Part shown: positions 1 through 64,000 of the stretch, one piece after another
How positions within the stretch are numbered: position 1 is the first letter of the stretch
Layout of the letters: every line of letters begins with the position of its first letter
Assembly (NCBI GenBank): GCA_021018995.1
Contig: CM037590.1
Coordinates: 46,659,713 to 46,723,712 of the forward strand
Source: Chloranthus sessilifolius
Taxonomy: Eukaryota > Streptophyta > Magnoliopsida > Chloranthales > Chloranthaceae
Direction: 5' to 3'
Length of the DNA: 64,000 nt
Translations under genes and position numbers: made by a program
Notes under the pieces: generated by a model
Database searches by the model: none
What the model was told of the DNA's origin: nothing
What the model saw: only the letters and a program-made list of their open reading frames with translations

Positions 1-1467
1 AGACTTAGGATCTTGTGCCAAAGCCCAAAGATGTGAAGCCCATATCCTGCAAGTGGGTTTATAAGATAAAACGCCGTCCAGATGGGTCAATCGAGAGGTA
101 TAAGGCACGATTGGTAGCTCGTGGTTTCTCTCAACAGTATGGACTAGACTATGATAAAACGTTTAGTCCAGTGGCGAAACTTACAACTGTACGAGTCCTA
201 CTTTCACTTGCAGCCAACAAAGACTGAAATTTGTGGCAAATGGATGTGAAGAATGCTTTTCTTCATGGAGAGCTGGATCGGGAGATCTACATGATCCAAC
301 CAATGGGTTTTCAGAGCCAAGATCATCCTGAATATGTGTGTAAGCTGCGGAAAGCACTCTACGGATTGAAACAAGCACCCAGGGCGTGGTATGGTAAGAT
401 TGCTGAATTTCTAACACAAAGTGGTTATTCAATAACACCTGCAGATTCCAGCTTGTTTGTCAAAGCCAATGAAGGAAAGCTAGCTATCATGCTAGTGTAC
501 GTGGATGATTTAATCATAACCGGTGATGATGAGGCAAAAATTCTTCGGACGAAGGAGAATTTATCAGTTCGTTTTCAGATGAAAGAACTTGGACAGCTCA
601 AGCACTTCCTTAGTTTAGAGGTTGATTGCACAGAAGAAGGAATATTTCTTTGTCAACAAAAATATTCCAAAGATTTGTTGAAGAGGTTCGGAATGCTCGA
701 ATGCAAGCCAACTTCGACGCCAATGGAACCAAATGCCAAAATGTGTGCACATGAAGGAAAAGATTTGAAAGATGCAACGATGTATCGACAATTGGTAGGC
801 AGTCTTATTTACTTAACGTTGACTCGACCTGACATTTCTTATGCAGTTAGTGTGATGAGTCGATACATGCAAAATCCAAAGAAGCGTCATTTGGAAGCAG
901 TTCGATGAATACTAAGATATGTGAAGAATACAATTGACTATGGTCTTTTGTACAAGAAAGGTGGAGACTGCAAGATAGTTGGTTACTATGATGCTGACTA
1001 TGCAGGAGATCATGACACCAGGAAATCAACAACTGGTTATGTGTTTAAGCTTGGTTCCGGAACAATTTCTTGGTGTAGCAAGAGAGCCTACGGTATCATT
1101 GTCAACCACTGAAGCTGAGTATCGAGCAGCGGCAATGGCAGCTCAAGGGAGTACATGGTTGATACAGCTAATGAATAATCTATATCAACCAGTAGAGTAT
1201 GCACTTCCGTTGTACTGTGACAATCAGTCAGCAATTCATTTGGCGAAGAATCCGATCTTTCATGCAAGAACTAAGCATATTGAAGTGCACTATCATTTTA
1301 TCAGAGAAAAGGTTCTGCAAGAAGAAATTGAGATGAGGCAAATCAAGACAAATGATCAAGTTGCGGACTTGTTCACAAATGGCTTGAGCACTGGCAAGTT
1401 CGAAATGTTTCGTTGTCAACTCGGCACAGCGCAAATAGTAAGGGCTGGTGTTGAGGGGGAGTGTTGA
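1..1467 (+). pseudogene. Decayed Ty1/copia polyprotein, RT to RNase H (3' part)
   Basis: C-terminal part of a copia retrotransposon pol gene; the 5' portion lies outside the window. Reading in order shows the reverse transcriptase start ([19 protein letters not shown]), the [13 protein letters not shown] block, the active-site YVDDLIITG near 497-520, and RNase H blocks ([29 protein letters not shown]). Three in-frame stops break it: TAG at 6-8 and TGA at 225-227, both where the family usually has Trp, and TGA at 906-908 where Arg is usual. All three fit C-to-T type transitions. A small deletion near 1083 shifts the frame, so RNase H continues one frame over to TGA at 1465-1467. That stop lies in the first six bases of the LTR. 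The element cannot make an intact polyprotein. The family call is secure; the exact lineage is not resolved. Confidence 0.95.
1451..1461 (+). other. Polypurine tract of the copia element
   Basis: The purine-rich stretch TTGAGGGGGAG lies directly before the TGTTGA that opens the LTR. This is the expected place and composition for the primer of plus-strand synthesis. Confidence 0.8.
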
Positions 1468-1571
1468 AAATCAACCCCAGCCCATTACAAAGCCCAATCT
1501 ATTTGTCCAACGAAAGGAGAAGCCCAATCCATTTATCTAAACCCAAGACAATGGAAGCTTCTCAACAAATG

Positions 1572-1761
1572 TGGGAGGCTCTAAGGAAGACTCTAGAAAC
1601 CTAGAGAAAAGTCCTAGGAAGAGTGTAGAAAAGGGAAGGATGGAGAAGCTTCTAGAGGAAAGGAGGCATATGGGAGGACTCTAAGGAAGATTCTAGAAAC
1701 CTAGAGAAAAGTTTTAGGAAGTGTGTAGAAGAGGGAAGGATGGAGAAGCTTCTAGAGGAAA
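1572..1761 (+). repeat. Tandem 100-bp duplication in the LTR U3 region
   Basis: Two copies of about 90 bp, 1572-1661 and 1671-1761, repeat at a spacing of 100 bp with a few mismatches. Each contains CTAAGGAAGA, CTAGAAACCTAGAGAAAAG and GAAGCTTCTAGAGGAAA. The pair lies just upstream of the TATA box, where LTR enhancers usually sit. HindIII- and XbaI-like palindromes recur in both copies. Confidence 0.85.
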
Positions 1762-1836
1762 CTCTAGAACATTCCCAACCGTTGGATGAATGACGTATGG
1801 ACCAATCTTACACCGTCCATTGTACACTTTGTAAAC

Positions 1837-1844
1837 TATAAATA
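1837..1844 (+). promoter_or_regulatory. TATA box of the LTR promoter
   Basis: TATAAATA followed by GGG in the middle of the LTR, about 65 bp downstream of the duplicated purine-rich block. The position fits the U3/R boundary of a copia LTR. Confidence 0.7.
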
Positions 1845-2076
1845 GGGTAGAGATCCTCATTTGCAAGGCACCTCACATAGTCTTTGTTTGAGTGTGGAGT
1901 CTTGAGTGTGAGTTGTGAGCTTTCTTTTGAGTGTTTATATTTCTCTTCAAATTGTGAGTGGTCTTTGGAAAGTGTTGTAGTGTCTGTTATTGTGGGTATA
2001 ATACAAGTAATTTATTTACTTGTTTGGGTCCAATATTAGTAAGATTAGAGTTGTGTACTCTAAATTTTACTCAACA

Positions 2077-4122
2077 ACCTAATCCTTCAATTGAGTGTCA
2101 CATGACGCTCAAATAACACCATCATAGGATTCAACTCTATGACCACGTTCTAGGAGACGGGGTTCCTTCTTATATATGCTCATAATTAACAAACCATTTC
2201 TCTGTTTCAGTGTTTGGACCCTAATTTAAAAAACGCCCAAGTCCCAACTCAACCCTCTAAAACGCTAGTATGTCATCTCCATATTGTAGATGAAAGAAAA
2301 TAGTACAATTTGTCATTGCAACCTGAACCATTTATTACCCAACCCCCTAGGTTGATCCATAAGCTTTTTATGAACCTTGGGCAACCCTATTAAAGAGAAA
2401 AGAGGAAAGCAGATACTCTTGCTAAAGCCCTCAATTATTCTAACATAGCGAGTAGTCGCCCCATTTACCACGAACATGCTCTGCACTTATCATCTAAACC
2501 TCATTCAACCCCATATATGATGGAGAAAATTCCAATCCACCTGATCATATGTTTTGTTTCTTGTGTCAACCTTGCAACAATTTTGGCACGTCCCGAGCAC
2601 TGATCCAAGTTCACACATGTGCCAAAATAGCTACATCAAACATTTAGCAAATAGCGACCTTTTTCGAGATGGAGATTACTTTACCCATCATGGGTTTGAG
2701 CCGATTTGTAAGGATCGTTGGAAATTTTTGTACAACTATTGAGCAAGCTGATGGGTTGAAATTTCTTCAATGCAACCCCTTCTTTTTTGTGAAATTAGGA
2801 TAATGAAAGTTGAGCTGAACTCCATAAGAATAGAAGCATTCTCATAGTGTTTTTCATATATGTGCTTCAAATTCCTCCTCAAAATTGATCATAGAATGTC
2901 AAAGTGCAACCACTAAGAACCACACACACAATCCCCTATTGTCAAATATCGCACGAATCTGATCTTTCCCGAAACTTTCTTTCATGCCCTTCCCTATCCT
3001 TCCCCTCTTTTCCATCTATGCAATACATTTGATACTTTCTCTCTAGTAATCCAATTTCTTTGTTTCGATGTAAGTAATCAAACTCATAATAATCACTTTG
3101 TCCAATCTATTTAGGGTTGGCTCTACGGTTGTTATTGCTCTCTACTCATTTGTCTAAGGCTAAATTCTCGGTCGCTCTGTCGTTGATGTATCATCTTAGT
3201 ACTTCCCTCAAAGTTCTTACTAATAATTTCCTTCTACATCCAACTATTTAAGTAATAAAGTTTCAAGGTTTTGTAACCAGTGTGCCCTTCAACTTTGTAA
3301 TAACAAAATCCACCTAATCAATTTTCTGAATCCATTTTCAATTCCTTTTGTTTCTCATGTTTGTCTAATGTCTCTTGCTAATTTTTCTAATTTTTCCAAC
3401 TTATTATATTGGCAGCTGATTAAGCAAGCCTGTTCAAAGGGTGTTTAGATGTGCACTAATAAGATGCTGAGGAGAAGGGAGGAGAAAAGGAGTTTAGGGG
3501 AACAAATGTGTATACCTCAAGAAAATGAACTTATACCTACGGGATAATATGTAAAGAGTTGGCGTTAGGTACACCACCTGAGCACGATACCAACTCATAC
3601 GTAAACGGGCAAATGACCATTAAGTATAAAGACAAAAATAATACTCTCCTACAACTGAGGAAGAACGGACTTAAGGAAGCCGACTCTCGCTCTTTGGACC
3701 AACCTATGTCCGAACAAAACTGTGTTCATCACATTTCACACTGGGAGAAAAGGTTACGATCGCAAACCCCTTTTCTCAATCAGAAAGTTCTTAGCTTAGA
3801 ATTGGAAACTGCTTCATTCCAACTTCAATATTGGATTATTCTTATAAAACATGCTTAAAAATACAAAACAAACTATTTGGCTAGTATTTTGACAGCCATC
3901 CAAACCGCCCGGTGGTGTTAATTAGTGATTGAGGTAAGTGTCATCCTATTTAAGACTTGGTAAATTCAAACAAAACCTAATGGCTAAAATATCACTAATC
4001 ATTTGTGTAGTTTCCTTGTTCACTTTGACATGATACTCCCATAAGTAACTTGTTAATCTTCTGTAATGATCTAGTTAATTTTTTTCAAGTTATATAAGTA
4101 ATTATGCTATGGGGTGTTGCAG
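2077..4122. other. No gene seen; possible intron or upstream region of the PsaN-like gene
   Basis: AT-rich sequence with no recognisable protein. A 99-codon open frame at 3559-3858 shows no motif I recognise. If the PsaN-like gene downstream is intact, its transit-peptide exon must lie either here in an unrecognised form or upstream of the copia element and the window. Confidence 0.4.
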
Positions 4123-5442
4123 CTAGTGCCGGCTTTCTGTCGGGATCCACAGGCTTGGAATCTATCCCCGGTCCTCAGCTACCTCAGTTCGATTTTCTCA
4201 CAAAATGGAATGGTCCAATTTCACCCTTTCCATAACAATAATTGGTTTTTTTCCCTTGATCTAATAATGATTTTGGATGACATTGTTTTTTTTGTCCCAC
4301 AGAGGAAAACCAGAAGAAGTATGCAGAATTCGATTCGAGATTCAAATCATCTCCTGTGATCAAAGAGCTTTTAGAGAAATCTAAGCTGAATAAAGAAAAG
4401 TACTACTGCCAACTTCCTATTATGAGTTAAGATTAGGTGCAAGGGGTCATCAAACACAGCCTCACAAATCTGATTTGCCCAAGCCTTATAGGCAGTTGTC
4501 TAGATGGGACTTGACCCGAACATCAGACTCATTGAAGGATTCAAACCATCTGATCTGAGCACCCTTCAACTGCCCATTTGCTGACTCTTTTAGGCTCTTG
4601 ATCGGATGGTGGCAATTTTGGGCTGAATCTGATCTAAATGATGTTCAAATCTGCGATGTGTATGGTACTGATGGAGTTATATGCCACGTTCATACAGTAT
4701 TTACCAAGATGTACCAGTTTTGTTTATTAAATAGTTAACTAGCAAAAAAAACATAGATATTGTGTAGTCGAGTAGCTCCATTTGCACCCACTAAAACTAT
4801 AGAGCATTGTAGTCGAAAATCACCACTCTTGGTTCTCGAGTCACTTTTTGGGGTATGTCTCATGTGAAATCTGATGGTACACCCATAATCTCAAGATGTG
4901 TTTGTGTGGAAGATTGGGATGAAAAATGATCTCAAAGGCCATATAAATGCTGTTTTTGAGACACTTTTTGGGACGTATGCCATGTGGAGTAAGAATCTAC
5001 GTTGTCTATGGTACTTTCATGATCTCAAGATCTATTTTATAAAAAAAATTGGGACAAAAAAAAATCTTTATTGTCTAATTCAAAACAGTCAATGATTTAC
5101 GGCAAGGGTGCTTTAGATATTTAGTGAATGCAAATAGAGCCATCCTTGTATATTGAAACATATAATAAGTGTGATCAGCAAATTAAATCAAACTTGATTA
5201 GAGCCGTACTCCATTACTCACGTCATCAAAGCTTGTACTTAACGCCTCGTCATTTCCTATGGTAATACAATTTTTTTTTTTTGAATTATTGGGAAATTTT
5301 CAGGAATCAACAAGAGATACAGGATAAGTACTGCTTACGCGGGGCGGAGTGGGGAGTCGGCGATTGTTCTACAGACGGCATGACACAAGTAGAAAAAGAT
5401 ACTTTCATTGCAATGTTGAAGAAGAAAGCTGGAGTGGAATGA
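4123..5442 (+). CDS. PsaN-like chloroplast protein, last three exons (5' partial)
   Basis: Exons at 4123-4212, 4303-4399 and 5304-5442 join in one frame and end at TGA 5440-5442, giving 107 residues. Both introns, 90 and 904 bp, are GT-AG. The product begins SAGFLSGSTGLESIPG, continues with NEENQKKYAEFDSRF and LLEKSKLNKEK, and ends in the Cys-containing block KYCLRGAEWGVGDCS followed by MLKKKAGVE. The KSKxNKE stretch and the spaced Cys residues recall photosystem I subunit N. I recall a PsaN-like thylakoid protein of Arabidopsis (At1g49975) with this ending; that match is from memory. A plastid transit peptide is expected but no first exon was found, so the gene is partial here. The exons are clean and uninterrupted, which argues for a working gene. 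The family name is less certain than the gene itself. Confidence 0.7.
4790..5150. mobile_element. Rearranged foldback MITE copy in the PsaN-like intron
   Basis: Contains two right-hand halves of the foldback family seen at 43734-44134. Both carry the series 'ctcaagat', 'gggatgaaaaatgatctc' and a closing 'cagtcaatgattt'. The left half is missing or rearranged. It lies wholly inside the 904-bp intron 4400-5303. Confidence 0.6.
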
Positions 5443-6333
5443 TCTGATCAAAAGGGGGGAAAAATATTAGAATTTTTCTACTTGAGCTTAATTATATTTT
5501 ATTCTTCTGTAAGTATGGTATCAAATAGAGCTATCTTAACACTAAGTAGAACATATGTTATTTAATTCGCTCATTCATCTAGCAAATCGCAAATTGCGTA
5601 GAGTCAAGAGTGAACCAGTTAATGCTAACTATTTTGTTTTAAAACAAAATTTTAAAAGCATAAAGAATACATTTGAACTTTAAGACTTTATAACAAACCG
5701 ATTGTTCATTTGCATTTCTTTTATTAACCAGTGCAAATTTATATTATAAAATTAATAAATATTTTAAAAACTAATTCTGCCTTTTAAGGAATCAGGTTTT
5801 CTTTGACAGTAGCAAATTAATTTGAACCGAGCGAACTAATAACTGTGTCTAGAACCAATTTTTTCATGTAGTATTTTCCCATACAAACACGAATCATAGT
5901 CTGGGCTTTTATAATTTAATTAATAACAAAAATGAGAGGGAGAAAGAGAAAGAGAGGTTCAAGGTCATAGAGCAGCCTCTCTGTGTCAAAAAGGGTAGTT
6001 CTGTCATGGTGTAGCTAGGATTATTTCTTGATGGGGGCTAGTGATGGACGACAAGTGCTAATAATTGTGTTACACACCAATGATTTGGGGGCTTATGCAT
6101 AGAAGAAGGCTACACGAGAAGCCTATTCTATAACATATTCAAACATATGGGTGCTGCAGCCCCCATTATGCTGCATGTGGCTACGCCTCTCCTCCTAGTA
6201 CCCCTTTCATATGAGACCAACACTGGTCAGTGGGTAATAGTCTTAAGAGAGAGAAAAAGAGAATAGTTTTATAGGATGATCGGGAATTCCTGACCATCCA
6301 ATAATCTGGAAATGGAATATTGATAAAGGGTTA
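5443..6333. other. 3' flank and intergenic AT-rich sequence, nothing coding
   Basis: Downstream of the PsaN-like stop codon. AT-rich with a short (AGAGAAAGAG) stretch near 5937-5955. No gene, RNA or recognisable repeat end was seen before the hAT-like element at 6342. Confidence 0.5.
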
Positions 6334-6570
6334 ATTGGGACCATAGTGACAATTTTTGTTTTCGGCAACATTTCGGTAGGGGGTTTGTTCGGTTCATTTC
6401 GGATAAATTTCAAGAAAAATTCGAAAAGTTTTGGGGACTACAAAAAATATTAAATATAAATCCTTACTATACTATATATCCTTATTACTATATAAAAGCA
6501 AAAATAGTTTCTGTAAATTTTTCATGCCTAAAATGCCCCTAACTCATATCTCCTGATTTTAATTGGGCAA

Positions 6571-6738
6571 TCTTCTAATTAAACTAGGACTCTAAACTAT
6601 CCAAAAGAGAAAATTATAAGAACAATTAACCACAAAGATTAAAAGACAAAATAGTCTTCTAATTAAACTAGGACTCTAAACTATCCAGAAGAGAAAATTA
6701 TAAGAACAATTAACCAAAAAGATTAAAAGACAAAATAC
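6571..6738 (+). repeat. 84-bp tandem duplication
   Basis: Two nearly identical units, 6571-6654 and 6655-6738, each opening TCTTCTAATTAAACTAGGAC. They lie in the 5' part of the inner Helitron. Confidence 0.9.
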
Positions 6739-7379
6739 ACGGAAAATAGAAAAAGATCTAATACACAAATAGCTGGTAAAATCTTCAATACCCACCTCAT
6801 AAAAAAATAATAATAATAGAAAATTCTAATACCTAGAAGAGAAAGCTGCAAGAACAAAAAAAAATCAACTCTGGCTACAAATTTGGGAAAAAAAACAGTT
6901 GAGAGGACAAAATCCTTACTAGGTAATGTAACCACGATAGCGATTTATTTTATATTTTATTTCTGAATTCAAAGGATTCCCAACCAAATTCTAGAGCCCA
7001 ATTTGTGTGAGTTGCAAGTGTAGAGGGAGAAAATAGGGTAGAGAAAAAAAGCTTAGGGGCAACGTAGTAAAAACATGAAGGTAGAGGTAGAAATGAATTG
7101 GGAACCTCTAGTTGCACCCATCAAATCATTGACGGCAACTAACAAAAATCATTAACGTTTTTGGGAACCCTGGCCGTACTCACCTATTTACTAAAAGCGC
7201 CTACTCAATGAAAGCACGCTACCACCTACCACATAATCAAACATCATTAAGTTGGCACCTTCAGTAAATAAGTGAGCGCAAATAGAGGTTCCCTAGCATT
7301 TATTAATGGGATGATGGGAATTATTTTTCTGTCACATTTTTCACACAATGGATTCTTAGATCATGACACAAGATAAAAT

Positions 7380-7600
7380 TTTAATTCCGTTCAGAAATCT
7401 TTGAGGGTACCCATGCCAAAAATTACTCACTATATTTAATCAATTGATGGAGATCATTTTTTGCCTCAATCTCTACACAATGAATTTTTAAAGGCATGGG
7501 CGTACCATTAAACGATCATATTTTAATTTCACACGGCACACATCCCAAAAAAAGTGATCGAAAAATTATGTGACATACATCATATTGATCGAAGTGTTTA
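7380..7600. mobile_element. Half copy of the foldback MITE family
   Basis: Shows the left-half order of the family: 'tcaattgatggagatcatttttt', a Gln-like 'caatctctacacaatg' block, a 'gcgtaccatta' block and 'cacacggcacacatccc'. The right half is absent. Confidence 0.55.
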
Positions 7601-7839
7601 TTCTCTCTTTAGGCCATACAAATGAAATTCGATTAAATCAGTTGAACCAAACATAACCTAAAGTTGGCTTCTTGTACATCGGTATAGAATATGAGATTAT
7701 ATTTGAAGAAGTAAAGTAGTTTTCATTGGTTCCAAAGAAGTTTCCTCTTAATCAACTCAATTTGCCCCTATATACTCCTAACCCGTGACAATAAAATCAA
7801 AATTTGTACCATTATTTACCATCTATAAAAATGTGACCT

Positions 7840-8175
7840 CATCCCACCTCCTTCAGTTAGAATATATTAATCACTTTGAATCATACGATAGAGATTGTTT
7901 TTCGTCTCAATCTTCTATATAGTTGATCTTGACATCCTGATTGTATCATCTGACGGTAACAATTTTATTTCACTTGGCACACAACCCAAAAAGTGACTCT
8001 AAAATCATATGGCCTACATCACTCTCAAACATGATTTTAGTATCATTTTTTAAACATGCGCCATGTAACATAAAAAATTGACGGTCTAATGATACTCTCA
8101 TGATCCCAAGATCATTTGAGTAAAAGACGGAGATAAACAATGATCTACATCTTATTCAAAGCGGTCATTGCACCC
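7840..8175. mobile_element. Foldback MITE copy, both arms present
   Basis: Left arm (from about 7875, 'cactttgaatcatacgat') and right arm (to about 8165, 'cttattcaaagcggtcattg') are approximate reverse complements around a centre near 8010. It belongs to the family described at 43734-44134. It sits next to the 3' end of the inner Helitron. Confidence 0.65.
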
Positions 8176-8446
8176 GATAGATGTCTAAAAGTCAAGTTCA
8201 ATCATTTAAAAGTCTTAATGTCCACGTGCATTTGCAAGTGTCCTTTTGCTAGTACTATATAAAAGTAAAAATAATTTCTGTCAAATTTTATTTTCACATG
8301 TCTTAGGACCAAATTTCCCCTAACTAGCTTAGGAACTAAAACTCTTGAGCACCTATATTTTCTCCTCTTCGGGATTACCACTTTATCCCAATAAAAATTG
8401 ATTTGACTCCTAATTGAAGTCTAATTACCTATTTATCTTACTACTA

Positions 8447-8540
8447 TCCTTACTACTATATAAAAGCACGAATGATTAGTGTTTTCTATCAATTTTTGTA
8501 TTTTCATACTTTAGGAACAAAATACCCCTATACCCCTAAG
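8447..8540 (+). mobile_element. Additional Helitron 5' end
   Basis: TCCTTACTACTATATAAAAG after an A, followed by the 'aaaatacccctaa'-type stretch shared by the other 5' ends here. A partial fourth copy (TCTTACTACTA) starts just before it at about 8436. No matching private 3' end was identified. Confidence 0.6.
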
Positions 8541-8856
8541 CTACTCTATTTACCCTCATGTTCTTCCTTATCCATCCCTATATTTTATAATTTTCTATAA
8601 CTACACTTCTAATTAAACTAGAACTCTTCGAGCTAAACAACTCCTAATAAATCTCTCTCACCGTCACTCTTCTCCCGAAAACAGTTAATTACCTTTACAA
8701 TGCATGCTTATATATAGTTTGTACAAGGCAGGATCGTGTCACATTGTTCTAGGACACTTCGACCTAAACAACTCTAGACTTCTGATTAAAAGAGTTCGAA
8801 ATCTAATCTAACTAGACTTGGCAATAGAGTGGTGCTAAACGTGATCTTTTCTGACA

Positions 8857-8908
<52 letters not shown>
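8857..8908 (+). repeat. (CT)n microsatellite
   Basis: About 52 bp of CT dinucleotides with one interruption (TTTC). Confidence 0.95.
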
Positions 8909-8912
<4 letters not shown>

Positions 8913-10655
8913 TATAATTTTTTTTTTCCAAATCTAGCAAACCTTTTCGAGCGTTCATGGTGTCGACGTGAGGGGAGTACAAAAGGTAAGTTAACACATA
9001 TTTATTTGAATTCCTAAAATTTATGATGTGAAACCCTGGTTCAAGGGTTTATTTCCATATATTTTTTTTGGTTAAAGCCAAACTGACCAGATAGATTTTT
9101 CGAAAAAAATAAAAACAATTCTTGATGTTCAAATTAGGCAAACACTAAAGATTAATCAAAAACAGGAAAAAAATCTAAATCTCTCTCTTATTAAATGTTC
9201 TCTCTTGGATGACTTGTACCTAGAAATTCGCATCGAGTTAAAACTTATTTGAGCATTAGAACATAGACTCTGTTGATTGTTAGCAATTACTGTATAAGCT
9301 GAGAAAACACATAGACCTTTAAAAAAAGACCACTTTTTCATGTTTAGAACACTTTAATAACATTGACTAACTACATGGATGGAAACCCATGGAGGAAAAA
9401 ATGAAAAAGTAAAGAATCCATTTATTTGATGATCCATGATAGAGCTACACCTACATACAAAAACTATTTTAACTTTGTTTTGATTTCACAATCTAACAGG
9501 ACCAACATCTCTTTAGTCCTTGTAGCTTCTTTGCTCCTCAACTAAACTTTTAAGTGGCAATTTACTATACACTGAATAAGGTAGAACTTGTGCATTTAGA
9601 TTGAACACATTGATCGGACTTGGTGATTACTAAAACTTCTAATTTTAGTGTAATGATCCATGAGACCAAGTTAGTAATTTCATATCAACAACTCACGTTC
9701 AAGTGAGATTTTAAATTTAGGAAAAAAAAAATCCTTGGCATTCTTAATGATTAGCATACCCAATTACCCACATATTGATCAAAAAAAGATTGAAATTAAG
9801 GAGTTACAGTTATTATAAATCATGGTCTGTCAATCATATTTTCAGTGATCTAAAGTTCCTTTTCTCTCTATATACTCTTTCAAGTTTGGATCATCTGTGT
9901 TTAATCATATTCTTCAATATTATTGTGTTAATTGGCTTATATTTCCTATGCTTTGTGAAATTTCAACTAGAGAAACCATCTTAACTAATGAGCCAATTTT
10001 GTTTTGTTGCTATTAATTTTCATAAGTGATGTTCAAATGCAATAATTAGGATGTATTGCAATGTTGAAATGCTTTGTTATTATTTCCTGCTACAAGTAAT
10101 GAGCCAATGTTGTTTTATGGTGCTGAAGATAAAAAAAAAAGTTTAGCAGTCCATTATTCATTCCTCTTTTGTTGTTAATTTGGAGCTATTTTTAGATTTT
10201 TAACGATTGTTATATGTGGCCATTTTCCTAATTCATATATTTTTTGTTTTTACTATGCTTTTATGGAGTATTATTTTTAGCTTTTTTTGTCAATGCTCAT
10301 TATTCCAACTCAGCAAGATGGTAGTTCTTATATCAGGCTAAAGTGGCCCACAAATCACACTCAATGATAGAACGAAAAAATAAATAGTAAATATCTTCGG
10401 GCGATCATACGGAAATCTGTAAACGCGTTCATAGGAGTTGTCACATTTTTGTCTCTTTAACCAACACATGAATTGTTTATGTTCCATCAGCCAGTATGTA
10501 TATATATATAGATCTGTGTATCCGGCCTCTTAGAGCACCCAACTAAGTCCCCGGTACGTGCAATACCCTCACATCACATGTACTAGGCAGCAGGGATAAC
10601 TCCATGTGAGTGTCCAACACATGCATCACATGTACTCTAAAGGATTGCATTCTTA
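8909..10655. other. AT-rich Helitron-nest filler, no gene seen
   Basis: Open frames here are short and lack motifs. No repeat structure beyond homopolymer runs was recognised. Confidence 0.4.
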
Positions 10656-10659
10656 GAGT

Positions 10660-11020
10660 AGCATTATTTGCATCCATTAAACCTATGAAAAACGCATTCA
10701 TGCAGTTGACTGCCTTGAATCAGAAGATGGAGATCATTTTTCTTCCCAACCTTCCACATAGTAGATCTTGATATCATGGCGCCTCTATCAAACGATCAGA
10801 TCGTGATTCGATATGGCACACTTCCCTAAAATTGATCGTGATTGTGGGCATACTTATCAGACCGTTACTTTTAGATGTGTGCCATGTGAAATCAACATAT
10901 GACCGACTAATAGGTACACCATGATATCAAGATCTATTGCGTGAAAAAATGGGATGAAAACGACCTCTATCGTCTAATTGAAGACAATCAATGATTCTTT
11001 CTTGTGAAATAAAGTGTGTT
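10660..11020. mobile_element. Foldback MITE copy
   Basis: Left arm 'cttgaatcagaagatggagatcattttt' and right arm 'cgacctctatcgtctaattgaagacaatcaatga' are near reverse complements, with 'tagatcttgatatcatgg' mirrored by 'ccatgatatcaagatcta'. Ends are marked by 'atgaaaaacgcattcatg' and 'gtgtgttcttcat'. Confidence 0.75.
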
Positions 11021-11079
11021 CTTCATAGAAAAAAATGGGTACAAATAACGTCACCGTTATCTTATAGGTGGTACTATTT

Positions 11080-11430
11080 GCTGTCATTTTTCCTATGAAG
11101 AACGCACGCATTTCCACCATAAAAAATCATTGATTGTCTTGAATCGGACAATGGAAAACGTTTTTCGTCCCAATCCTCGATACAATAGATCTTGAGATCA
11201 TGGCTCACCTATCAGACAATCAGATCTTGATTCCACGTGGCACACATCTCCAAATGTGACACTTGAGAACCCTTTCTCATGGTACACCCATGATCACGAT
11301 TATCTCCTAATGTGCCTCATGAAATCAACATCTGTCTGTCTAATAGGTGCATCATATTTTTAGGATCTATTGTGTTAAAGATTGACGAAAAACAACCTCC
11401 ATTGTTAGACTTATATTCACTTAACTTGTG
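11080..11430. mobile_element. Second adjacent foldback MITE copy
   Basis: Same plan as the preceding element: 'attgtcttgaatcggacaatgg' and 'tagatcttgagatcatgg' on the left, 'ttaggatctattgtg' and 'aaaacaacctccattgttag' on the right. It lies almost head to tail with its neighbour, joined by a short 'gggtacaaataacg' piece. Confidence 0.7.
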
Positions 11431-11832
11431 AAGCTATTGTTAGTAAAATTTCTCATAATTTCTCCCACATTAATTGGCTTAAATGGTGTGCATTGCGGAA
11501 CTCCATCTAAGCCGTTTGATTTGAAGGTCGTGATATATGCAAAGCTTCACCAGCACATATTATTTCATCAGACAATCAAATAAATTTTTAAAACCCTCAT
11601 CAAACTTTAGTAACTATAACAGTTATAGGATTCAGATAACATGATGTCCATCTTTTTAGGAAGAATGGGGTGTATATGATCATCTTACATCATTAAAATT
11701 TAATTACGATCGTGCACCATTATTATACACTGTACCTTCATCTGTGAAAAATCTAATGGTCAAATCAGTCAAGGAATTATGCCTATAGGCATATGTGAAT
11801 CATCGTATTCCAAGTGCCAAATGACTCGAAAC

Positions 11833-12020
11833 CATGGTATAAAAATGTGGCTGATACCAAGATGTATCGGCGATACATATTGATTTCATCGAGAATCAAT
11901 ACCGATATAGGTCTATATCGGCCGATACTGTCTCGGTATCGATTCATTGACGATACAGGATCCGTATCGGTTCAAAATGGGTTGATACCTGATACCAATA
12001 CCGAGTTTGATAAGATCGAT
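11833..12020. mobile_element. Degraded hAT-like element with GATAC/GTATC words
   Basis: Opens CATGGTATAAAAATG and holds many GATACC, CCGATA and GTATCGG words in both directions. A right end related to CCGAGTTTGATA is seen near 12000-12015, but no target duplication was found. It belongs with the word-built family seen at 36414, 58052 and 62249. Confidence 0.5.
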
Positions 12021-12526
12021 TCATATTAGAGTGCACATATCAGAGAATTCAAATCATTAGTTCTAAGTATTATTATTTTTTGAGAGAATTAGATCTGAGT
12101 ACTTAAACATACATCATACATTGTTTATATTAAATGCAACGATGATAATAACTTACTTGAATTGGATAGTATATTCGCCATATATTAAAAGTGATTTTAG
12201 TGTGAATGATGCATGACTATTTAGATGATATAAGTTAATACAAGTAGTACAAATGTAGCGAAAGAATTATTTTTTATTCATTTTTTATCGTTTACAATAT
12301 TATATTATTTTATTCAGTCATCTTTAACAAATTTTATTTAATTTTACTTTTCTTTGGATGAGCATAAGTCGATAAGGCTTTAGACAATATTTTGCTGCCA
12401 TTAGGCGATTAATTATGGAGTTGACCGACCAATTGAAAATACTACATAAACATTTAATTGATTAAACCATTATTTTACATATCAATGATATCTAATACAT
12501 ATTGGCTGATATGATTAGGGCTTTTC

Positions 12527-12528
<2 letters not shown>

Positions 12529-12603
<75 letters not shown>
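12529..12603. repeat. (AT)n microsatellite
   Basis: About 75 bp of uninterrupted AT dinucleotides. Confidence 0.95.
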
Positions 12604-12604
<1 letters not shown>

Positions 12605-12829
12605 GTCAACGATAGTATATAGGATCAAACATCAAGTGAAGGTGGGGAAATGTCAGTCCATATTGGGTCATATTGGCTCATATGTATCCGATCTAAATCC
12701 GATATAATATAAAAAATATTCTTTGAAAAAAATTTCATTATTTTAAAATCATATATAAATTAAAAATTTTAAGATAAAAAAGTACTTAAATATTATCTAT
12801 AAAAGCGCAAAAGCGACCATCAAGAATAC

Positions 12830-13000
12830 GCCCACGAATCTTTGAGAGCACCCATGTTAAGTCTCATTGACTACTTTGAATCGGATGATGAAGAACATTT
12901 TTCATTCCAATATTTCACACACTCAACCTAGAGATCATATGCGTACCATCAAGCCTCCAGACATTGATTTAACTTGACACAGATACCAAAAATATTCTTT
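12830..13000. mobile_element. Half copy of the foldback MITE family
   Basis: Begins 'cccacgaatctttgagagca' like the copy at 17342 and continues with 'gactactttgaatcggatga' and 'tagagatcatatgcgtacc'. It stops before the centre. Confidence 0.6.
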
Positions 13001-13915
13001 TTCAATAAACTTTCCCTTAGTTTAATGTCTCCTAAAATATCTCTAGATAAAAATAGAATTTTATTTGAAAATAAATTTTTAGTTATTCTTATCTTTTATT
13101 AAAAAAAATTTACGTAACAAGTCTCTTCAAAAAATGAACTAAACGAATCTCATTCGAAATAGGAGTCTAGGACCCAATACCGACAAACATAGTAACAGTA
13201 TAGGTACGGGAATAAAATGGCTCCATAAATATATGAAAAACAGTAGTAAATTTAGGTAATTTCAAGAAAAAAAAAAGAAAAATTATAAAAATTATAAAAA
13301 TATTAATCATTATAAATGGGAAAAATTGGACTTACAGCGTGTTTTTTGAAAAAGTTGAGTTTAAAACGCAGTTATTCAGAAAAAAAAAGGGAAATTTTTC
13401 GTTTTTCATTTTTTTAGAATTTTTTGTAATTATTTTTTATATTAATTATAGTATTACCCAATCCCTTGGCATCTTCTATGAGCTTGTGAGCGACTTTATA
13501 TGTACTTCTAACGGATTTCTTTCTTATCATGGGTTCAGGCAAGTTTGTCTTTAGTCCTCCGAAAGGAAATTCGATTCCCATAATTAATTATAGCTTAGTT
13601 CCATTCCCATAATTCCCTTTATCTTTTTATATTTTGCATACAAAATATTTGTTAACTTAGCATTCAAAGATTCATGCTCGAAATTGATCCGAGGGGTCAA
13701 GTTCATGTGCTCGACCTGGTTAAAAAATTGAGTCAAGCAATAAAATTAAATCAACCTGATAATATTTTGGTTGGTGTTACAGGCACATCACTTTATCTTA
13801 CAGCTACCACATTCAATGAATAAAAACTGTTAAAAATGAGTGGACATCGACGATTCAAAATGTGGTCAAACGATAACAAATTCAATGCGCTATGATGTGT
13901 GAGACAGTACCCAAA

Positions 13916-14071
13916 CTTTGGCTGAAGTTTATACCACAAAAAAAAAATTTAATTTTTTTTTTAATAAATGACATGCGGCATTGCACATGATAACTTTGGC
14001 TAAAGTTTATACCACAAAACAAAAAATTTAATTTTTTTTTAATAAATGACATGCGACATTGCACGGGATCC
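13916..14071 (+). repeat. 78-bp tandem duplication
   Basis: Two copies, 13916-13993 and 13994-14071, each running from CTTTGGCT(G/A)AAGTTTATAC to a poly(A/T) stretch and AATAAATGACATGCG. They lie near the 3' end of the Helitron nest. Confidence 0.9.
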
Positions 14072-14460
14072 AAAAAAAGGCAATATCTTGGAATAGGTGT
14101 TGTGTAGCATATGATTTGAGGTTTGAATGCATAGGTTCATCCATACATTAGAATCCATAGAGTTTTTCCATTTTATAAATTTATTATTATTTTTATGATT
14201 TTGTAGAGTAACACGTGCATGTTTACTAGTTATATTTAAACTTCATAAAAATTTTATTTATTATTTTAAAAATGACAAAAAAGTAGAAAAGATTTATTAA
14301 TTTCGATGAAATTTTGTTAATTTCGACAAAATTTTGCCGAAATCAATGAAATTTCAGCTATTTCAGAGAAATCATCGAAATTTCACAAAAAATTTTGCCC
14401 GACCCGTATTTCGGTAAATTTCGAAGAAATTTCGGAGAAATTTGTCACTATGATTGGGAC

Positions 14461-15720
14461 ATCAAATAGTTGATTTGTGAGTTTATTTTTTTGGTTTATT
14501 AAACGAAATTCAGACTCTGTGGCGAGTGGATTCACCGTTTTTAAGCAGTTAACCTCTAGAAAGAGTACCTGTTAGGTATAAGAGATTTAGCAAGAGAAAG
14601 AGAACCTGCTAAAGCAGGTAAACCGTGCTCCGACAAGGATTTAGCAAAGAGCTATGCCAAGCTATGAGGAGTCCACCTTTCAAATGCGGTAAAGCAGTTA
14701 AGCAGACCACATGTCTATGTGGCTTTGTGAGCGGACTTCCATGCATTGAAAGTTCATGCATGCTAACTCTTTAAAACAGGGAGAAGTCACGAATATTTGG
14801 ATCCTTGAAATAGGCAAAAGCCAGCTTTTACCTAGATCCAACGACTAGAAGAAGCTTCGTAGTGTTACACGCCTCTAATGAAAGTCAAAATCCACGTGGT
14901 CTAGATTAGATGGAATCTATAGGGACATCCGTGCAACGCATGACATCTATAGACCGAGCATTAAGAGTTTTGGACTGTAGATGTGTGATGTAAGATGTAT
15001 TGTTGGGCTGCCTATACTGTTCGTATGGCTCATCGATTTTCTCATTTTTGGTACTCATTAGTAGCAAGCATCTTTGACTATTTCTTCATGGTTTTTTTTC
15101 TCCCTAAAGCATAATTAGAGTTGATTTTCCTCCAAGTCTATTTTCAGTTGTTATATACTTAGATGTATTGAATGTAATATATTTTAATATAAAATGAATA
15201 ATTATCATCTATTAATATTAATATAATCAAAAACTTGTATTACTATTTAATATTGTGTGCAAATTAGAAATATAGTGAAAATACCTTGTTTTTTTTTAAA
15301 TTACTTATTGACCTGAATAGTTAAATTTTCTATAAACAAAATTAGGACAATGTTATATAGTAGACAATTTTTGATAGACAATTTTGCAGCAACTTATGTG
15401 GTGTGACATAACTAGCTGCATATATAGTGGGCCCAAGCACGGTAGCCAGTCACCTCGCACCACATAAACTTTCAGTAAAATTGTCTATAAAAAACTATCC
15501 ATCGCTTATAATTTTCCAAAAAATTAATATGAATTGATGGTATAAAGTGCTTTCATTGGTTATAGTCATACACTTGGTCTTATATGATTGATGAAAACTT
15601 TTCACAAGTATTGAGTTTAATAAAATAGAGAAAACTATACTTTATAAATAGAGCTTCATTTCTTTACACTTCTCACATCAAATCTTTCTAATCATTAAAC
15701 TCTAATAATTGTATAAGTTA
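14461..15720. other. No gene seen
   Basis: Mixed AT-rich sequence between the hAT/Helitron nest and an AT microsatellite. No protein motif, RNA gene or element end was recognised. Confidence 0.4.
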
Positions 15721-15721
15721 G

Positions 15722-15724
<3 letters not shown>

Positions 15725-15799
<75 letters not shown>
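15725..15799. repeat. (AT)n microsatellite
   Basis: About 75 bp of AT dinucleotides. Confidence 0.95.
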
Positions 15800-15803
<4 letters not shown>

Positions 15804-16214
15804 CCCAGGAGAGATGAGCTCGGGGGAGATCGGGTACTATGTGACACTCAAAATTGTACTCTAATCTAGCTTTGGGACATTGGACTCTATCTAGAAATGA
15901 AATGGTAGAAAAAGTTTCTACAATCCCACATGAACTTGTATACTTTAAGGCCATATTCATATGTTTCCTAAAAATTATGAGAAAGGAATGAAATATATTA
16001 ATTTTCTATGTTTGGTAATAAAGTTGTGTAATGGGAAATAATAGGAAATTTTAAAATTTTATTTTTCATTAGAAAAAGATAAATCCCTCTAAAATAGGGA
16101 GAGTTCATCGCAAATCTTTTGCCTTCCTCTCCTCCCCTCTTTTTGTAGCGTGAATACTCTCTCTATATATATAATCTCTCTCTCTCTCTTTAATTTCTCT
16201 CTCTCTTTTGATGA

Positions 16215-16445
16215 ATAAATTAAAATAAAATTAATTAGCAAAAAAAAAGTAAAAAATAAAAAATAAATAAATAATAAAAATAATAAATAAAATAAAAAAT
16301 AGAAAAAATAATAAAAATAATAAAATAATAAAATAATAAAATAAAATAATATATAATATATAATAAATATAATATATAATATATAAAAATAAAGATAAAA
16401 AATAATAAAATAATAAAAATAAAATATTAATATAAAAAAATAAAA

Positions 16446-16534
<89 letters not shown>
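16215..16534. repeat. Low-complexity tract: (AAAAT)n-like, then (CT)n, then (AT)n
   Basis: A 230-bp A-rich stretch of AAAT/AATA words (16215-16445), then about 36 bp of CT (16447-16482), then about 52 bp of AT (16483-16534). The AT run ends exactly at a Helitron-type TC start. Confidence 0.9.
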
Positions 16535-16536
<2 letters not shown>

Positions 16537-16600
16537 TTACTACTATATAAAAGTAAAAATAGTTTCTGTCACATTTCAATAATGCCTAAAATACCCCTAA

Positions 16601-16642
<42 letters not shown>

Positions 16643-17004
16643 TAAAAATAGTTTCTTTTTAGTATTTTATATGGTATTTTTAATCATTTACATGGTTAAA
16701 GAGAAAACTCACTGAGCAAGGGGAATCCTGGAGAATTAAAGAGAAAGGGAGTATCCAATTACCCTTAGAATAGCATGAATTCACAAAACTACCATTCACT
16801 GGTTCGAAGCCCTAAAGCAATTATGACAAAATCCAAAATCGAAGTCGTAATCCGCATCGTTAATGTCTTTAATTTGGGGTTTATGCAAAAGGGTGAGGGC
16901 AATTTTAGAATTTTGTTGTTTTAAAGTGAGTTTGTGCCTAAAATACCCCTAACTCATATGTATATAAAAAGATCATATAAATTACTAAAAAGAAACTATT
17001 TTTA

Positions 17005-17048
<44 letters not shown>

Positions 17049-17310
17049 TCTTTTTAATAATTTACATGGTTAAAGAGACAACTCACTATGCAAGGGGAAT
17101 CCTGCAGAATTAAAGAGAAAGGGAGTATCCAATTACCCTTAGAATACTAGGAATTCACAAAACTACCATCGCTGGTCCAAAGCCCTAAAGCAATTATGAC
17201 AAAATCCAAAATCGAAGTCGTAATCCGTATCGTTAATGCCTTTAATTTGGGGTTTACGCAAAAGGGTGAGGGCAATTTTAGAATTTTGTTGTTTTTAAAG
17301 TGGATTTGAC
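16534..17310 (+). mobile_element. Helitron 5' end with a duplicated body
   Basis: Starts TCCTTACTACTATATAAAAG after an A, followed by GTAAAAATAGTTTCTGTC, as at 6479 and 18046. The body then holds two direct copies of about 250 bp (about 16686-16930 and 17050-17304), both with TTTACATGGTTAAAGAGA and AAAATCGAAGTCGTAATCCG. Between them a stretch of the 5' end recurs inverted (16975-17015). (AT)n tracts occur at 16603-16641 and 17011-17046. No private 3' end was found. Confidence 0.6.
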
Positions 17311-17341
17311 CTTTGTGCGTGCAAGAAGGAGGTTTCTTTTT

Positions 17342-17749
17342 TAGTGCCTCTATACCCACCCACCGAATCTTTGAGTTCACCCACGTTGAAACCCATTGGC
17401 TGCTTCAAATCCAACGATGCAGATCATTTTTCATCCAAATCTTTCACACGATGCATCTTGAGATCATGCTCTTATCATCCACCGTCAGTTTTTTATTTCA
17501 AATGGTATCAATTCCAAAAAAAAAGTAACCTTAACATCTTGTGGAACTCATCACGCTAAAAAAATTCATGTTTTGAGATGTGTACCACATGAAATAAAAA
17601 ATATATCGTCTGATGGCACACCCATGATCTCAAGATCCATTATGTGAAAGATTGGAATGAAAAATGCTCTGCATTGTCAGATTCAAATCAGTCAATGGGT
17701 TTATGTATGGGTGAACTCAAAGATTCGGTGAGTGAAATTAAAGGTGCTC
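17342..17749. mobile_element. Foldback MITE, 9-bp target duplication
   Basis: About 408 bp. The arms are reverse complements through most of the length: 'caccgaatctttgagttcac' on the left against 'gtgaactcaaagattcggtg' on the right. TTTCTTTTT at 17333-17341 and 17750-17758 is an exact 9-bp flanking repeat, the size made by Mutator-type transposases, though its low complexity weakens the case. It carries no coding sequence. Confidence 0.75.
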
Positions 17750-17779
17750 TTTCTTTTTTTCCTTTTTCTCTAGAGTAAT

Positions 17780-18000
17780 AGGTACGGCTATTTGCAACTT
17801 GCAAGTGAAGATTTGGTCTTTGTAGCAATGGTTCCCACCAATACAACATTGACTTCCTTGAATTGGATGATCAAGATATATTTTTGGCACAATCTTGCAC
17901 GAGATAAATCTTCTTATCTTCTCACAGCTATGAGATGGTTAGATGTTGATTCCAAGTGGAACACATTCCAAATGTGGCTATGATCATAGGAGTAGTATTC
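17780..18000. mobile_element. Half copy of the foldback MITE family
   Basis: Contains 'ccttgaattggatgatcaag', 'atagatg'-like and 'gattccaagtggaacacatt' blocks in the family order, ending before the centre. Confidence 0.5.
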
Positions 18001-18499
18001 GAGGATTTATTTCCTGTTAAAAAAATATAAGACTATCTGATATTATCTTACTAATATATAAAAGTAAAAATAGTTTATATCATATTTTCATGACTAAAAT
18101 GCCCCTGACTTGTATCCGCACGTGTGCCATGGCTTATGTAGAAGTCCGCTATTGCAATTTTGATAGGACACTATATTTATTATGAATAACTTCATTTGCA
18201 CCATCTAATATTCTAAAGGCACCTATATAGCCCCACCTGAAGATGATTTGAGAGGTGGGTGCTTTAGCCATACAATAGATCTTGAAATCACTGCGACTTA
18301 TCAGACGGTCAATTTTTTATTCCATGTTCACAAATCCCCAAAAAATTGCCCTAAATTCATGTTTGAGCGTGATGTGTGTCATATAATTGAAGAGCCATTT
18401 TTAAGAGATGTTGATAAGTGTAACAGGTTGCGCCATTAGGTGCTATGTGCATATATGCATGTTAAGCACTGAAAAATACCATTTTTCACCACTTAACCT

Positions 18500-18630
18500 A
18501 GCCTTTAATTTGCAGCTTAGTACAACAGTCATGTTTTGGAGGCATTTAATAATCCTCTTTTGAGTTTGTTTTGTAGTTAAAAATAAATTTGCAGCTTAGT
18601 ACAACAGTCATGTTTTGGAGGCCAAGAAGA
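18500..18630 (+). repeat. 79-bp direct duplication
   Basis: The stretch TTTGCAGCTTAGTACAACAG plus GTCATGTTTTGGAGGC occurs at about 18509 and again at about 18588. Confidence 0.85.
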
Positions 18631-18769
18631 GAGATATTTAAAGCCAAGGGTTGCAGCTGATGGAAGAACAAAGGATACACCAGAGTGGTACACACCATGG
18701 TGACTATTTTGGCTGCTGAGGTGGGCCCTCGAAGTCAGATGGATGAAAGAAAGATGGGCCAAGTAGAGA

Positions 18770-19420
18770 ACACTGCTGCAGCAGCATGTGCACTGCAGCA
18801 GAGAAGAGAAATGTTAAGCTCGCGCAATCCTCGCGCAGTCAATTTGGTCTAAAAAGCCCCCTCGCGCAGCTCTCACTTAGCTCAAGCCCGCAGCAGTAAA
18901 AGAGCTCGCGCAATGCACTACAGTAGACTTAAAGCTCGCACACATCTCGCGCAGCTCAAGAGGAGAGAGAGCCCCATAAAATATTCTCGCGAAGCTCTCG
19001 GGCAGACCCCGTACGCTTCAAACAGAAAGCCAGCCACACGAGATTTGCATCCCATCCTGGCGATTAACCCCGCGCAGCTCAAAGCACATCCTCGCGACAG
19101 CCTTGCGAGACACAATTCAGCCTAGCGAGATCCTCGCGACTTGAGCCACCTTGAGAACCATCTGCACGAGCTATGCTACTCAATACAAAAGGGACCTTGC
19201 GAGGCTCATTCAACTGCAAGTACATTCGCACAATAGCTTCGCGGGAGGCCAAAATGCAGCACTCATCCGTGCGAAGCTCGGGATCCCCACTTCTCAGTCC
19301 ATACACAGGGACACTTTGGGGATTTCCCCACTTCTAGGGCACACATCCCGAGGTTCTAACCTATTTCCCACTTCCCGAGGCATCCAAGGGTCACAATTGG
19401 GTCACGTCTTTAACCAATAA
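18770..19420. other. GC-rich block with recurring CTCGCGCA/CTCGCGAC words
   Basis: Far richer in G+C than its surroundings, with many copies of CTCGCGCAGCTC, CCTCGCGAC and related words, and CACTTCCCGAGG-type repeats near the end. Open frames occur on both strands, as expected from high GC, but none shows a protein motif. It may be an LTR or untranslated part of a retroelement captured in the Helitron; I found no convincing LTR pair. Confidence 0.5.
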
Positions 19421-19899
19421 TTAGAATTTTTTCTCTTTTGAGCTCCTAATTTGCCAAGGCAGTGAGAGACTTTGTATTTAAGCTGTAATGTTTTAGCAGG
19501 AACCTATCTAATCTTTAACCAAAATTGGCTGTGAGCTTGAGAGTGCTTAGGTCATTAGGGTTGGGGTTAGATCATCCATTTTTCTTTTCTTCTTCCTTAG
19601 CTCAGCATTTGCTGGCTAAGATCTTTTGTAAGTAGATAGTTTATTTGAGTTTGCAATGGGTTTTGTATGAACTTGGAGGTTGATTTGAGCTTCTGCATTG
19701 GCTATTGTCTTGAGGGCAGACATTGTAAGTTTCCTTTTTATCAATGCAATGTCATTCTTATAACTTAATTGAATCTGTATATTTTTTATATTTTACACAT
19801 GAATTTCTATGGATTTGATGCACCCATGGCTGCTTGAGCTTGTAGCCTTGCAAACATGGTGGCATCAACAGCTATCCTGTTCTATTTCATCATCTGTGA

Positions 19900-20465
19900 G
19901 GAAGATAACCTCTGGGATAGTCTGTGACTATTTAAGTGGACAGACTATAGCCCTAAGGCTGGTCTAAATCACAGATCTGAGATAGATTCTTCTTCTCTAT
20001 ACTTGAGCTTGTAGCCAAGTGAGAGATAGTTGCAGATCCAAACTCTCCTTTGTGTTACAATGTCATTTTTATATTTTAGATTTGATGTTCTGTAGAGATT
20101 GCAAACTTGTGAGCTAGGTCATTGCAGGCTTTTTGTAGCAATGACTGGCTGAGTCTAAGTCCCCATTCAACCTCTGATTATCTATGATTTCCACTAAATT
20201 TTTAAGGGTTGTTTGCTCCTATGAATGCATGAGCATGTAACCTTGCAAACATAGTGTCTGCAATAGTATTCATGTTCTGATTAATTCATTGGTTGGAGGA
20301 AATTCCTAAGATAGTTTGTGACCATTTAAGTGGACAGATTATAGCCTTAAGATCAATTCATTCATTTGGATTAGATTAGTTTTCTAAGTTTAATCCATGT
20401 GATTTGATCATCTCCCAAAGATCGTTTGTGACCATTTAAGTGGATAGATTATAGCTTTAAGAGAG
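19900..20465 (+). repeat. Three diverged copies of a 40-50-bp segment
   Basis: The phrase 'gtgac(t/c)atttaagtgga(c/t)aga(c/t)tatag' recurs at about 19923, 20317 and 20427, each followed by a 'cttaag'-like ending. Stretches mentioning 'gcttgtagcc' also recur. No coding meaning was found. Confidence 0.7.
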
Positions 20466-21445
20466 CAGTCTAATCCACATGGATTGATTTGGATTCATGT
20501 ACCTTGCAGATATACTTGTAGCCATCTGAAGGATCACTATAGAGTCACCTCTAGATCTGAGTTGCACAACTGACTTAATCTTAGCTGCGTACTTCTCATC
20601 ATTTTACCTTTATTTTATCATACCATCAGCACCTTCTTTAAAACCCCTTTTATAGTATAAGACTGTATTTTATTTCTTAGTTTTAGTTTTAGTTGTGACA
20701 ACCCCAAAAAATCCCTTTCTTTAAGATTATCATATCTGTAGTCAGATTTGGAGGCCTACTAAATAACCCTTGTGATTCTAGATCATACCTCCCCGTGAGA
20801 CAAACTCTTACTTTCAAAACTTACTTCAACAGGCTCTGAATCTTGCAGGACTGTGTTTGCTTTGTGTTTTGCTCCATCTTATTCACCTTTATTTCCTGTT
20901 AGATTTTTAACCACCCATTTTATAATAAAAATTATGTCAACACAAAGTTCCAAGCCAACAATGCACAATGTCGATTATTGACCGCGTAAAAAAAATAAAA
21001 CAATTGTTTTTATGGCGTTGTTACTACCACACCGCCTTATGTTACAGCCACCTCACTTTGACAAAGAAAAAAAATTTGTTGTCAGCTTTCATGATGGAAA
21101 TCATTTGGGCAAAACATGATAACCTTCATAGACTCATCACATAAGTTAGATCCATTAAGTGAAAATAATGCCACATCTTAATAATGATGATTAGTACATT
21201 TTAATGTGTGTGTACTAATATAACATACTATACAAATTTCACTTTGAGTATTAGTGCGTCTCGTGGTGAGAAGTCGTATGTTTCTCTTCTCGATGAGCCC
21301 CGAGATGCGATACCCATCGCTCGAAATGTATCTTCTCGGGTGATATTTCAAACTATAGTTGTCATACTCGATAGATGTCTAAAAATCAAGTTCAATCATT
21401 TAAAGGTCCTAAGATCCACATGCATTTGCACGTGCATGTTTACTA

Positions 21446-21487
<42 letters not shown>

Positions 21488-21540
21488 TAGCTCTCTCTTA
21501 TTGTTCTCCTAATATCTCTCTCTCTCTCTCTCTCTTCTCA
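21446..21540. repeat. (AT)n and (CT)n microsatellites
   Basis: About 40 bp of AT starts directly after the Helitron CTAG end, followed by CT-rich runs near 21510-21535. Confidence 0.9.
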
Positions 21541-24365
21541 ATTCTCTTCCTCTCTCTAATTTTTTATTTGGTGTGTGTTGTGTACCTCAAAGATGGTGCT
21601 CCCCTTTCTCTTTCCTAATCTCTATTTTAATCTCTTCATTTTTTTAGATTTATCTTTCTCTCTCCGAATCTCTCTCCTATATTCTCTCTCTACGTTTCTC
21701 TTTTAATTTCTCTCTCTTATTGACTCTCTTATTGTTTCTCTCTCACACAATCTTTCTTACAATAGAAAGTTGGATTTATTGAGTGTGTAAGATGTACACT
21801 ATCGATAGTGCTCATTTTCTATTTTTTATTTTCTATGTGCAATTACTCAATCCAAACACTAGAAAATAATGAATTCTTATGAATTCTCAAGGAGTTGGAA
21901 TTCATTGGATGCACAAATCATTTTCCTATGTTTTCCGAAAAATTACTAAACAGATCCTAAGGCTTTTTAGCAAATCTCAGAGTTTTAAAAATGTCAAATG
22001 TGTTCTTAAGTTAATCAGGTTCCTAATTTTTCTTGCAATTCTTTGTTTTTTGTGGTTCTACAAACACTCAAATTTTGATTAATTTTTTAAAAAAGGTCAA
22101 AATTTAGTTGTTGAGAAACAAGATCCAAGAGTTTTGATGCCAAGAACCCCCTTCTTTTCTGTGCTCAGAATTTGACACTCTGCAATTAAATAACTCAAAA
22201 AATTGATTTGTTATGAAACTCATGGAGTTGAAAAAATGAAAATTATGTGGGACTCAATGAAACTTGAGAACAAAGAAAAAAGGGGACATCAGAAATAAGG
22301 GACTGCTTTCATAAGTTTTAGGAGCATTATACTGAATAAAAAGCTTTTAGAAAATCAAGATTTTACATAAGAGAGGAGTATAATAAGATGTGAGATGGAT
22401 AAATACTCTCACATGTGATAGGGCTTGCACATGTGAAATGTCTAAAGTACCCTCTTTAATGAGGGTACTTTAAAATCCTAGCCTCCAAAACAACCGTCTC
22501 TTCTTCTCCAAAGCAAGTGTTGGGCAACTCTTCCATGCTTTTGTCTCCGCAGCTCCTCCTCCTCCACCTCATTCTGATGCAAGGATCAGATTAAAGAGGG
22601 GGCTCATTATTTTATTTTCTATTTTTATATGATTTAGCTTCTAATTTCTTATGAGATTAGAAAATGATTCTTATTTAAAGGTTAAGTCAAATCTGTTGAG
22701 CTCACATCACCCTTCTCAGCTCCTCCTCCATGAAGAAACTTAAAAGGTTACATTGCAATAGTTTTTCTGTATTTCATTAATGGAGAGAAGCCTCTTTAAA
22801 TAGAGGTGAATACAATCATTTAAGATCTCCAAGAGATCTTCTAAATTCAAAGTACTTCTTAAGATATTTATCCAAATATTTATGAATCAATCATGCCTAA
22901 AACATAAGATACACATATATGATGTGTATCTTTCTTTCAATCTTAAATATTCTCCATTACTCCAATGGCGGGTATTGTTTTTCGTTGGAAGAACTTACAA
23001 ATTTAAAAATAAAAGTAAAAAAAAATAATTTTACATTAATGGAGCCATGAAGGTTCCATCATTGGTATGGAGAAGAGGGCTAAGAGGTCTCAGGGATGGA
23101 ATCGTACTATTCTTCTTTCCAAGAACTTAAAAAAAAAAAAAAAAGTGTTTCTCCATTAATGGAGACCACGAAGGTCCCGTTGTTGATTAGGAGAAGAGGG
23201 GGTGAGAAGTCTCACGGGATGTGGAGGTAAAACAGTGAAATGATTTAAAACCCTAGAAAAATAGGTTTATATGTAAGGGCATTTGGGGCAATACACATTT
23301 GTTTGACCAAAGTAAAAAATGCAATTTGACGATTCCCAAGACCTTAGACTTCCGTGAAATCTTGATTTTCTAAAAGCTTTGGTTGGAGTATAATAAGCTA
23401 AAAAGAGTACGATTCCATCCCCTTTTTCTAATTTTCCCAAGAATTTTTTTTAAAATTTCAGAATCTCTGCCTTCTGAGTAGAAACACCTAGAATCTAATT
23501 GATTCTTAACTCTTGGACAATGTTTTTTCTCTTTGATGCCCTGCTTCACATGACTACCATTTCAAGCCAAAATTGTGCCACATGTATAGAGTTAGATGAC
23601 TCATCAACGGGAAGGTTGACAATATTTAACATTTCTATCTTTCACCTTTATTTATGGGCGATTTTAGAAAAACAGGGCCCATTCGAATTCGTTTAAGCAA
23701 AATATACCAACTTTAAAAAAAAATTAGAAAAAAAGGATGCACACGTTTTTTTAGGTTCTCAAAAAATAGATTCAATCCACTTATAATAAATGGTAATTTT
23801 GAATGACTATATTACCCTCTCACAAGATGTGACACACACAACAGCTCGCATGATCTGAAGCTGGCCTATGAGAAAGGCCGTTAATGGCGATTACCATCAC
23901 ACCCGCCAGTGTTAATGGAGGTCACCATCAATGGAGGTCTTCACTAAGAACTTGCACAAAATTTGAAGCACACAAGAGATGAAACGCAATTGATGGACCG
24001 ACAACTTGCGCAAGATCTGAAACGCCATTCACTGAGGTCGTCAACAGTAGCTTGCGCAATTGATGAAAGCAATAAATGGATGTTACCATTAATGAAGATC
24101 GTCACCGATAGTTGAAGCTTTGAATTTGGTCTGAAATTTGATTAATAAAGATCATCACTACACCAGACTTGAAACATCATTAACGAAGGTCTTCAGCAAC
24201 ATCGGAAGCTTTGATTTTGTGGAGAAAAGAAGAAAAATGGTTTGAGGACGGTGTTGGAGAAGAAGATGGGTAGATGGGCATTTGAGTCATTTCGCATGAC
24301 CTAGAAACCTTTTTGCAGACACACGTGCAATGTAAATGCTTTTGGAACCTCAAAAAATCGTGTTA
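21540..24365. other. No gene seen; local degenerate repeats
   Basis: CT-rich to 21740, then AT-rich sequence. Two related stretches near 22985-23105 and 23150-23225 share 'attaatggag', 'gaaggt(t/c)cc' and 'gagaagaggg'. From 23870 to 24215 the words 'attaatgg', 'ggtc(g/a)tca' and 'cttgcgcaa' recur irregularly. No protein motif was recognised. Confidence 0.45.
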
Positions 24366-24388
24366 TTTCATATTATCTAAAACTTTTT

Positions 24389-24557
24389 TTTTTTTAATCG
24401 ATGGGTGTCCAGGCCAGCTTGCGCGCACTTTGATTAATCCTATGGGGCCCTAGAGCTAACGATCGAGTAATACTCTAATGGCCCGGAGAAGACTCGAATT
24501 GGTGACCATTGGAGAGCAAACCTAAGGCCTAACTAATTGGAGCTACCCCTCTGGATT
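24389..24557 (-). mobile_element. tRNA-derived SINE (Au-SINE type)
   Basis: Read on the minus strand it has a box A (TAGCTCCAATTAGTTAGG, 24545-24528) and a box B (CCAATTCGAGTC, 24502-24491). It then has a 3' part ending in the complement of GGGTGTCCAGGCCAGC-TTGCGCGCAC and a poly(A) tail (plus-strand T run from 24384). The GGCCAGCTTGCGCGCAC tail matches what I recall of the Au-SINE found across angiosperms. A 20-bp direct repeat, CATATTATCTAAAACTTTTT, lies at 24369-24388 and 24587-24606 and may be its target duplication. Confidence 0.75.
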
Positions 24558-24606
24558 AAAATTTTAAATAATTTCATTTTTTATAACATATTATCTAAAA
24601 CTTTTT

Positions 24607-25309
24607 AAATCAGTATAATATTATAAACCTTTTGAGAATGAGTCCTTATTTTCTAAAGTCCTCATTTATACTCATTTATATTTTAAAAATCCTTAAAAGG
24701 TACCCACTTCTTCTTCTCTTTCAGTGCACCCACCAATCTTGAAAACACCTACTTTCGAATGTAAAAACGAGAAAGTCCCTCTTTTCACTTTTATTTATAT
24801 TGAAACTTATGAAATATTTTTGAAACTCACCTAAAATCTCATGAAATCAATTAACTCTTCTTGAAACTCTGGTGAACTCCCTTTGAAGCCCAACTGAATC
24901 GCTTCTTGAAATCTTTTTGAAACATTCTTTAAGACCTTCTCGAGACTCACGTGCAATCTTCGTTTGATACCTTTTGAAGCTTACCTAAAATTCCCAATCT
25001 TCTTTTGATGCCCCTTTTGAAACTTACCTAAATTTCTCTCAAAGCTATTGTTCCCGGCGTTGCAACTTGTCAGTACCTAAATTTCTCTTAAAGATATTGT
25101 TGGCGGCGCTGCAACTTGTCATTATCGTTGTCATTGTCGACTTGTCATCATTGCAACTTGCCCAAGATACTAAAAGAGAAGCTGAGTGGATTATATACTG
25201 GAAAATTTACTTGATCGATCCAGCCATATACATCTCTTACGTCGGAGGCATTATTTTCACTCTTAGCCGAATCATTTTCAGCTAGCACAAAACGTCTAAA
25301 TATCACTTT
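24607..25309. other. Degenerate 'TTTTGAAACTTACCTAAA' repeats, no gene
   Basis: From about 24800 to 25060 variants of 'tttgaaactcacctaaaat' recur irregularly. At 25027-25075 and 25076-25124 a 49-bp unit starting CCTAAATTTCTC is tandemly duplicated. No convincing coding sequence. Confidence 0.6.
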
Positions 25310-25925
25310 TTACACTTTTTTTTTTATTTTACATGATTTAAAATTTTAAATATTTATATTTTTTTATATTTATGCAATGTGAAATCGGATCTATATCACA
25401 TAATAAAATAAAAACGTCAAAAATAGATATAAAAAAAAAGCGATATTATCTCTTTTTAAAAAAAAATAAAAAATTTAATAATCGATATCGACTCTTAACA
25501 CAATCAGTATCGACCATTTAAAGTCATTATCGACTTTTTGTAATATTAGCTGCTATCGACTCATAATTAGCGCCATCAATTTCCATAGATTTGCCACATC
25601 GAAGTATAAAAAAATTTATTTTTATTTTTTATAATAGTATTTGTATCTGGTCGTTGAACATTGTGTATAGAGTTGCCATCGACTGTGAAGTTTTTTTTAT
25701 TTTTTTATTTTTTATACAATTGATGGCGACTCTGTACAGAGTCGATGACGACTCTTAAAATGGTCAGTACCGATTGTGCACAGAGTCGATATCACAGTTT
25801 TTTCATATCTATCATTGATTGTCGATTTTATATTATAGCCTTCAAATCAAACGACATAAATCTCGTTTCACATCGCATAAATATAGAAAAATGCAATATT
25901 TAAAATTTTAAATTATATAAGTGTG
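25310..25925. mobile_element. Long-TIR foldback element with TATCGACT interior
   Basis: The first and last roughly 75 bp are imperfect reverse complements, both holding ATTTAAAATTTTAAATATT and TATATTTATGC(A/G)ATGTGAAA. Between them the word TATCGACT(C/T) and its complement recur about ten times. It encodes nothing. No clear target duplication was found. Confidence 0.65.
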
Positions 25926-26238
25926 TCATCTTTTTCCTCATTCTAATCTGCTACAATCTCTGATGAAAAAAGTGTATTTGGATTGATCCAAATAGTATAT
26001 CAGAGTAGATTGGATTAAGGAGAAAACGCCATCACCTTCGCTACCTCTGACTTTTAGAAACTGTAGTAGATTAAAATAAAGAAGAAGATGATGTTTTTGT
26101 GTGTTAAAGGGGTTTAGACTTTTTGCTATCCTTAAGGTTGGCTAGGCTCCCAACTAATCGATTTGGATAAAAGTAAAAATATAGTGCCTCTGACGTAAAA
26201 AAAAAAATGTATCTAATAGGGTCGATCAAATCAATTTC

Positions 26239-26239
26239 T

Positions 26240-26287
<48 letters not shown>
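26239..26287. repeat. (AT)n microsatellite
   Basis: About 49 bp of AT dinucleotides. Confidence 0.95.
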
Positions 26288-26291
<4 letters not shown>

Positions 26292-26329
26292 GTACTGTTT
26301 GAATTTTCAAAAAAATTAAGTAGCGCCAC

Positions 26330-26755
26330 ATAAAGGTGCAAATAAAGATACTCTTATAGCATCTGAGGTTACACACATTCAATTCTAGCGTAACTTTATG
26401 TGCACCTTTGGAATTTCTAAGGGCACTAGCGCCTAATCCGATGATAGAGATTGTTTTCATCCCAATCTTCTATCTAATGGATTTTGAGAGCATGGACATA
26501 TCATCTAACAGTCTAATTTTGATTTCACGTGGCACTGAGAGTCATATTTGATCATACAATCATTCTTGAAATATATTTTGGAATGTGTAACTCATGGAAT
26601 CAAAATCTGACCGTAGGAGTGTATGCCCATGGTCTCAAGATCTGTTCTACAGAAAATTGGGATGAAAAACAATCTCCCCCATCTGATTCAGAGAGTCAAT
26701 GATTTTCGACATCAGTTCCCTTAGAGATTCGGTTGGTGTAAATAGAGCCACGCTT
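26330..26755. mobile_element. Foldback MITE copy
   Basis: Left arm 'tccgatgatagagattgttttc' and 'tggattttgagagcatgg' against right arm 'ccatggtctcaagatctg' and 'gaaaaacaatctcccccatc'. The outer ends carry a 'gcgcca'/'gagccacgct' pair. Same family as 43734-44134. Confidence 0.7.
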
Positions 26756-27166
26756 CTAGCTTACCCATAGAAGTCTAGAAATCCGTGTATGTCAAAAAGT
26801 CTATGGTTTGTGCTCATGCACGATGTTAATTAATCGACAATACCTTTTCCTAAAAACAACGATTGAGTGTTCAACGCATATATTGAAGTCTAGTGTGGTC
26901 CACTCAGAAGCACTTGATCGATCAAGAAAACGCTATTGATCTCTTTCGTTTGAAAATAATAAAAAATACATAAACAGCCTCTATTATTCAGCCTATTGAA
27001 TTTATGGCTTAAAATTGGCGCATACATTTTTTAATTGTTCAATATCAACAGTTGATATTTATGCTTCTCGAAATATCGTGGGAGACGAACAAAGAGGAAA
27101 AGACTTAAAATCTCTAAAATAAAAAATAAAAAATAAAAAGAAAACAAAATCGTTGATAGCTGGAAA

Positions 27167-27175
27167 TTAGGGTTT
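27167..27175 (+). promoter_or_regulatory. Telo-box in the likely 5' leader of the GDAP2-like gene
   Basis: TTAGGGTTT is the complement of the plant telo-box AAACCCTAA, common near the transcription start of housekeeping genes. It is followed by a pyrimidine-rich stretch (TTCTTCTTCTGGTTTCTTCC). The start codon is about 1 kb downstream, so a leader intron is likely; its borders could not be fixed. Confidence 0.45.
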
Positions 27176-28167
27176 ATTCTTCTTCTGGTTTCTTCCCCAA
27201 ATTAGCGATCGAAAATACATCAAAGCTGCAAATTTTTTTTGAATTTCTTCGTCAGTCGAGCTACATGTATTCGAAGATCTAACGGTAATTCACCGAATTA
27301 TATGTCTTTATCTTTGTTTTTTAGTTGAGATTCGATAGGGGATTCAAGGTTTCCTGTGTAACTGAATCATATTTCGCGAAAGAAGTGGGATTTGGGTGGT
27401 TTTGTCCGGATGAGCTGCGTTATTTAGTGTTATGAAGCTGATAAGGGTTTGAGTTTCATTGGCCTTGTTACGTTTTCAATTCATTGGATGCGACCTTGTT
27501 GATATTTTGTAATTGAATTGTGTATTGGTGTAAAAGTGGGGTCTTGGAGTGATTTTGGGTGGTTTGTGGATTGGTTGAACTACTGAATTAGAATTTGCAG
27601 GTTTGCAAGGGTTTGAAGGAATCTGCAGAGGTGATTTTGGGGTTTTTTAGGATTGGCTTGAGTTACAGGATTAGAATTTACAAGGTAGGTATGCAAAAAA
27701 TATGTTTTCCACGGGAATTTAGGAATATTACGGGTTGATGGTTTAGTCTAGTGCTTTATTGCAACGGGAGGATTGTGAAACTTACTGCTTGCAGTTTTGC
27801 GGTGCAGTATTAAATTTGGGGAGGTCAGTTGGTAGGGGAATTTCACGGTTTATTGATAGGGGAGAAGTTCTAGGTTCTTTTTTGGTAGTAGGAAGTAATT
27901 CCTAAATTTGTGGCGTAAAGATTCGATTTTGATGGAATGTTCGTAACTCTTTTTGGGTCATTAGTGTAAATTAGGTTTTCGTTCTACAGTGAGAATGGAA
28001 AAGAATCAGTCAGGGTTTACAATTTTCAAAGTCTAGCATGTGATTAAGTTTTAAATTGGAGAGAAATTCGATTATCATTTATTAATTGGGAAACAAATTT
28101 ATCTGGGTAATTCGGAAGGAAATCTATAGATTAGCTGCATAAAGATATCATTTTGGATTCTGAAGAA

Positions 28168-31100
28168 ATGTATCGGAGTGTGGCTACGTCCACCATTCGT
28201 GGTGGGCCTCCTACGGATAGTGGAGATTATGTTGTGAAACTCGATCAAGTTCCACGATGGAGTGATGCAGAGCATCGGATTTCTGCTACATATGAGAGCG
28301 AAGTGTCAAACCCATTCTTTTCTGATCCTCTTACGTCGTCTTCTGGAGCTGAGGGTGGTATCAATGGGTTAGCGTCGAGGTTTCCCGTAGATCACGAAAT
28401 AAATTCGAAGATATATCTGTGGCGCGGAAACCCGTGGAATCTTGAGGTTGATGCTGTTGTTAATTCCACTAATGAGGTGAGCCATTTTGATGAAAAGGGT
28501 ACATTTTACTTAATTGCAGTGTTCCTTAGCGGGTTAGAAAAATTGCATGGTTCACATAAGGTTATTCATTTCTATGGGAAGTAAGTTTGTAGTGCATACA
28601 GTTTTCTTCTTTTTTTTTGTTTGAGCTACTGTACAGTTGGTATGCATGATCACAAATGAGAACCGTCTGCATGGAAAGGCATCATATGGATGGGAGCATG
28701 GTTTTACATATCAGCCATATCCGGTACATGTTGGCCAATATGTATCAGGTTAGGCCCCATCCGATATGATGTACACACCCGATTCGATATGGGGTCAAAT
28801 ATCGGGTCAAACAGGTCAAATATCTGCCCATATCGGGTCATATCAGCTGATATGTATCCGATATGAACCGGACAAAATACCAAAAATGCCCTTTGGGCTA
28901 ATCTTATTGTTATTCTATATATATTTTTTAATATTTTAAAATAAAAAAGGTACTCTAATATCTATCAGGTTTGCCCACGTATCAGCTTGGGACCCGTCCG
29001 ATATGCTTATATCATTAAATCCCTGGATTGGAGTATGGTTAAAAAATAATGCCAAAACTGGGAATTCTAACTTTCCAATTGACTGCATGCAAATGGGCAG
29101 TCAAATATTTACGGGCAGTAGTCTACATTTAATGTGCAAAACTGCATTGTTTGGATGTTAGAATTCTCCATTTGTGAAATTTTTGGGTGTTCCCATCTTT
29201 ATGAATGTTAGCCATGTGGACTGTTCAGATTATGATCAAGTGTGCCAGTTGTTCAACATACCAACGACCTTAGCATACAATACCATGTTCGTCAAGGCGA
29301 GGCCATGGCGAAACAAATCGCGATATGAACCTATATGGCGAGAATGCATATATGGTGCCGCCATGAGCGCGAGTTTATTTATTTTTATAACTTATAAATT
29401 AGAAGTTTTAACTTATAACCTTATAAGTTATAACTTATAAATTATAAAACTTATAAGTTATAAGTTATATTTATAACTTATAACTTATGTTTGATAAATT
29501 ATATCCATTATATTAAGGATTTAAGTGCAACCCTCTAGTCTCTCTAGCAACTCCTCTCTTGCAGCTCCTCTCTCTCGTCTCTCTTTCTCTCTCTCAACGT
29601 TGGTTTGTATATTTTTTAATCTCTCTCGTCTCACTCTTTCTCTTGTCTCGTTTTTTTTATCGGTACTCTCTCTCCTCTCTTTCTCTCTCATTTTTTTAAT
29701 CTGATTTTTGTTAATCCACTTAGCACCTTCGCAATCAATCATCAATCGACAACTCTCAAGTTCTTCGCAGTCCCCCGCGCATATGTGATTTTTTCTTCTG
29801 TTTTTTACTATTTTTCTGTCTCTTTTTTTTTTAATGAACTTTAATACCAACAATTCTTTTTTTTACTGTTTTTTTCATTTGTTATTTTTAGGGGCTGCTA
29901 CTAACCCCCACCATATGCTAAATGTTCCCCATTAGGTACTACTGACTGTTGACGCTTTGAATCGAACTGACATAGATCATTTTTCGCTCCAATCTTCCCC
30001 ACAACTGATCTTGAGATCATGAAAATATCATCAGATGGTCGTTCTAATCTTTCCCCACAAGTGATCTGGTTGATTAATTAGCTGATTTTTTTTTTCTTCT
30101 ACTAATATTAAAAAATATTAGAAAACTAAAAAAATATATTTTAATGATTAATAAATAAGAATAAAAATTATTTTAAAAAAAAATAATATCTGGCCTCGCC
30201 ATGGCATGGTGAGCCTCTTCGCCATGACCTTGCCTCACCGCCTTAACTACCTTGCACCATACCAAATTCTTTGTGTCATATTGGGGTTTAGCTAGTGTTT
30301 TACCAAGATCACTATGTTGGATACCTTGCACAATGCCGAATTCTTTGTTTCATATTGGGGTTTAGCTAGTGTTTTACCAAGATCACTATGTTGGATAGCT
30401 TATACGATGTGAAGGACTAATGTTTGAATTGGATTCTGAGCCTCATTTTGCAAGTGGATATCTTGGCAGAATTTGGATGAAGGGCATAGCAGTCCTGGTT
30501 TGCATGCTGCTGCTGGACCTGGTCTTGCAGAAGAATGTGCGACATTGGTAAGCTCGATGTAGTTATTTTACTTGCTTAGCTACCATTTTTATTACATTGC
30601 TTTTTTTTGTTTTTCCCGACTTGAATTTGCTTTGAGTAGGCAATAGATGGCTTCCTTGTCCAGATTGTTTCACTATGCCTACTTATCTTGGCAGGGTGGA
30701 TGTCGAACTGGAATGGCGAAAGTTACTAATGCATATGATCTGCCTGCTCGGTAGGTTTCTGGTTCTCTTTTTGCTAAACAATTATCTCCGTGATTTTCAT
30801 GAAGTAAATTGTTTGCCTTGTTGAGCACTCAGGAAATGTCTTCTGTTTTTTTTTTTTTTAAATTATTTATAAAGATTGAAACTGTTATTGAAAGAAACAA
30901 AAAGAAAAGTGAAAACACGTGAAAGCCGGTCCAATGGGATAACAACTTATTCAAGCAGAATTGAATTGCCAAAAACAAAAGAATCCCTGTTTACAGCATA
31001 TTTATTGAGGTTGACTGCTATCATATTTGCATAAGGGAACATTTCTTGTATGCCAAACATCATTGAATTTAGTTTAACTGAATACTCAAAGAAATTTCTT

Positions 31101-34100
31101 TATGGCAAACAGAAGATTCCCTGTCTTCTTCCATTATCAATAGAAAACATGTTTTACCAATTTAATCTTTGCTGACATATCAACTTTTGCTGAGAAAGTT
31201 TTTTAAGAAATAAATAAGTTGTTAAAATTTGTTCCTGTGAGCAACTTTTTTGAACATGAGTGCATCAATTTCATTCTTAGAAACCTCACACATAGCTATG
31301 CTCCACATTTTAAGAGCACTTCAAACTTTGTAACCTGTAAAATTACCATCCCTTCATGCCTTTATTCTGTAACAAATCAACCCATTTGGTCCTTTTTTGT
31401 AGCTCCAAGTTCAAACTCATTGTGTTGTCCTCTAATTTACATCAAAATGTAGACTTCTCAGATTCGAAGCAAATTTTTCACCCTATATTGTGCACTGAAT
31501 TTTGCATTTTCAGAGGTGTTGAATTCTGAAGTTGATAAAACTGCCGACATATCCAAAGATCATCTATTTTTACTTCAGTATGAAGTCATTAATTATATCT
31601 AATGAGTTGCTAATTTCTTGTGCTTCGTGGAGAATCCGTTCATGTTAGATATCAACTCCAACTGTTGTCACCTAGCTCAGCGCTGTGTGTGCTTTTGGAA
31701 ACACATTTGCATTTGGATTTATGGCTGGTGTACCTAATATATTCCTAGGCATGATTTCGAAGGTGTGCCATTGTGTCTATAAAATATCATGAGTGATTGA
31801 CAATTTTATTCTTTTTGTTGCTAAAGATTGGATTATTAAAATAAATGTACAAAGAAAACAATTAAAATGAAAGGCTTGCAGCCAAACCAACATAGTAAAA
31901 TAGAAAAAGCAACAGAGAGCGGTGGAAGCGTAGGTCCAGTCACAGTTGACACCATATGAATTACCTCTTTAGCGAGAGTAGTAGCCAACTAGCCATCAAA
32001 ATCATGGTTAATCTTCTGTTCGTAAGATTCAGGGAACCACAAGCAGTGCATTGAAAGAAACATTTGCCAAATGTTATATCAAGTACAGTGTCAACGGTTG
32101 CAAGGATCAAAATTTCGGCCGAAATGACCGAAATTTCGGTCCAAATTATTATTATTATTTTTTTATCAGTAAAACAAGCCATATATATAGAAAAGCCAGC
32201 GAGGAGTTGGAAGCCGAACAAAGGGCCAGAAACGACCAATAAAACAAAATAACAAAAACAAAAAAATGCCTCAAGGCACGAGAGAAAAAATGAAAAGGGG
32301 GAATCTACCCCGGGTCGATGCAATCCGAACTTAAGAGGGCCCCTCCCTTGGTCAACACGATCTAGGAGCACATGAGATCCACTATCACCTTAAGGATCAT
32401 CCCAATTGGCCGGCGAATCTTGCGAAAAATACGGGCATTACGTTCTAACCAAATGTCCCACAAGACAGCAAAAACCGCAGCCCTCCAGTGCGCCCCCGCC
32501 TAACCTCCTAATTTAATGCCCAACCAGGACGAGAGGAGGCTAGGGATAGAGTCCGGGAAAACCTAAGACATATCAAACAAGTTGAGGACAAATCCCCAAA
32601 TCTGGTGCGCAACCTGACAGTGGAGAGACAAATGCGGCGTCGATTCCTCACCGATAAAGCACATAGCACAACGATTAGACAACTCCTTTCCCCTTCGAAT
32701 CAATTGATCTATTGTGAGAACACGGCCCCTGAGGACTGTCCATGAAAAGAATCTCACTTTGGGAGGAACCGGGGCTTTCCAAAGCTTAGCCCACTCGCAC
32801 CGGCATAGAGGACGACCAACAAACATCTGGTAGAAAGATTTGACGGAGAAAGATCCAGATTTGGAAGACATCCAAATTCGCATATCAACTCTAGCACGAT
32901 TCTTGACCATGAGATATAAACTAGTCATTAACTCCTCGAAAGGCCTCAACTCCTCCTCGCTCAGCAACCGCATTGTAAGCACCTCCCAAGACACCGATCC
33001 ACCAATTTCAGCAAACAGATCATCCACCATGGCATTGGTGTTAGAAGCAATAGAGTAAACATCAGCGAATCTTTCCTTCAGTGGCCAATATTCTATCCAA
33101 ATGCCATCCCAAAACCTGATCCTTGTCCTCTCACCCCAACTGAAACAGATTCCCTTAGCATAGAACTTCCAAGTGGAGCAAATACCCTTCCACCAAGTAT
33201 ATGTTTGTCTATTTATCAAAATATTTCGGTCCAAATTGTCGGTTTCGGTCCCCACCGAAACGATAATTTGGACCGAAATTTCGGTCATTTTTGTATGGGA
33301 CCCAAAATTTCGGCCAAAATTTCAGTTTTTGGCCGAAATTTTGGTCCAAATTATCGGTTTCGGTCATGCCCGAAACCAAAATTTTACCCGAAATTTTGAT
33401 CCTTGATCGATTGTGTCTTGTGTTCTTACTTCTTAATTTGTTATTTCTCTTGAATGAGTGTTTTCAGGAACCAATAATTTATGCTAGAGTGAGAGCTCTA
33501 TAACCATCTAATCATAATGATAGTCTATAGCATGGTAGTCAAGGCAGCAACGCTATAGCCTCGCCATGGCAAATGACAATAGAAAATGCCAAATAGCCAT
33601 GATAGATAAATCACGATGCCATAGCATCGCCATGGGAAAATGCCACTATGGCGTCGCTATGCACGTTGTTTATTTTATTTTTGATAATAACGTATAATAC
33701 TAATAAAATAGATAAGTTGTAAGTATGACATTGTTATAACTTATAATATTTATAAGCTATAACATTTTTATAATATATAAGCTACAAAAGCCCAACTTTT
33801 AAGTTATAAAATCCTCCACTCTCTCTCTCTCTCGCTCTTGCCACGAAACCTCAGTGTGTTACCGATCGACAGAACCTCAGCATTGGCAACACTACGGGCT
33901 GTATGTTTGATATTTAAATATTTTTTAATATTCTATATTTGTTTATATTTCATCTTTATTTATTTATCTTACCATGTTGCAAATTTGTTAATGTTCTATT
34001 TGATTTGTATTTATTGATATTTGTTTATGCTTAGAATATGAAATCCTCTATCAGAATCAAAATATGATGCTTTAGTAGTTGAATTTTTTTTCTTCTTATA

Positions 34101-36331
34101 TATTTTTTTATTTTTTCTTCCTATATAAAAATAATAAACAAATAAAAAAATACTACTAATTAATAGATATAATAAAAAATTTAAAAATTAATAAATAGCT
34201 TCGTCATGGCCACCCCATGCCATAGCAAGCCTCTTCGCCAAGACTTCGTTACACCGCCTTAACTACCTTGGTCTATAGTAATCCACAAAGTGATATATAC
34301 TGTAGTTATAACTTTTTCTTACTAGTGATTTTTTTAAAAAAAAGAATCTAAAAAGAAATTAGAACATCAAGGTATTGGGAGACTCCTCTCTTATACAAAC
34401 AAAAACTTTTTCATCCCCATATTTCTAAAGCAAGTCGACTGGATGATTTTTTTCCTTCGAACCTAACCGAAAGTGATGTCAAACCATGAGAATACATTTT
34501 TCATCCAAGAATGAGAAAATTCTCCATGGTCCTTCAGTGTAATTAGTCATCCATGCCATTTCATTTGTCAAATCCCCTTCCAACGTTGATGTGCCTCCAA
34601 GCTTATTTTTAATTACTCGAATATCTTCCAAAACGAATCTACATTTCACTTTGTTTGAGTCTATAATCCCAATCAGACCCGAGAATGACAATTACATTTC
34701 CCCCATGTGATTCCAAAATTCAAATGGCATTGAGTTTCTCCCATATGTTTGGGAAATATCCCCAGTTCCAGGTTGCCAAAATAACTCCCATCAAAGTTGA
34801 ATTCCATCGCTTCTTCCACAGGACAGGTCCATCTTTGAAGTACCTCTTCCTCACACTGCTTGCTAAATAACATGGCCTTCCACCCTTCCATGTTCTGGCA
34901 GAATGTTGGGTTCTTCTTACTGGATTACAAATTGTTGACTCGCACTTCCATGATCCGATTTGACGTGTGGGGGAACTCAACAAATATGATAATGTTGGAT
35001 GTTCAGTGAGGAACGCCTACATTACATTTTAGTGGAGACCTATGATATTATAGAGACATAATTTGTTATTTAAACATTTCAAGAGAGAAGCTAATGGTTG
35101 CCAACACGGGCTTACTTGCCAAAGAGGTTGTGAAACTGTGAATAAAAGCAGATTACATATTGGGGGCATTTTCCTTGTGATGTAATTTTGTTTTGCTGTG
35201 TATCATGTGTTAGTTTCCTCTTTTATTAAGATGGTTTTTTAACCCAAAAAAAACAATTAAAAAAAAAATGGCCTTACAATCTGATCGAGATCTTCAAGCA
35301 ACATTCTGATGTCCTATCCTTTTTTATTTTCTTGTAATCCAATCCAAACATATTATTTTCGGGGTAAAGGTAGCCGCTTGGTCCCATGGACCAGCTAACT
35401 TACCTGGTCCTACACTAATTTGCAGCAACATGGCACCCAATCTCATGATTGGTTGTCATCGATAAGGGCGGCTCAATGGTCATAACTATTTAAAAAATAT
35501 AAAACTGCATAGTCAATGGCTTGAACGTGGTGGGAAATGAACAGTAAAATCAAATGTGATTTTACTGTTAATTTTATGTGATCATCGAGCTGCTCCTATC
35601 TATGGCATCCAATCATGTGATTGGATGTCACATGGCTGAAAGTTAATGTGGGACTAGGTACGTTACCTGGTCCATGGTACTAGGCTACCTTTACCCTTAT
35701 TTTCGATGATCCACTTGTTTCTTTCCTTCTAAGTGCTCTGCATGAGGGCATACAAGAGCATTTGCTAAAGTTTTTAACTAGTGTCAAAAGAAATGGTAGA
35801 AGTGTGAACTTTCAAAGTAACCGACTGATGAGCCATTCTAGAATTAGTCTACCCTTTATAAGTGTGCCTTAGAAAAGGCATATAACACTTTTTTGGACTT
35901 GTCAGTACCTTAGAGAGCAAGCTAGCTAAGGCGGTGTGACAAGGTCATGGCGAAGAGGCTCGCTATGCGATGAAGTGGCCATAGAGAGGCTATTTATTAT
36001 TGTAATTTTTTTAAAAATTTATTTTATCTATTAATTAGTAGTATTTTCTTTTTTATATTTTTTATATAAGGAAAAAATATAGGAAGAAAAAAATTCAATT
36101 ACTAAAGCATCATACTTTAATTTTAATATTGAGAATTTCATGTACTAGGAATAAACAAATATAAACAAATACAAATCAAATATGGAACATCAACAAATTT
36201 GCAACATGGTAAGTAGAAATTAATTAATATGAAATATCAACAAATATAAAATATTAAAAATATGAAATATTAAGTACACATATGATAGTGTCGCCGACGC
36301 TGAAGTTTTGTCGACCCTGGTGTTGGTAGTT

Positions 36332-36381
<50 letters not shown>

Positions 36382-39300
36382 AGGATTTTGTAACTTATAA
36401 GTTAGGGTTTTGTCATGGGTTAAAAATTCGGCAAACCGATACGTATCGTCCAGCCCCAAAGCCTATACGTATCGGTTTCGGACGATACTATGGAATTTTG
36501 AGTTTTGTATGGGAGACACCGATACGGTACCTTGAATGTACCGTATCGGTGAGGTCCAAAACCGATACGTATCGGACGATATTTTGACTCATGAGTTTTG
36601 TAACTTGTAAGTTAACTTTGTAACTTATATATTATAAAAATGTCAACTTATAAGTATTATACGTTATTATCCAAAAAATTAAATGGCATGCATAGCGATG
36701 TCATAATGCTATTCCGCTATGGCAACATTATGGCGTCGCTACTTAGTCTTCATGACTATTTGGTTATATATGGTGTTTCCTATCACCATTCACCATGGCC
36801 ATTCGCCATGGAGAGGCCATGGTGAGGCTATAGTGTGGCCTTGACAAACATGTTTGTGAGACTTCGCATAAGGCTAACAGGCCTAAAATCTTCCACTTCA
36901 TCTATTTCTTCCTTTTTTGGAGAAAGGGTAATAAAAAAGCCTTCATTGTTTTGTTCAGTTGGCCTTGATAATGGAATGCGTTGAACACCTTCATAAATAT
37001 TCCAAAACTCTTGATAAAACATGTTAAAAAATCATCCAAATCTGGTGCCTTTCCCCTTCATTTGAAGATTGCTTTTTTACTCCCTCTGCAGTAAAATTTC
37101 TCTTAACCACACCACCAACACTTGAGTCATATTATCGAAGGGAATTCTCCTGGGCACAGTCAGTCTAGCCTCTGTTTTCTTGGAATATAGGTTTCTTCAA
37201 TACTGAACAGCAGTATTCTTTTTCTCTTCTTCGTCTTCCAATATAATTCCATCACTGTTGATCTTATTTATAGTTTTGTTTTGATTCTTATAGTGTTTTC
37301 CATTTTTGTGCAAGAAGATCGTGTTTTTATCCCTTCTTTAAACCAAAGCACCGTGACTTTTGTCTCCAACAAATTCGCTTATTTACAATGATAACTTTCT
37401 TAGCTGCAAGACTAATGGCCCTTTGCTCATCTACTATGGGAATTATCACATAAGTTTTGAAAATTTCATCTAAAAACCAAATTGCATGTTCAAAAATTAA
37501 ATGATAACAACTATAAATCTCTCAACCTTCTAGTATCTTTCTCTGAGGCTGAATTATCAACTAGGAATTTTGCAAGTTCTAGACTAACTAAATTACAGAA
37601 AAAACCCCAGTAAACAGCAACCAGGTAAGTAAACAACGAAAATTTTTAAGCATTGGGTATTTTTCTGTTCCCAATAAAAAAATATTGGCTATCGTTTCTA
37701 AGAACAGACAAGCCACCCGACAGTGAATTTGACACAAATTACATTTCGTATAAATAGCTCCTTCACCGACGTTCAGACAAACAGCTTTTGTGCGATCATT
37801 CCTAATCCTATTATTACCTGCAAACCCTGGGCTTTTTTTTTTGATTGGCTATCTGGCAAAACCCTGGATATTTATTTCTTGGTGGCACTACTAATTGAAT
37901 AAAAAACTAGAAACTGCAATAATTGAAGGATGTTCTACTAAAAAAACTAAAACCAAAACAATAGTATTTCCCATGGAAATCGTGGGTTTTGTGAGTTACC
38001 AAAGGCACATGCCACTTTGAACGTATATTTCGTGTCATCTAGTTTTTATGAGCTACTTTTCTTGACTATTTTTCACTGTGCACATTTCATAGTTCTGATA
38101 TTTATTTTAGTCAAGTAAATAGTAAATGTGTGGCTTAACCTACAATGCCTGTGCCTTTGTTCTATATGATCTGCCAGGAGGGTTATTCATACGGTCGGCC
38201 CCAAATATGCGGTCAAGTACCATACTGCTGCAGAGAATGCTCTCAGCCACTGCTATCGTGCTTGCCTTGAGCTTCTTATTGAGAACGGACTTCAGAGGTT
38301 GTTGTTGGTGGATGATTCTTATGTTGCATTCTTGGAGCTTTGGGCATTCTTAAATTGTCGTACTCATTTTAAAGATTCTCAAAACTTACCTTAGGTTGGC
38401 ATCTTTAAATGCAGCATTGCTGTTGGCTGTATTTATACAGAGGCAAAAAATTATCCCCGGGAGCCAGCTGCACATGTAGCAATAAGTAAGATACTGCCAT
38501 GTTTTTAGTGTGCCATTCAATTCCCTTCTGTCAATTGCTTCTTTACTTTGGAAATTTTCAGGGACCGTTCGACGCTTTCTGGAGAAGCAGAAAGAAAAAA
38601 TAACTGCTGTTGTTTTTTGTACGACCACATCATCTGATACAGAGATATATAAACGGTACTGCTCCTGTCCACATGTTATACTGGAAAAAATGTTCTTTCA
38701 AAGTGCAGCCAAAGGGTGGAAGTGGTTTCTTTTCATGCATTACATTTTCAAAAGTCTTGAAACTTTCTCTAAATATGTCCAGATGCTACATCAGATGCTT
38801 ACTTTTAATATTTTGTCAAATTTGTTTTGTTGTTTGGGTTTTATTTTCTGATATCACCATGTTATGCAGATTGCTTCCACTTTACTTTCCCAGGGATAAA
38901 CATGAAGAGGAGGTGGCATTGTCAAAACTTCCTGCTGATGTTGGGGATGAGAATGGAGAGACAATAATAACTGAGCGCAAAATCAGAATAAAATCTTTGC
39001 CTGCAGTGTCGACAATCATCCCTAATCCTCCTGCCGTTCCAGTTGATCTTCCTATCAGTGATCATGTTGGACTCACACTGAGACGGTTAGTGACATCCAA
39101 ATCTTATCAAAAGCTATAGATAATTATTCCTTTCTTTCACAAGTATTTAGAGGTTTTATTAAAATATATAACATAAATCCAGCAGAAACCCCAGAAAAGG
39201 CGGAACTGCTGTATGAACCATGGATCAAAATCGTGGTTTCCGGGAATGTATCTTTCGGGCCCCAGAATGATACATTCCTGAATATCGGCCGGCACTTTCA

Positions 39301-42086
39301 ATGTACTGGCAGTACATTGAAAAATGTATTGTCTGGTACCTTTTTATTTTAAAAAGAAAATCTAAAAAAATCATAGAAATTCCTGAAAAAGACTTGTGCA
39401 GGGGCCAACTTTGGGTGTGCAAATAATGGCTCCCTTTACGATGAGCACATGCTTCATAGATTCACGTGGCATAAGTTCAGCCAAACTTGGGGGTTAAGGG
39501 ATTTTAATCTGGGTTAGCCCGGTCTTACCCTATTGCCACATATCTTTGACCCATTGGGTTGGTGTATATCTTTGATCCATTGGGCAAGGTAGGATCAAGC
39601 ATATATCTTTGTCAATTTTGACACAAAGAAATCGACCCGAGCACTGCCAATGGTTCTCAAGTTGGATACAAGAAATACTTATGACCACTTGCGTAGCTAT
39701 AATACATAAAAGTTAGGAAGTCTTCGATTCAATCCCCTCGGTTTACTTTTAAGTTTTTTATTTTTAACAAAATAGTAAGCATTAATTAGTCGATTTGCTG
39801 GAAACACTGAATTGGAATTGGTATTCGGGTTGCTAAGTGAACGCGCTTATTAAGAAGTAACATAGGTTCAATCTCTCTATCCAAAACCCATGGCCCCAAA
39901 TGTCTGAATTTATAGCCGTGATCAGATGTTTAATGATTATCCAATCAATACTGCATTTTTTCTGTGGCCCACGAATTTGAGAGCCCGGATCAATAAAGGT
40001 TTGCACAGCTAATGCGTAGAAATGGGTTCTGTCATAGTGTATGGTGTGACCGTGCACCATATCTAAAAAAATTACAAAATTACAGGATGAAATTGAAATT
40101 TCGTCCGGTAATTTGGGATTTTCAAAATACCGGACGAGACAACTGGTAATTTGGTTGTCTTGTTCAGTAACATGGACGAATTTATGTGTGTATTGGGGGG
40201 AGGGGGGTATTTACCTAAATACCGTACCACCCCTCGCTGAAACCAGTACGCATCGTCTGGTACCTACCCTTCTTGGCTGGAATTTTGAACCATGGTTCGA
40301 ACACATTTTGGACAGCAGGCAAAGTGACATAAGATATAAAAAATGTCAGAGAAAAAATCAGGTATTATGTGTTCACCGTCAGGATGCCGATTGACATATA
40401 ATTAGGGGACGCTCCCCACTTAGACAATTCATCCAGTAAGCAATTCGCGTCACCAGTAAATGCGGGAAAGATGATATTTTTTTAAATATTCATAACTGAA
40501 ATTATTTCTAAACTTGCTCAGCATTACTATTAGATGTTGAATTTATATTAGACAAAAATGTATTGTGGTTAATGCTAAGAATTGTACTGGTATCTCATGA
40601 CAGTTAGATTTTGTAGGTTTAATCACAACTTGTCATTAAAACTACAAAAATAAATTTTTTAAATACGTGATTGTATGCACCAGTTGCATGCATAAATCTA
40701 TATATAATATATTATCATGCTTTTTTTATTGTTCATGTTTAGCGGGCAGTATCCATTTACTGCTGTCAGAGAGCAATTCCTTGTGTCCTTTTTCGATTTT
40801 ATGTTCAAATATTATCCTCCCTGCTGCGTATTTGGTGCTTCTTTCAGTTTTCATTCCCCGGATCATGCTGCACAAGACATTTTGATTGCTTATTCACCCT
40901 TTTGCATATATCGACGCATCAGTTGGATTGATTGAGCAGTGTGTGACTAGTGAAGTCTTTGCTGTTATTAGGGTGGCAACTTAATGCCCCATACGTCCCT
41001 TTTTCGGTTACATTTGGTCTATCTGGATGGATCTAGGAGGTCCAAGATATGGATGCCCTAGAATGATATTGAAAGATCTCATGGTGAAGGCTTTTGAGAG
41101 TAGAGTAGTCTTAAAGGACATAAACCTATAAATAAATCCATTGCAAAGACCAGTAAAAATTTAACATCTTTAACATACCAAAGGAAAAAAATTCAAAAAA
41201 AACAACTCAATGACCATATTCAATAGTAATGAACTGTGAACTGTGAAGAGATGTAGATCCCATCCCAAAAAAGAGAACTCTTAGGCAAAAATTTATAAAT
41301 TTACAAAAAGGTAAAACCTAAATAACTAAAAAATAAGGCTACATGCATAATCCATGTGGATCCCTGTCGAACTAGATTTCAATAAATGTCGTTTGAGGTC
41401 CTTCCTGAAAAAAAATTGGTCTGCAACACTTTTTATGGGTTTAGAATGTATAAATTTTGAGGAGACACATTAGAAGTTTCTATGAGTGTGGCATGGCAGA
41501 TTCCTTAGAATAAGGTGCGATGAGGGACTTTTTATGTACACCTATTTATTTATCTGTTTTTGACAGGTAAATCAGGGTATTGTTAAGAATAGAAGAGTAC
41601 ATAAATAACAACGATTAAAGAGAAAATAAAAAATTGCATTTGGCCAAAAGCGAGAGGCGTTGGCCTAAAAATAAAGATGAACAAAACTGTTTAGTATTTA
41701 CAGCATGTTCAAAGAATTGCCAACTGCCGAGCAACGTATTCAATGTCGGGGTCCCCCACGCCAAGCAAGAATTTACTTAGTTTTTTTCCAATTTCGCCAT
41801 CTTGTCCTGTAATTTTTTAGTCTTGGATTATAAAACACTATCAGACAATAAATTTTTATTACTATCAAACAATAATTTTTTTATAAATTTGAGTATCCAT
41901 TTCAAAACCAATTGGCAATGAGTAGAGGGGCCCATGATCTTATAAGAGGAGAGACGAGGCTATGAATACCCGATGTGAGAATAAACTTCAACAGGCCTTG
42001 CACATGTTGGCCGGATTCAGCCAAATCACGTAGACAATTGAATTGGGTGACGTGGAGTGGAGAAAGGTCTGCTCTGATACCATGAT

Positions 42087-42127
<41 letters not shown>

Positions 42128-45100
42128 ACGTTAGCCTACATTTTGCTCAATCTTGGATGTTCTTTCCATTGAGTGGTACTCGCCTATTATAGATGAGATT
42201 ACAAGAATCCTAAGCAAACTCAAACACTTGCCGAATCTAATCTACTTACTAATCTTATCTTATTCAATCTAATTTAGTCTAAAAAAATCCTAAATATTCT
42301 TTAATACCCTCCCGCAATTGTATGTTCCTTTGAAGAAGGAATATACGATTGATTACAAAAAAGATGAGCCCTTGATCTTCGTGTCGATATTACTGATAGA
42401 TGTCCGAACACGTCCTATCATACTTGATGGTGGTCACTGCTTGTCTATGAAGCCCATCATTGTCGCTTCCTACTCATCTTGGAGTCTGTCAGAGCCGGTG
42501 ATCCACTAGATCAGTATCTTCCGTGATCTCTCCCATAAGCAATCGAAAATGAATCATGTGGTACAACTCTTGTTGTAGAGATCTTTAATGAAGATAAGGA
42601 TAAGACAAGGCTTTGATGATGGAGATTGGAGGAGAGGTTTGAAAATGATAAAACATAAATGAAACTCTCCTTCTTGAAAAAGGACAGAAGCTTGAACCAC
42701 ATGATTAAGCTCTCTAGAAGTTTGGTGGAAACTGTAGCTGTTACGCCAAATTGCCAATTGTCATGGTCCTCATGGATCCCAAAGAGAGGCACATGATGGG
42801 GTAGAAATGTTTGGACTTGGGAGGCATGAGAGGAATAATGAGATAGTAGCTCTATTGGGGTTACCTGCTGAGGCTTCTCACCTAAAACTATGAAACATCA
42901 AGTTGCTTGGATGTATTTGTGGAAGAGTGCAGCGGTGGTGCTCTAATTCATGAAGGCGTGAGCCACTAGGGCTTTGATACCATGATAAATCTGGGTATCC
43001 ATTTCAAAACCAATTGGCAATGAGTGGAAGGCCCCGGGATCTTATAAGAGAAGAGACGGGGTTATAAATACCCGATGTGGGACTAACTTCAACAATTTTT
43101 CCATTAGGATCTTTGCAACATTACATGAGACAACATTATTATTTTGAAGTGATTTTTGTTTCAGGCATCATCCCCTTGTGTCAAATATTCACCATTTCCA
43201 TTAGTTTTCGAATGTTTTTACATTAGCATACTAGGTTCAACATCTTCAAATTTTGCGTAGTATTTACATAGTTTCTTCATTTTTATAATATCTAGAACTC
43301 GTCAAGCTTTTGAAATTCTTTGCAATCAAACCAATATTTTCCTGCTGTTTCTTGTTTCTAATTAAAATGCTTGATTAGCTTACTGAACAGCTGTTATCTT
43401 ATTAGGCCTTCGTCCCAACTAGATTCTTATCTGGATCCTGCATTCATGTCACTAATTAAGGATCCAGATCAGAGGCGCAAGGAACAGTGGGAAAAAGCTT
43501 CTCAAGCACAAAGCGGTTGGAATTGTGCTAAAATGCTTGGATTTGGTGACCTTGGAGGCCCTCCTCTGTCTGCTGCTGAGGAATACTCCCTACATGCTAG
43601 ATATCTTGCTAAAGCAAATTCTCTTAATCTTTCAGAAATTGCAGAAATGAAGATTGTGTAAGTATTTTTTCTAACTTCTATTTACCCACTTGCTGGATTT
43701 TGTAAGATTTTGTGCTTCATCAAATTAAAACTTGGGTGCTGTTATTTGCACCCAGTGAAAAGGTAGTCTCATCCCAACTGAAAACTGCTTTGAATCAGAT
43801 GATTTTTATGATTTTTTGTTCCAATCTTCTACACAATGGATCTTGAGATCATGAGCTTACCATCGGACAGTCAGTTTTTATTCCAGGTGGTACACCTCCC
43901 AAAAAGCGACCTGAAAATCACATGGCGCACATCTGGCTCAAGCGTGATTTAGGATCACTTTTTGGGATGTTTGCCACGTGGAATAAAAAACTGACTCTCT
44001 GATGGTATGCCTATGATCTCATGATCCACTGTGTGGATGGGGCGAAAAATGATCTCCATCGTCTGATTCAAAGCAGTCAATGGTTTTTGAATGGGGTGAG
44101 ATTACCTTTTCACAGGGTGCAAATAATGGTACCCTTAAAATTTTAGCCACAATTACTCTTTAGAGAATGCCGCACATATTTGATCAATCCAAGTAACCAT
44201 TAGCAAATGTTTTAACTAAGCAATTACACCTATGAGAAGGTTAGAATGATCCGACTAGTGCACTTTAATATCGTTAGCAAAAAAAGCCCAAATGTCTATA
44301 TTAGGATGTGTAGATCGGACAGTTAAAAATCCTCCAATGATTGTGATTTTTGGGCACACTTCAGTTTAATATATGAGTTTCCATTTTGATGACTTAGATT
44401 ACTTAAAAACAAGTGTACACAGCCTAAAAATGGGGCCATCGTGGCTCTATATATAATGGGGAGGTACGCCCATTTATCCTATCTTTATTGTTCCGTCACT
44501 CTGACATAGCAATTTTTTATAGTACAAGAACACACTCTGGCAGCCATAGTGACTTATTTTAATTGATATGGATACTGCCATTTCCTTTGTATGTCATGTT
44601 GTAAAATTAGGAAAATGATAAGTTATAATGATCATCTGGAAAAGAGCTCAGTCCTGGAGACTCGCTTTCATTATTGACGAAATAGTTGAAGTTTCTCAAG
44701 ACTCAGATCAATTTTTGTTTATGGTAAATAGGGAGACAATCTGTTAGCAAATATTTTGGCCAAAGGAGTTGAGCAATTGTTTTTATTTTGGAAACTCTCT
44801 GCCCCATAAAGACTTCCTTGTTTTGGGGATTTTACCTTTGTAATCTTCATTTTCTTTTATTAATATCATGCAAATAATTTTAAAAAAGGATTGACTTTAC
44901 TGATGAACATCATAAAATTATTAAGGGTATGAAGCTCCTCTAAGCGACAAATCCAATCGAAATTGACTTCTGGGCATTTTAAGATTTCAAGGTTCACATC
45001 AGTCATCTTTCAAAGGGATTTGTTAGTTAAAAGGTGTTTCATACATAATGATGCTTACGACATCCCATCAATCCAAGAAAAACAAATTATATGAATCATG

Positions 45101-48100
45101 GTTCTGAACGATTTTTTAATATATTATGCTATAAAATGGTTGGAGATATTACCTGTAGATAACTCCATTTCTGGATGCATGCTGCTGTTTTAGGTTGTTT
45201 TGCATTGCATTTCCAACTCCAAGTTTTTACGTAGTATTTGTTTTCCTGTTTTAGTTACCGTGGTGGTGTAGACAGTGAGGGCCGACCCGTAATGGTTGTG
45301 GTGGGGGCTCATTTTCTTCTGCGCTGCCTTGATTTGGAGCGATTTGTGCTTTATGTGATTAAGGTAATCATTTATGCAGCGCAGAGTCCACTTTGCTTCT
45401 TTGTGGGGTTTTTTTTTTAGCTTGAAGAAATTATGTTTTGTCATACGGATTGATGGTTTTATGGTGCATTTTATGATGTATAAATTTACGATTTTTAATA
45501 TGCAACATACGTAATTTATGATAGAATTGTTCCCTCGAATTCTATTAACCAAAACGCTCTCTTGAAAGCAGTATGTTTCATAACTTATCAGCAGGTAACT
45601 GGGTGAGTGTACTCATCTCTTTTTACTGTGAACCAGGAACACAGTTTATGGAAACTCCGTTTCCCTCATAAAATATACATTCTTCTTATTTCTGGTTTTG
45701 CGCACTCATTCCTTGCTCTGTGTACCATATATGATTATTTCAGCTAATGGTCAGGGCATGTTGTTTTGATCTGATCATCTAGTAGCATTAATTTAGTGTT
45801 CTCTAGGAGATTACGTTTAGAAAATGAGAGAAAAATATGATCAGAATTGTCTAATAAATCCACAAGTAGATGCCTTGTGGGTGGTCAAATGGAGCCAAGT
45901 CTCTACTAATAAGTTGGTCTCTATCTGTTAATTTAGACTAAAAATGTCTGATAGACTCCTTCCCCTTGGAAGAGGTTCTGTACGCACCAATTTTCAGTTG
46001 AATCTACTGAAGAAAACCATGTTATACTCTCATTTCATGTGAATTCTTAGCAATGAGTACATGCTCTTAGTATTCATAATTGTGGCAGGGTAAATTGATT
46101 AATGTATCTTTTTGCTGCTTGAATAGGAAACATGTCTCTGCTTGAAATGCAGAAGCAATTTCTTTCCAGGATGTAATTTTAACTTAGAAGTTGAAACTGT
46201 GGTATTCCCTTTGCTTATCCCATATTGATGTGTTGATCCAACGCTTATTTTTATATTTCTGAGTTAATTACATCACAAAAAAGAAGATAGAAATTTATGA
46301 AGGCAGTCACGAAAACAGCTTCATTGCTTTCACTGCAATTTGTTGATAAGAAAATGCAACTTTTTACAATAGAGGAGGATTCAACTATTTTCACGGTAAT
46401 GTTAGAAATGATGGTTTTGGAGGAAAAATATCATTGGTTCATTACATGTTGGATGCAGCCTATATGAATAATCAATATATTCTGTAATATTCAATTTAAG
46501 CTAATGTTAATGATTTGAAAATTATAGAAAAAAATTAATAAAAAAGATAGTGAGTTGATGATAGAAGCATTTTATGCTTCTAGGATTTTGTTTTATCTAG
46601 GATTAATTAACCGAAGCTTTGCTTTGTGTAAATCTGTCATGGAGAATTTACCTATCTGCATGGTTGTTATGTGTGCCTTGGTTAGTCCAGCACTATTATA
46701 TCTGCTGTATTGTTTGTGTGGCTGCCCTTTGTCATAATGTAAATCGTGAGCGTATACTGCAACTGAACTGTAAATGTCACCGACTCCATGAACAAACAAC
46801 TGAGCTCTATCAAATTTATTTCAGCAAGAGGGCAATTCCTTGCATAGTTTTTTGGATTCTCATGGACAATTTTCAATTTGTTTTTATGTTACCTTCATGT
46901 GATTTGGTTTATAATGAGGGAACAAGGACACCTCCATCTCTGAAGAGTTGAAACCGATGTCATTGATTAGTTAGTAGAAACATGTTTATTTATTTATTTT
47001 TTATTCAATGGTTGTGAGATGCGTGATTATCTATTTTATGCATTTGTGCTTCTTCTGAGATTCTCTGTTGGCAAGTTTTTATGTCACACTAATACTAGGT
47101 AATGGTAGGACTGAAGTTATTATTTTGATGATTAAATGTAGGAGTTTGAGCCCCTGATACAGAAGCCATATACAATTGTTTACCTTCACTCTGCAGCATC
47201 TTTACAGCTGTAAGTACAAGAATTGATTGAAATCTAGGAAAGCTAAGTCACTGCTTTTGTCTGGGTCTATAACTCCTTTAGCTATGCAATCTTCTTTTTT
47301 CTTGCAATTTGATTTTGAATTTTATATATCATTTTCTGCAGACCGGTGTGTAGATTTTTATTATTCGTATGTGGTGAGACCTAAGATTTTCTGTTTGAGT
47401 GCCTATTTGTTGGAAAAATACATCCTTGTAAATTTTATTGTTCATATGTTGGTGAGACTTAAGATTTTATGTTTTTGAGTACCAATTGTAAAATGTTAAA
47501 AACTACTTAGTTGTAGCAAGGGCAACAAATCATAGTTCGGTGAGTTTTTACAAATGAGATTCCTAGATTCTGTGTTTAATATTCTAACAGCCCCTAGATG
47601 ATACTGGCTGTAAGAGGGATTGTTACAATACGTTCAAAAGATTGGCTGTTGGAACTTGGAATCCATGTGGCCTTTAAGCAATTTTTCATCCATAGCCCAG
47701 TAGGTTTAATTTTATGGCATGTCGTGTTGATTCAAAGCCATCATCCCAAGTTCGTGTAGGACTTCTTTCCAAATTTCTGCAGGACCTCCTTGAATGAATC
47801 CAGTAGTGATGTAGTTTTTTCTTGAGCATTACAGCTTTCTTACACTGAAATTCTCCTTGATTTTACCGAGGATGTTTATATGGCACTGGATTCCTTGTTA
47901 TAATTTAAATTTCGCATCAGTCTTAGGTAATTTGATTGTTTCCACCTTTGGCTCTTTTTCAGCTGAACTTGCATTTGATATTTATCATAAGGAGGACAGA
48001 AACATGGTGACAAAAAGCGCAAATAGTAACAGTTTGGCTACAGGTTCCAAATCCCGCCAAATTTGTCTTAACTGCTAAGTATTTAGACATAGGACTGTCA

Positions 48101-51100
48101 TAAATGACAATACAGCTCTAAAATGCAATCATACTAATATGTCCATACAACTGCATACAATATAAATAATAGTGTTCCTGTATCATTTTTTATCGGTAAT
48201 ATCTATGTCTGCATATATATTATAGCAGGAAAAACGGAAAAGGAAAACAAAATTGAGCCTACTGCAAGAAGCTATACCACTAGCAAAAAAAGAAAAGAAA
48301 ATAACCAAACAAAGCAAAACCAGAGCAACCAGAAGCAAACCCAACATCCTACCTAGAAGCTTATCAAGGAAATCATATCCCCCAGCAACCTGGGCAACCC
48401 CAGCAGGCCAACAACTGTATCTCCATTAGACCATCCGCCCCATCATTAGACGTTGCCGTCCTGTCAAGTGGATCCCAACTAAGCACCTAGCCTTTTGTCA
48501 CGGGGTCACTCTTCCAGCAGTGTCAGTCCGTGCGGCACCTAATGCTCGATGCACTAAGTCAGCCTATCTCTAATACCAACTGTTGCGGGGGCGTCCTTCG
48601 ACGCGCTATCAACTAGCACGGTGTCTCGCTACCGCATGCAGCGAAGCCAACCAATCTCTTCATCAGCTCTGATATCACCCGCCTAAAGGACGGGAACTCC
48701 TCCTGGTGGTTGCCTCTGTTTTGCGGCCTACCATCTGATATATCGTGTCCCTTACAATACGCTCAATTGCACTACTGTTCCATACTTGGCCTGCTCAAAC
48801 TTCACCCTGTGCACTGCACTAGTATCTCACTTCGCAACAGTATTGGCATGCAGCTTCCCATGCCGTCATGTCTTGCTCGCATACCGAACTAAACCCACAG
48901 TCGTGTGCCTACCTCATGCTGTCGTGTTCAACGGAGTCTCACGCAGCCCTCATGCTGTCGTGCTCTACTGAGTCCCACGCAGCGCTCGTGAAGTTACCCA
49001 ATCGTATGCACCGCGACGCGTAGTCCGGGGCCATACTTCAACTTCACCTTGGGTGCCACACGACATCGCTGCGTCGACGTCCTAGCCCTATCCTTTCAGG
49101 CCTAGGAGATACTTGCGCCCCCTCTGGCAACGCAAGGCCCCGTGTGGGTGGAAGGCATTCTCCAACACCTCTCCCACATAGATGGTCCAAACACCATCTA
49201 TGGGTAAACAACCAAAGGACCTCAAACATGCCGGTTTGACATACCCCCATGGCACACGTCTTCTGCCTGTGACACACAGTGCCAAGTCCCAACCAACACG
49301 CCCATGACTCCCCGCATCGTCCTCTCAGGTGACCGTGTCGCGTCCTCGCAGCATGACCACATCGCGAGGCCCTCCTGGCCCCATGTTGCATGCCGTCCTG
49401 GCACCACATGCCGTGCCGTCCGGACTCCAAGATGTCGTGTGCCCTCTTGGCACTACATCGCATGCCCCAGGCACCATGCTGCAAGCTCGAGTATTGACCC
49501 CGTCACACGTCCTCTTTCATAGCGTACGCAGCGGGCTTCCTCTTTCTACGAAACACTCTCATTCCTTGCCCACCAGTTTACCCACAGAACTGCCTAAGGG
49601 ATGCATTCCAGAATGCTCTTAATCCCATGAAGGAACCATAATCTCAAGAAGCCAGAAAATCACCACAAGTCCTTGAGACGACCCCATAATTTAAAATTTC
49701 TATAGCAAAAAAACAATGCAGGAATTGTGGGTAGGCCACTGCCTCTCAATCATACACATGACAGCTGTTAGAAGCCTCTATCATCTCATAATTAGCTGGT
49801 CAAGGGTGATAATGCCTCCAAGCCATAGTCCATCCAAAGAAACGAATCCTTGGAGGGGCCCAATACGCACCTAGTCCCTAGCCTATTTTCTCAAGCTTCA
49901 ACACTCGAAAGTCAAAACCCATATGAATAGATTGGTAACCACCAATAAGATCCAGAATTTTCACAAGTGACACCACCTCATTATCCCTTTGGCTCTGGCA
50001 CATTTGCAAACACCAAACAACCTCGTTCCCCATCGAGCTATACATATCCCTATCAACGTCATCAGATTCGAAGAAATCCCGTAGATAGCATTGAAAAGAT
50101 TCTTCAAGTACAAATTCCCCGGCCATATAAAATTCCAGGAAATTTTTTTGTCACCCATAGCATTGAAAAGATTCTTTCAAAGAAATCCCCTGGCCTCAGG
50201 CCTCTATAGCTCTAAAAGTAACCTGTAGGAGTCCCATTAACCATACCGGAAGACCAGGTTGTATGCTCTCATCCACCTTCTCCATCTCCTCTCCTAAATC
50301 CAATCTTCCTTACATGTAGTCAAGGGAGCCCCAACGAACTTTATCATATGCATGATACGCCTTCTCCATATTAACCCATGACAAATGCAACTTGCGCAGG
50401 AGAGATAATCGAGCTCATGAGAGGTCATAATCTGTTGTCTAGTACTTCAGCTAGGATCTTGTACACGCTACTTAAGAGACTAATTGGTCTGTAGTGTTAG
50501 ACCATCCACCCCATCATTGTACACACTACTTTATTTTTTGTCGGTAAAAGTGTTATATTTCCATTGAGAAGAAATGAAAAATACAGCAGATGAGAAGGAG
50601 CCGAGCGAAGGCTCTGCCCACAAGAAAGAGAATTTAAAAAAAAAAAAAAAAAGAACAAGAAAATAAAAATAATACAAGATGATACAGCTCGGGGAATCTA
50701 TTGGGACCCCCAACTCAAACCAGAAGACAAAAGTCTAAGGAGGCCTAAGTAGCTCCACTCTCTGGCAATCTCCTCCATCGAAGAGTGAGAACATTTGGGA
50801 GATACCAAACACCACCCAAAAATGTCATCAAGGATCACGTCAATCACCCCATTACATGTACCAAATTTATTGTAAAAAATTCCCTGTTTCATTCATTCCA
50901 AATTCTCTAATGATCGCCATTGGAAGCAATCTCCACAAAATAGCAATGTTGTTCGTGAACGGAGAATCAGACCACTCACCCAGTATGTGAGCAGCCGATT
51001 CTCTATGACACATGAATACCCCAAAAGCTTAGAGGAACCAACTTCACACTTGTTGTGCAAAGGGGCATGCAAGAAATATATGCGTAGCCATTTCCTCCCC

Positions 51101-54084
51101 CTCCCCTCAAAAACACACAGGACCTAGGAATTTACATACCCTCTTGCAAAGTTGGGCACAAGTTAAAACTCCTCCCCAATCCACTTCCCAAGCAAAGAAT
51201 TTAACTTTCTGTGGGACCTCCACTTTCCGCAGCATGACACATAGTTGGTCAATTAAAGGTCTTCTAGTGAGGAACGTGTAAAAAGACTTGACCATAAATT
51301 TACCATTTTCAATCCAACACCACAGCCGTCTATTGTCCCTATTGATCCCCATAGTCACCATGCTAAGCTCCTCTATTAGGGCAACAAACTCTTCCTCNNN
51401 NNNNNNNNNNNNNNNNNNNNNNNNNNNNNNNNNNNNNNNNNNNNNNNNNNNNNNNNNNNNNNNNNNNNNNNNNNNNNNNNNNNNNNNNNNNNNNNNNNNN
51501 NNNNNNNNNNNNNNNNNNNNNNNNNNNNNNNNNNNNNNNNNNNNNNNNNNNNNNNNNNNNNNNNNNNNNNNNNNNNNNNNNNNNNNNNNNNNNNNNNNNN
51601 NNNNNNNNNNNNNNNNNNNNNNNNNNNNNNNNNNNNNNNNNNNNNNNNNNNNNNNNNNNNNNNNNNNNNNNNNNNNNNNNNNNNNNNNNNNNNNNNNCAG
51701 CAAAGACAAATATTCCAAAATACATTTTGTTCCCCCTCACGGATATCCCTCACCTTGGTCTGGTCTGGTATGGAATTGATGATCGAGTCGATTCCATTAT
51801 AAGTTCATAACCCCAACGTTTTTATTCCTTATGAGATTGAAGATCATAGGGATTCTCAAGCTAAGTGGATTGTCCCCACACCATCTATCTTTCCAGAAAC
51901 TATTGGAATCCCCCACCCCTGGATTAAAAATAATTCCCTCATCGAAACTTGTCCTAATCATGTGCACACTTTTCCATTGACCTGATCCAAGACGACCTCT
52001 TGGGCCCTTCGCTCCCCAAGCCTCCCTCTCATCAACGATTCTCCTTAACCACTTTCTAGCAATGCTATGTTCCTCATTTCCAAGGATTTAATCCCCAAAC
52101 CATCTATACAGGGGCTCATCAATCACCAAAAACGCAAGGACAGCTCCCAAAACAGATATGTTCTCTCCAATGAATAAATGGGCTAGCCAATGCAAAGATC
52201 ATAGTTGTATGCTTGTATACATAAAAAATTTCCTAGGCCATAGCCTAAATTTTTTATGAAAGTCACCACCATCATGATCATCGCTTTCTCTTCTACTTGG
52301 GTTTGGCTTTATGTAAATAAAGCTTTCATTGTCAGAAAGGTAATTAAGAACTAGGAAACTACTTTATACATCCAAATATTACTACGTTATTCAATCACAT
52401 CACAGAATTTAAACTCTTAAAAAAATGTTATGACAATTGATTTTTTGCAGAAGTAGCTTCATTGAAACATAAATCTGATTTGAGTATATATCTATGGACA
52501 CCTGAGGTGTCCTGCAGAAGGTCAGGTTGTTGAACTACGTCAGATGTTTTGTTTGCTTAGGGCCGATGTCATATATGCAGGGGATTCTTGAAAGAACTAC
52601 CTTCATTCTTTGCCATATCAATATTTGTTTATAGCAGCGATTAGCACTCAAATATTTATATCTAGGGTAGTTTTTAGTTAATCTTCACACTCCAACCCAT
52701 GATCAGATGGTTTTGGAAGGATGGGATTGCACACTGATCCCTGTTGGTAAAAACTGTTAGGTGCTTAGACATTAATCTCCCCATCCCAACATTTTCTATT
52801 GGACGGCATTAGATTCCTTCATATCTAGTTTAGATATAGATATAATATTAACAAAAATAAAAAAACTCAAATTTTGTATATCTGGTTATTAAGTGACCTT
52901 TGAGCATAAAATTCATTTTGCAAATCCCCTTTATACTACTCTATTCTTTTGTCCTTATCTAATTTAATTATTTGAAATGAGGTAAACAGTCAACCAGATT
53001 TAGGTTGGATGAGGCGATTACAACAAATTCTTGGGCGGAAACACCAGCGTAATCTTCATGTATGTACTCAATTATGGCCAGCTATTCAAAACCCCACATC
53101 ACCAATCATACGTAAAATCTGATTCCTGTCTTGCTGTGTAGGCAATATATGTTCTTCACCCAACATTTGGAGTGAAGGCGGCAATCTTCGCTTTGCAATT
53201 GTTTGTAGATGGAGATGTACGTACACTACCATTTTCTCTCCTCTTTACTCACCCTTCTTTAACCAGTTGATCAACTAGAAAATGGTGTGGTGGTGGTGTC
53301 TTTGCCACGCATAACATGATATATGGTGAGAATGACGTTGTATAGTTGGCATTACATCCAACAAGAATTCAATGGTGAGCGATACATTGCCAAGAGCTAT
53401 GTTACTAGCATCCACCATTGGATTTTACAGTGTTCTCATCATATAATGGTGATCCAGAATTTAAAAACTTGGTCACGTGCTCACACCAATTTTCAAATTA
53501 CCTTTTCAAAGAACTCGGCATAAAACCCGATTCTGCCCCCCAATTTCCTAATCAACAAAATACGATTGTTATCAAGTTGAGCCCATGTCGACGACATACG
53601 GATTGAAAATCTCCTCAAGTATAACATAATTGAAAAAGAGTGCTATTCCTTCTTTGAAAGATCATGGATAATTGACATCTCTTGTGCATCACTCTAGGTG
53701 TGGCGAAAGGTTGCATACATCGATCGGCTTTTGCAGCTGTTCAGATATGTTCCTCGTGAACAGTTGACCATCCCAGATTTTGTGTTCCAGTTGAGTTTTC
53801 TGTTCTTATATCTGGAAATACCATCATAAGCTGAAATATGTGAAACACGTGGTATGAAATTTTGAACATGTGGCAATGAGCTGCGCCCAGAGCCTGGTTC
53901 ATCTATTTCAAACTATGCTGGAGACCTAATATCGAAAGATTCTTTTCATTAATTGCTTACTAGAGGATGGGTTTTAGCCTTTAATATTGTGTGTATATGC
54001 AGGCATGATCTTGAAGTGAATGGGGGGAAGGGTCTTATTGTTGACCCAAGAACAAAGTATATATACCAAAGACCCTCCGCGTAG
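28168..54084 (+). CDS. Macro domain plus CRAL-TRIO protein, GDAP2-like, 14 exons
   Basis: Exons: 28168-28476, 30470-30547, 30695-30750, 38178-38297, 38415-38485, 38562-38655, 38870-39085, 43406-43657, 45255-45363, 47142-47209, 52990-53059, 53142-53216, 53698-53789, 54003-54084. All introns are GT-AG and all phases agree, giving 1692 nt, or 563 residues, ending TAG. The start is ATG 28168 (MYRSVATSTIRGG). The N-terminal half is a macro domain (about 75-265): AVVNSTNE, GPGLAEECATLGGCRTGMA, RRVIHTVGPKY. The C-terminal part (about 399-545) is a CRAL-TRIO/Sec14-like lipid-binding domain: VVVGAHFLLRCLDLERF, VLHPTF, YVPREQLTIPDFVF. This order is that of animal GDAP2 and, from memory, Arabidopsis At1g69340. 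The usual Gly-rich macro loop is replaced by HSSPGLH, so ADP-ribose hydrolysis is doubtful. The role in plants is unknown to me. Introns 3 (7427 bp), 10 (5780) and 7 (4320) are swollen by transposons. Confidence 0.95.
28697..29025. mobile_element. hAT-like MITE in intron 1
   Basis: Ends CATGGTTTTA and (complement) CAGGGATTTAA. Flanking octamers GATGGGAG (28689-28696) and GATTGGAG (29026-29033) differ by one base. The interior is packed with CATATC/GATATG and CGGGTCA words. Confidence 0.75.
29284..30254. mobile_element. hAT-like MITE with GCCATGGCG words, intron 1
   Basis: About 970 bp. Left end CATGTTCGTCAAGGCG, right end complement CAAGGTAGTTAAGGCGG. Flanks TACAATAC and CACCATAC agree at six of eight bases. 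Inside are GCCATGGCG words, TTATAAGTTATAA-type words (29390-29490), a CT-rich stretch (29535-29690) and an inserted piece of the foldback MITE family. It is related to 33531-34270 and 35918-36852. Confidence 0.7.
29895..30075. mobile_element. Foldback MITE fragment inside an hAT-like MITE
   Basis: Shows 'gctttgaatcgaactgacatag', 'atcatttttcgctccaatc' and 'tgatcttgagatcatgaaaa' in left-arm order; the right arm is missing. Confidence 0.55.
30250..30397 (+). repeat. 74-bp tandem duplication spanning an hAT end
   Basis: Two units, about 30250-30323 and 30324-30397, share CCTTGCAC and TCATATTGGGGTTTAGCTAG. The first begins inside the right end of the hAT-like MITE, so the duplication came after that insertion. 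It lies just upstream of exon 2 of the GDAP2-like gene (30470). Confidence 0.85.
32101..33405. mobile_element. hAT-like MITE with TTTCGG words, split by a LINE (intron 3)
   Basis: Left end CAAGGATCAAAATTTCGG; right end is its complement ending at 33405. Flanks AACGGTTG (32093-32100) and ATCGATTG (33406-33413) agree at six of eight bases. The interior is made of ATTTCGG, GGTCCAAATT and CCGAAAC words on both strands. A LINE fills 32148-33222. Confidence 0.75.
32148..33222 (-). mobile_element. 5'-truncated LINE with intact target duplication
   Basis: Minus-strand L1-type LINE end. The translation from 33222 to 32563 gives the zinc-binding RT tail: SGSFSVKSFYQMF, WKAPVPPKVRFFSW, CAMCFIGEESTPHL. 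Past two stops it continues to LWDIWLERNARIFRK. The tail is (ATT)n-like at 32144-32160. ATTTCGGTCCAAATT is present exactly at 32133-32147 and 33223-33237, a 15-bp duplication typical of target-primed insertion. Stops make it inactive. Confidence 0.9.
33531..34270. mobile_element. hAT-like MITE with exact 8-bp duplication, intron 3
   Basis: 740 bp. Left end CATGGTAGTCAAGGCAG; right end complement CAAGGTAGTTAAGGCGG. GTCTATAG flanks it exactly at 33523-33530 and 34271-34278. The interior holds GCCATGGCG and TATGGCG words, TAACTTATAA words and a short CT run. Confidence 0.85.
34437..34985 (-). mobile_element. LINE fragment, RNase H region
   Basis: Minus-strand translation gives the RNase H opening MEFNFDGSYFGN and, one frame over, the closing stretch GPWRIFSFLDEKCIL followed by a decayed REANxxADxLAK-type block near 34440. 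Several stops break it. Confidence 0.65.
34986..35275 (+). mobile_element. LINE 3' end on the opposite strand
   Basis: Plus-strand REANGCQHGLTCQRGC (about 35088-35135) matches the end of LINE RNase H. It is followed by a 3' UTR-like stretch and an A-rich tail (35247-35272). It abuts the minus-strand LINE piece to its left, so this is either two insertions or one inverted insertion. Confidence 0.55.
35362..35696. mobile_element. Mutator-type MITE with exact 9-bp duplication, intron 3
   Basis: 335 bp. Ends GGGTAAAGGTAGCC and its complement GGCTACCTTTACCC, with further matches inward around CCATGGACCAG. TTATTTTCG flanks it exactly at 35353-35361 and 35697-35705. No coding sequence. Confidence 0.85.
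36335..36379. repeat. (GA)n microsatellite
   Basis: About 45 bp of GA dinucleotides inside the hAT-like MITE; a shorter CT run lies at the matching place in the copy at 33531. Confidence 0.95.
36414..36593. mobile_element. Small nested hAT-like MITE built of CCGATACGTATCGG words
   Basis: 180 bp. Ends CATGGGTTAAAAATTCGG and (complement) CATGAGTCAAAATATCG. Flanks GGTTTTGT (36406-36413) and AGTTTTGT (36594-36601) differ at one base. The palindrome CCGATACGTATCGG and close variants occur at least four times. Confidence 0.8.
36853..37480 (-). mobile_element. LINE fragment, start of the RT domain
   Basis: Minus-strand translation shows QEFWNIYEGVQRI, then GFFITLSPKKEEIDEVEDF and RPVSLMRSL, the opening of a plant LINE reverse transcriptase (IPKK...DFRPISL). 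It breaks off exactly at the hAT-like MITE end and its flanking octamer. Confidence 0.7.
39219..40294. mobile_element. hAT-like MITE in intron 7
   Basis: Left end CATGGATCAAAATCG; right end complement CATGGTTCAAAATTCC. Flanks GTATGAAC and GTTCGAAC agree at six of eight bases. The two end regions carry GGTACC, CCGG(T/A) and GTACTGG words. About 700 bp between them (39400-40090) is unrelated and may be a further insertion. Confidence 0.65.
42083..42305 (-). mobile_element. LTR-like segment between a polypurine tract and a primer site
   Basis: On the minus strand TTGCGGGAGGGT (42317-42306) reads as a polypurine tract. About 223 bp of LTR-like sequence follow, ending in a (CT)n run and TTCATCA. 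TGGTATCAGAGC, a perfect copy of the common plant primer-binding site, comes next (42082-42071). Such a PPT-LTR-PBS order is found where two elements share one LTR. Confidence 0.5.
42089..42124. repeat. (GA)n microsatellite
   Basis: About 36 bp of GA dinucleotides at the edge of the LTR-like segment. Confidence 0.95.
43734..44134. mobile_element. Foldback Mutator-type MITE, best-preserved copy (intron 8)
   Basis: 401 bp and palindromic almost end to end. Ends GGGTGCTGTTATTTGCACCC and (complement) GGGTACCATTATTTGCACCC. The left arm TGGATCTTGAGATCATGAGC mirrors GATCTCATGATCCA on the right. Flanking nonamers TTAAAACTT (43725-43733) and TTAAAATTT (44135-44143) differ at one base. It lies 76 bp after exon 8 of the GDAP2-like gene. 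Confidence 0.85.
44650..44885 (+). mobile_element. Probable LINE 3' end (intron 8)
   Basis: Plus-strand NREANSVA/LLANILAKGVEQ-like remnants near 44735-44780, a 3' UTR-like stretch with TTTTATTAATATCATGC, and an A-rich end near 44885. Broken in all frames. Confidence 0.4.
45364..47141. other. Intron 9 of the GDAP2-like gene, no element recognised
   Basis: AT-rich intron sequence. Open frames near 46555-46950 overlap on both strands and have no motif. Confidence 0.5.
48190..50500 (-). mobile_element. Decayed LINE with a GC-rich insert (intron 10)
   Basis: Minus-strand RT remnants near 50480-50180: ISLLSSVYKILAEVL, RWGSLDYM-like and VNGTPTGYF...YRGLRPGD in several frames. The 3' end near 48190-48230 has the TTACCGATAAAAAA tail seen in other LINEs here. 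Between 48440 and 49630 the sequence is GC-rich and unrelated. The RT is broken by many stops. Confidence 0.6.
48440..49630. other. GC-rich block, possible LTR-element remnant
   Basis: Markedly GC-rich. On the minus strand two sites resemble the primer-binding site TGGTATCAGAGC: TTGGTATTAGAGA near 48580-48568 and TGATATCAGAGC near 48677-48665. The first directly follows CGCAACA, a possible LTR end. The words CATGCTGTCGTG and CACGCAGC recur. Open frames exist on both strands, but none has a motif. Confidence 0.45.
50530..52245 (-). mobile_element. LINE C-terminal region, interrupted by an assembly gap (intron 10)
   Basis: Minus strand. From the right: WKSVHMIRTSFDEG, the VGDSNSFWKDRWCGDNPLSLR block, then the gap. 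Beyond it come the zinc-binding tail GKFMVKSFYTFLTRRP, VEVPQKVKFFAWEV and the end region WSYLGLLRLL. The 3' tail is at 50530 (TTATTTTTTGTCGGTAA on the plus strand). Stops and frame changes make it inactive. Confidence 0.8.
51398..51697. other. Assembly gap, 300 N
   Basis: Exactly 300 undetermined bases, probably a gap of estimated or standard size, inside the LINE. Both sides read as LINE on the minus strand. Confidence 0.98.
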
Positions 54085-54560
54085 GGGTGGAACGCGCGGT
54101 TTGGATTCTATTTGTATTTTTTATTCTTCTTTTGTACAAGTAAGTCTGTTGTTCTTTGATTCAATGTTTTACTATGTCCTCTGAAGATGAAAAATAAGAG
54201 TTGTTTTTCTGTATACCTCTATGGCCCAATGTTGTGGAAATCTAGAATACAGCTCACACCCAGCTCACACCCCATCTGTGTTCTCAAATCTTCCACCATT
54301 TATTCTCAAAATTAACAAATTTATAGCGCTCCTTTAATCAATGATTTTTTGGCGCGGGAGTCCCATCTACTACTTGCTGGAGACCTCAACGGATGATGCG
54401 GATCACAGGTGGTGAACAAGCGCTCAAGCTTTAATCCTACACATTGTTGTGTTAGCCATGCACCATGTGGAGTGCGTGTCTCAAAGTCCATGTGGTGCGT
54501 GATATGGGCGCCAGTGATTGGGTTGTTTGTTCTGTACTTGCTATATATATATATATGAAC
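54085..54560 (+). other. 3' UTR and flank of the GDAP2-like gene
   Basis: Begins right after the TAG stop. T-rich, with an AATAAG-type signal near 54192. No gene was recognised. Confidence 0.4.
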
Positions 54561-54567
54561 CCTCAGG

Positions 54568-54923
54568 ATATGGGTTGGAATGCATGGTGGATCTAGGCAT
54601 TCTAGTCTGGTGGGTCCATGTGGAAACTATCAAAGGGATCAGGTGAGAAGGAAAGTTGTTCATGCATGACCAGAGGTCACTCCAAAATTTTGATTATGAT
54701 CCGATGCATATCCACCATCCAAATATGGTCAAAATGGGGAAAATTTAATGCACCAAAATATGTGAGGCGGTATCCAAACTTTGACCATGATTTTGACGAC
54801 TAAAAACTTTATTTTTCCTAGATCACATGAACAGAAAACATGTATTGTTTTGGGATCATCTACCACGTGGCACGTGATCTGGGATTGGAATGCATGAATT
54901 CATCAATGCATTCCAACCCATAT
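54568..54923. mobile_element. TIR element, about 356 bp
   Basis: ATATGGGTTGGAATGCAT at 54568-54585 and its exact complement at 54906-54923 form an 18-bp terminal inverted repeat. The interior is non-coding. Target duplication not resolved. Confidence 0.6.
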
Positions 54924-55454
54924 GCATTTAACAGCTTTTTGTTATATCTTCATTACTGTGAAACTTGAAATAGATGGCTAAATGTATCAAACAGTTTCCT
55001 CATAATCTTGTCTTAATATATTTTTCTAATATTTTAAACCCCTTTTCCCCCGAACTTCTCATTTTTTTGTTGATTTTTTTAAAAATCCACTTCTCGAATT
55101 ATTCTTGTGCTCGAACATGGATGACTGCTATGGTACAAAGTGTCCGCAACCAGTTGATATATAAAACATCTGAAATTCTCACAAAGCCAAATGCTCAAAC
55201 CAAACAATAACCACTCTAATAAGAGTGGAACCCGCCTAGTCCAGAGATGTAGCAAGGAGCACACAACAGGCTACGTTTTGTCTGTTCACTTGGCCACCAT
55301 ATAACATAAGTTTGGTGGCCATTTAAAGAAGGAGCCATCTTATATATATATATATATATTATTTGTGAAAAAATATATCTACATTTGCAATTCAAAGCTT
55401 TAAGAAAAATGGATGGATAAAACAGGCTTGATGGAGCCATTGATTTCTTTTACG

Positions 55455-55630
55455 CTACTATGGCTGGCACAGTAGGGATTTACCCGTGCCTCAGGAAGCG
55501 AGAGACCTGAGTTCGAATTCCCCCTTGAGGTCCCTTGGGATTTATATCCTGTGCTGACCCACCATGTGCTAACTTGGGATGCACATCCCCCTCCACGTGG
55601 CACCAAACCATGCTTTAGGTCTTACATTGC
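55455..55630 (+). mobile_element. Possible tRNA-derived SINE
   Basis: TGGCTGGCACAGTAGG resembles a box A, and GAGTTCGAATTCCC (55509-55522) a box B, with suitable spacing. A unique-looking 3' part follows, ending near CACCAAACC. No poly(A) tail or target duplication was recognised. Confidence 0.4.
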
Positions 55631-56089
55631 CTGCTTCCGGTTATTGCTGCAATGATTAATGGCTGGTATCTATTCTAACCACAAAACATAGTCGCCATGT
55701 AAAGTAGCAAGGTGCAGCCTTGACACCCTATCTTCTTCATTTTATAAAGGACACTGAAATATGGCAGATCCCAAACAGCAGACCATTCAACAAACTGCGT
55801 ATGTGGCTCGATGCAACCGTAGTGGGTCCTAGCAATGCAGGTCGGGCCAGCCACTTGCATTGCGCTAGGTAAGCAGTCCATTGTTAGTCTGCTGTTTGAA
55901 GTCCGCTCTTTATAATTTTCCTTTTATAAAACATATAATAATGAAAATTTTGTGAAACAGTGCACAAAGTGGCAACTATCCACAAAACCCAGCATGGTTT
56001 TGAACTTTTTACAAAACTGGCCATAAATATCCTGTTTTGTACTATCTTTGTTACTTAGGTTGGTAGCTAACCTGGTTATCTAATATCAT

Positions 56090-56266
56090 CATGGTTCAAA
56101 TTTTCGGTCCAAATCTTTAGATTTCAACCGAAATGTTTGGTTTCGGTCCCCACCAAAACCAAAACGATAACTCAAATTTTCAGGTTTTTTGTACTGTGTT
56201 GAAGATTTTGGTCCAAAATTTCGGTTTCGGTCCCCACCGAAACGAAATCCAATTTTTTGATCCTTG
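56090..56266. mobile_element. hAT-like MITE with TTTCGGTCC words between the convergent genes
   Basis: 177 bp. Ends CATGGTTCAAATTTTCGG and (complement) CAAGGATCAAAAAATTGG. Flanks AATATCAT (56082-56089) and GGTATCAT (56267-56274) differ at two bases, both transitions. The interior repeats TTTCGGTCCCCACC and GGTCCAAAT, as in the element at 32101. Confidence 0.75.
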
Positions 56267-56431
56267 GGTATCATTACCTAGATAGGTACCTAATGAGGCA
56301 AAGTAAATTGCCTCATTAAGTCCTTATTAGCTAATGCATGGCCAGTTTTAAAAATATTTTTATGGCATTGAGAATAGCTGCAACTTCATATCCAGTTCCG
56401 AAATATCCCAAATAACAACACAACAATATAA

Positions 56432-56450
56432 TAATAATAATAATAATAAT
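56432..56450. repeat. (ATA)n microsatellite
   Basis: Short run of about six ATA units. Confidence 0.85.
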
Positions 56451-56781
56451 GTTTAATTAACTAAACATAAAAAAATCCCATACATCCGAGACGTATATAT
56501 ACATTCATCACGTAAATGTGTAGCAGCACCTTGGCATATGGTTACGGTGAGGGGTTCATTAAATCGACGTAACAAGTTCAACCACAGCTTACCTACAAAA
56601 CAGGAAACTAATCATAAACATATGCTATTTCCCACTACTGATAAAATTAGGAATGACTGATCATGTTTTGAGAACATGAAAATTCATAATCATCTACTGG
56701 GCGATGATGATCTATTCAAGTACTTCGATCTCATATACATATTTCACAAAACAAGATACCATACTAAAAAATGACCCCACC

Positions 56782-59700
56782 TTAGGTATCTTTTTCATCT
56801 CCGCTGTTGTTCGGGTCCACAGGCACTTCGTGTCGAGGCCTGTTGTACTTCTCACGCAGCTGTTTTATAGGGATGAAATCTCCTGCCGCATCCACACCGT
56901 AAAATAAGAAGGAAATATACGGATGATCAAATCTGCCCTGCACATATGATGAGTTTCAAGAAAAAAAAATTGAGAAAAAAGAGAACTTGGACACAGCTAT
57001 CAATATTCAGAGACCTACGTACTCACCCTATCTGGTTGTTCAAAGGCTAACAGATTCTCCTCGGGGACTGCCACACAATCACCATTAGGACAGCATTTGT
57101 AACAGGCAAGTAAGAAAAGCAAATGGATACTGAATCTTTAGTAGTAAAATAAAAATTTAATAATAATTACGAGGGTTAGGGGAACCATAATCATTGTGAT
57201 TGTTGGATAACCCGAAAAATGAGTTGATGCGAGTTTCATAAAACAAAGCTCACCCTCTATGGTTAAGTACGGTGTTAGAGGTTGTCAAAATGCAGCGTAG
57301 AATTTCTCTCTGAACTTTATAGTTTTCCTTTCTCCAAATTCCACAATAAATATTTTATCCACTCCATAAAGAAAAATCAATCATACAACTTACAAGTTAC
57401 AACCTATACACCAGACGCATAAAACTGACAAAATTGACACAGAAATCAAGAAACCCCTCCATTTATATTTTTATTTGTTTACATAAACTTAATATAGTTT
57501 TAGCATTTTTCTAATTATCTACAAACATTTATATATGGTGTAAGTCAGGGGGTATAAGATAAGCAAGGTAAACTAAACGGATCGCAGATACAAATAGAAT
57601 AAAAATAGAAAATTTTCTGCTTTTCTGAAAGAAGATTGAACCACAGTTACTCTTTACCACAAGCCACAGGCAAAGATGTGAAAAGGAAAGACGAGAGGAA
57701 TATATATGGCTAGGACCATGATCCAGATATACAGAGACAAGCAAAAGAAAATTTTTGACCGACTGAATAAATCAAATTGACCAATTAATCTTACCATAAG
57801 TGACCAGTAGGTTTGGGTCTGCATGTACATCAACCAAGACCTGAAAAGCAATAAATATAGTTAAAAAGTTAAAATTTTAAATAAAAAAAAATATATATAC
57901 TTAAAATATTACAAATGATATCATTTATCTATGTTGTTTATCCACATTAGTCTGTCTCAGAAAATCGGAATTCTTCCATCATCAATAAGCACCCTAAATC
58001 CGCATATTAAGTGAGCAATGAGGAGCGCATATGCATGCATGGTTTCATGCACATGGTATCTAACTCAGGATCGGTATCGGTCCATGGAGGACTGGTACGT
58101 ACCGGCCGGTATGAATTTTTTTTAAAGTTTAAAGTGAACTTATTAAAAATAAAAAAATCAAGGGGGTATAGGGCGATACCCGATCCATATCAACCGATAT
58201 GATACCAATACGACCGCGATAGTAGTATTGGGGTGGTATCGGTTTCTGGCAAAACAGATACGTATTGCTGATACGTATCAGTATTGGCCGAGTTTTGATA
58301 CCATGCTCGTGCACATACGTACGGGCACACAAATACAGGCATAATTGATCAAGGGTGAGTCTTCACTGTAACTTGGTGTGGAAACTGAACCATAGCTATC
58401 CACTCAAACTCTGACAGATTTTGATGCAAGAGCCCAAACCTAACAACTGATCAGATATTGGGATCATTGTTGTAGAAAGCAGGAGTGGAGTGTGGGCCCC
58501 ATGCATTTAGCTGACTCAGTCTTTGATTGGATGGCTTGAGAGATCTCATACGCTAAGACGGTCATTTAAAAATATTCATCCATATCTCAACATATTGCAT
58601 AAGAACGCATCTAAAATATCCGAAAGCCCACGTGTATTTATATCTCGATTGTTGTCAAAATAACCTGATAAAATGGTTGACCAGAGCCTCTTGTCAATTT
58701 ATCAATGGACGCAGTCTCCATCCATGAATCTGATTCACAGCAGACAGGATCCATACCACAAATCACAGCTCCATAGCCTGAAATGAGGTAACACACCTTT
58801 ACAACTCAATAAATTAAAATATTTATAAATATATGAAACTTTAAAAAAAAAAAAAACACCAAATCCTTTTGTTGTACTGCATCATCAGTTTTGTTTTTTC
58901 TTCTAATTAAGTTTGTCAAAATGTTTGTGTGCTTACCTTCCAAAGAAGAAGCTACCTACGGTCTTGGGAGTTTTTCGGCTGGGTCTTGTCAACCCCCTCC
59001 CACCAAAACCCAAAGACACGCACGCACACCAAAAGTTCTCTAGACATTCTATGACGATATAAACTCGATTAGCTTATAAAAAACAATTGAAACTCGTTTT
59101 TCTGCCTAATATCTACGTTCACGTTCCTCGCACTTTCTTCCACATTACCTGACAAAGAACTATGGTTAAACTCAGTCTCAACTCTAATAACTTACAAAAA
59201 CATGGAAGTTTTGTAACTATTCCTTCCAATAATTGATACATGTTAGAATTTTAGAGCAGTAAGAAGCAAAGGATATAATGATATGAAAAAACTTATATCA
59301 AAATAGCATAAAACTAGCCCCTAAAAGTGAGATTGAGAAGGCAAGCAAGCTGCATACCAAATATCTTATGCCTTACTTTCTGCCCCAGCCGAAATACATA
59401 TTGTGCATTTTCATATGCCAGAGCTTTTGCTGATGCAGCCAGAGACTCTGCCTGCATTTAAGGATTGCTGATTATATCTCCAAAACCTTAAAGAAAATTC
59501 CAGAAAATCATATGAAAGAATTTGAAGATGAACGTCCCAGCGAAACTCAAGGAACACAGAAAAATGGGTGGGAGAAATCAGAGCAGTTCGAAAATTTTAC
59601 CTCAAGTTTAGTAATTTCATCACGCAACTCAGCAGCTAAAACATAGTTCTCGCTCTCAATTGCTGTCTGCATTCCTGCACTGAAAGGAAAGAAGCAGAGG

Positions 59701-60687
59701 TGATCTAGATTTTTTCACAATTTATTTTTTACTAATGAACAGTCATCATATTGCCACGGAAGAGATAAATATCCACATTTCCCAAATTAATTGGCAATGC
59801 TTCTTAATTCCTACAGCATACATCTTGTAAATTACGGGTAGAAAGAATAAAGAACGAGATATTATAAGATGACAAACTCACCGTAGGCGTAAAATATTTA
59901 TGGCTTTATCTTGTGCTTCACACTTTGCAGATGTTGATCTCCCTTTAGCTTCTCGCTGCTTAATGACCTCTGATTCAACCTTCATAGAAGAGCACAAACT
60001 AAGCATACTTCCACCAGTTAGATGCTTCATTTACATTAAACACATACCATATAAAAAATATAAAAAAACGTATTCAACTAGCATCCAAGTCACCTCAGCA
60101 AGCTTGTTCCTCAACTGTTGTGCTACTTCATACTGCTCCATATTCAGGGCACACTGCCATTTCACAATTGCCAACAGATAAAATTAGAGACCCTGAAATC
60201 TCATGCTGTCAGAAAAGAAGAGTGCATATAGTAATCATTTAAGGTTGCAGGAAGGACCATCATAGTGTTCTATTTAGAAAACATTACAAATTTTGTGTAA
60301 CTTCTGCTTGCAACTTGAAACAGTAAAATTCGCCGAAAACCGAAAAACAGAGAAAAAAACCTGTATCCGAGTCTGTAAGTCCAATTGAAAAAAGAATATC
60401 AAGATATCCTCGTTAGCAGTCTCACTGCGCTCAGACTCTGCATCCATTCCTTTGTCACCCCCTTTAAACAGCCAGGTAGATTTAACCCTCAACCTTCGCT
60501 TTGAACTGGTGGGGTTTGTGGAAAATAATCTCAATATACACTGCCGCCAAAGGCATTGTCCATCTAATCCAGAGTTTAGTTGGGTCTTATTCATAAACTT
60601 AAGATCACTTCTCGATGAAGAAATTGCCCCGTAGCTCCCACAGTTTCCAGAGGCTGCCAAAGTGCTTACCGACATGCCTTTCATCAT
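56782..60687 (-). CDS. CLPF: CLPF: plastid Clp protease adaptor, 9 exons
   Basis: Exons (minus strand): 60687-60361, 60153-60094, 59979-59882, 59679-59601, 59451-59358, 58777-58665, 57840-57795, 57067-57027, 56937-56782. All introns are GT-AG and phases agree: 1014 nt, 337 residues, ending TAA. The start is the first of two ATG codons (60687); upstream in-frame codons lack ATG. Residues 1 to about 75 are Ser/Arg-rich, as in a plastid transit peptide. ANEDILIFFFQLDL leads into two UvrB/UvrC-like helical motifs (MEQYEVAQQLRNKLAE near 114-129 and SENYVLAAELRDEITKLE near 171-188). A YccV/HspQ-like domain follows (FRLGQKVRHKIFGYGAVICG from about 208, then FYQVLVDV, VPEENLLAFEQPD, HPYISFLFYG). This order is that of Arabidopsis CLPF (At2g03390), reported to act with ClpS1 in delivering substrates to the stromal Clp protease. 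Assignment is from recalled sequence and domain order. Confidence 0.93.
58052..58305. mobile_element. hAT-like MITE in CLPF intron 6
   Basis: 254 bp. Ends CATGGTATCTAACTC and (complement) CATGGTATCAAAACTCGG. Flanks TTCATGCA (58044-58051) and CTCGTGCA (58306-58313) differ only by two transitions. The interior repeats GGTATCGG, CCGATA and GATACGTATC words. Confidence 0.75.
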
Positions 60688-61285
60688 TTTGCTTGGCAAT
60701 AAGCACTGAATCAGCAATGTAATATCAGCTATGCTGCCTCCTGATTCGCGATAACTTTTGTATTTTTATAATTGGAGCTATCCTTCTTCGGCATCAAATT
60801 CTTCCAATGTATTTACCTATCAGCATGGTATCTAGTCGAAATATTAAAACAATAACATAAGAAATTTTCAGATAAGTGATGATATTTTATTGAGAAGAAG
60901 AAAAAATAGAATAAACCACATGTTTATACAATTAAAAAAAACCCAATCCGTTTGTTATAATGCACCCAAAGGAATCACGATAAAAAACAATGTTTATACA
61001 ATTAAAAGAAATGCTATACATAGGGCACCGTTAATGTCATTCAGAACTCATAATGCAAAAACCAGCACTATTTCAGAGGAAAGTCCACAATGTTATAGGT
61101 TTTTGAACTTCCAAGTCATCTAACAGAATTGTGTACATAATTTCTTCCTCTTGCAGTGCATAATTCTTCAACAAAAGAATTGAGACTAAGAGTTATAAAT
61201 GCCAATCAATCATTTAAAATTTAAATATATTTAACCTACTTCTAAAAATTCATAAAAAAAAAATTGGAAATTGATCAAGATCACA
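60688..61285. other. Promoter side of CLPF, no element recognised
   Basis: AT-rich sequence upstream of the minus-strand CLPF start codon. It should hold the 5' UTR and promoter, but no clear TATA box could be chosen. Confidence 0.4.
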
Positions 61286-61289
61286 CTTC

Positions 61290-61792
61290 GTTCTTAGAAA
61301 GATGGCTTTACGGCACAGTTGTTAAAATATTGGAAAACATATTTCCTGGAAGAAGGTACCTTGGAAATTCTTTTTCTATGATTTAAGTTTATAGGCTTTG
61401 GGCAATTTGGTTGGAGAGGAATGCCAAGGTACCCGTGGATACAATAGATCGATTCTTGCTGTGTTGAGAGGTGCGAAGGAGAAGATCAGACATTGGGTCC
61501 AAGAGAAGAGGTCCAGTAGGTTGTATGTTCACTGGTATCCATGTCCAGTGGGACTCCATGTTTGAAAGAATTCAATAGAATCATTGAAGCTGGTCGTTCT
61601 CCTAGTCCTTGAGGTGTCGTTTGGGTCTAGGGTAACGCCATGTTCTTCTGTATGGGATCCTAGCTGTGTAGTGCCTTTCTAGGAGGTAGGTGTTGTGGGC
61701 TGTTCGTACTCTCAGCTTCTCGCTGAAGCACAGGTATGTAATTTTTCCTTTTATTAACAAATTTTTTTATTTTATTAATCCAAAAAAAAAAA
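61290..61792 (+). mobile_element. LINE 3' end
   Basis: Plus-strand RLWAIWLERNAKVP (about 61395-61436) matches the conserved tail of plant LINE ORF2. A 3' UTR-like region and a poly(A) run (61782-61791) follow. Truncated at the 5' side. Confidence 0.65.
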
Positions 61793-62248
61793 TCACGTTT
61801 GCTGCCAACACAGGTTCCTAGGGACTTCCTAGCCCAATCATCCAATGTTTGTTATTAGAGATCACCACTTTCCACGATGCAAGAAAATGCCTCACTCCAA
61901 TTCTCCTCCACCTCCATTACCATCACTAGCTCTCCCTCATGTTAAAAGCTTGATGCATTTCCATGGACAATGGAACTCCATGGAGGGAAGGATGGAGTTC
62001 TGCTTTTGCCTCTTTTCCTAAAAAATGAAAGGGCCCTCCATAGAAAATAACGACAACAAACATGGCAAATATATTTTTCCATGGAAACGAGATTACACCA
62101 TAAGGAACCCAATTTAACAAATGTGCACTCAAAGTAATATAGGGTTTTACTGGTAAAAGTTTCAAAACTCTCTTTTTTGTGGATGTTGACGTAAGATCAG
62201 CAAGAAGACACTATGAGAGGCAACAAGAACATATTTGTAAATGGCAAT

Positions 62249-62570
62249 CATGGTATCAAGTATTTACCGATACTGATACATATCGGTACCTGGCCAAACC
62301 AACACTGATACCAGCATCAAAATTGGTTTTGTACCCGTTATCTAAAACTTTTTTTTAACACTTATTGTGGAACATATATATATATGGTAAACCGTATGCC
62401 GTATGTTTAAGATATACTCATGGTTTAGCATATTCACATGTATATTAAACCATGGGTTTAAAGTATACCGCACTCTCAAAATTTCTTGCTTCAATAAAAA
62501 AAACTTAAAAAAAAAATCCCTGTATCAATCCAAAGATTGGCCAATACTGGTACTGCGAGTTGATTCCTTG
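62249..62570. mobile_element. hAT-like MITE with exact 8-bp duplication
   Basis: 322 bp. Ends CATGGTATCAAG and (complement) CAAGGAATCAAC. ATGGCAAT flanks it exactly at 62241-62248 and 62571-62578. The end regions carry CCGATACTG, GATACATATCGG and GGTACC words. The middle is AT-rich. Confidence 0.85.
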
Positions 62571-62829
62571 ATGGCAATAAAATAGAGGAAACAGTTGACC
62601 ACCCTTCTCTTCTACTTCTTCCTTAAATTAGTTGGATTAAATCAACTAAGGTAACTTTTTGGCTGCATTGGTGACAATGCTATGATCATTTCATCGCACA
62701 CTTTTAATTCCTTCTTTTCCTTTTATCTTTTTGTACATCTTGAGATCGTTTGCCCATTGACATTTTTGCTTATAGCCTGTTTCATTTTTCTTCTTTACTT
62801 ATATTTTGTACATCCTTTTTACTTCATAA

Positions 62830-63020
62830 TATTTTGATCTATAGCTCAAAAATTCCAAGGCCAACTCTCTTGCTAAGGAAGCATTTTTTCATGTTCTGTT
62901 AGTGGTTGAGAATAAGCTTCCATTGTTTTGATGGTGCTTCTTCTTTGAGGGGGCTTGTTGGCCTTTTTATCGTCCCTCCTCTTCCCACTTCCCTAGATGC
63001 ACAATTGATAAAAAAAAAAA
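62830..63020 (+). mobile_element. Probable LINE 3' end
   Basis: Plus-strand KNSKANSLAKEAF (about 62848-62886) resembles the ANxLAKxG end of LINE RNase H. A 3' UTR-like stretch and a poly(A) run at 63009-63020 follow. Confidence 0.45.
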
Positions 63021-64000
63021 GAAGGCAGCTAAACTTGTTCCTTATCAAGGCATGTTAACTTCTAACCTTTCGTGAAGTGTTTGCCCAACAGGTGACCTCT
63101 TTCTTTATTGAGTGGGTGATGGACGAAGGTCAACCAATTTCCAATTATTCCCACTTGATGGAACACCCATCATGAGTTAGAGTTCAGTAAAAAAATGCGC
63201 GTAACACTTAAGGAATTCATGATCCAATCCCCTTTCAAATGTTAACACCCACGCTTTTCACTTATCTTTTAAGCCTATAGCAAAATAGGAGACAACACAT
63301 AAAGAGCAAGACCAATAAGGACTTGAGAGAAGTAGTGTAAAACTCTAGGAAGGATGAGGAGCAATAGAGAACTTAGCCTTGAATAGAATTTGAGTAGAGC
63401 AATAAGAGTTGCAAAGCCAATCCCAAATACGTGGGACAAGGCAATGATAATGGTGATTCACATGACAATGTGCATCGACATTATTTACAAAGAAAACTTT
63501 GAAAATTATATAATTACATATATGCATATATGGTGAAAACCATTGCTTGCAAACACCCAAAAAAAAAAGAACTAGAGGAGATAATGATACAACTCAACAA
63601 CAAAAGAGTCAACCTTTCTTTAGTTCCAAAGATGGAAGCTTAATCAAAATTCGCATAAAACAAACTCTATGATGGGATCCCTTTATAATATATTCTAAAC
63701 TCCTGACTGAATCTCAATTGTAACTCATCCATCTACTAACAAGTCCTAATTGCTCTAATAATGGGCAAAATATCCCCAGCCCCATTCCTAGTAAAACTTT
63801 TGGCTCCATTTTTTTAGCCCATCTTTTTGTGGGTGTTGTTGCTTTGGTAATCTTTAAAAGCTAAAACTATCATGGACTTCCTTCAAACCAGTTGATTTAT
63901 TCTTTTAAACCTGGTTCAAAATCCCTGAGACGTACCAATGCCATCAACACTGAGGGTGTCACCGATACATTCATTGCATCTGTGATAAAATAGGGTATAT
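63021..64000. other. No gene seen to the window end
   Basis: AT-rich intergenic sequence without a recognised protein, RNA gene or element end. Confidence 0.4.

Follow-up and report, generated by a model that had tools for sequence, protein, structure and literature searches.

In the Ac/Ds system of maize, elements with 8-bp TSDs and short TIRs carry many AAACGG hexamers within about 200 bp of each end, to which the Ac transposase binds, and Ds1 and Ds-l4 are described there as having the common ends with other interiors (PMC3260210). In the animal elements Hermes and Herves the evidence cited here is that the BED domains of Hermes bind cooperatively to a quasi-palindromic subterminal pair (PMC10368747), and that the Herves transposase requires the subterminal motif CG/AATTCAT, the subterminal regions of hATs being said to differ, 'ensuring the specificity' (PMC3143072). 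The specificities reported for DNA-binding domains derived from hATs vary, a CGG or CGC trinucleotide being usual, and for hAT proteins a match between the motif and the protein's own subterminal regions is described (PMC8097297). A search of titles and the beginnings of abstracts, with subscription journals mostly outside it, found nothing on plant hAT MITEs that have shared ends but differ in their subterminal words. How a transposase discriminates between its own elements and relatives with near-identical ends, and how its specificity shifts, is to our knowledge an open question.

Here we analysed 64,000 nt of Chloranthus sessilifolius DNA (GCA_021018995.1, CM037590.1, 46,659,713-46,723,712, forward strand; the window). 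The system found in it is of a known, Ac/Ds-like kind, with 8-bp TSDs, short TIRs, shared ends with other interiors and, in some of the copies, repeated words; it differs in that elements with similar outer ends carry different words, whereas one hexamer is described as serving the Ac/Ds family (PMC3260210), and in that in one family (family B) the words occupy much of the element. AAACGG itself was found in none of the 11 window elements (0 copies in each; 8 in the whole window). Hermes and Herves are alike in having short subterminal motifs, which in their case are transposase-bound, but these have other cores and few copies, and MITE groups of differing words do not figure in the passages cited (PMC10368747, PMC3143072). 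The CGG core of the MITE words is also the core reported for hAT-derived DNA-binding domains; the CGG-binding proteins described are those of animals and of a single fungus, and 'plant' is a word absent from the main text of that report (PMC8097297), whereas here it is the DNA side that is seen, in a plant.

Ends, flanks and genome-wide copies of the elements

An earlier note on this DNA, made from the sequence alone, had described at least eleven hAT-like MITEs, of which the eleven listed there are named below by their first position (Table 1). We found that the starts, partner ends and 8-bp flanks held for 11/11 elements, as did the tally of flank mismatches, with none in 6342, 33531 and 62249, one in 28697 and 36414 and two in 29284, 32101, 35918, 39219, 56090 and 58052. 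The terminal CA...TG pair was required by the end-finding script and is thus present by construction in all 11; beyond the required CA, G was seen at position 4 in 20/22 ends and at position 5 in 18/22, and A at position 11 in 21/22. In the hAT superfamily the TIRs are short and imperfect and of the (C/T)A..GG type, which the window ends fit, the CA being script-required and both G's free.

Table 1. Elements in the window
Element	Position	Strand	Ends	Flanks (TSD)	Remarks
MITE, TTTCGG/AATTTCG group	6342..14452		CATAGTGACAA	exact, ATTGGGAC	interrupted by other repeats, about 7.8 kb in all
MITE, word CATATCGG	28697..29025		CATGGTTTTA / CAGGGATTTA	GATGGGAG/GATTGGAG	
Family A MITE, decayed	29284..30254	+	CATGTTCGTCAAGGCG / CAAGGTAGTTAAGGCG		right end within a 74-bp tandem duplication
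TTTCGGTCC-group MITE	32101..33405		CAAGGATCAAAATTTCGG at either end		contains a LINE-like zf-RVT fragment
Family A MITE	33531..34270	+		exact, GTCTATAG	
Family A MITE hosting a family B MITE	35918..36852	-			
Family B MITE, CGATAC word	36414..36593	+			nested within 35918-36852
Putative MITE, least secure of the 11	39219..40294		CATGGATCAAAAT / CATGGTTCAAAAT		weak word content
TTTCGGTCC-group MITE	56090..56266		CATGGTTCAAATTTTCGG / CAAGGATCAAAAAATTGG		
CATGGTATC-group MITE	58052..58305				words GATACC/CGATAC; word excess borderline
CATGGTATC-group MITE	62249..62570			exact, ATGGCAAT	few words, decayed, near the ends

The flank mismatches of the 11 elements add up to 14; random pairings of the flanks averaged 57, and 0/20,000 of them gave 14 or fewer. 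When the boundary could be chosen freely, 11/168 CANGG starts in the window (real elements counted) reached a best flank pair with two mismatches, and the two-mismatch members therefore rest on family membership and not on their flanks alone. A de novo scan of 190 kb gave 41 CA..TG pairs with 8-bp flanks compared with 3-7 when the flanks were shifted; most of the 41 are copies that had been fetched as such, and extra elements with the same ends also turned up. The description of 6342 as a split copy was borne out by an unsplit relative of 268 bp at another locus (L072:942-1209), which aligns with both outer parts (77% over 128 bp and 73% over 79 bp). Elements similar to 58052 were seen at L008:1072-1361 and L057:77-352.

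Two of the about six MITE groups, families A and B, were traced through the 2.17-Gb genome. As lower bounds, there are at least 39 copies of family A besides 33531, of which 34/39 align end to end, and at least 39 of family B besides 36414, all of which (39/39) begin at query positions 2-12 and finish at 177-197. Among the family A copies that were read (28 of at least 40), 23/28 had flanks with no more than one mismatch, 11 of them exact, these being unrefined values for all 28; of the mispaired flanks, drawn from the 21/28 copies with CA..TG near the mapped ends, 2/420 had one mismatch. For family B the corresponding figures were 22/30 copies read (30 of at least 40), with 15 exact, and 0/870 mispaired flanks. 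It can be seen that in these two families the ends are constant among copies and the flanks match far better than random octamers would, so that both of the refuting tests named in the earlier note came out in favour of its reading.

Further support came from the insertion sites. The duplications of families A and B had T at position 2 / A at position 7 in 43/90 places compared with 267/896 nearby control octamers, a modest bias (one-sided Fisher p = 5e-4) towards the motif nTnnnnAn, which is hAT-like. The site occupied by 36414 is empty, that is uninterrupted, in the five best family A copies, and the MITE at L072 interrupts a hAT element where alignments of that element with 9 distinct relatives end. 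The assignment to hAT-like MITEs is thus well supported: 8-bp duplications are seen genome-wide, the target sites are biased, nested copies have empty counterparts, and size and copy number are those of MITEs.

Repeated words within the elements

It had also been claimed that each interior is made of many copies of one word. This was an overstatement: an exact-word excess over shuffles was seen in 6/11 window copies. The excess of one exact 7-mer, with no more than 3/300 dinucleotide shuffles as high, was seen in 6342, 28697, 32101, 36414, 56090 and 58052; no such excess over 300 dinucleotide shuffles was seen in 29284, 33531, 35918, 39219 and 62249, for which the claim was too strong. Random windows of the same genome were as high in 8/300 cases for 6342, 7/300 for 28697, 0/300 for 32101, 1/300 for 36414, 1/300 for 56090 and 18/300 for 58052, and because of this last figure we regard the excess in 58052 as borderline.

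The proposed assignment of words to groups held in part. All 7 occurrences of TTTCGGTCC in the window lie inside 32101 (4) and 56090 (3), as expected, but both occurrences of the core CGATACGTATCG in the window fall in 36414, with none in 58052 or 62249, and GCCATGGCGA was present twice in 29284 and once in 33531 but was missing from 35918. CATATCGG was counted four times in 28697, with single copies in 58052 and in 62249. The family A consensus shows its word clearly, with CCATGGC present 8 times in the outer 230 bp. The core of the words tends to be CGG in the MITEs and CGC in family A: counted on both strands and per 100 positions, CGG reached 2.3-6.1 in MITE ends, family A excepted, against 0.3-2.7 in flanks, whereas in family A ends, from 8 of the 28 copies, CGC reached 3.1-4.0 against 0.0-0.4 in flanks.

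With CpG positions left out, the words showed no better conservation than spacers in family A (p = 0.999 for better) and a slight advantage in family B (p = 0.026). Conservation in family A copies was lowest at the CpG positions themselves (0.78 compared with 0.92 for spacers), as it would be at methylated sites, and most words contain CpG, so that the words might serve the host or silencing, by offering CpG-rich sites for methylation or for host factors, and not the transposase. We consider this very unlikely, as the arrays lie at the ends of transposons and do not run past the element border, and as CGG is enriched without CGC at the ends of six transposase-bearing hAT clades (below), and therefore not CpG as such.

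The family B consensus is 201 nt long, has 11 CGATAC copies over both strands, and forms a near-complete hairpin (-100.4 kcal/mol compared with -50.4 +/- 4.4 for 200 shuffles of two-base blocks, a weaker control than a true dinucleotide shuffle). Such a hairpin could itself explain paired words, and a potential explanation that would not need to invoke a protein is that the elements arose as foldbacks, by inverted duplications in replication or repair, with the words a by-product of palindromic DNA and the hairpin what matters, for amplification or small RNAs. This is unlikely in our judgement, since CCATGGC is not among the top words in the middle of the family A consensus, since hairpin formation does not predict the CGG richness of the ends of the six hAT clades, and since one 4.6-kb element has word arrays at its far-apart outer ends with a transposase frame between them.

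Transposase-bearing hAT elements of the same genome

A loose first pass over the genome gave 4,130 PF05699 and 6,301 PF04937 candidates, 150 of each being scored. We read 50 of the 150 scored PF05699 loci, of which 26 yielded ends and 24, with no end located or used, were left out, and also 2 of the 150 scored PF04937 matches; the word arrays of L072 and L087 were classed as nested MITEs and excluded from the hAT end counts. In the 26 located 3' ends, which belong to six clades, CGG was at 4.1-12.8 in the last 150 bp and 0.0-1.1 outside (both strands, per 100 positions), and CGG was enriched where CGC was not; in clade EYYF a stretch 300-450 bp inside the end was also rich in CGG and CGC (3.8 each). 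Three word types were seen, AGCTCG in clade DIYL (7.4 per end), CGGGCC/CCCGGC in DLYL and EKYL, and AACCGA in EYYF, EVER and L079. These types are hardly found in one another's ends, although they do not separate the clades cleanly, AACCGA being common to three and CGGGCC/CCCGGC to two.

Of three transposase-bearing elements extended 5'-wards, that of clade DIYL gave a matching end pair with TSD, and those of EYYF and DLYL gave none. The DIYL element is complete at 4,600 bp, with the exact TSD ACTGCAAA, words at both ends and, between the two arrays, a 590-aa frame with hAT-like_RNase-H. Word arrays are present at both ends of several elements, and transposase-bearing hAT clades have the same architecture. 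In 134 kb of hAT loci a scan found 3 matches, compared with 0-9 in controls.

No transposase with CAWGG ends was found among the 26 located PF05699 ends and the 2 PF04937 loci, the PF05699 ends of the six clades all being of the TAGGG(N)T type or decayed. A single CAWGG end was seen beside a hAT gene, next to a DUF659 hAT (L113/L114). We rejected this gene as the source of such ends: the end, CAAGGTATCAAA, with TATCGG words downstream of the L113 frame, is best read as part of a nested MITE, which probably accounts for the link. By eye, this putative MITE has a word / AT-rich / word plan, a left end CACTGAAATCAAAATTC, a tandemly duplicated right end, and flanks CTC-TTTT / CTCATTTT with a 1-bp gap.

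The P and Merlin superfamilies also make about 8-bp duplications, and a non-hAT superfamily of this kind would agree with the outcome of the search for CAWGG transposases. The T2/A7 target bias, the many hAT genes among the loose candidates and the hAT type of the word architecture speak against such an origin, to which we give hardly any credence.

The words as candidate transposase sites

The reading that we favour, and consider likely, is that the elements make up several families of non-autonomous hAT transposons (MITEs), with words that are transposase sites coupled to transposase lineage. The words are probably binding sites of different transposases because full-size hAT transposons in the same genome have a similar build: the earlier suggestion that they are transposase-bound subterminal repeats gains by analogy from the three hardly mixing types at the 26 ends of six hAT clades, and is weakened by the word excess being confined to 6/11 window copies, by the sharing of words among clades and by words being no better conserved than spacers in family A. 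What unites the group is the outermost bases (CAWGG, in part CAWGGWTCAAAAT) together with an 8-bp staggered cut; further in, the next 100-200 bp at each end tend to be arrays in which one short word, often self-complementary, recurs around a core of CGG (CGC in family A). Each word would be the site for the BED zinc finger, with a neighbouring DNA-binding domain, of the transposase that mobilises the family, and at paired copies a multimeric transposase could place two of its BED domains next to each other. Which transposase can move an element would then depend on its words more than on the outer end that it shares with others, and if a transposase lineage shifted its specificity, its elements would acquire the new word at all positions.

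That the words are bound, that the elements are mobilised in this way and that word and transposase change together is our inference. That words are homogenised within elements, replaced between them and track different transposases, as the earlier note had it, we likewise infer, because no CAWGG transposase was identified and some clades share a word.

An alternative that we take to be quite possible is that CAWGG ends, being short and common, belong to independent hAT families of different origin in which no word was ever replaced; the words could still be binding sites. The shared part amounts to no more than about 5-13 bp, and inward of it the ends of 28697, 6342 and family A differ; among the transposase-bearing clades TAGGG(N)T likewise goes with different words, and one word can occur in clades whose ends differ. 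However, the 13-bp sequence CAWGG(A/G)TCAAAAT is present in 32101, 39219, L037, L008:311-657 and family B, accompanied by different words.

A further extension of the transposase-site reading, which we offer tentatively and hold to be rather doubtful, is that hAT ends in this plant genome record how transposases recognise DNA, the CGG or CGC anchor being kept and the letters beside it changing in every copy at once. MITE groups that agree in their outer ends but differ in their words would then be fossils of successive BED changes in one lineage, and the word-to-BED code could be deduced from genomes. If words do track BED domains, plant genomes would offer many DNA-binding domains naturally paired with their sites, and the word, in addition to the TIR, could be used to match orphan MITEs with their transposases.

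The window elements as hAT MITEs

The window covers positions 46659713-46723712 of contig C7. The earlier note had described at least eleven hAT-like MITEs, here named by their start positions in the window, with CAWGG ends (CATAG in 6342) and 8-bp flanking repeats, and both ends and flanks proved to be present in all 11. Flank mismatches summed over the elements came to 14; random re-pairing of those flanks gave a mean of 57, and 14 or fewer in 0 of 20,000 trials. When boundaries in the window were chosen freely, flanks with two mismatches were seen at 11 of 168 CANGG starts, the real elements being among the 11, and since such flanks are this common the six two-mismatch elements require family evidence.

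Two families were followed across the genome (2.17 Gb, 32 contigs). For family A (33531, 29284 and 35918), a search with 33531 returned 2,505 first-look candidates, 40 of which were scored; 34 of the 39 other copies aligned from query positions 1-9 to 738-750, the true ends being 7 and 746. Mean pairwise identity among the copies was 84%, and among the 28 that were read the two flanks were identical in 11 and had one difference in 12, two or three in 2 and 6-7 in 3. For family B (36414; 2,606 candidates, 40 scored), all 39 other copies began at query positions 2-12 and finished at 177-197, with flanks exact in 15 of the 30 read and one difference in 7; mispaired as a control, these flanks gave one difference or fewer in 0 of 870 pairings. 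In the target site duplications (TSDs) the second base tended to be T and the seventh A (43/90 versus 267/896 in nearby control octamers, p = 5e-4), which is the hAT target preference. We conclude that the window elements are real hAT MITEs of an already-known kind.

A de novo scan for CA..TG pairs with 8-bp flanks, covering 190 kb (the window and the flanks of fetched copies), gave 41 matches against 3-7 with shifted flanks; most of the 41 were the fetched copies, and the further same-end elements are listed in the table. In 134 kb of hAT loci a second scan found no excess (3 matches against 0-9 in controls). One of the three lies at L072, where a relative of 6342 interrupts an Ac-type hAT element and alignments to nine distinct relatives break off. 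Within the window, 36414 is nested in 35918, at a site uninterrupted in other family A copies. Because exon-like pieces of a macro-domain gene flank the MITE cluster, the stretch 28697-36852 probably lies in introns of that gene, and their length may explain the clustering.

Coordinates of further features (L numbers, loci fetched from elsewhere in the genome)
Feature	Position	Observation
Same-end element	L008:311-657	
Same-end element	L008:1072-1361	
Same-end element	L037:1344-1444	
Same-end element	L057:77-352	
Tandem family B pair	L043:1501-1897	Common inner end; composite MITE (read by eye)
CAAGGTATC-type MITE	L114:356-692 (coding orientation)	Downstream of DUF659 hAT; right end twice in tandem
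PF07727 reverse transcriptase piece	window 228-908	Copia-type
Insert splitting 6342	window ~6467-14230	Starts near TACTATATAT, stops near CACGTGCATGTTTACTAG, termini that resemble Helitron ends; may contain further repeats
Macro-domain gene (PF01661)	window 28135-39090	Exon-like pieces either side of MITE cluster (hand-joined protein)
74-bp tandem duplication (95%)	window 30248-30395	Takes in right end of 29284 and its flank
zf-RVT piece (PF13966)	window 32563-33321	Overlaps interior of 32101
Palindromic element	window 35362-35696	GGGTAAAGGTAGCC... ends (read by eye); 118-nt arms 75% complementary; flanked by an exact 9-bp repeat, TTATTTTCG; appears to be a Mutator-type MITE
Run of 300 N	window ~51380-51680	

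Words in the MITEs and in transposase-bearing hAT elements

Each MITE interior had also been said to consist of copies of one short word. In six of the 11 window copies an exact 7-mer exceeded dinucleotide shuffles (6342, ATTTCGG x5; 28697, ATATCGG x5; 32101, ATTTCGG x10; 36414, CGATACG x7; 56090, ACCGAAA x6; 58052, GATACCA x4; inserts in 6342 and 32101 excluded); no such excess was found in 29284, 33531, 35918, 39219 and 62249. Against random genomic windows 58052 was borderline, with 18 of 300 as high, and the other five gave 0-8 of 300. The family A consensus carries eight CCATGGC within its outer 230 bp, and this word is outside the top words of its middle; the 201-bp family B consensus has 11 CGATAC counting both strands and folds to a nearly full hairpin.

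A search of the same genome with PF05699 gave 4,130 candidates; 150 were scored, and 50 of these (30 loci plus 20 fetched) were read. Clade names come from a by-eye reading of the domain sequence, and a 3' end could be recognised in six clades.

Located 3' ends of transposase-bearing hAT clades (26 ends)
Clade	Ends	3' end	Word
DIYL	9	TAGGGCTGCAACCGAG	AGCTCG
DLYL	7	TAGGGCTGTCAACGGGCC	CGGGCC
EYYF	6	TAGGGATGCAGGTTCGG	AACCGA
EVER	2	TAGGGGTGTAATCGGG	AACCGA
EKYL	1	TAGGGCTCTCAATGGGCC	CCCGGC/CGGGCC
L079	1	TAGGGGTGTATTCGG	CAAACC, AACCGA

It can be seen that the six clades fall into three main word types with hardly any mixing. Mean counts per last 150 bp were 7.4 for AGCTCG in DIYL (0-0.4 in other clades), 3.0-4.4 for CGGGCC in DLYL and EKYL (0-0.3 elsewhere) and 3.0-9.0 for AACCGA in EYYF, EVER and L079 (0-0.8 elsewhere). 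TTTCGG, the word of the MITEs 32101 and 56090, occurs 3.7 times per 150 bp in EYYF 3' ends (loci in the range L059-L108), behind a TAGGGATG end; CGATAC and ATGGCG were absent from the 26 ends. No word arrays were seen at L059 and L061 (frames of 681 and 687 aa), which may be host genes. One complete element, 4,600 bp long on contig C8, has an exact TSD ACTGCAAA, AGCTCG/CCGAGC words at either end and a 590-aa frame with a hAT-like RNase-H domain. A short frame lying upstream in this element had no Pfam match. The end pair was not found in two other transposase-bearing elements fetched in the same way. A BED finger was detected in a DLYL element.

A CGG or CGC core

CGG, counted over both strands, stood at 4.1-12.8 per 100 positions in the terminal 150 bp of the six clades versus 0.0-1.1 outside, with CGC there at only 0.0-1.4. 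MITE ends likewise carried CGG at 2.3-6.1 versus 0.3-2.7 in flanks, except in family A, where a consistent CGG excess was absent and CGC was raised instead (3.1-4.0 versus 0.0-0.4). CGA was also high in most groups, the words reading TCGG; family B had CGA and CGT at the level of CGG; in 39219 CGG barely exceeded the flanks (2.3 versus 1.4), and EYYF elements are GC-rich further in from the end too. For these reasons the CGG/CGC anchor is a regularity and not a law. In a protein-array study, hAT-derived DNA-binding domains were found usually to favour a CGG or CGC trinucleotide flanked by diverse bases, and the motifs of hAT proteins to correspond to the proteins' own subterminal regions (PMC8097297). 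The Ac hexamer AAACGG (PMC3260210) has a CGG core too; it is contained in none of the 11 window elements.

Words and transposases

DUF659-type hAT genes seem very abundant and apparently form a large and fairly young family: of 6,301 loose first-look candidates 150 were scored, each exceeded 180 bits, and dozens had frames longer than 400 aa. One such gene, L113, is followed 3' by a CAAGGTATC end carrying TATCGG words; this was considered as the gene's own end, but a nested MITE explains it best. A word can be common to clades whose ends differ, as in EYYF and EVER, and in DLYL and EKYL, so there is no one-to-one tie between word and lineage. Since none of the 50 PF05699 and 2 DUF659-type matches read (150 of each scored) gave a hAT transposase with CAWGG ends, that word and transposase change together is offered here as a hypothesis. 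Behind similar MITE ends stand words that differ but mostly have a CGG anchor, and they are paralleled by the distinct word types of transposase-bearing hATs in this genome; the earlier suggestion that the words may track different transposases is thus a good hypothesis that can be tested, not a result.
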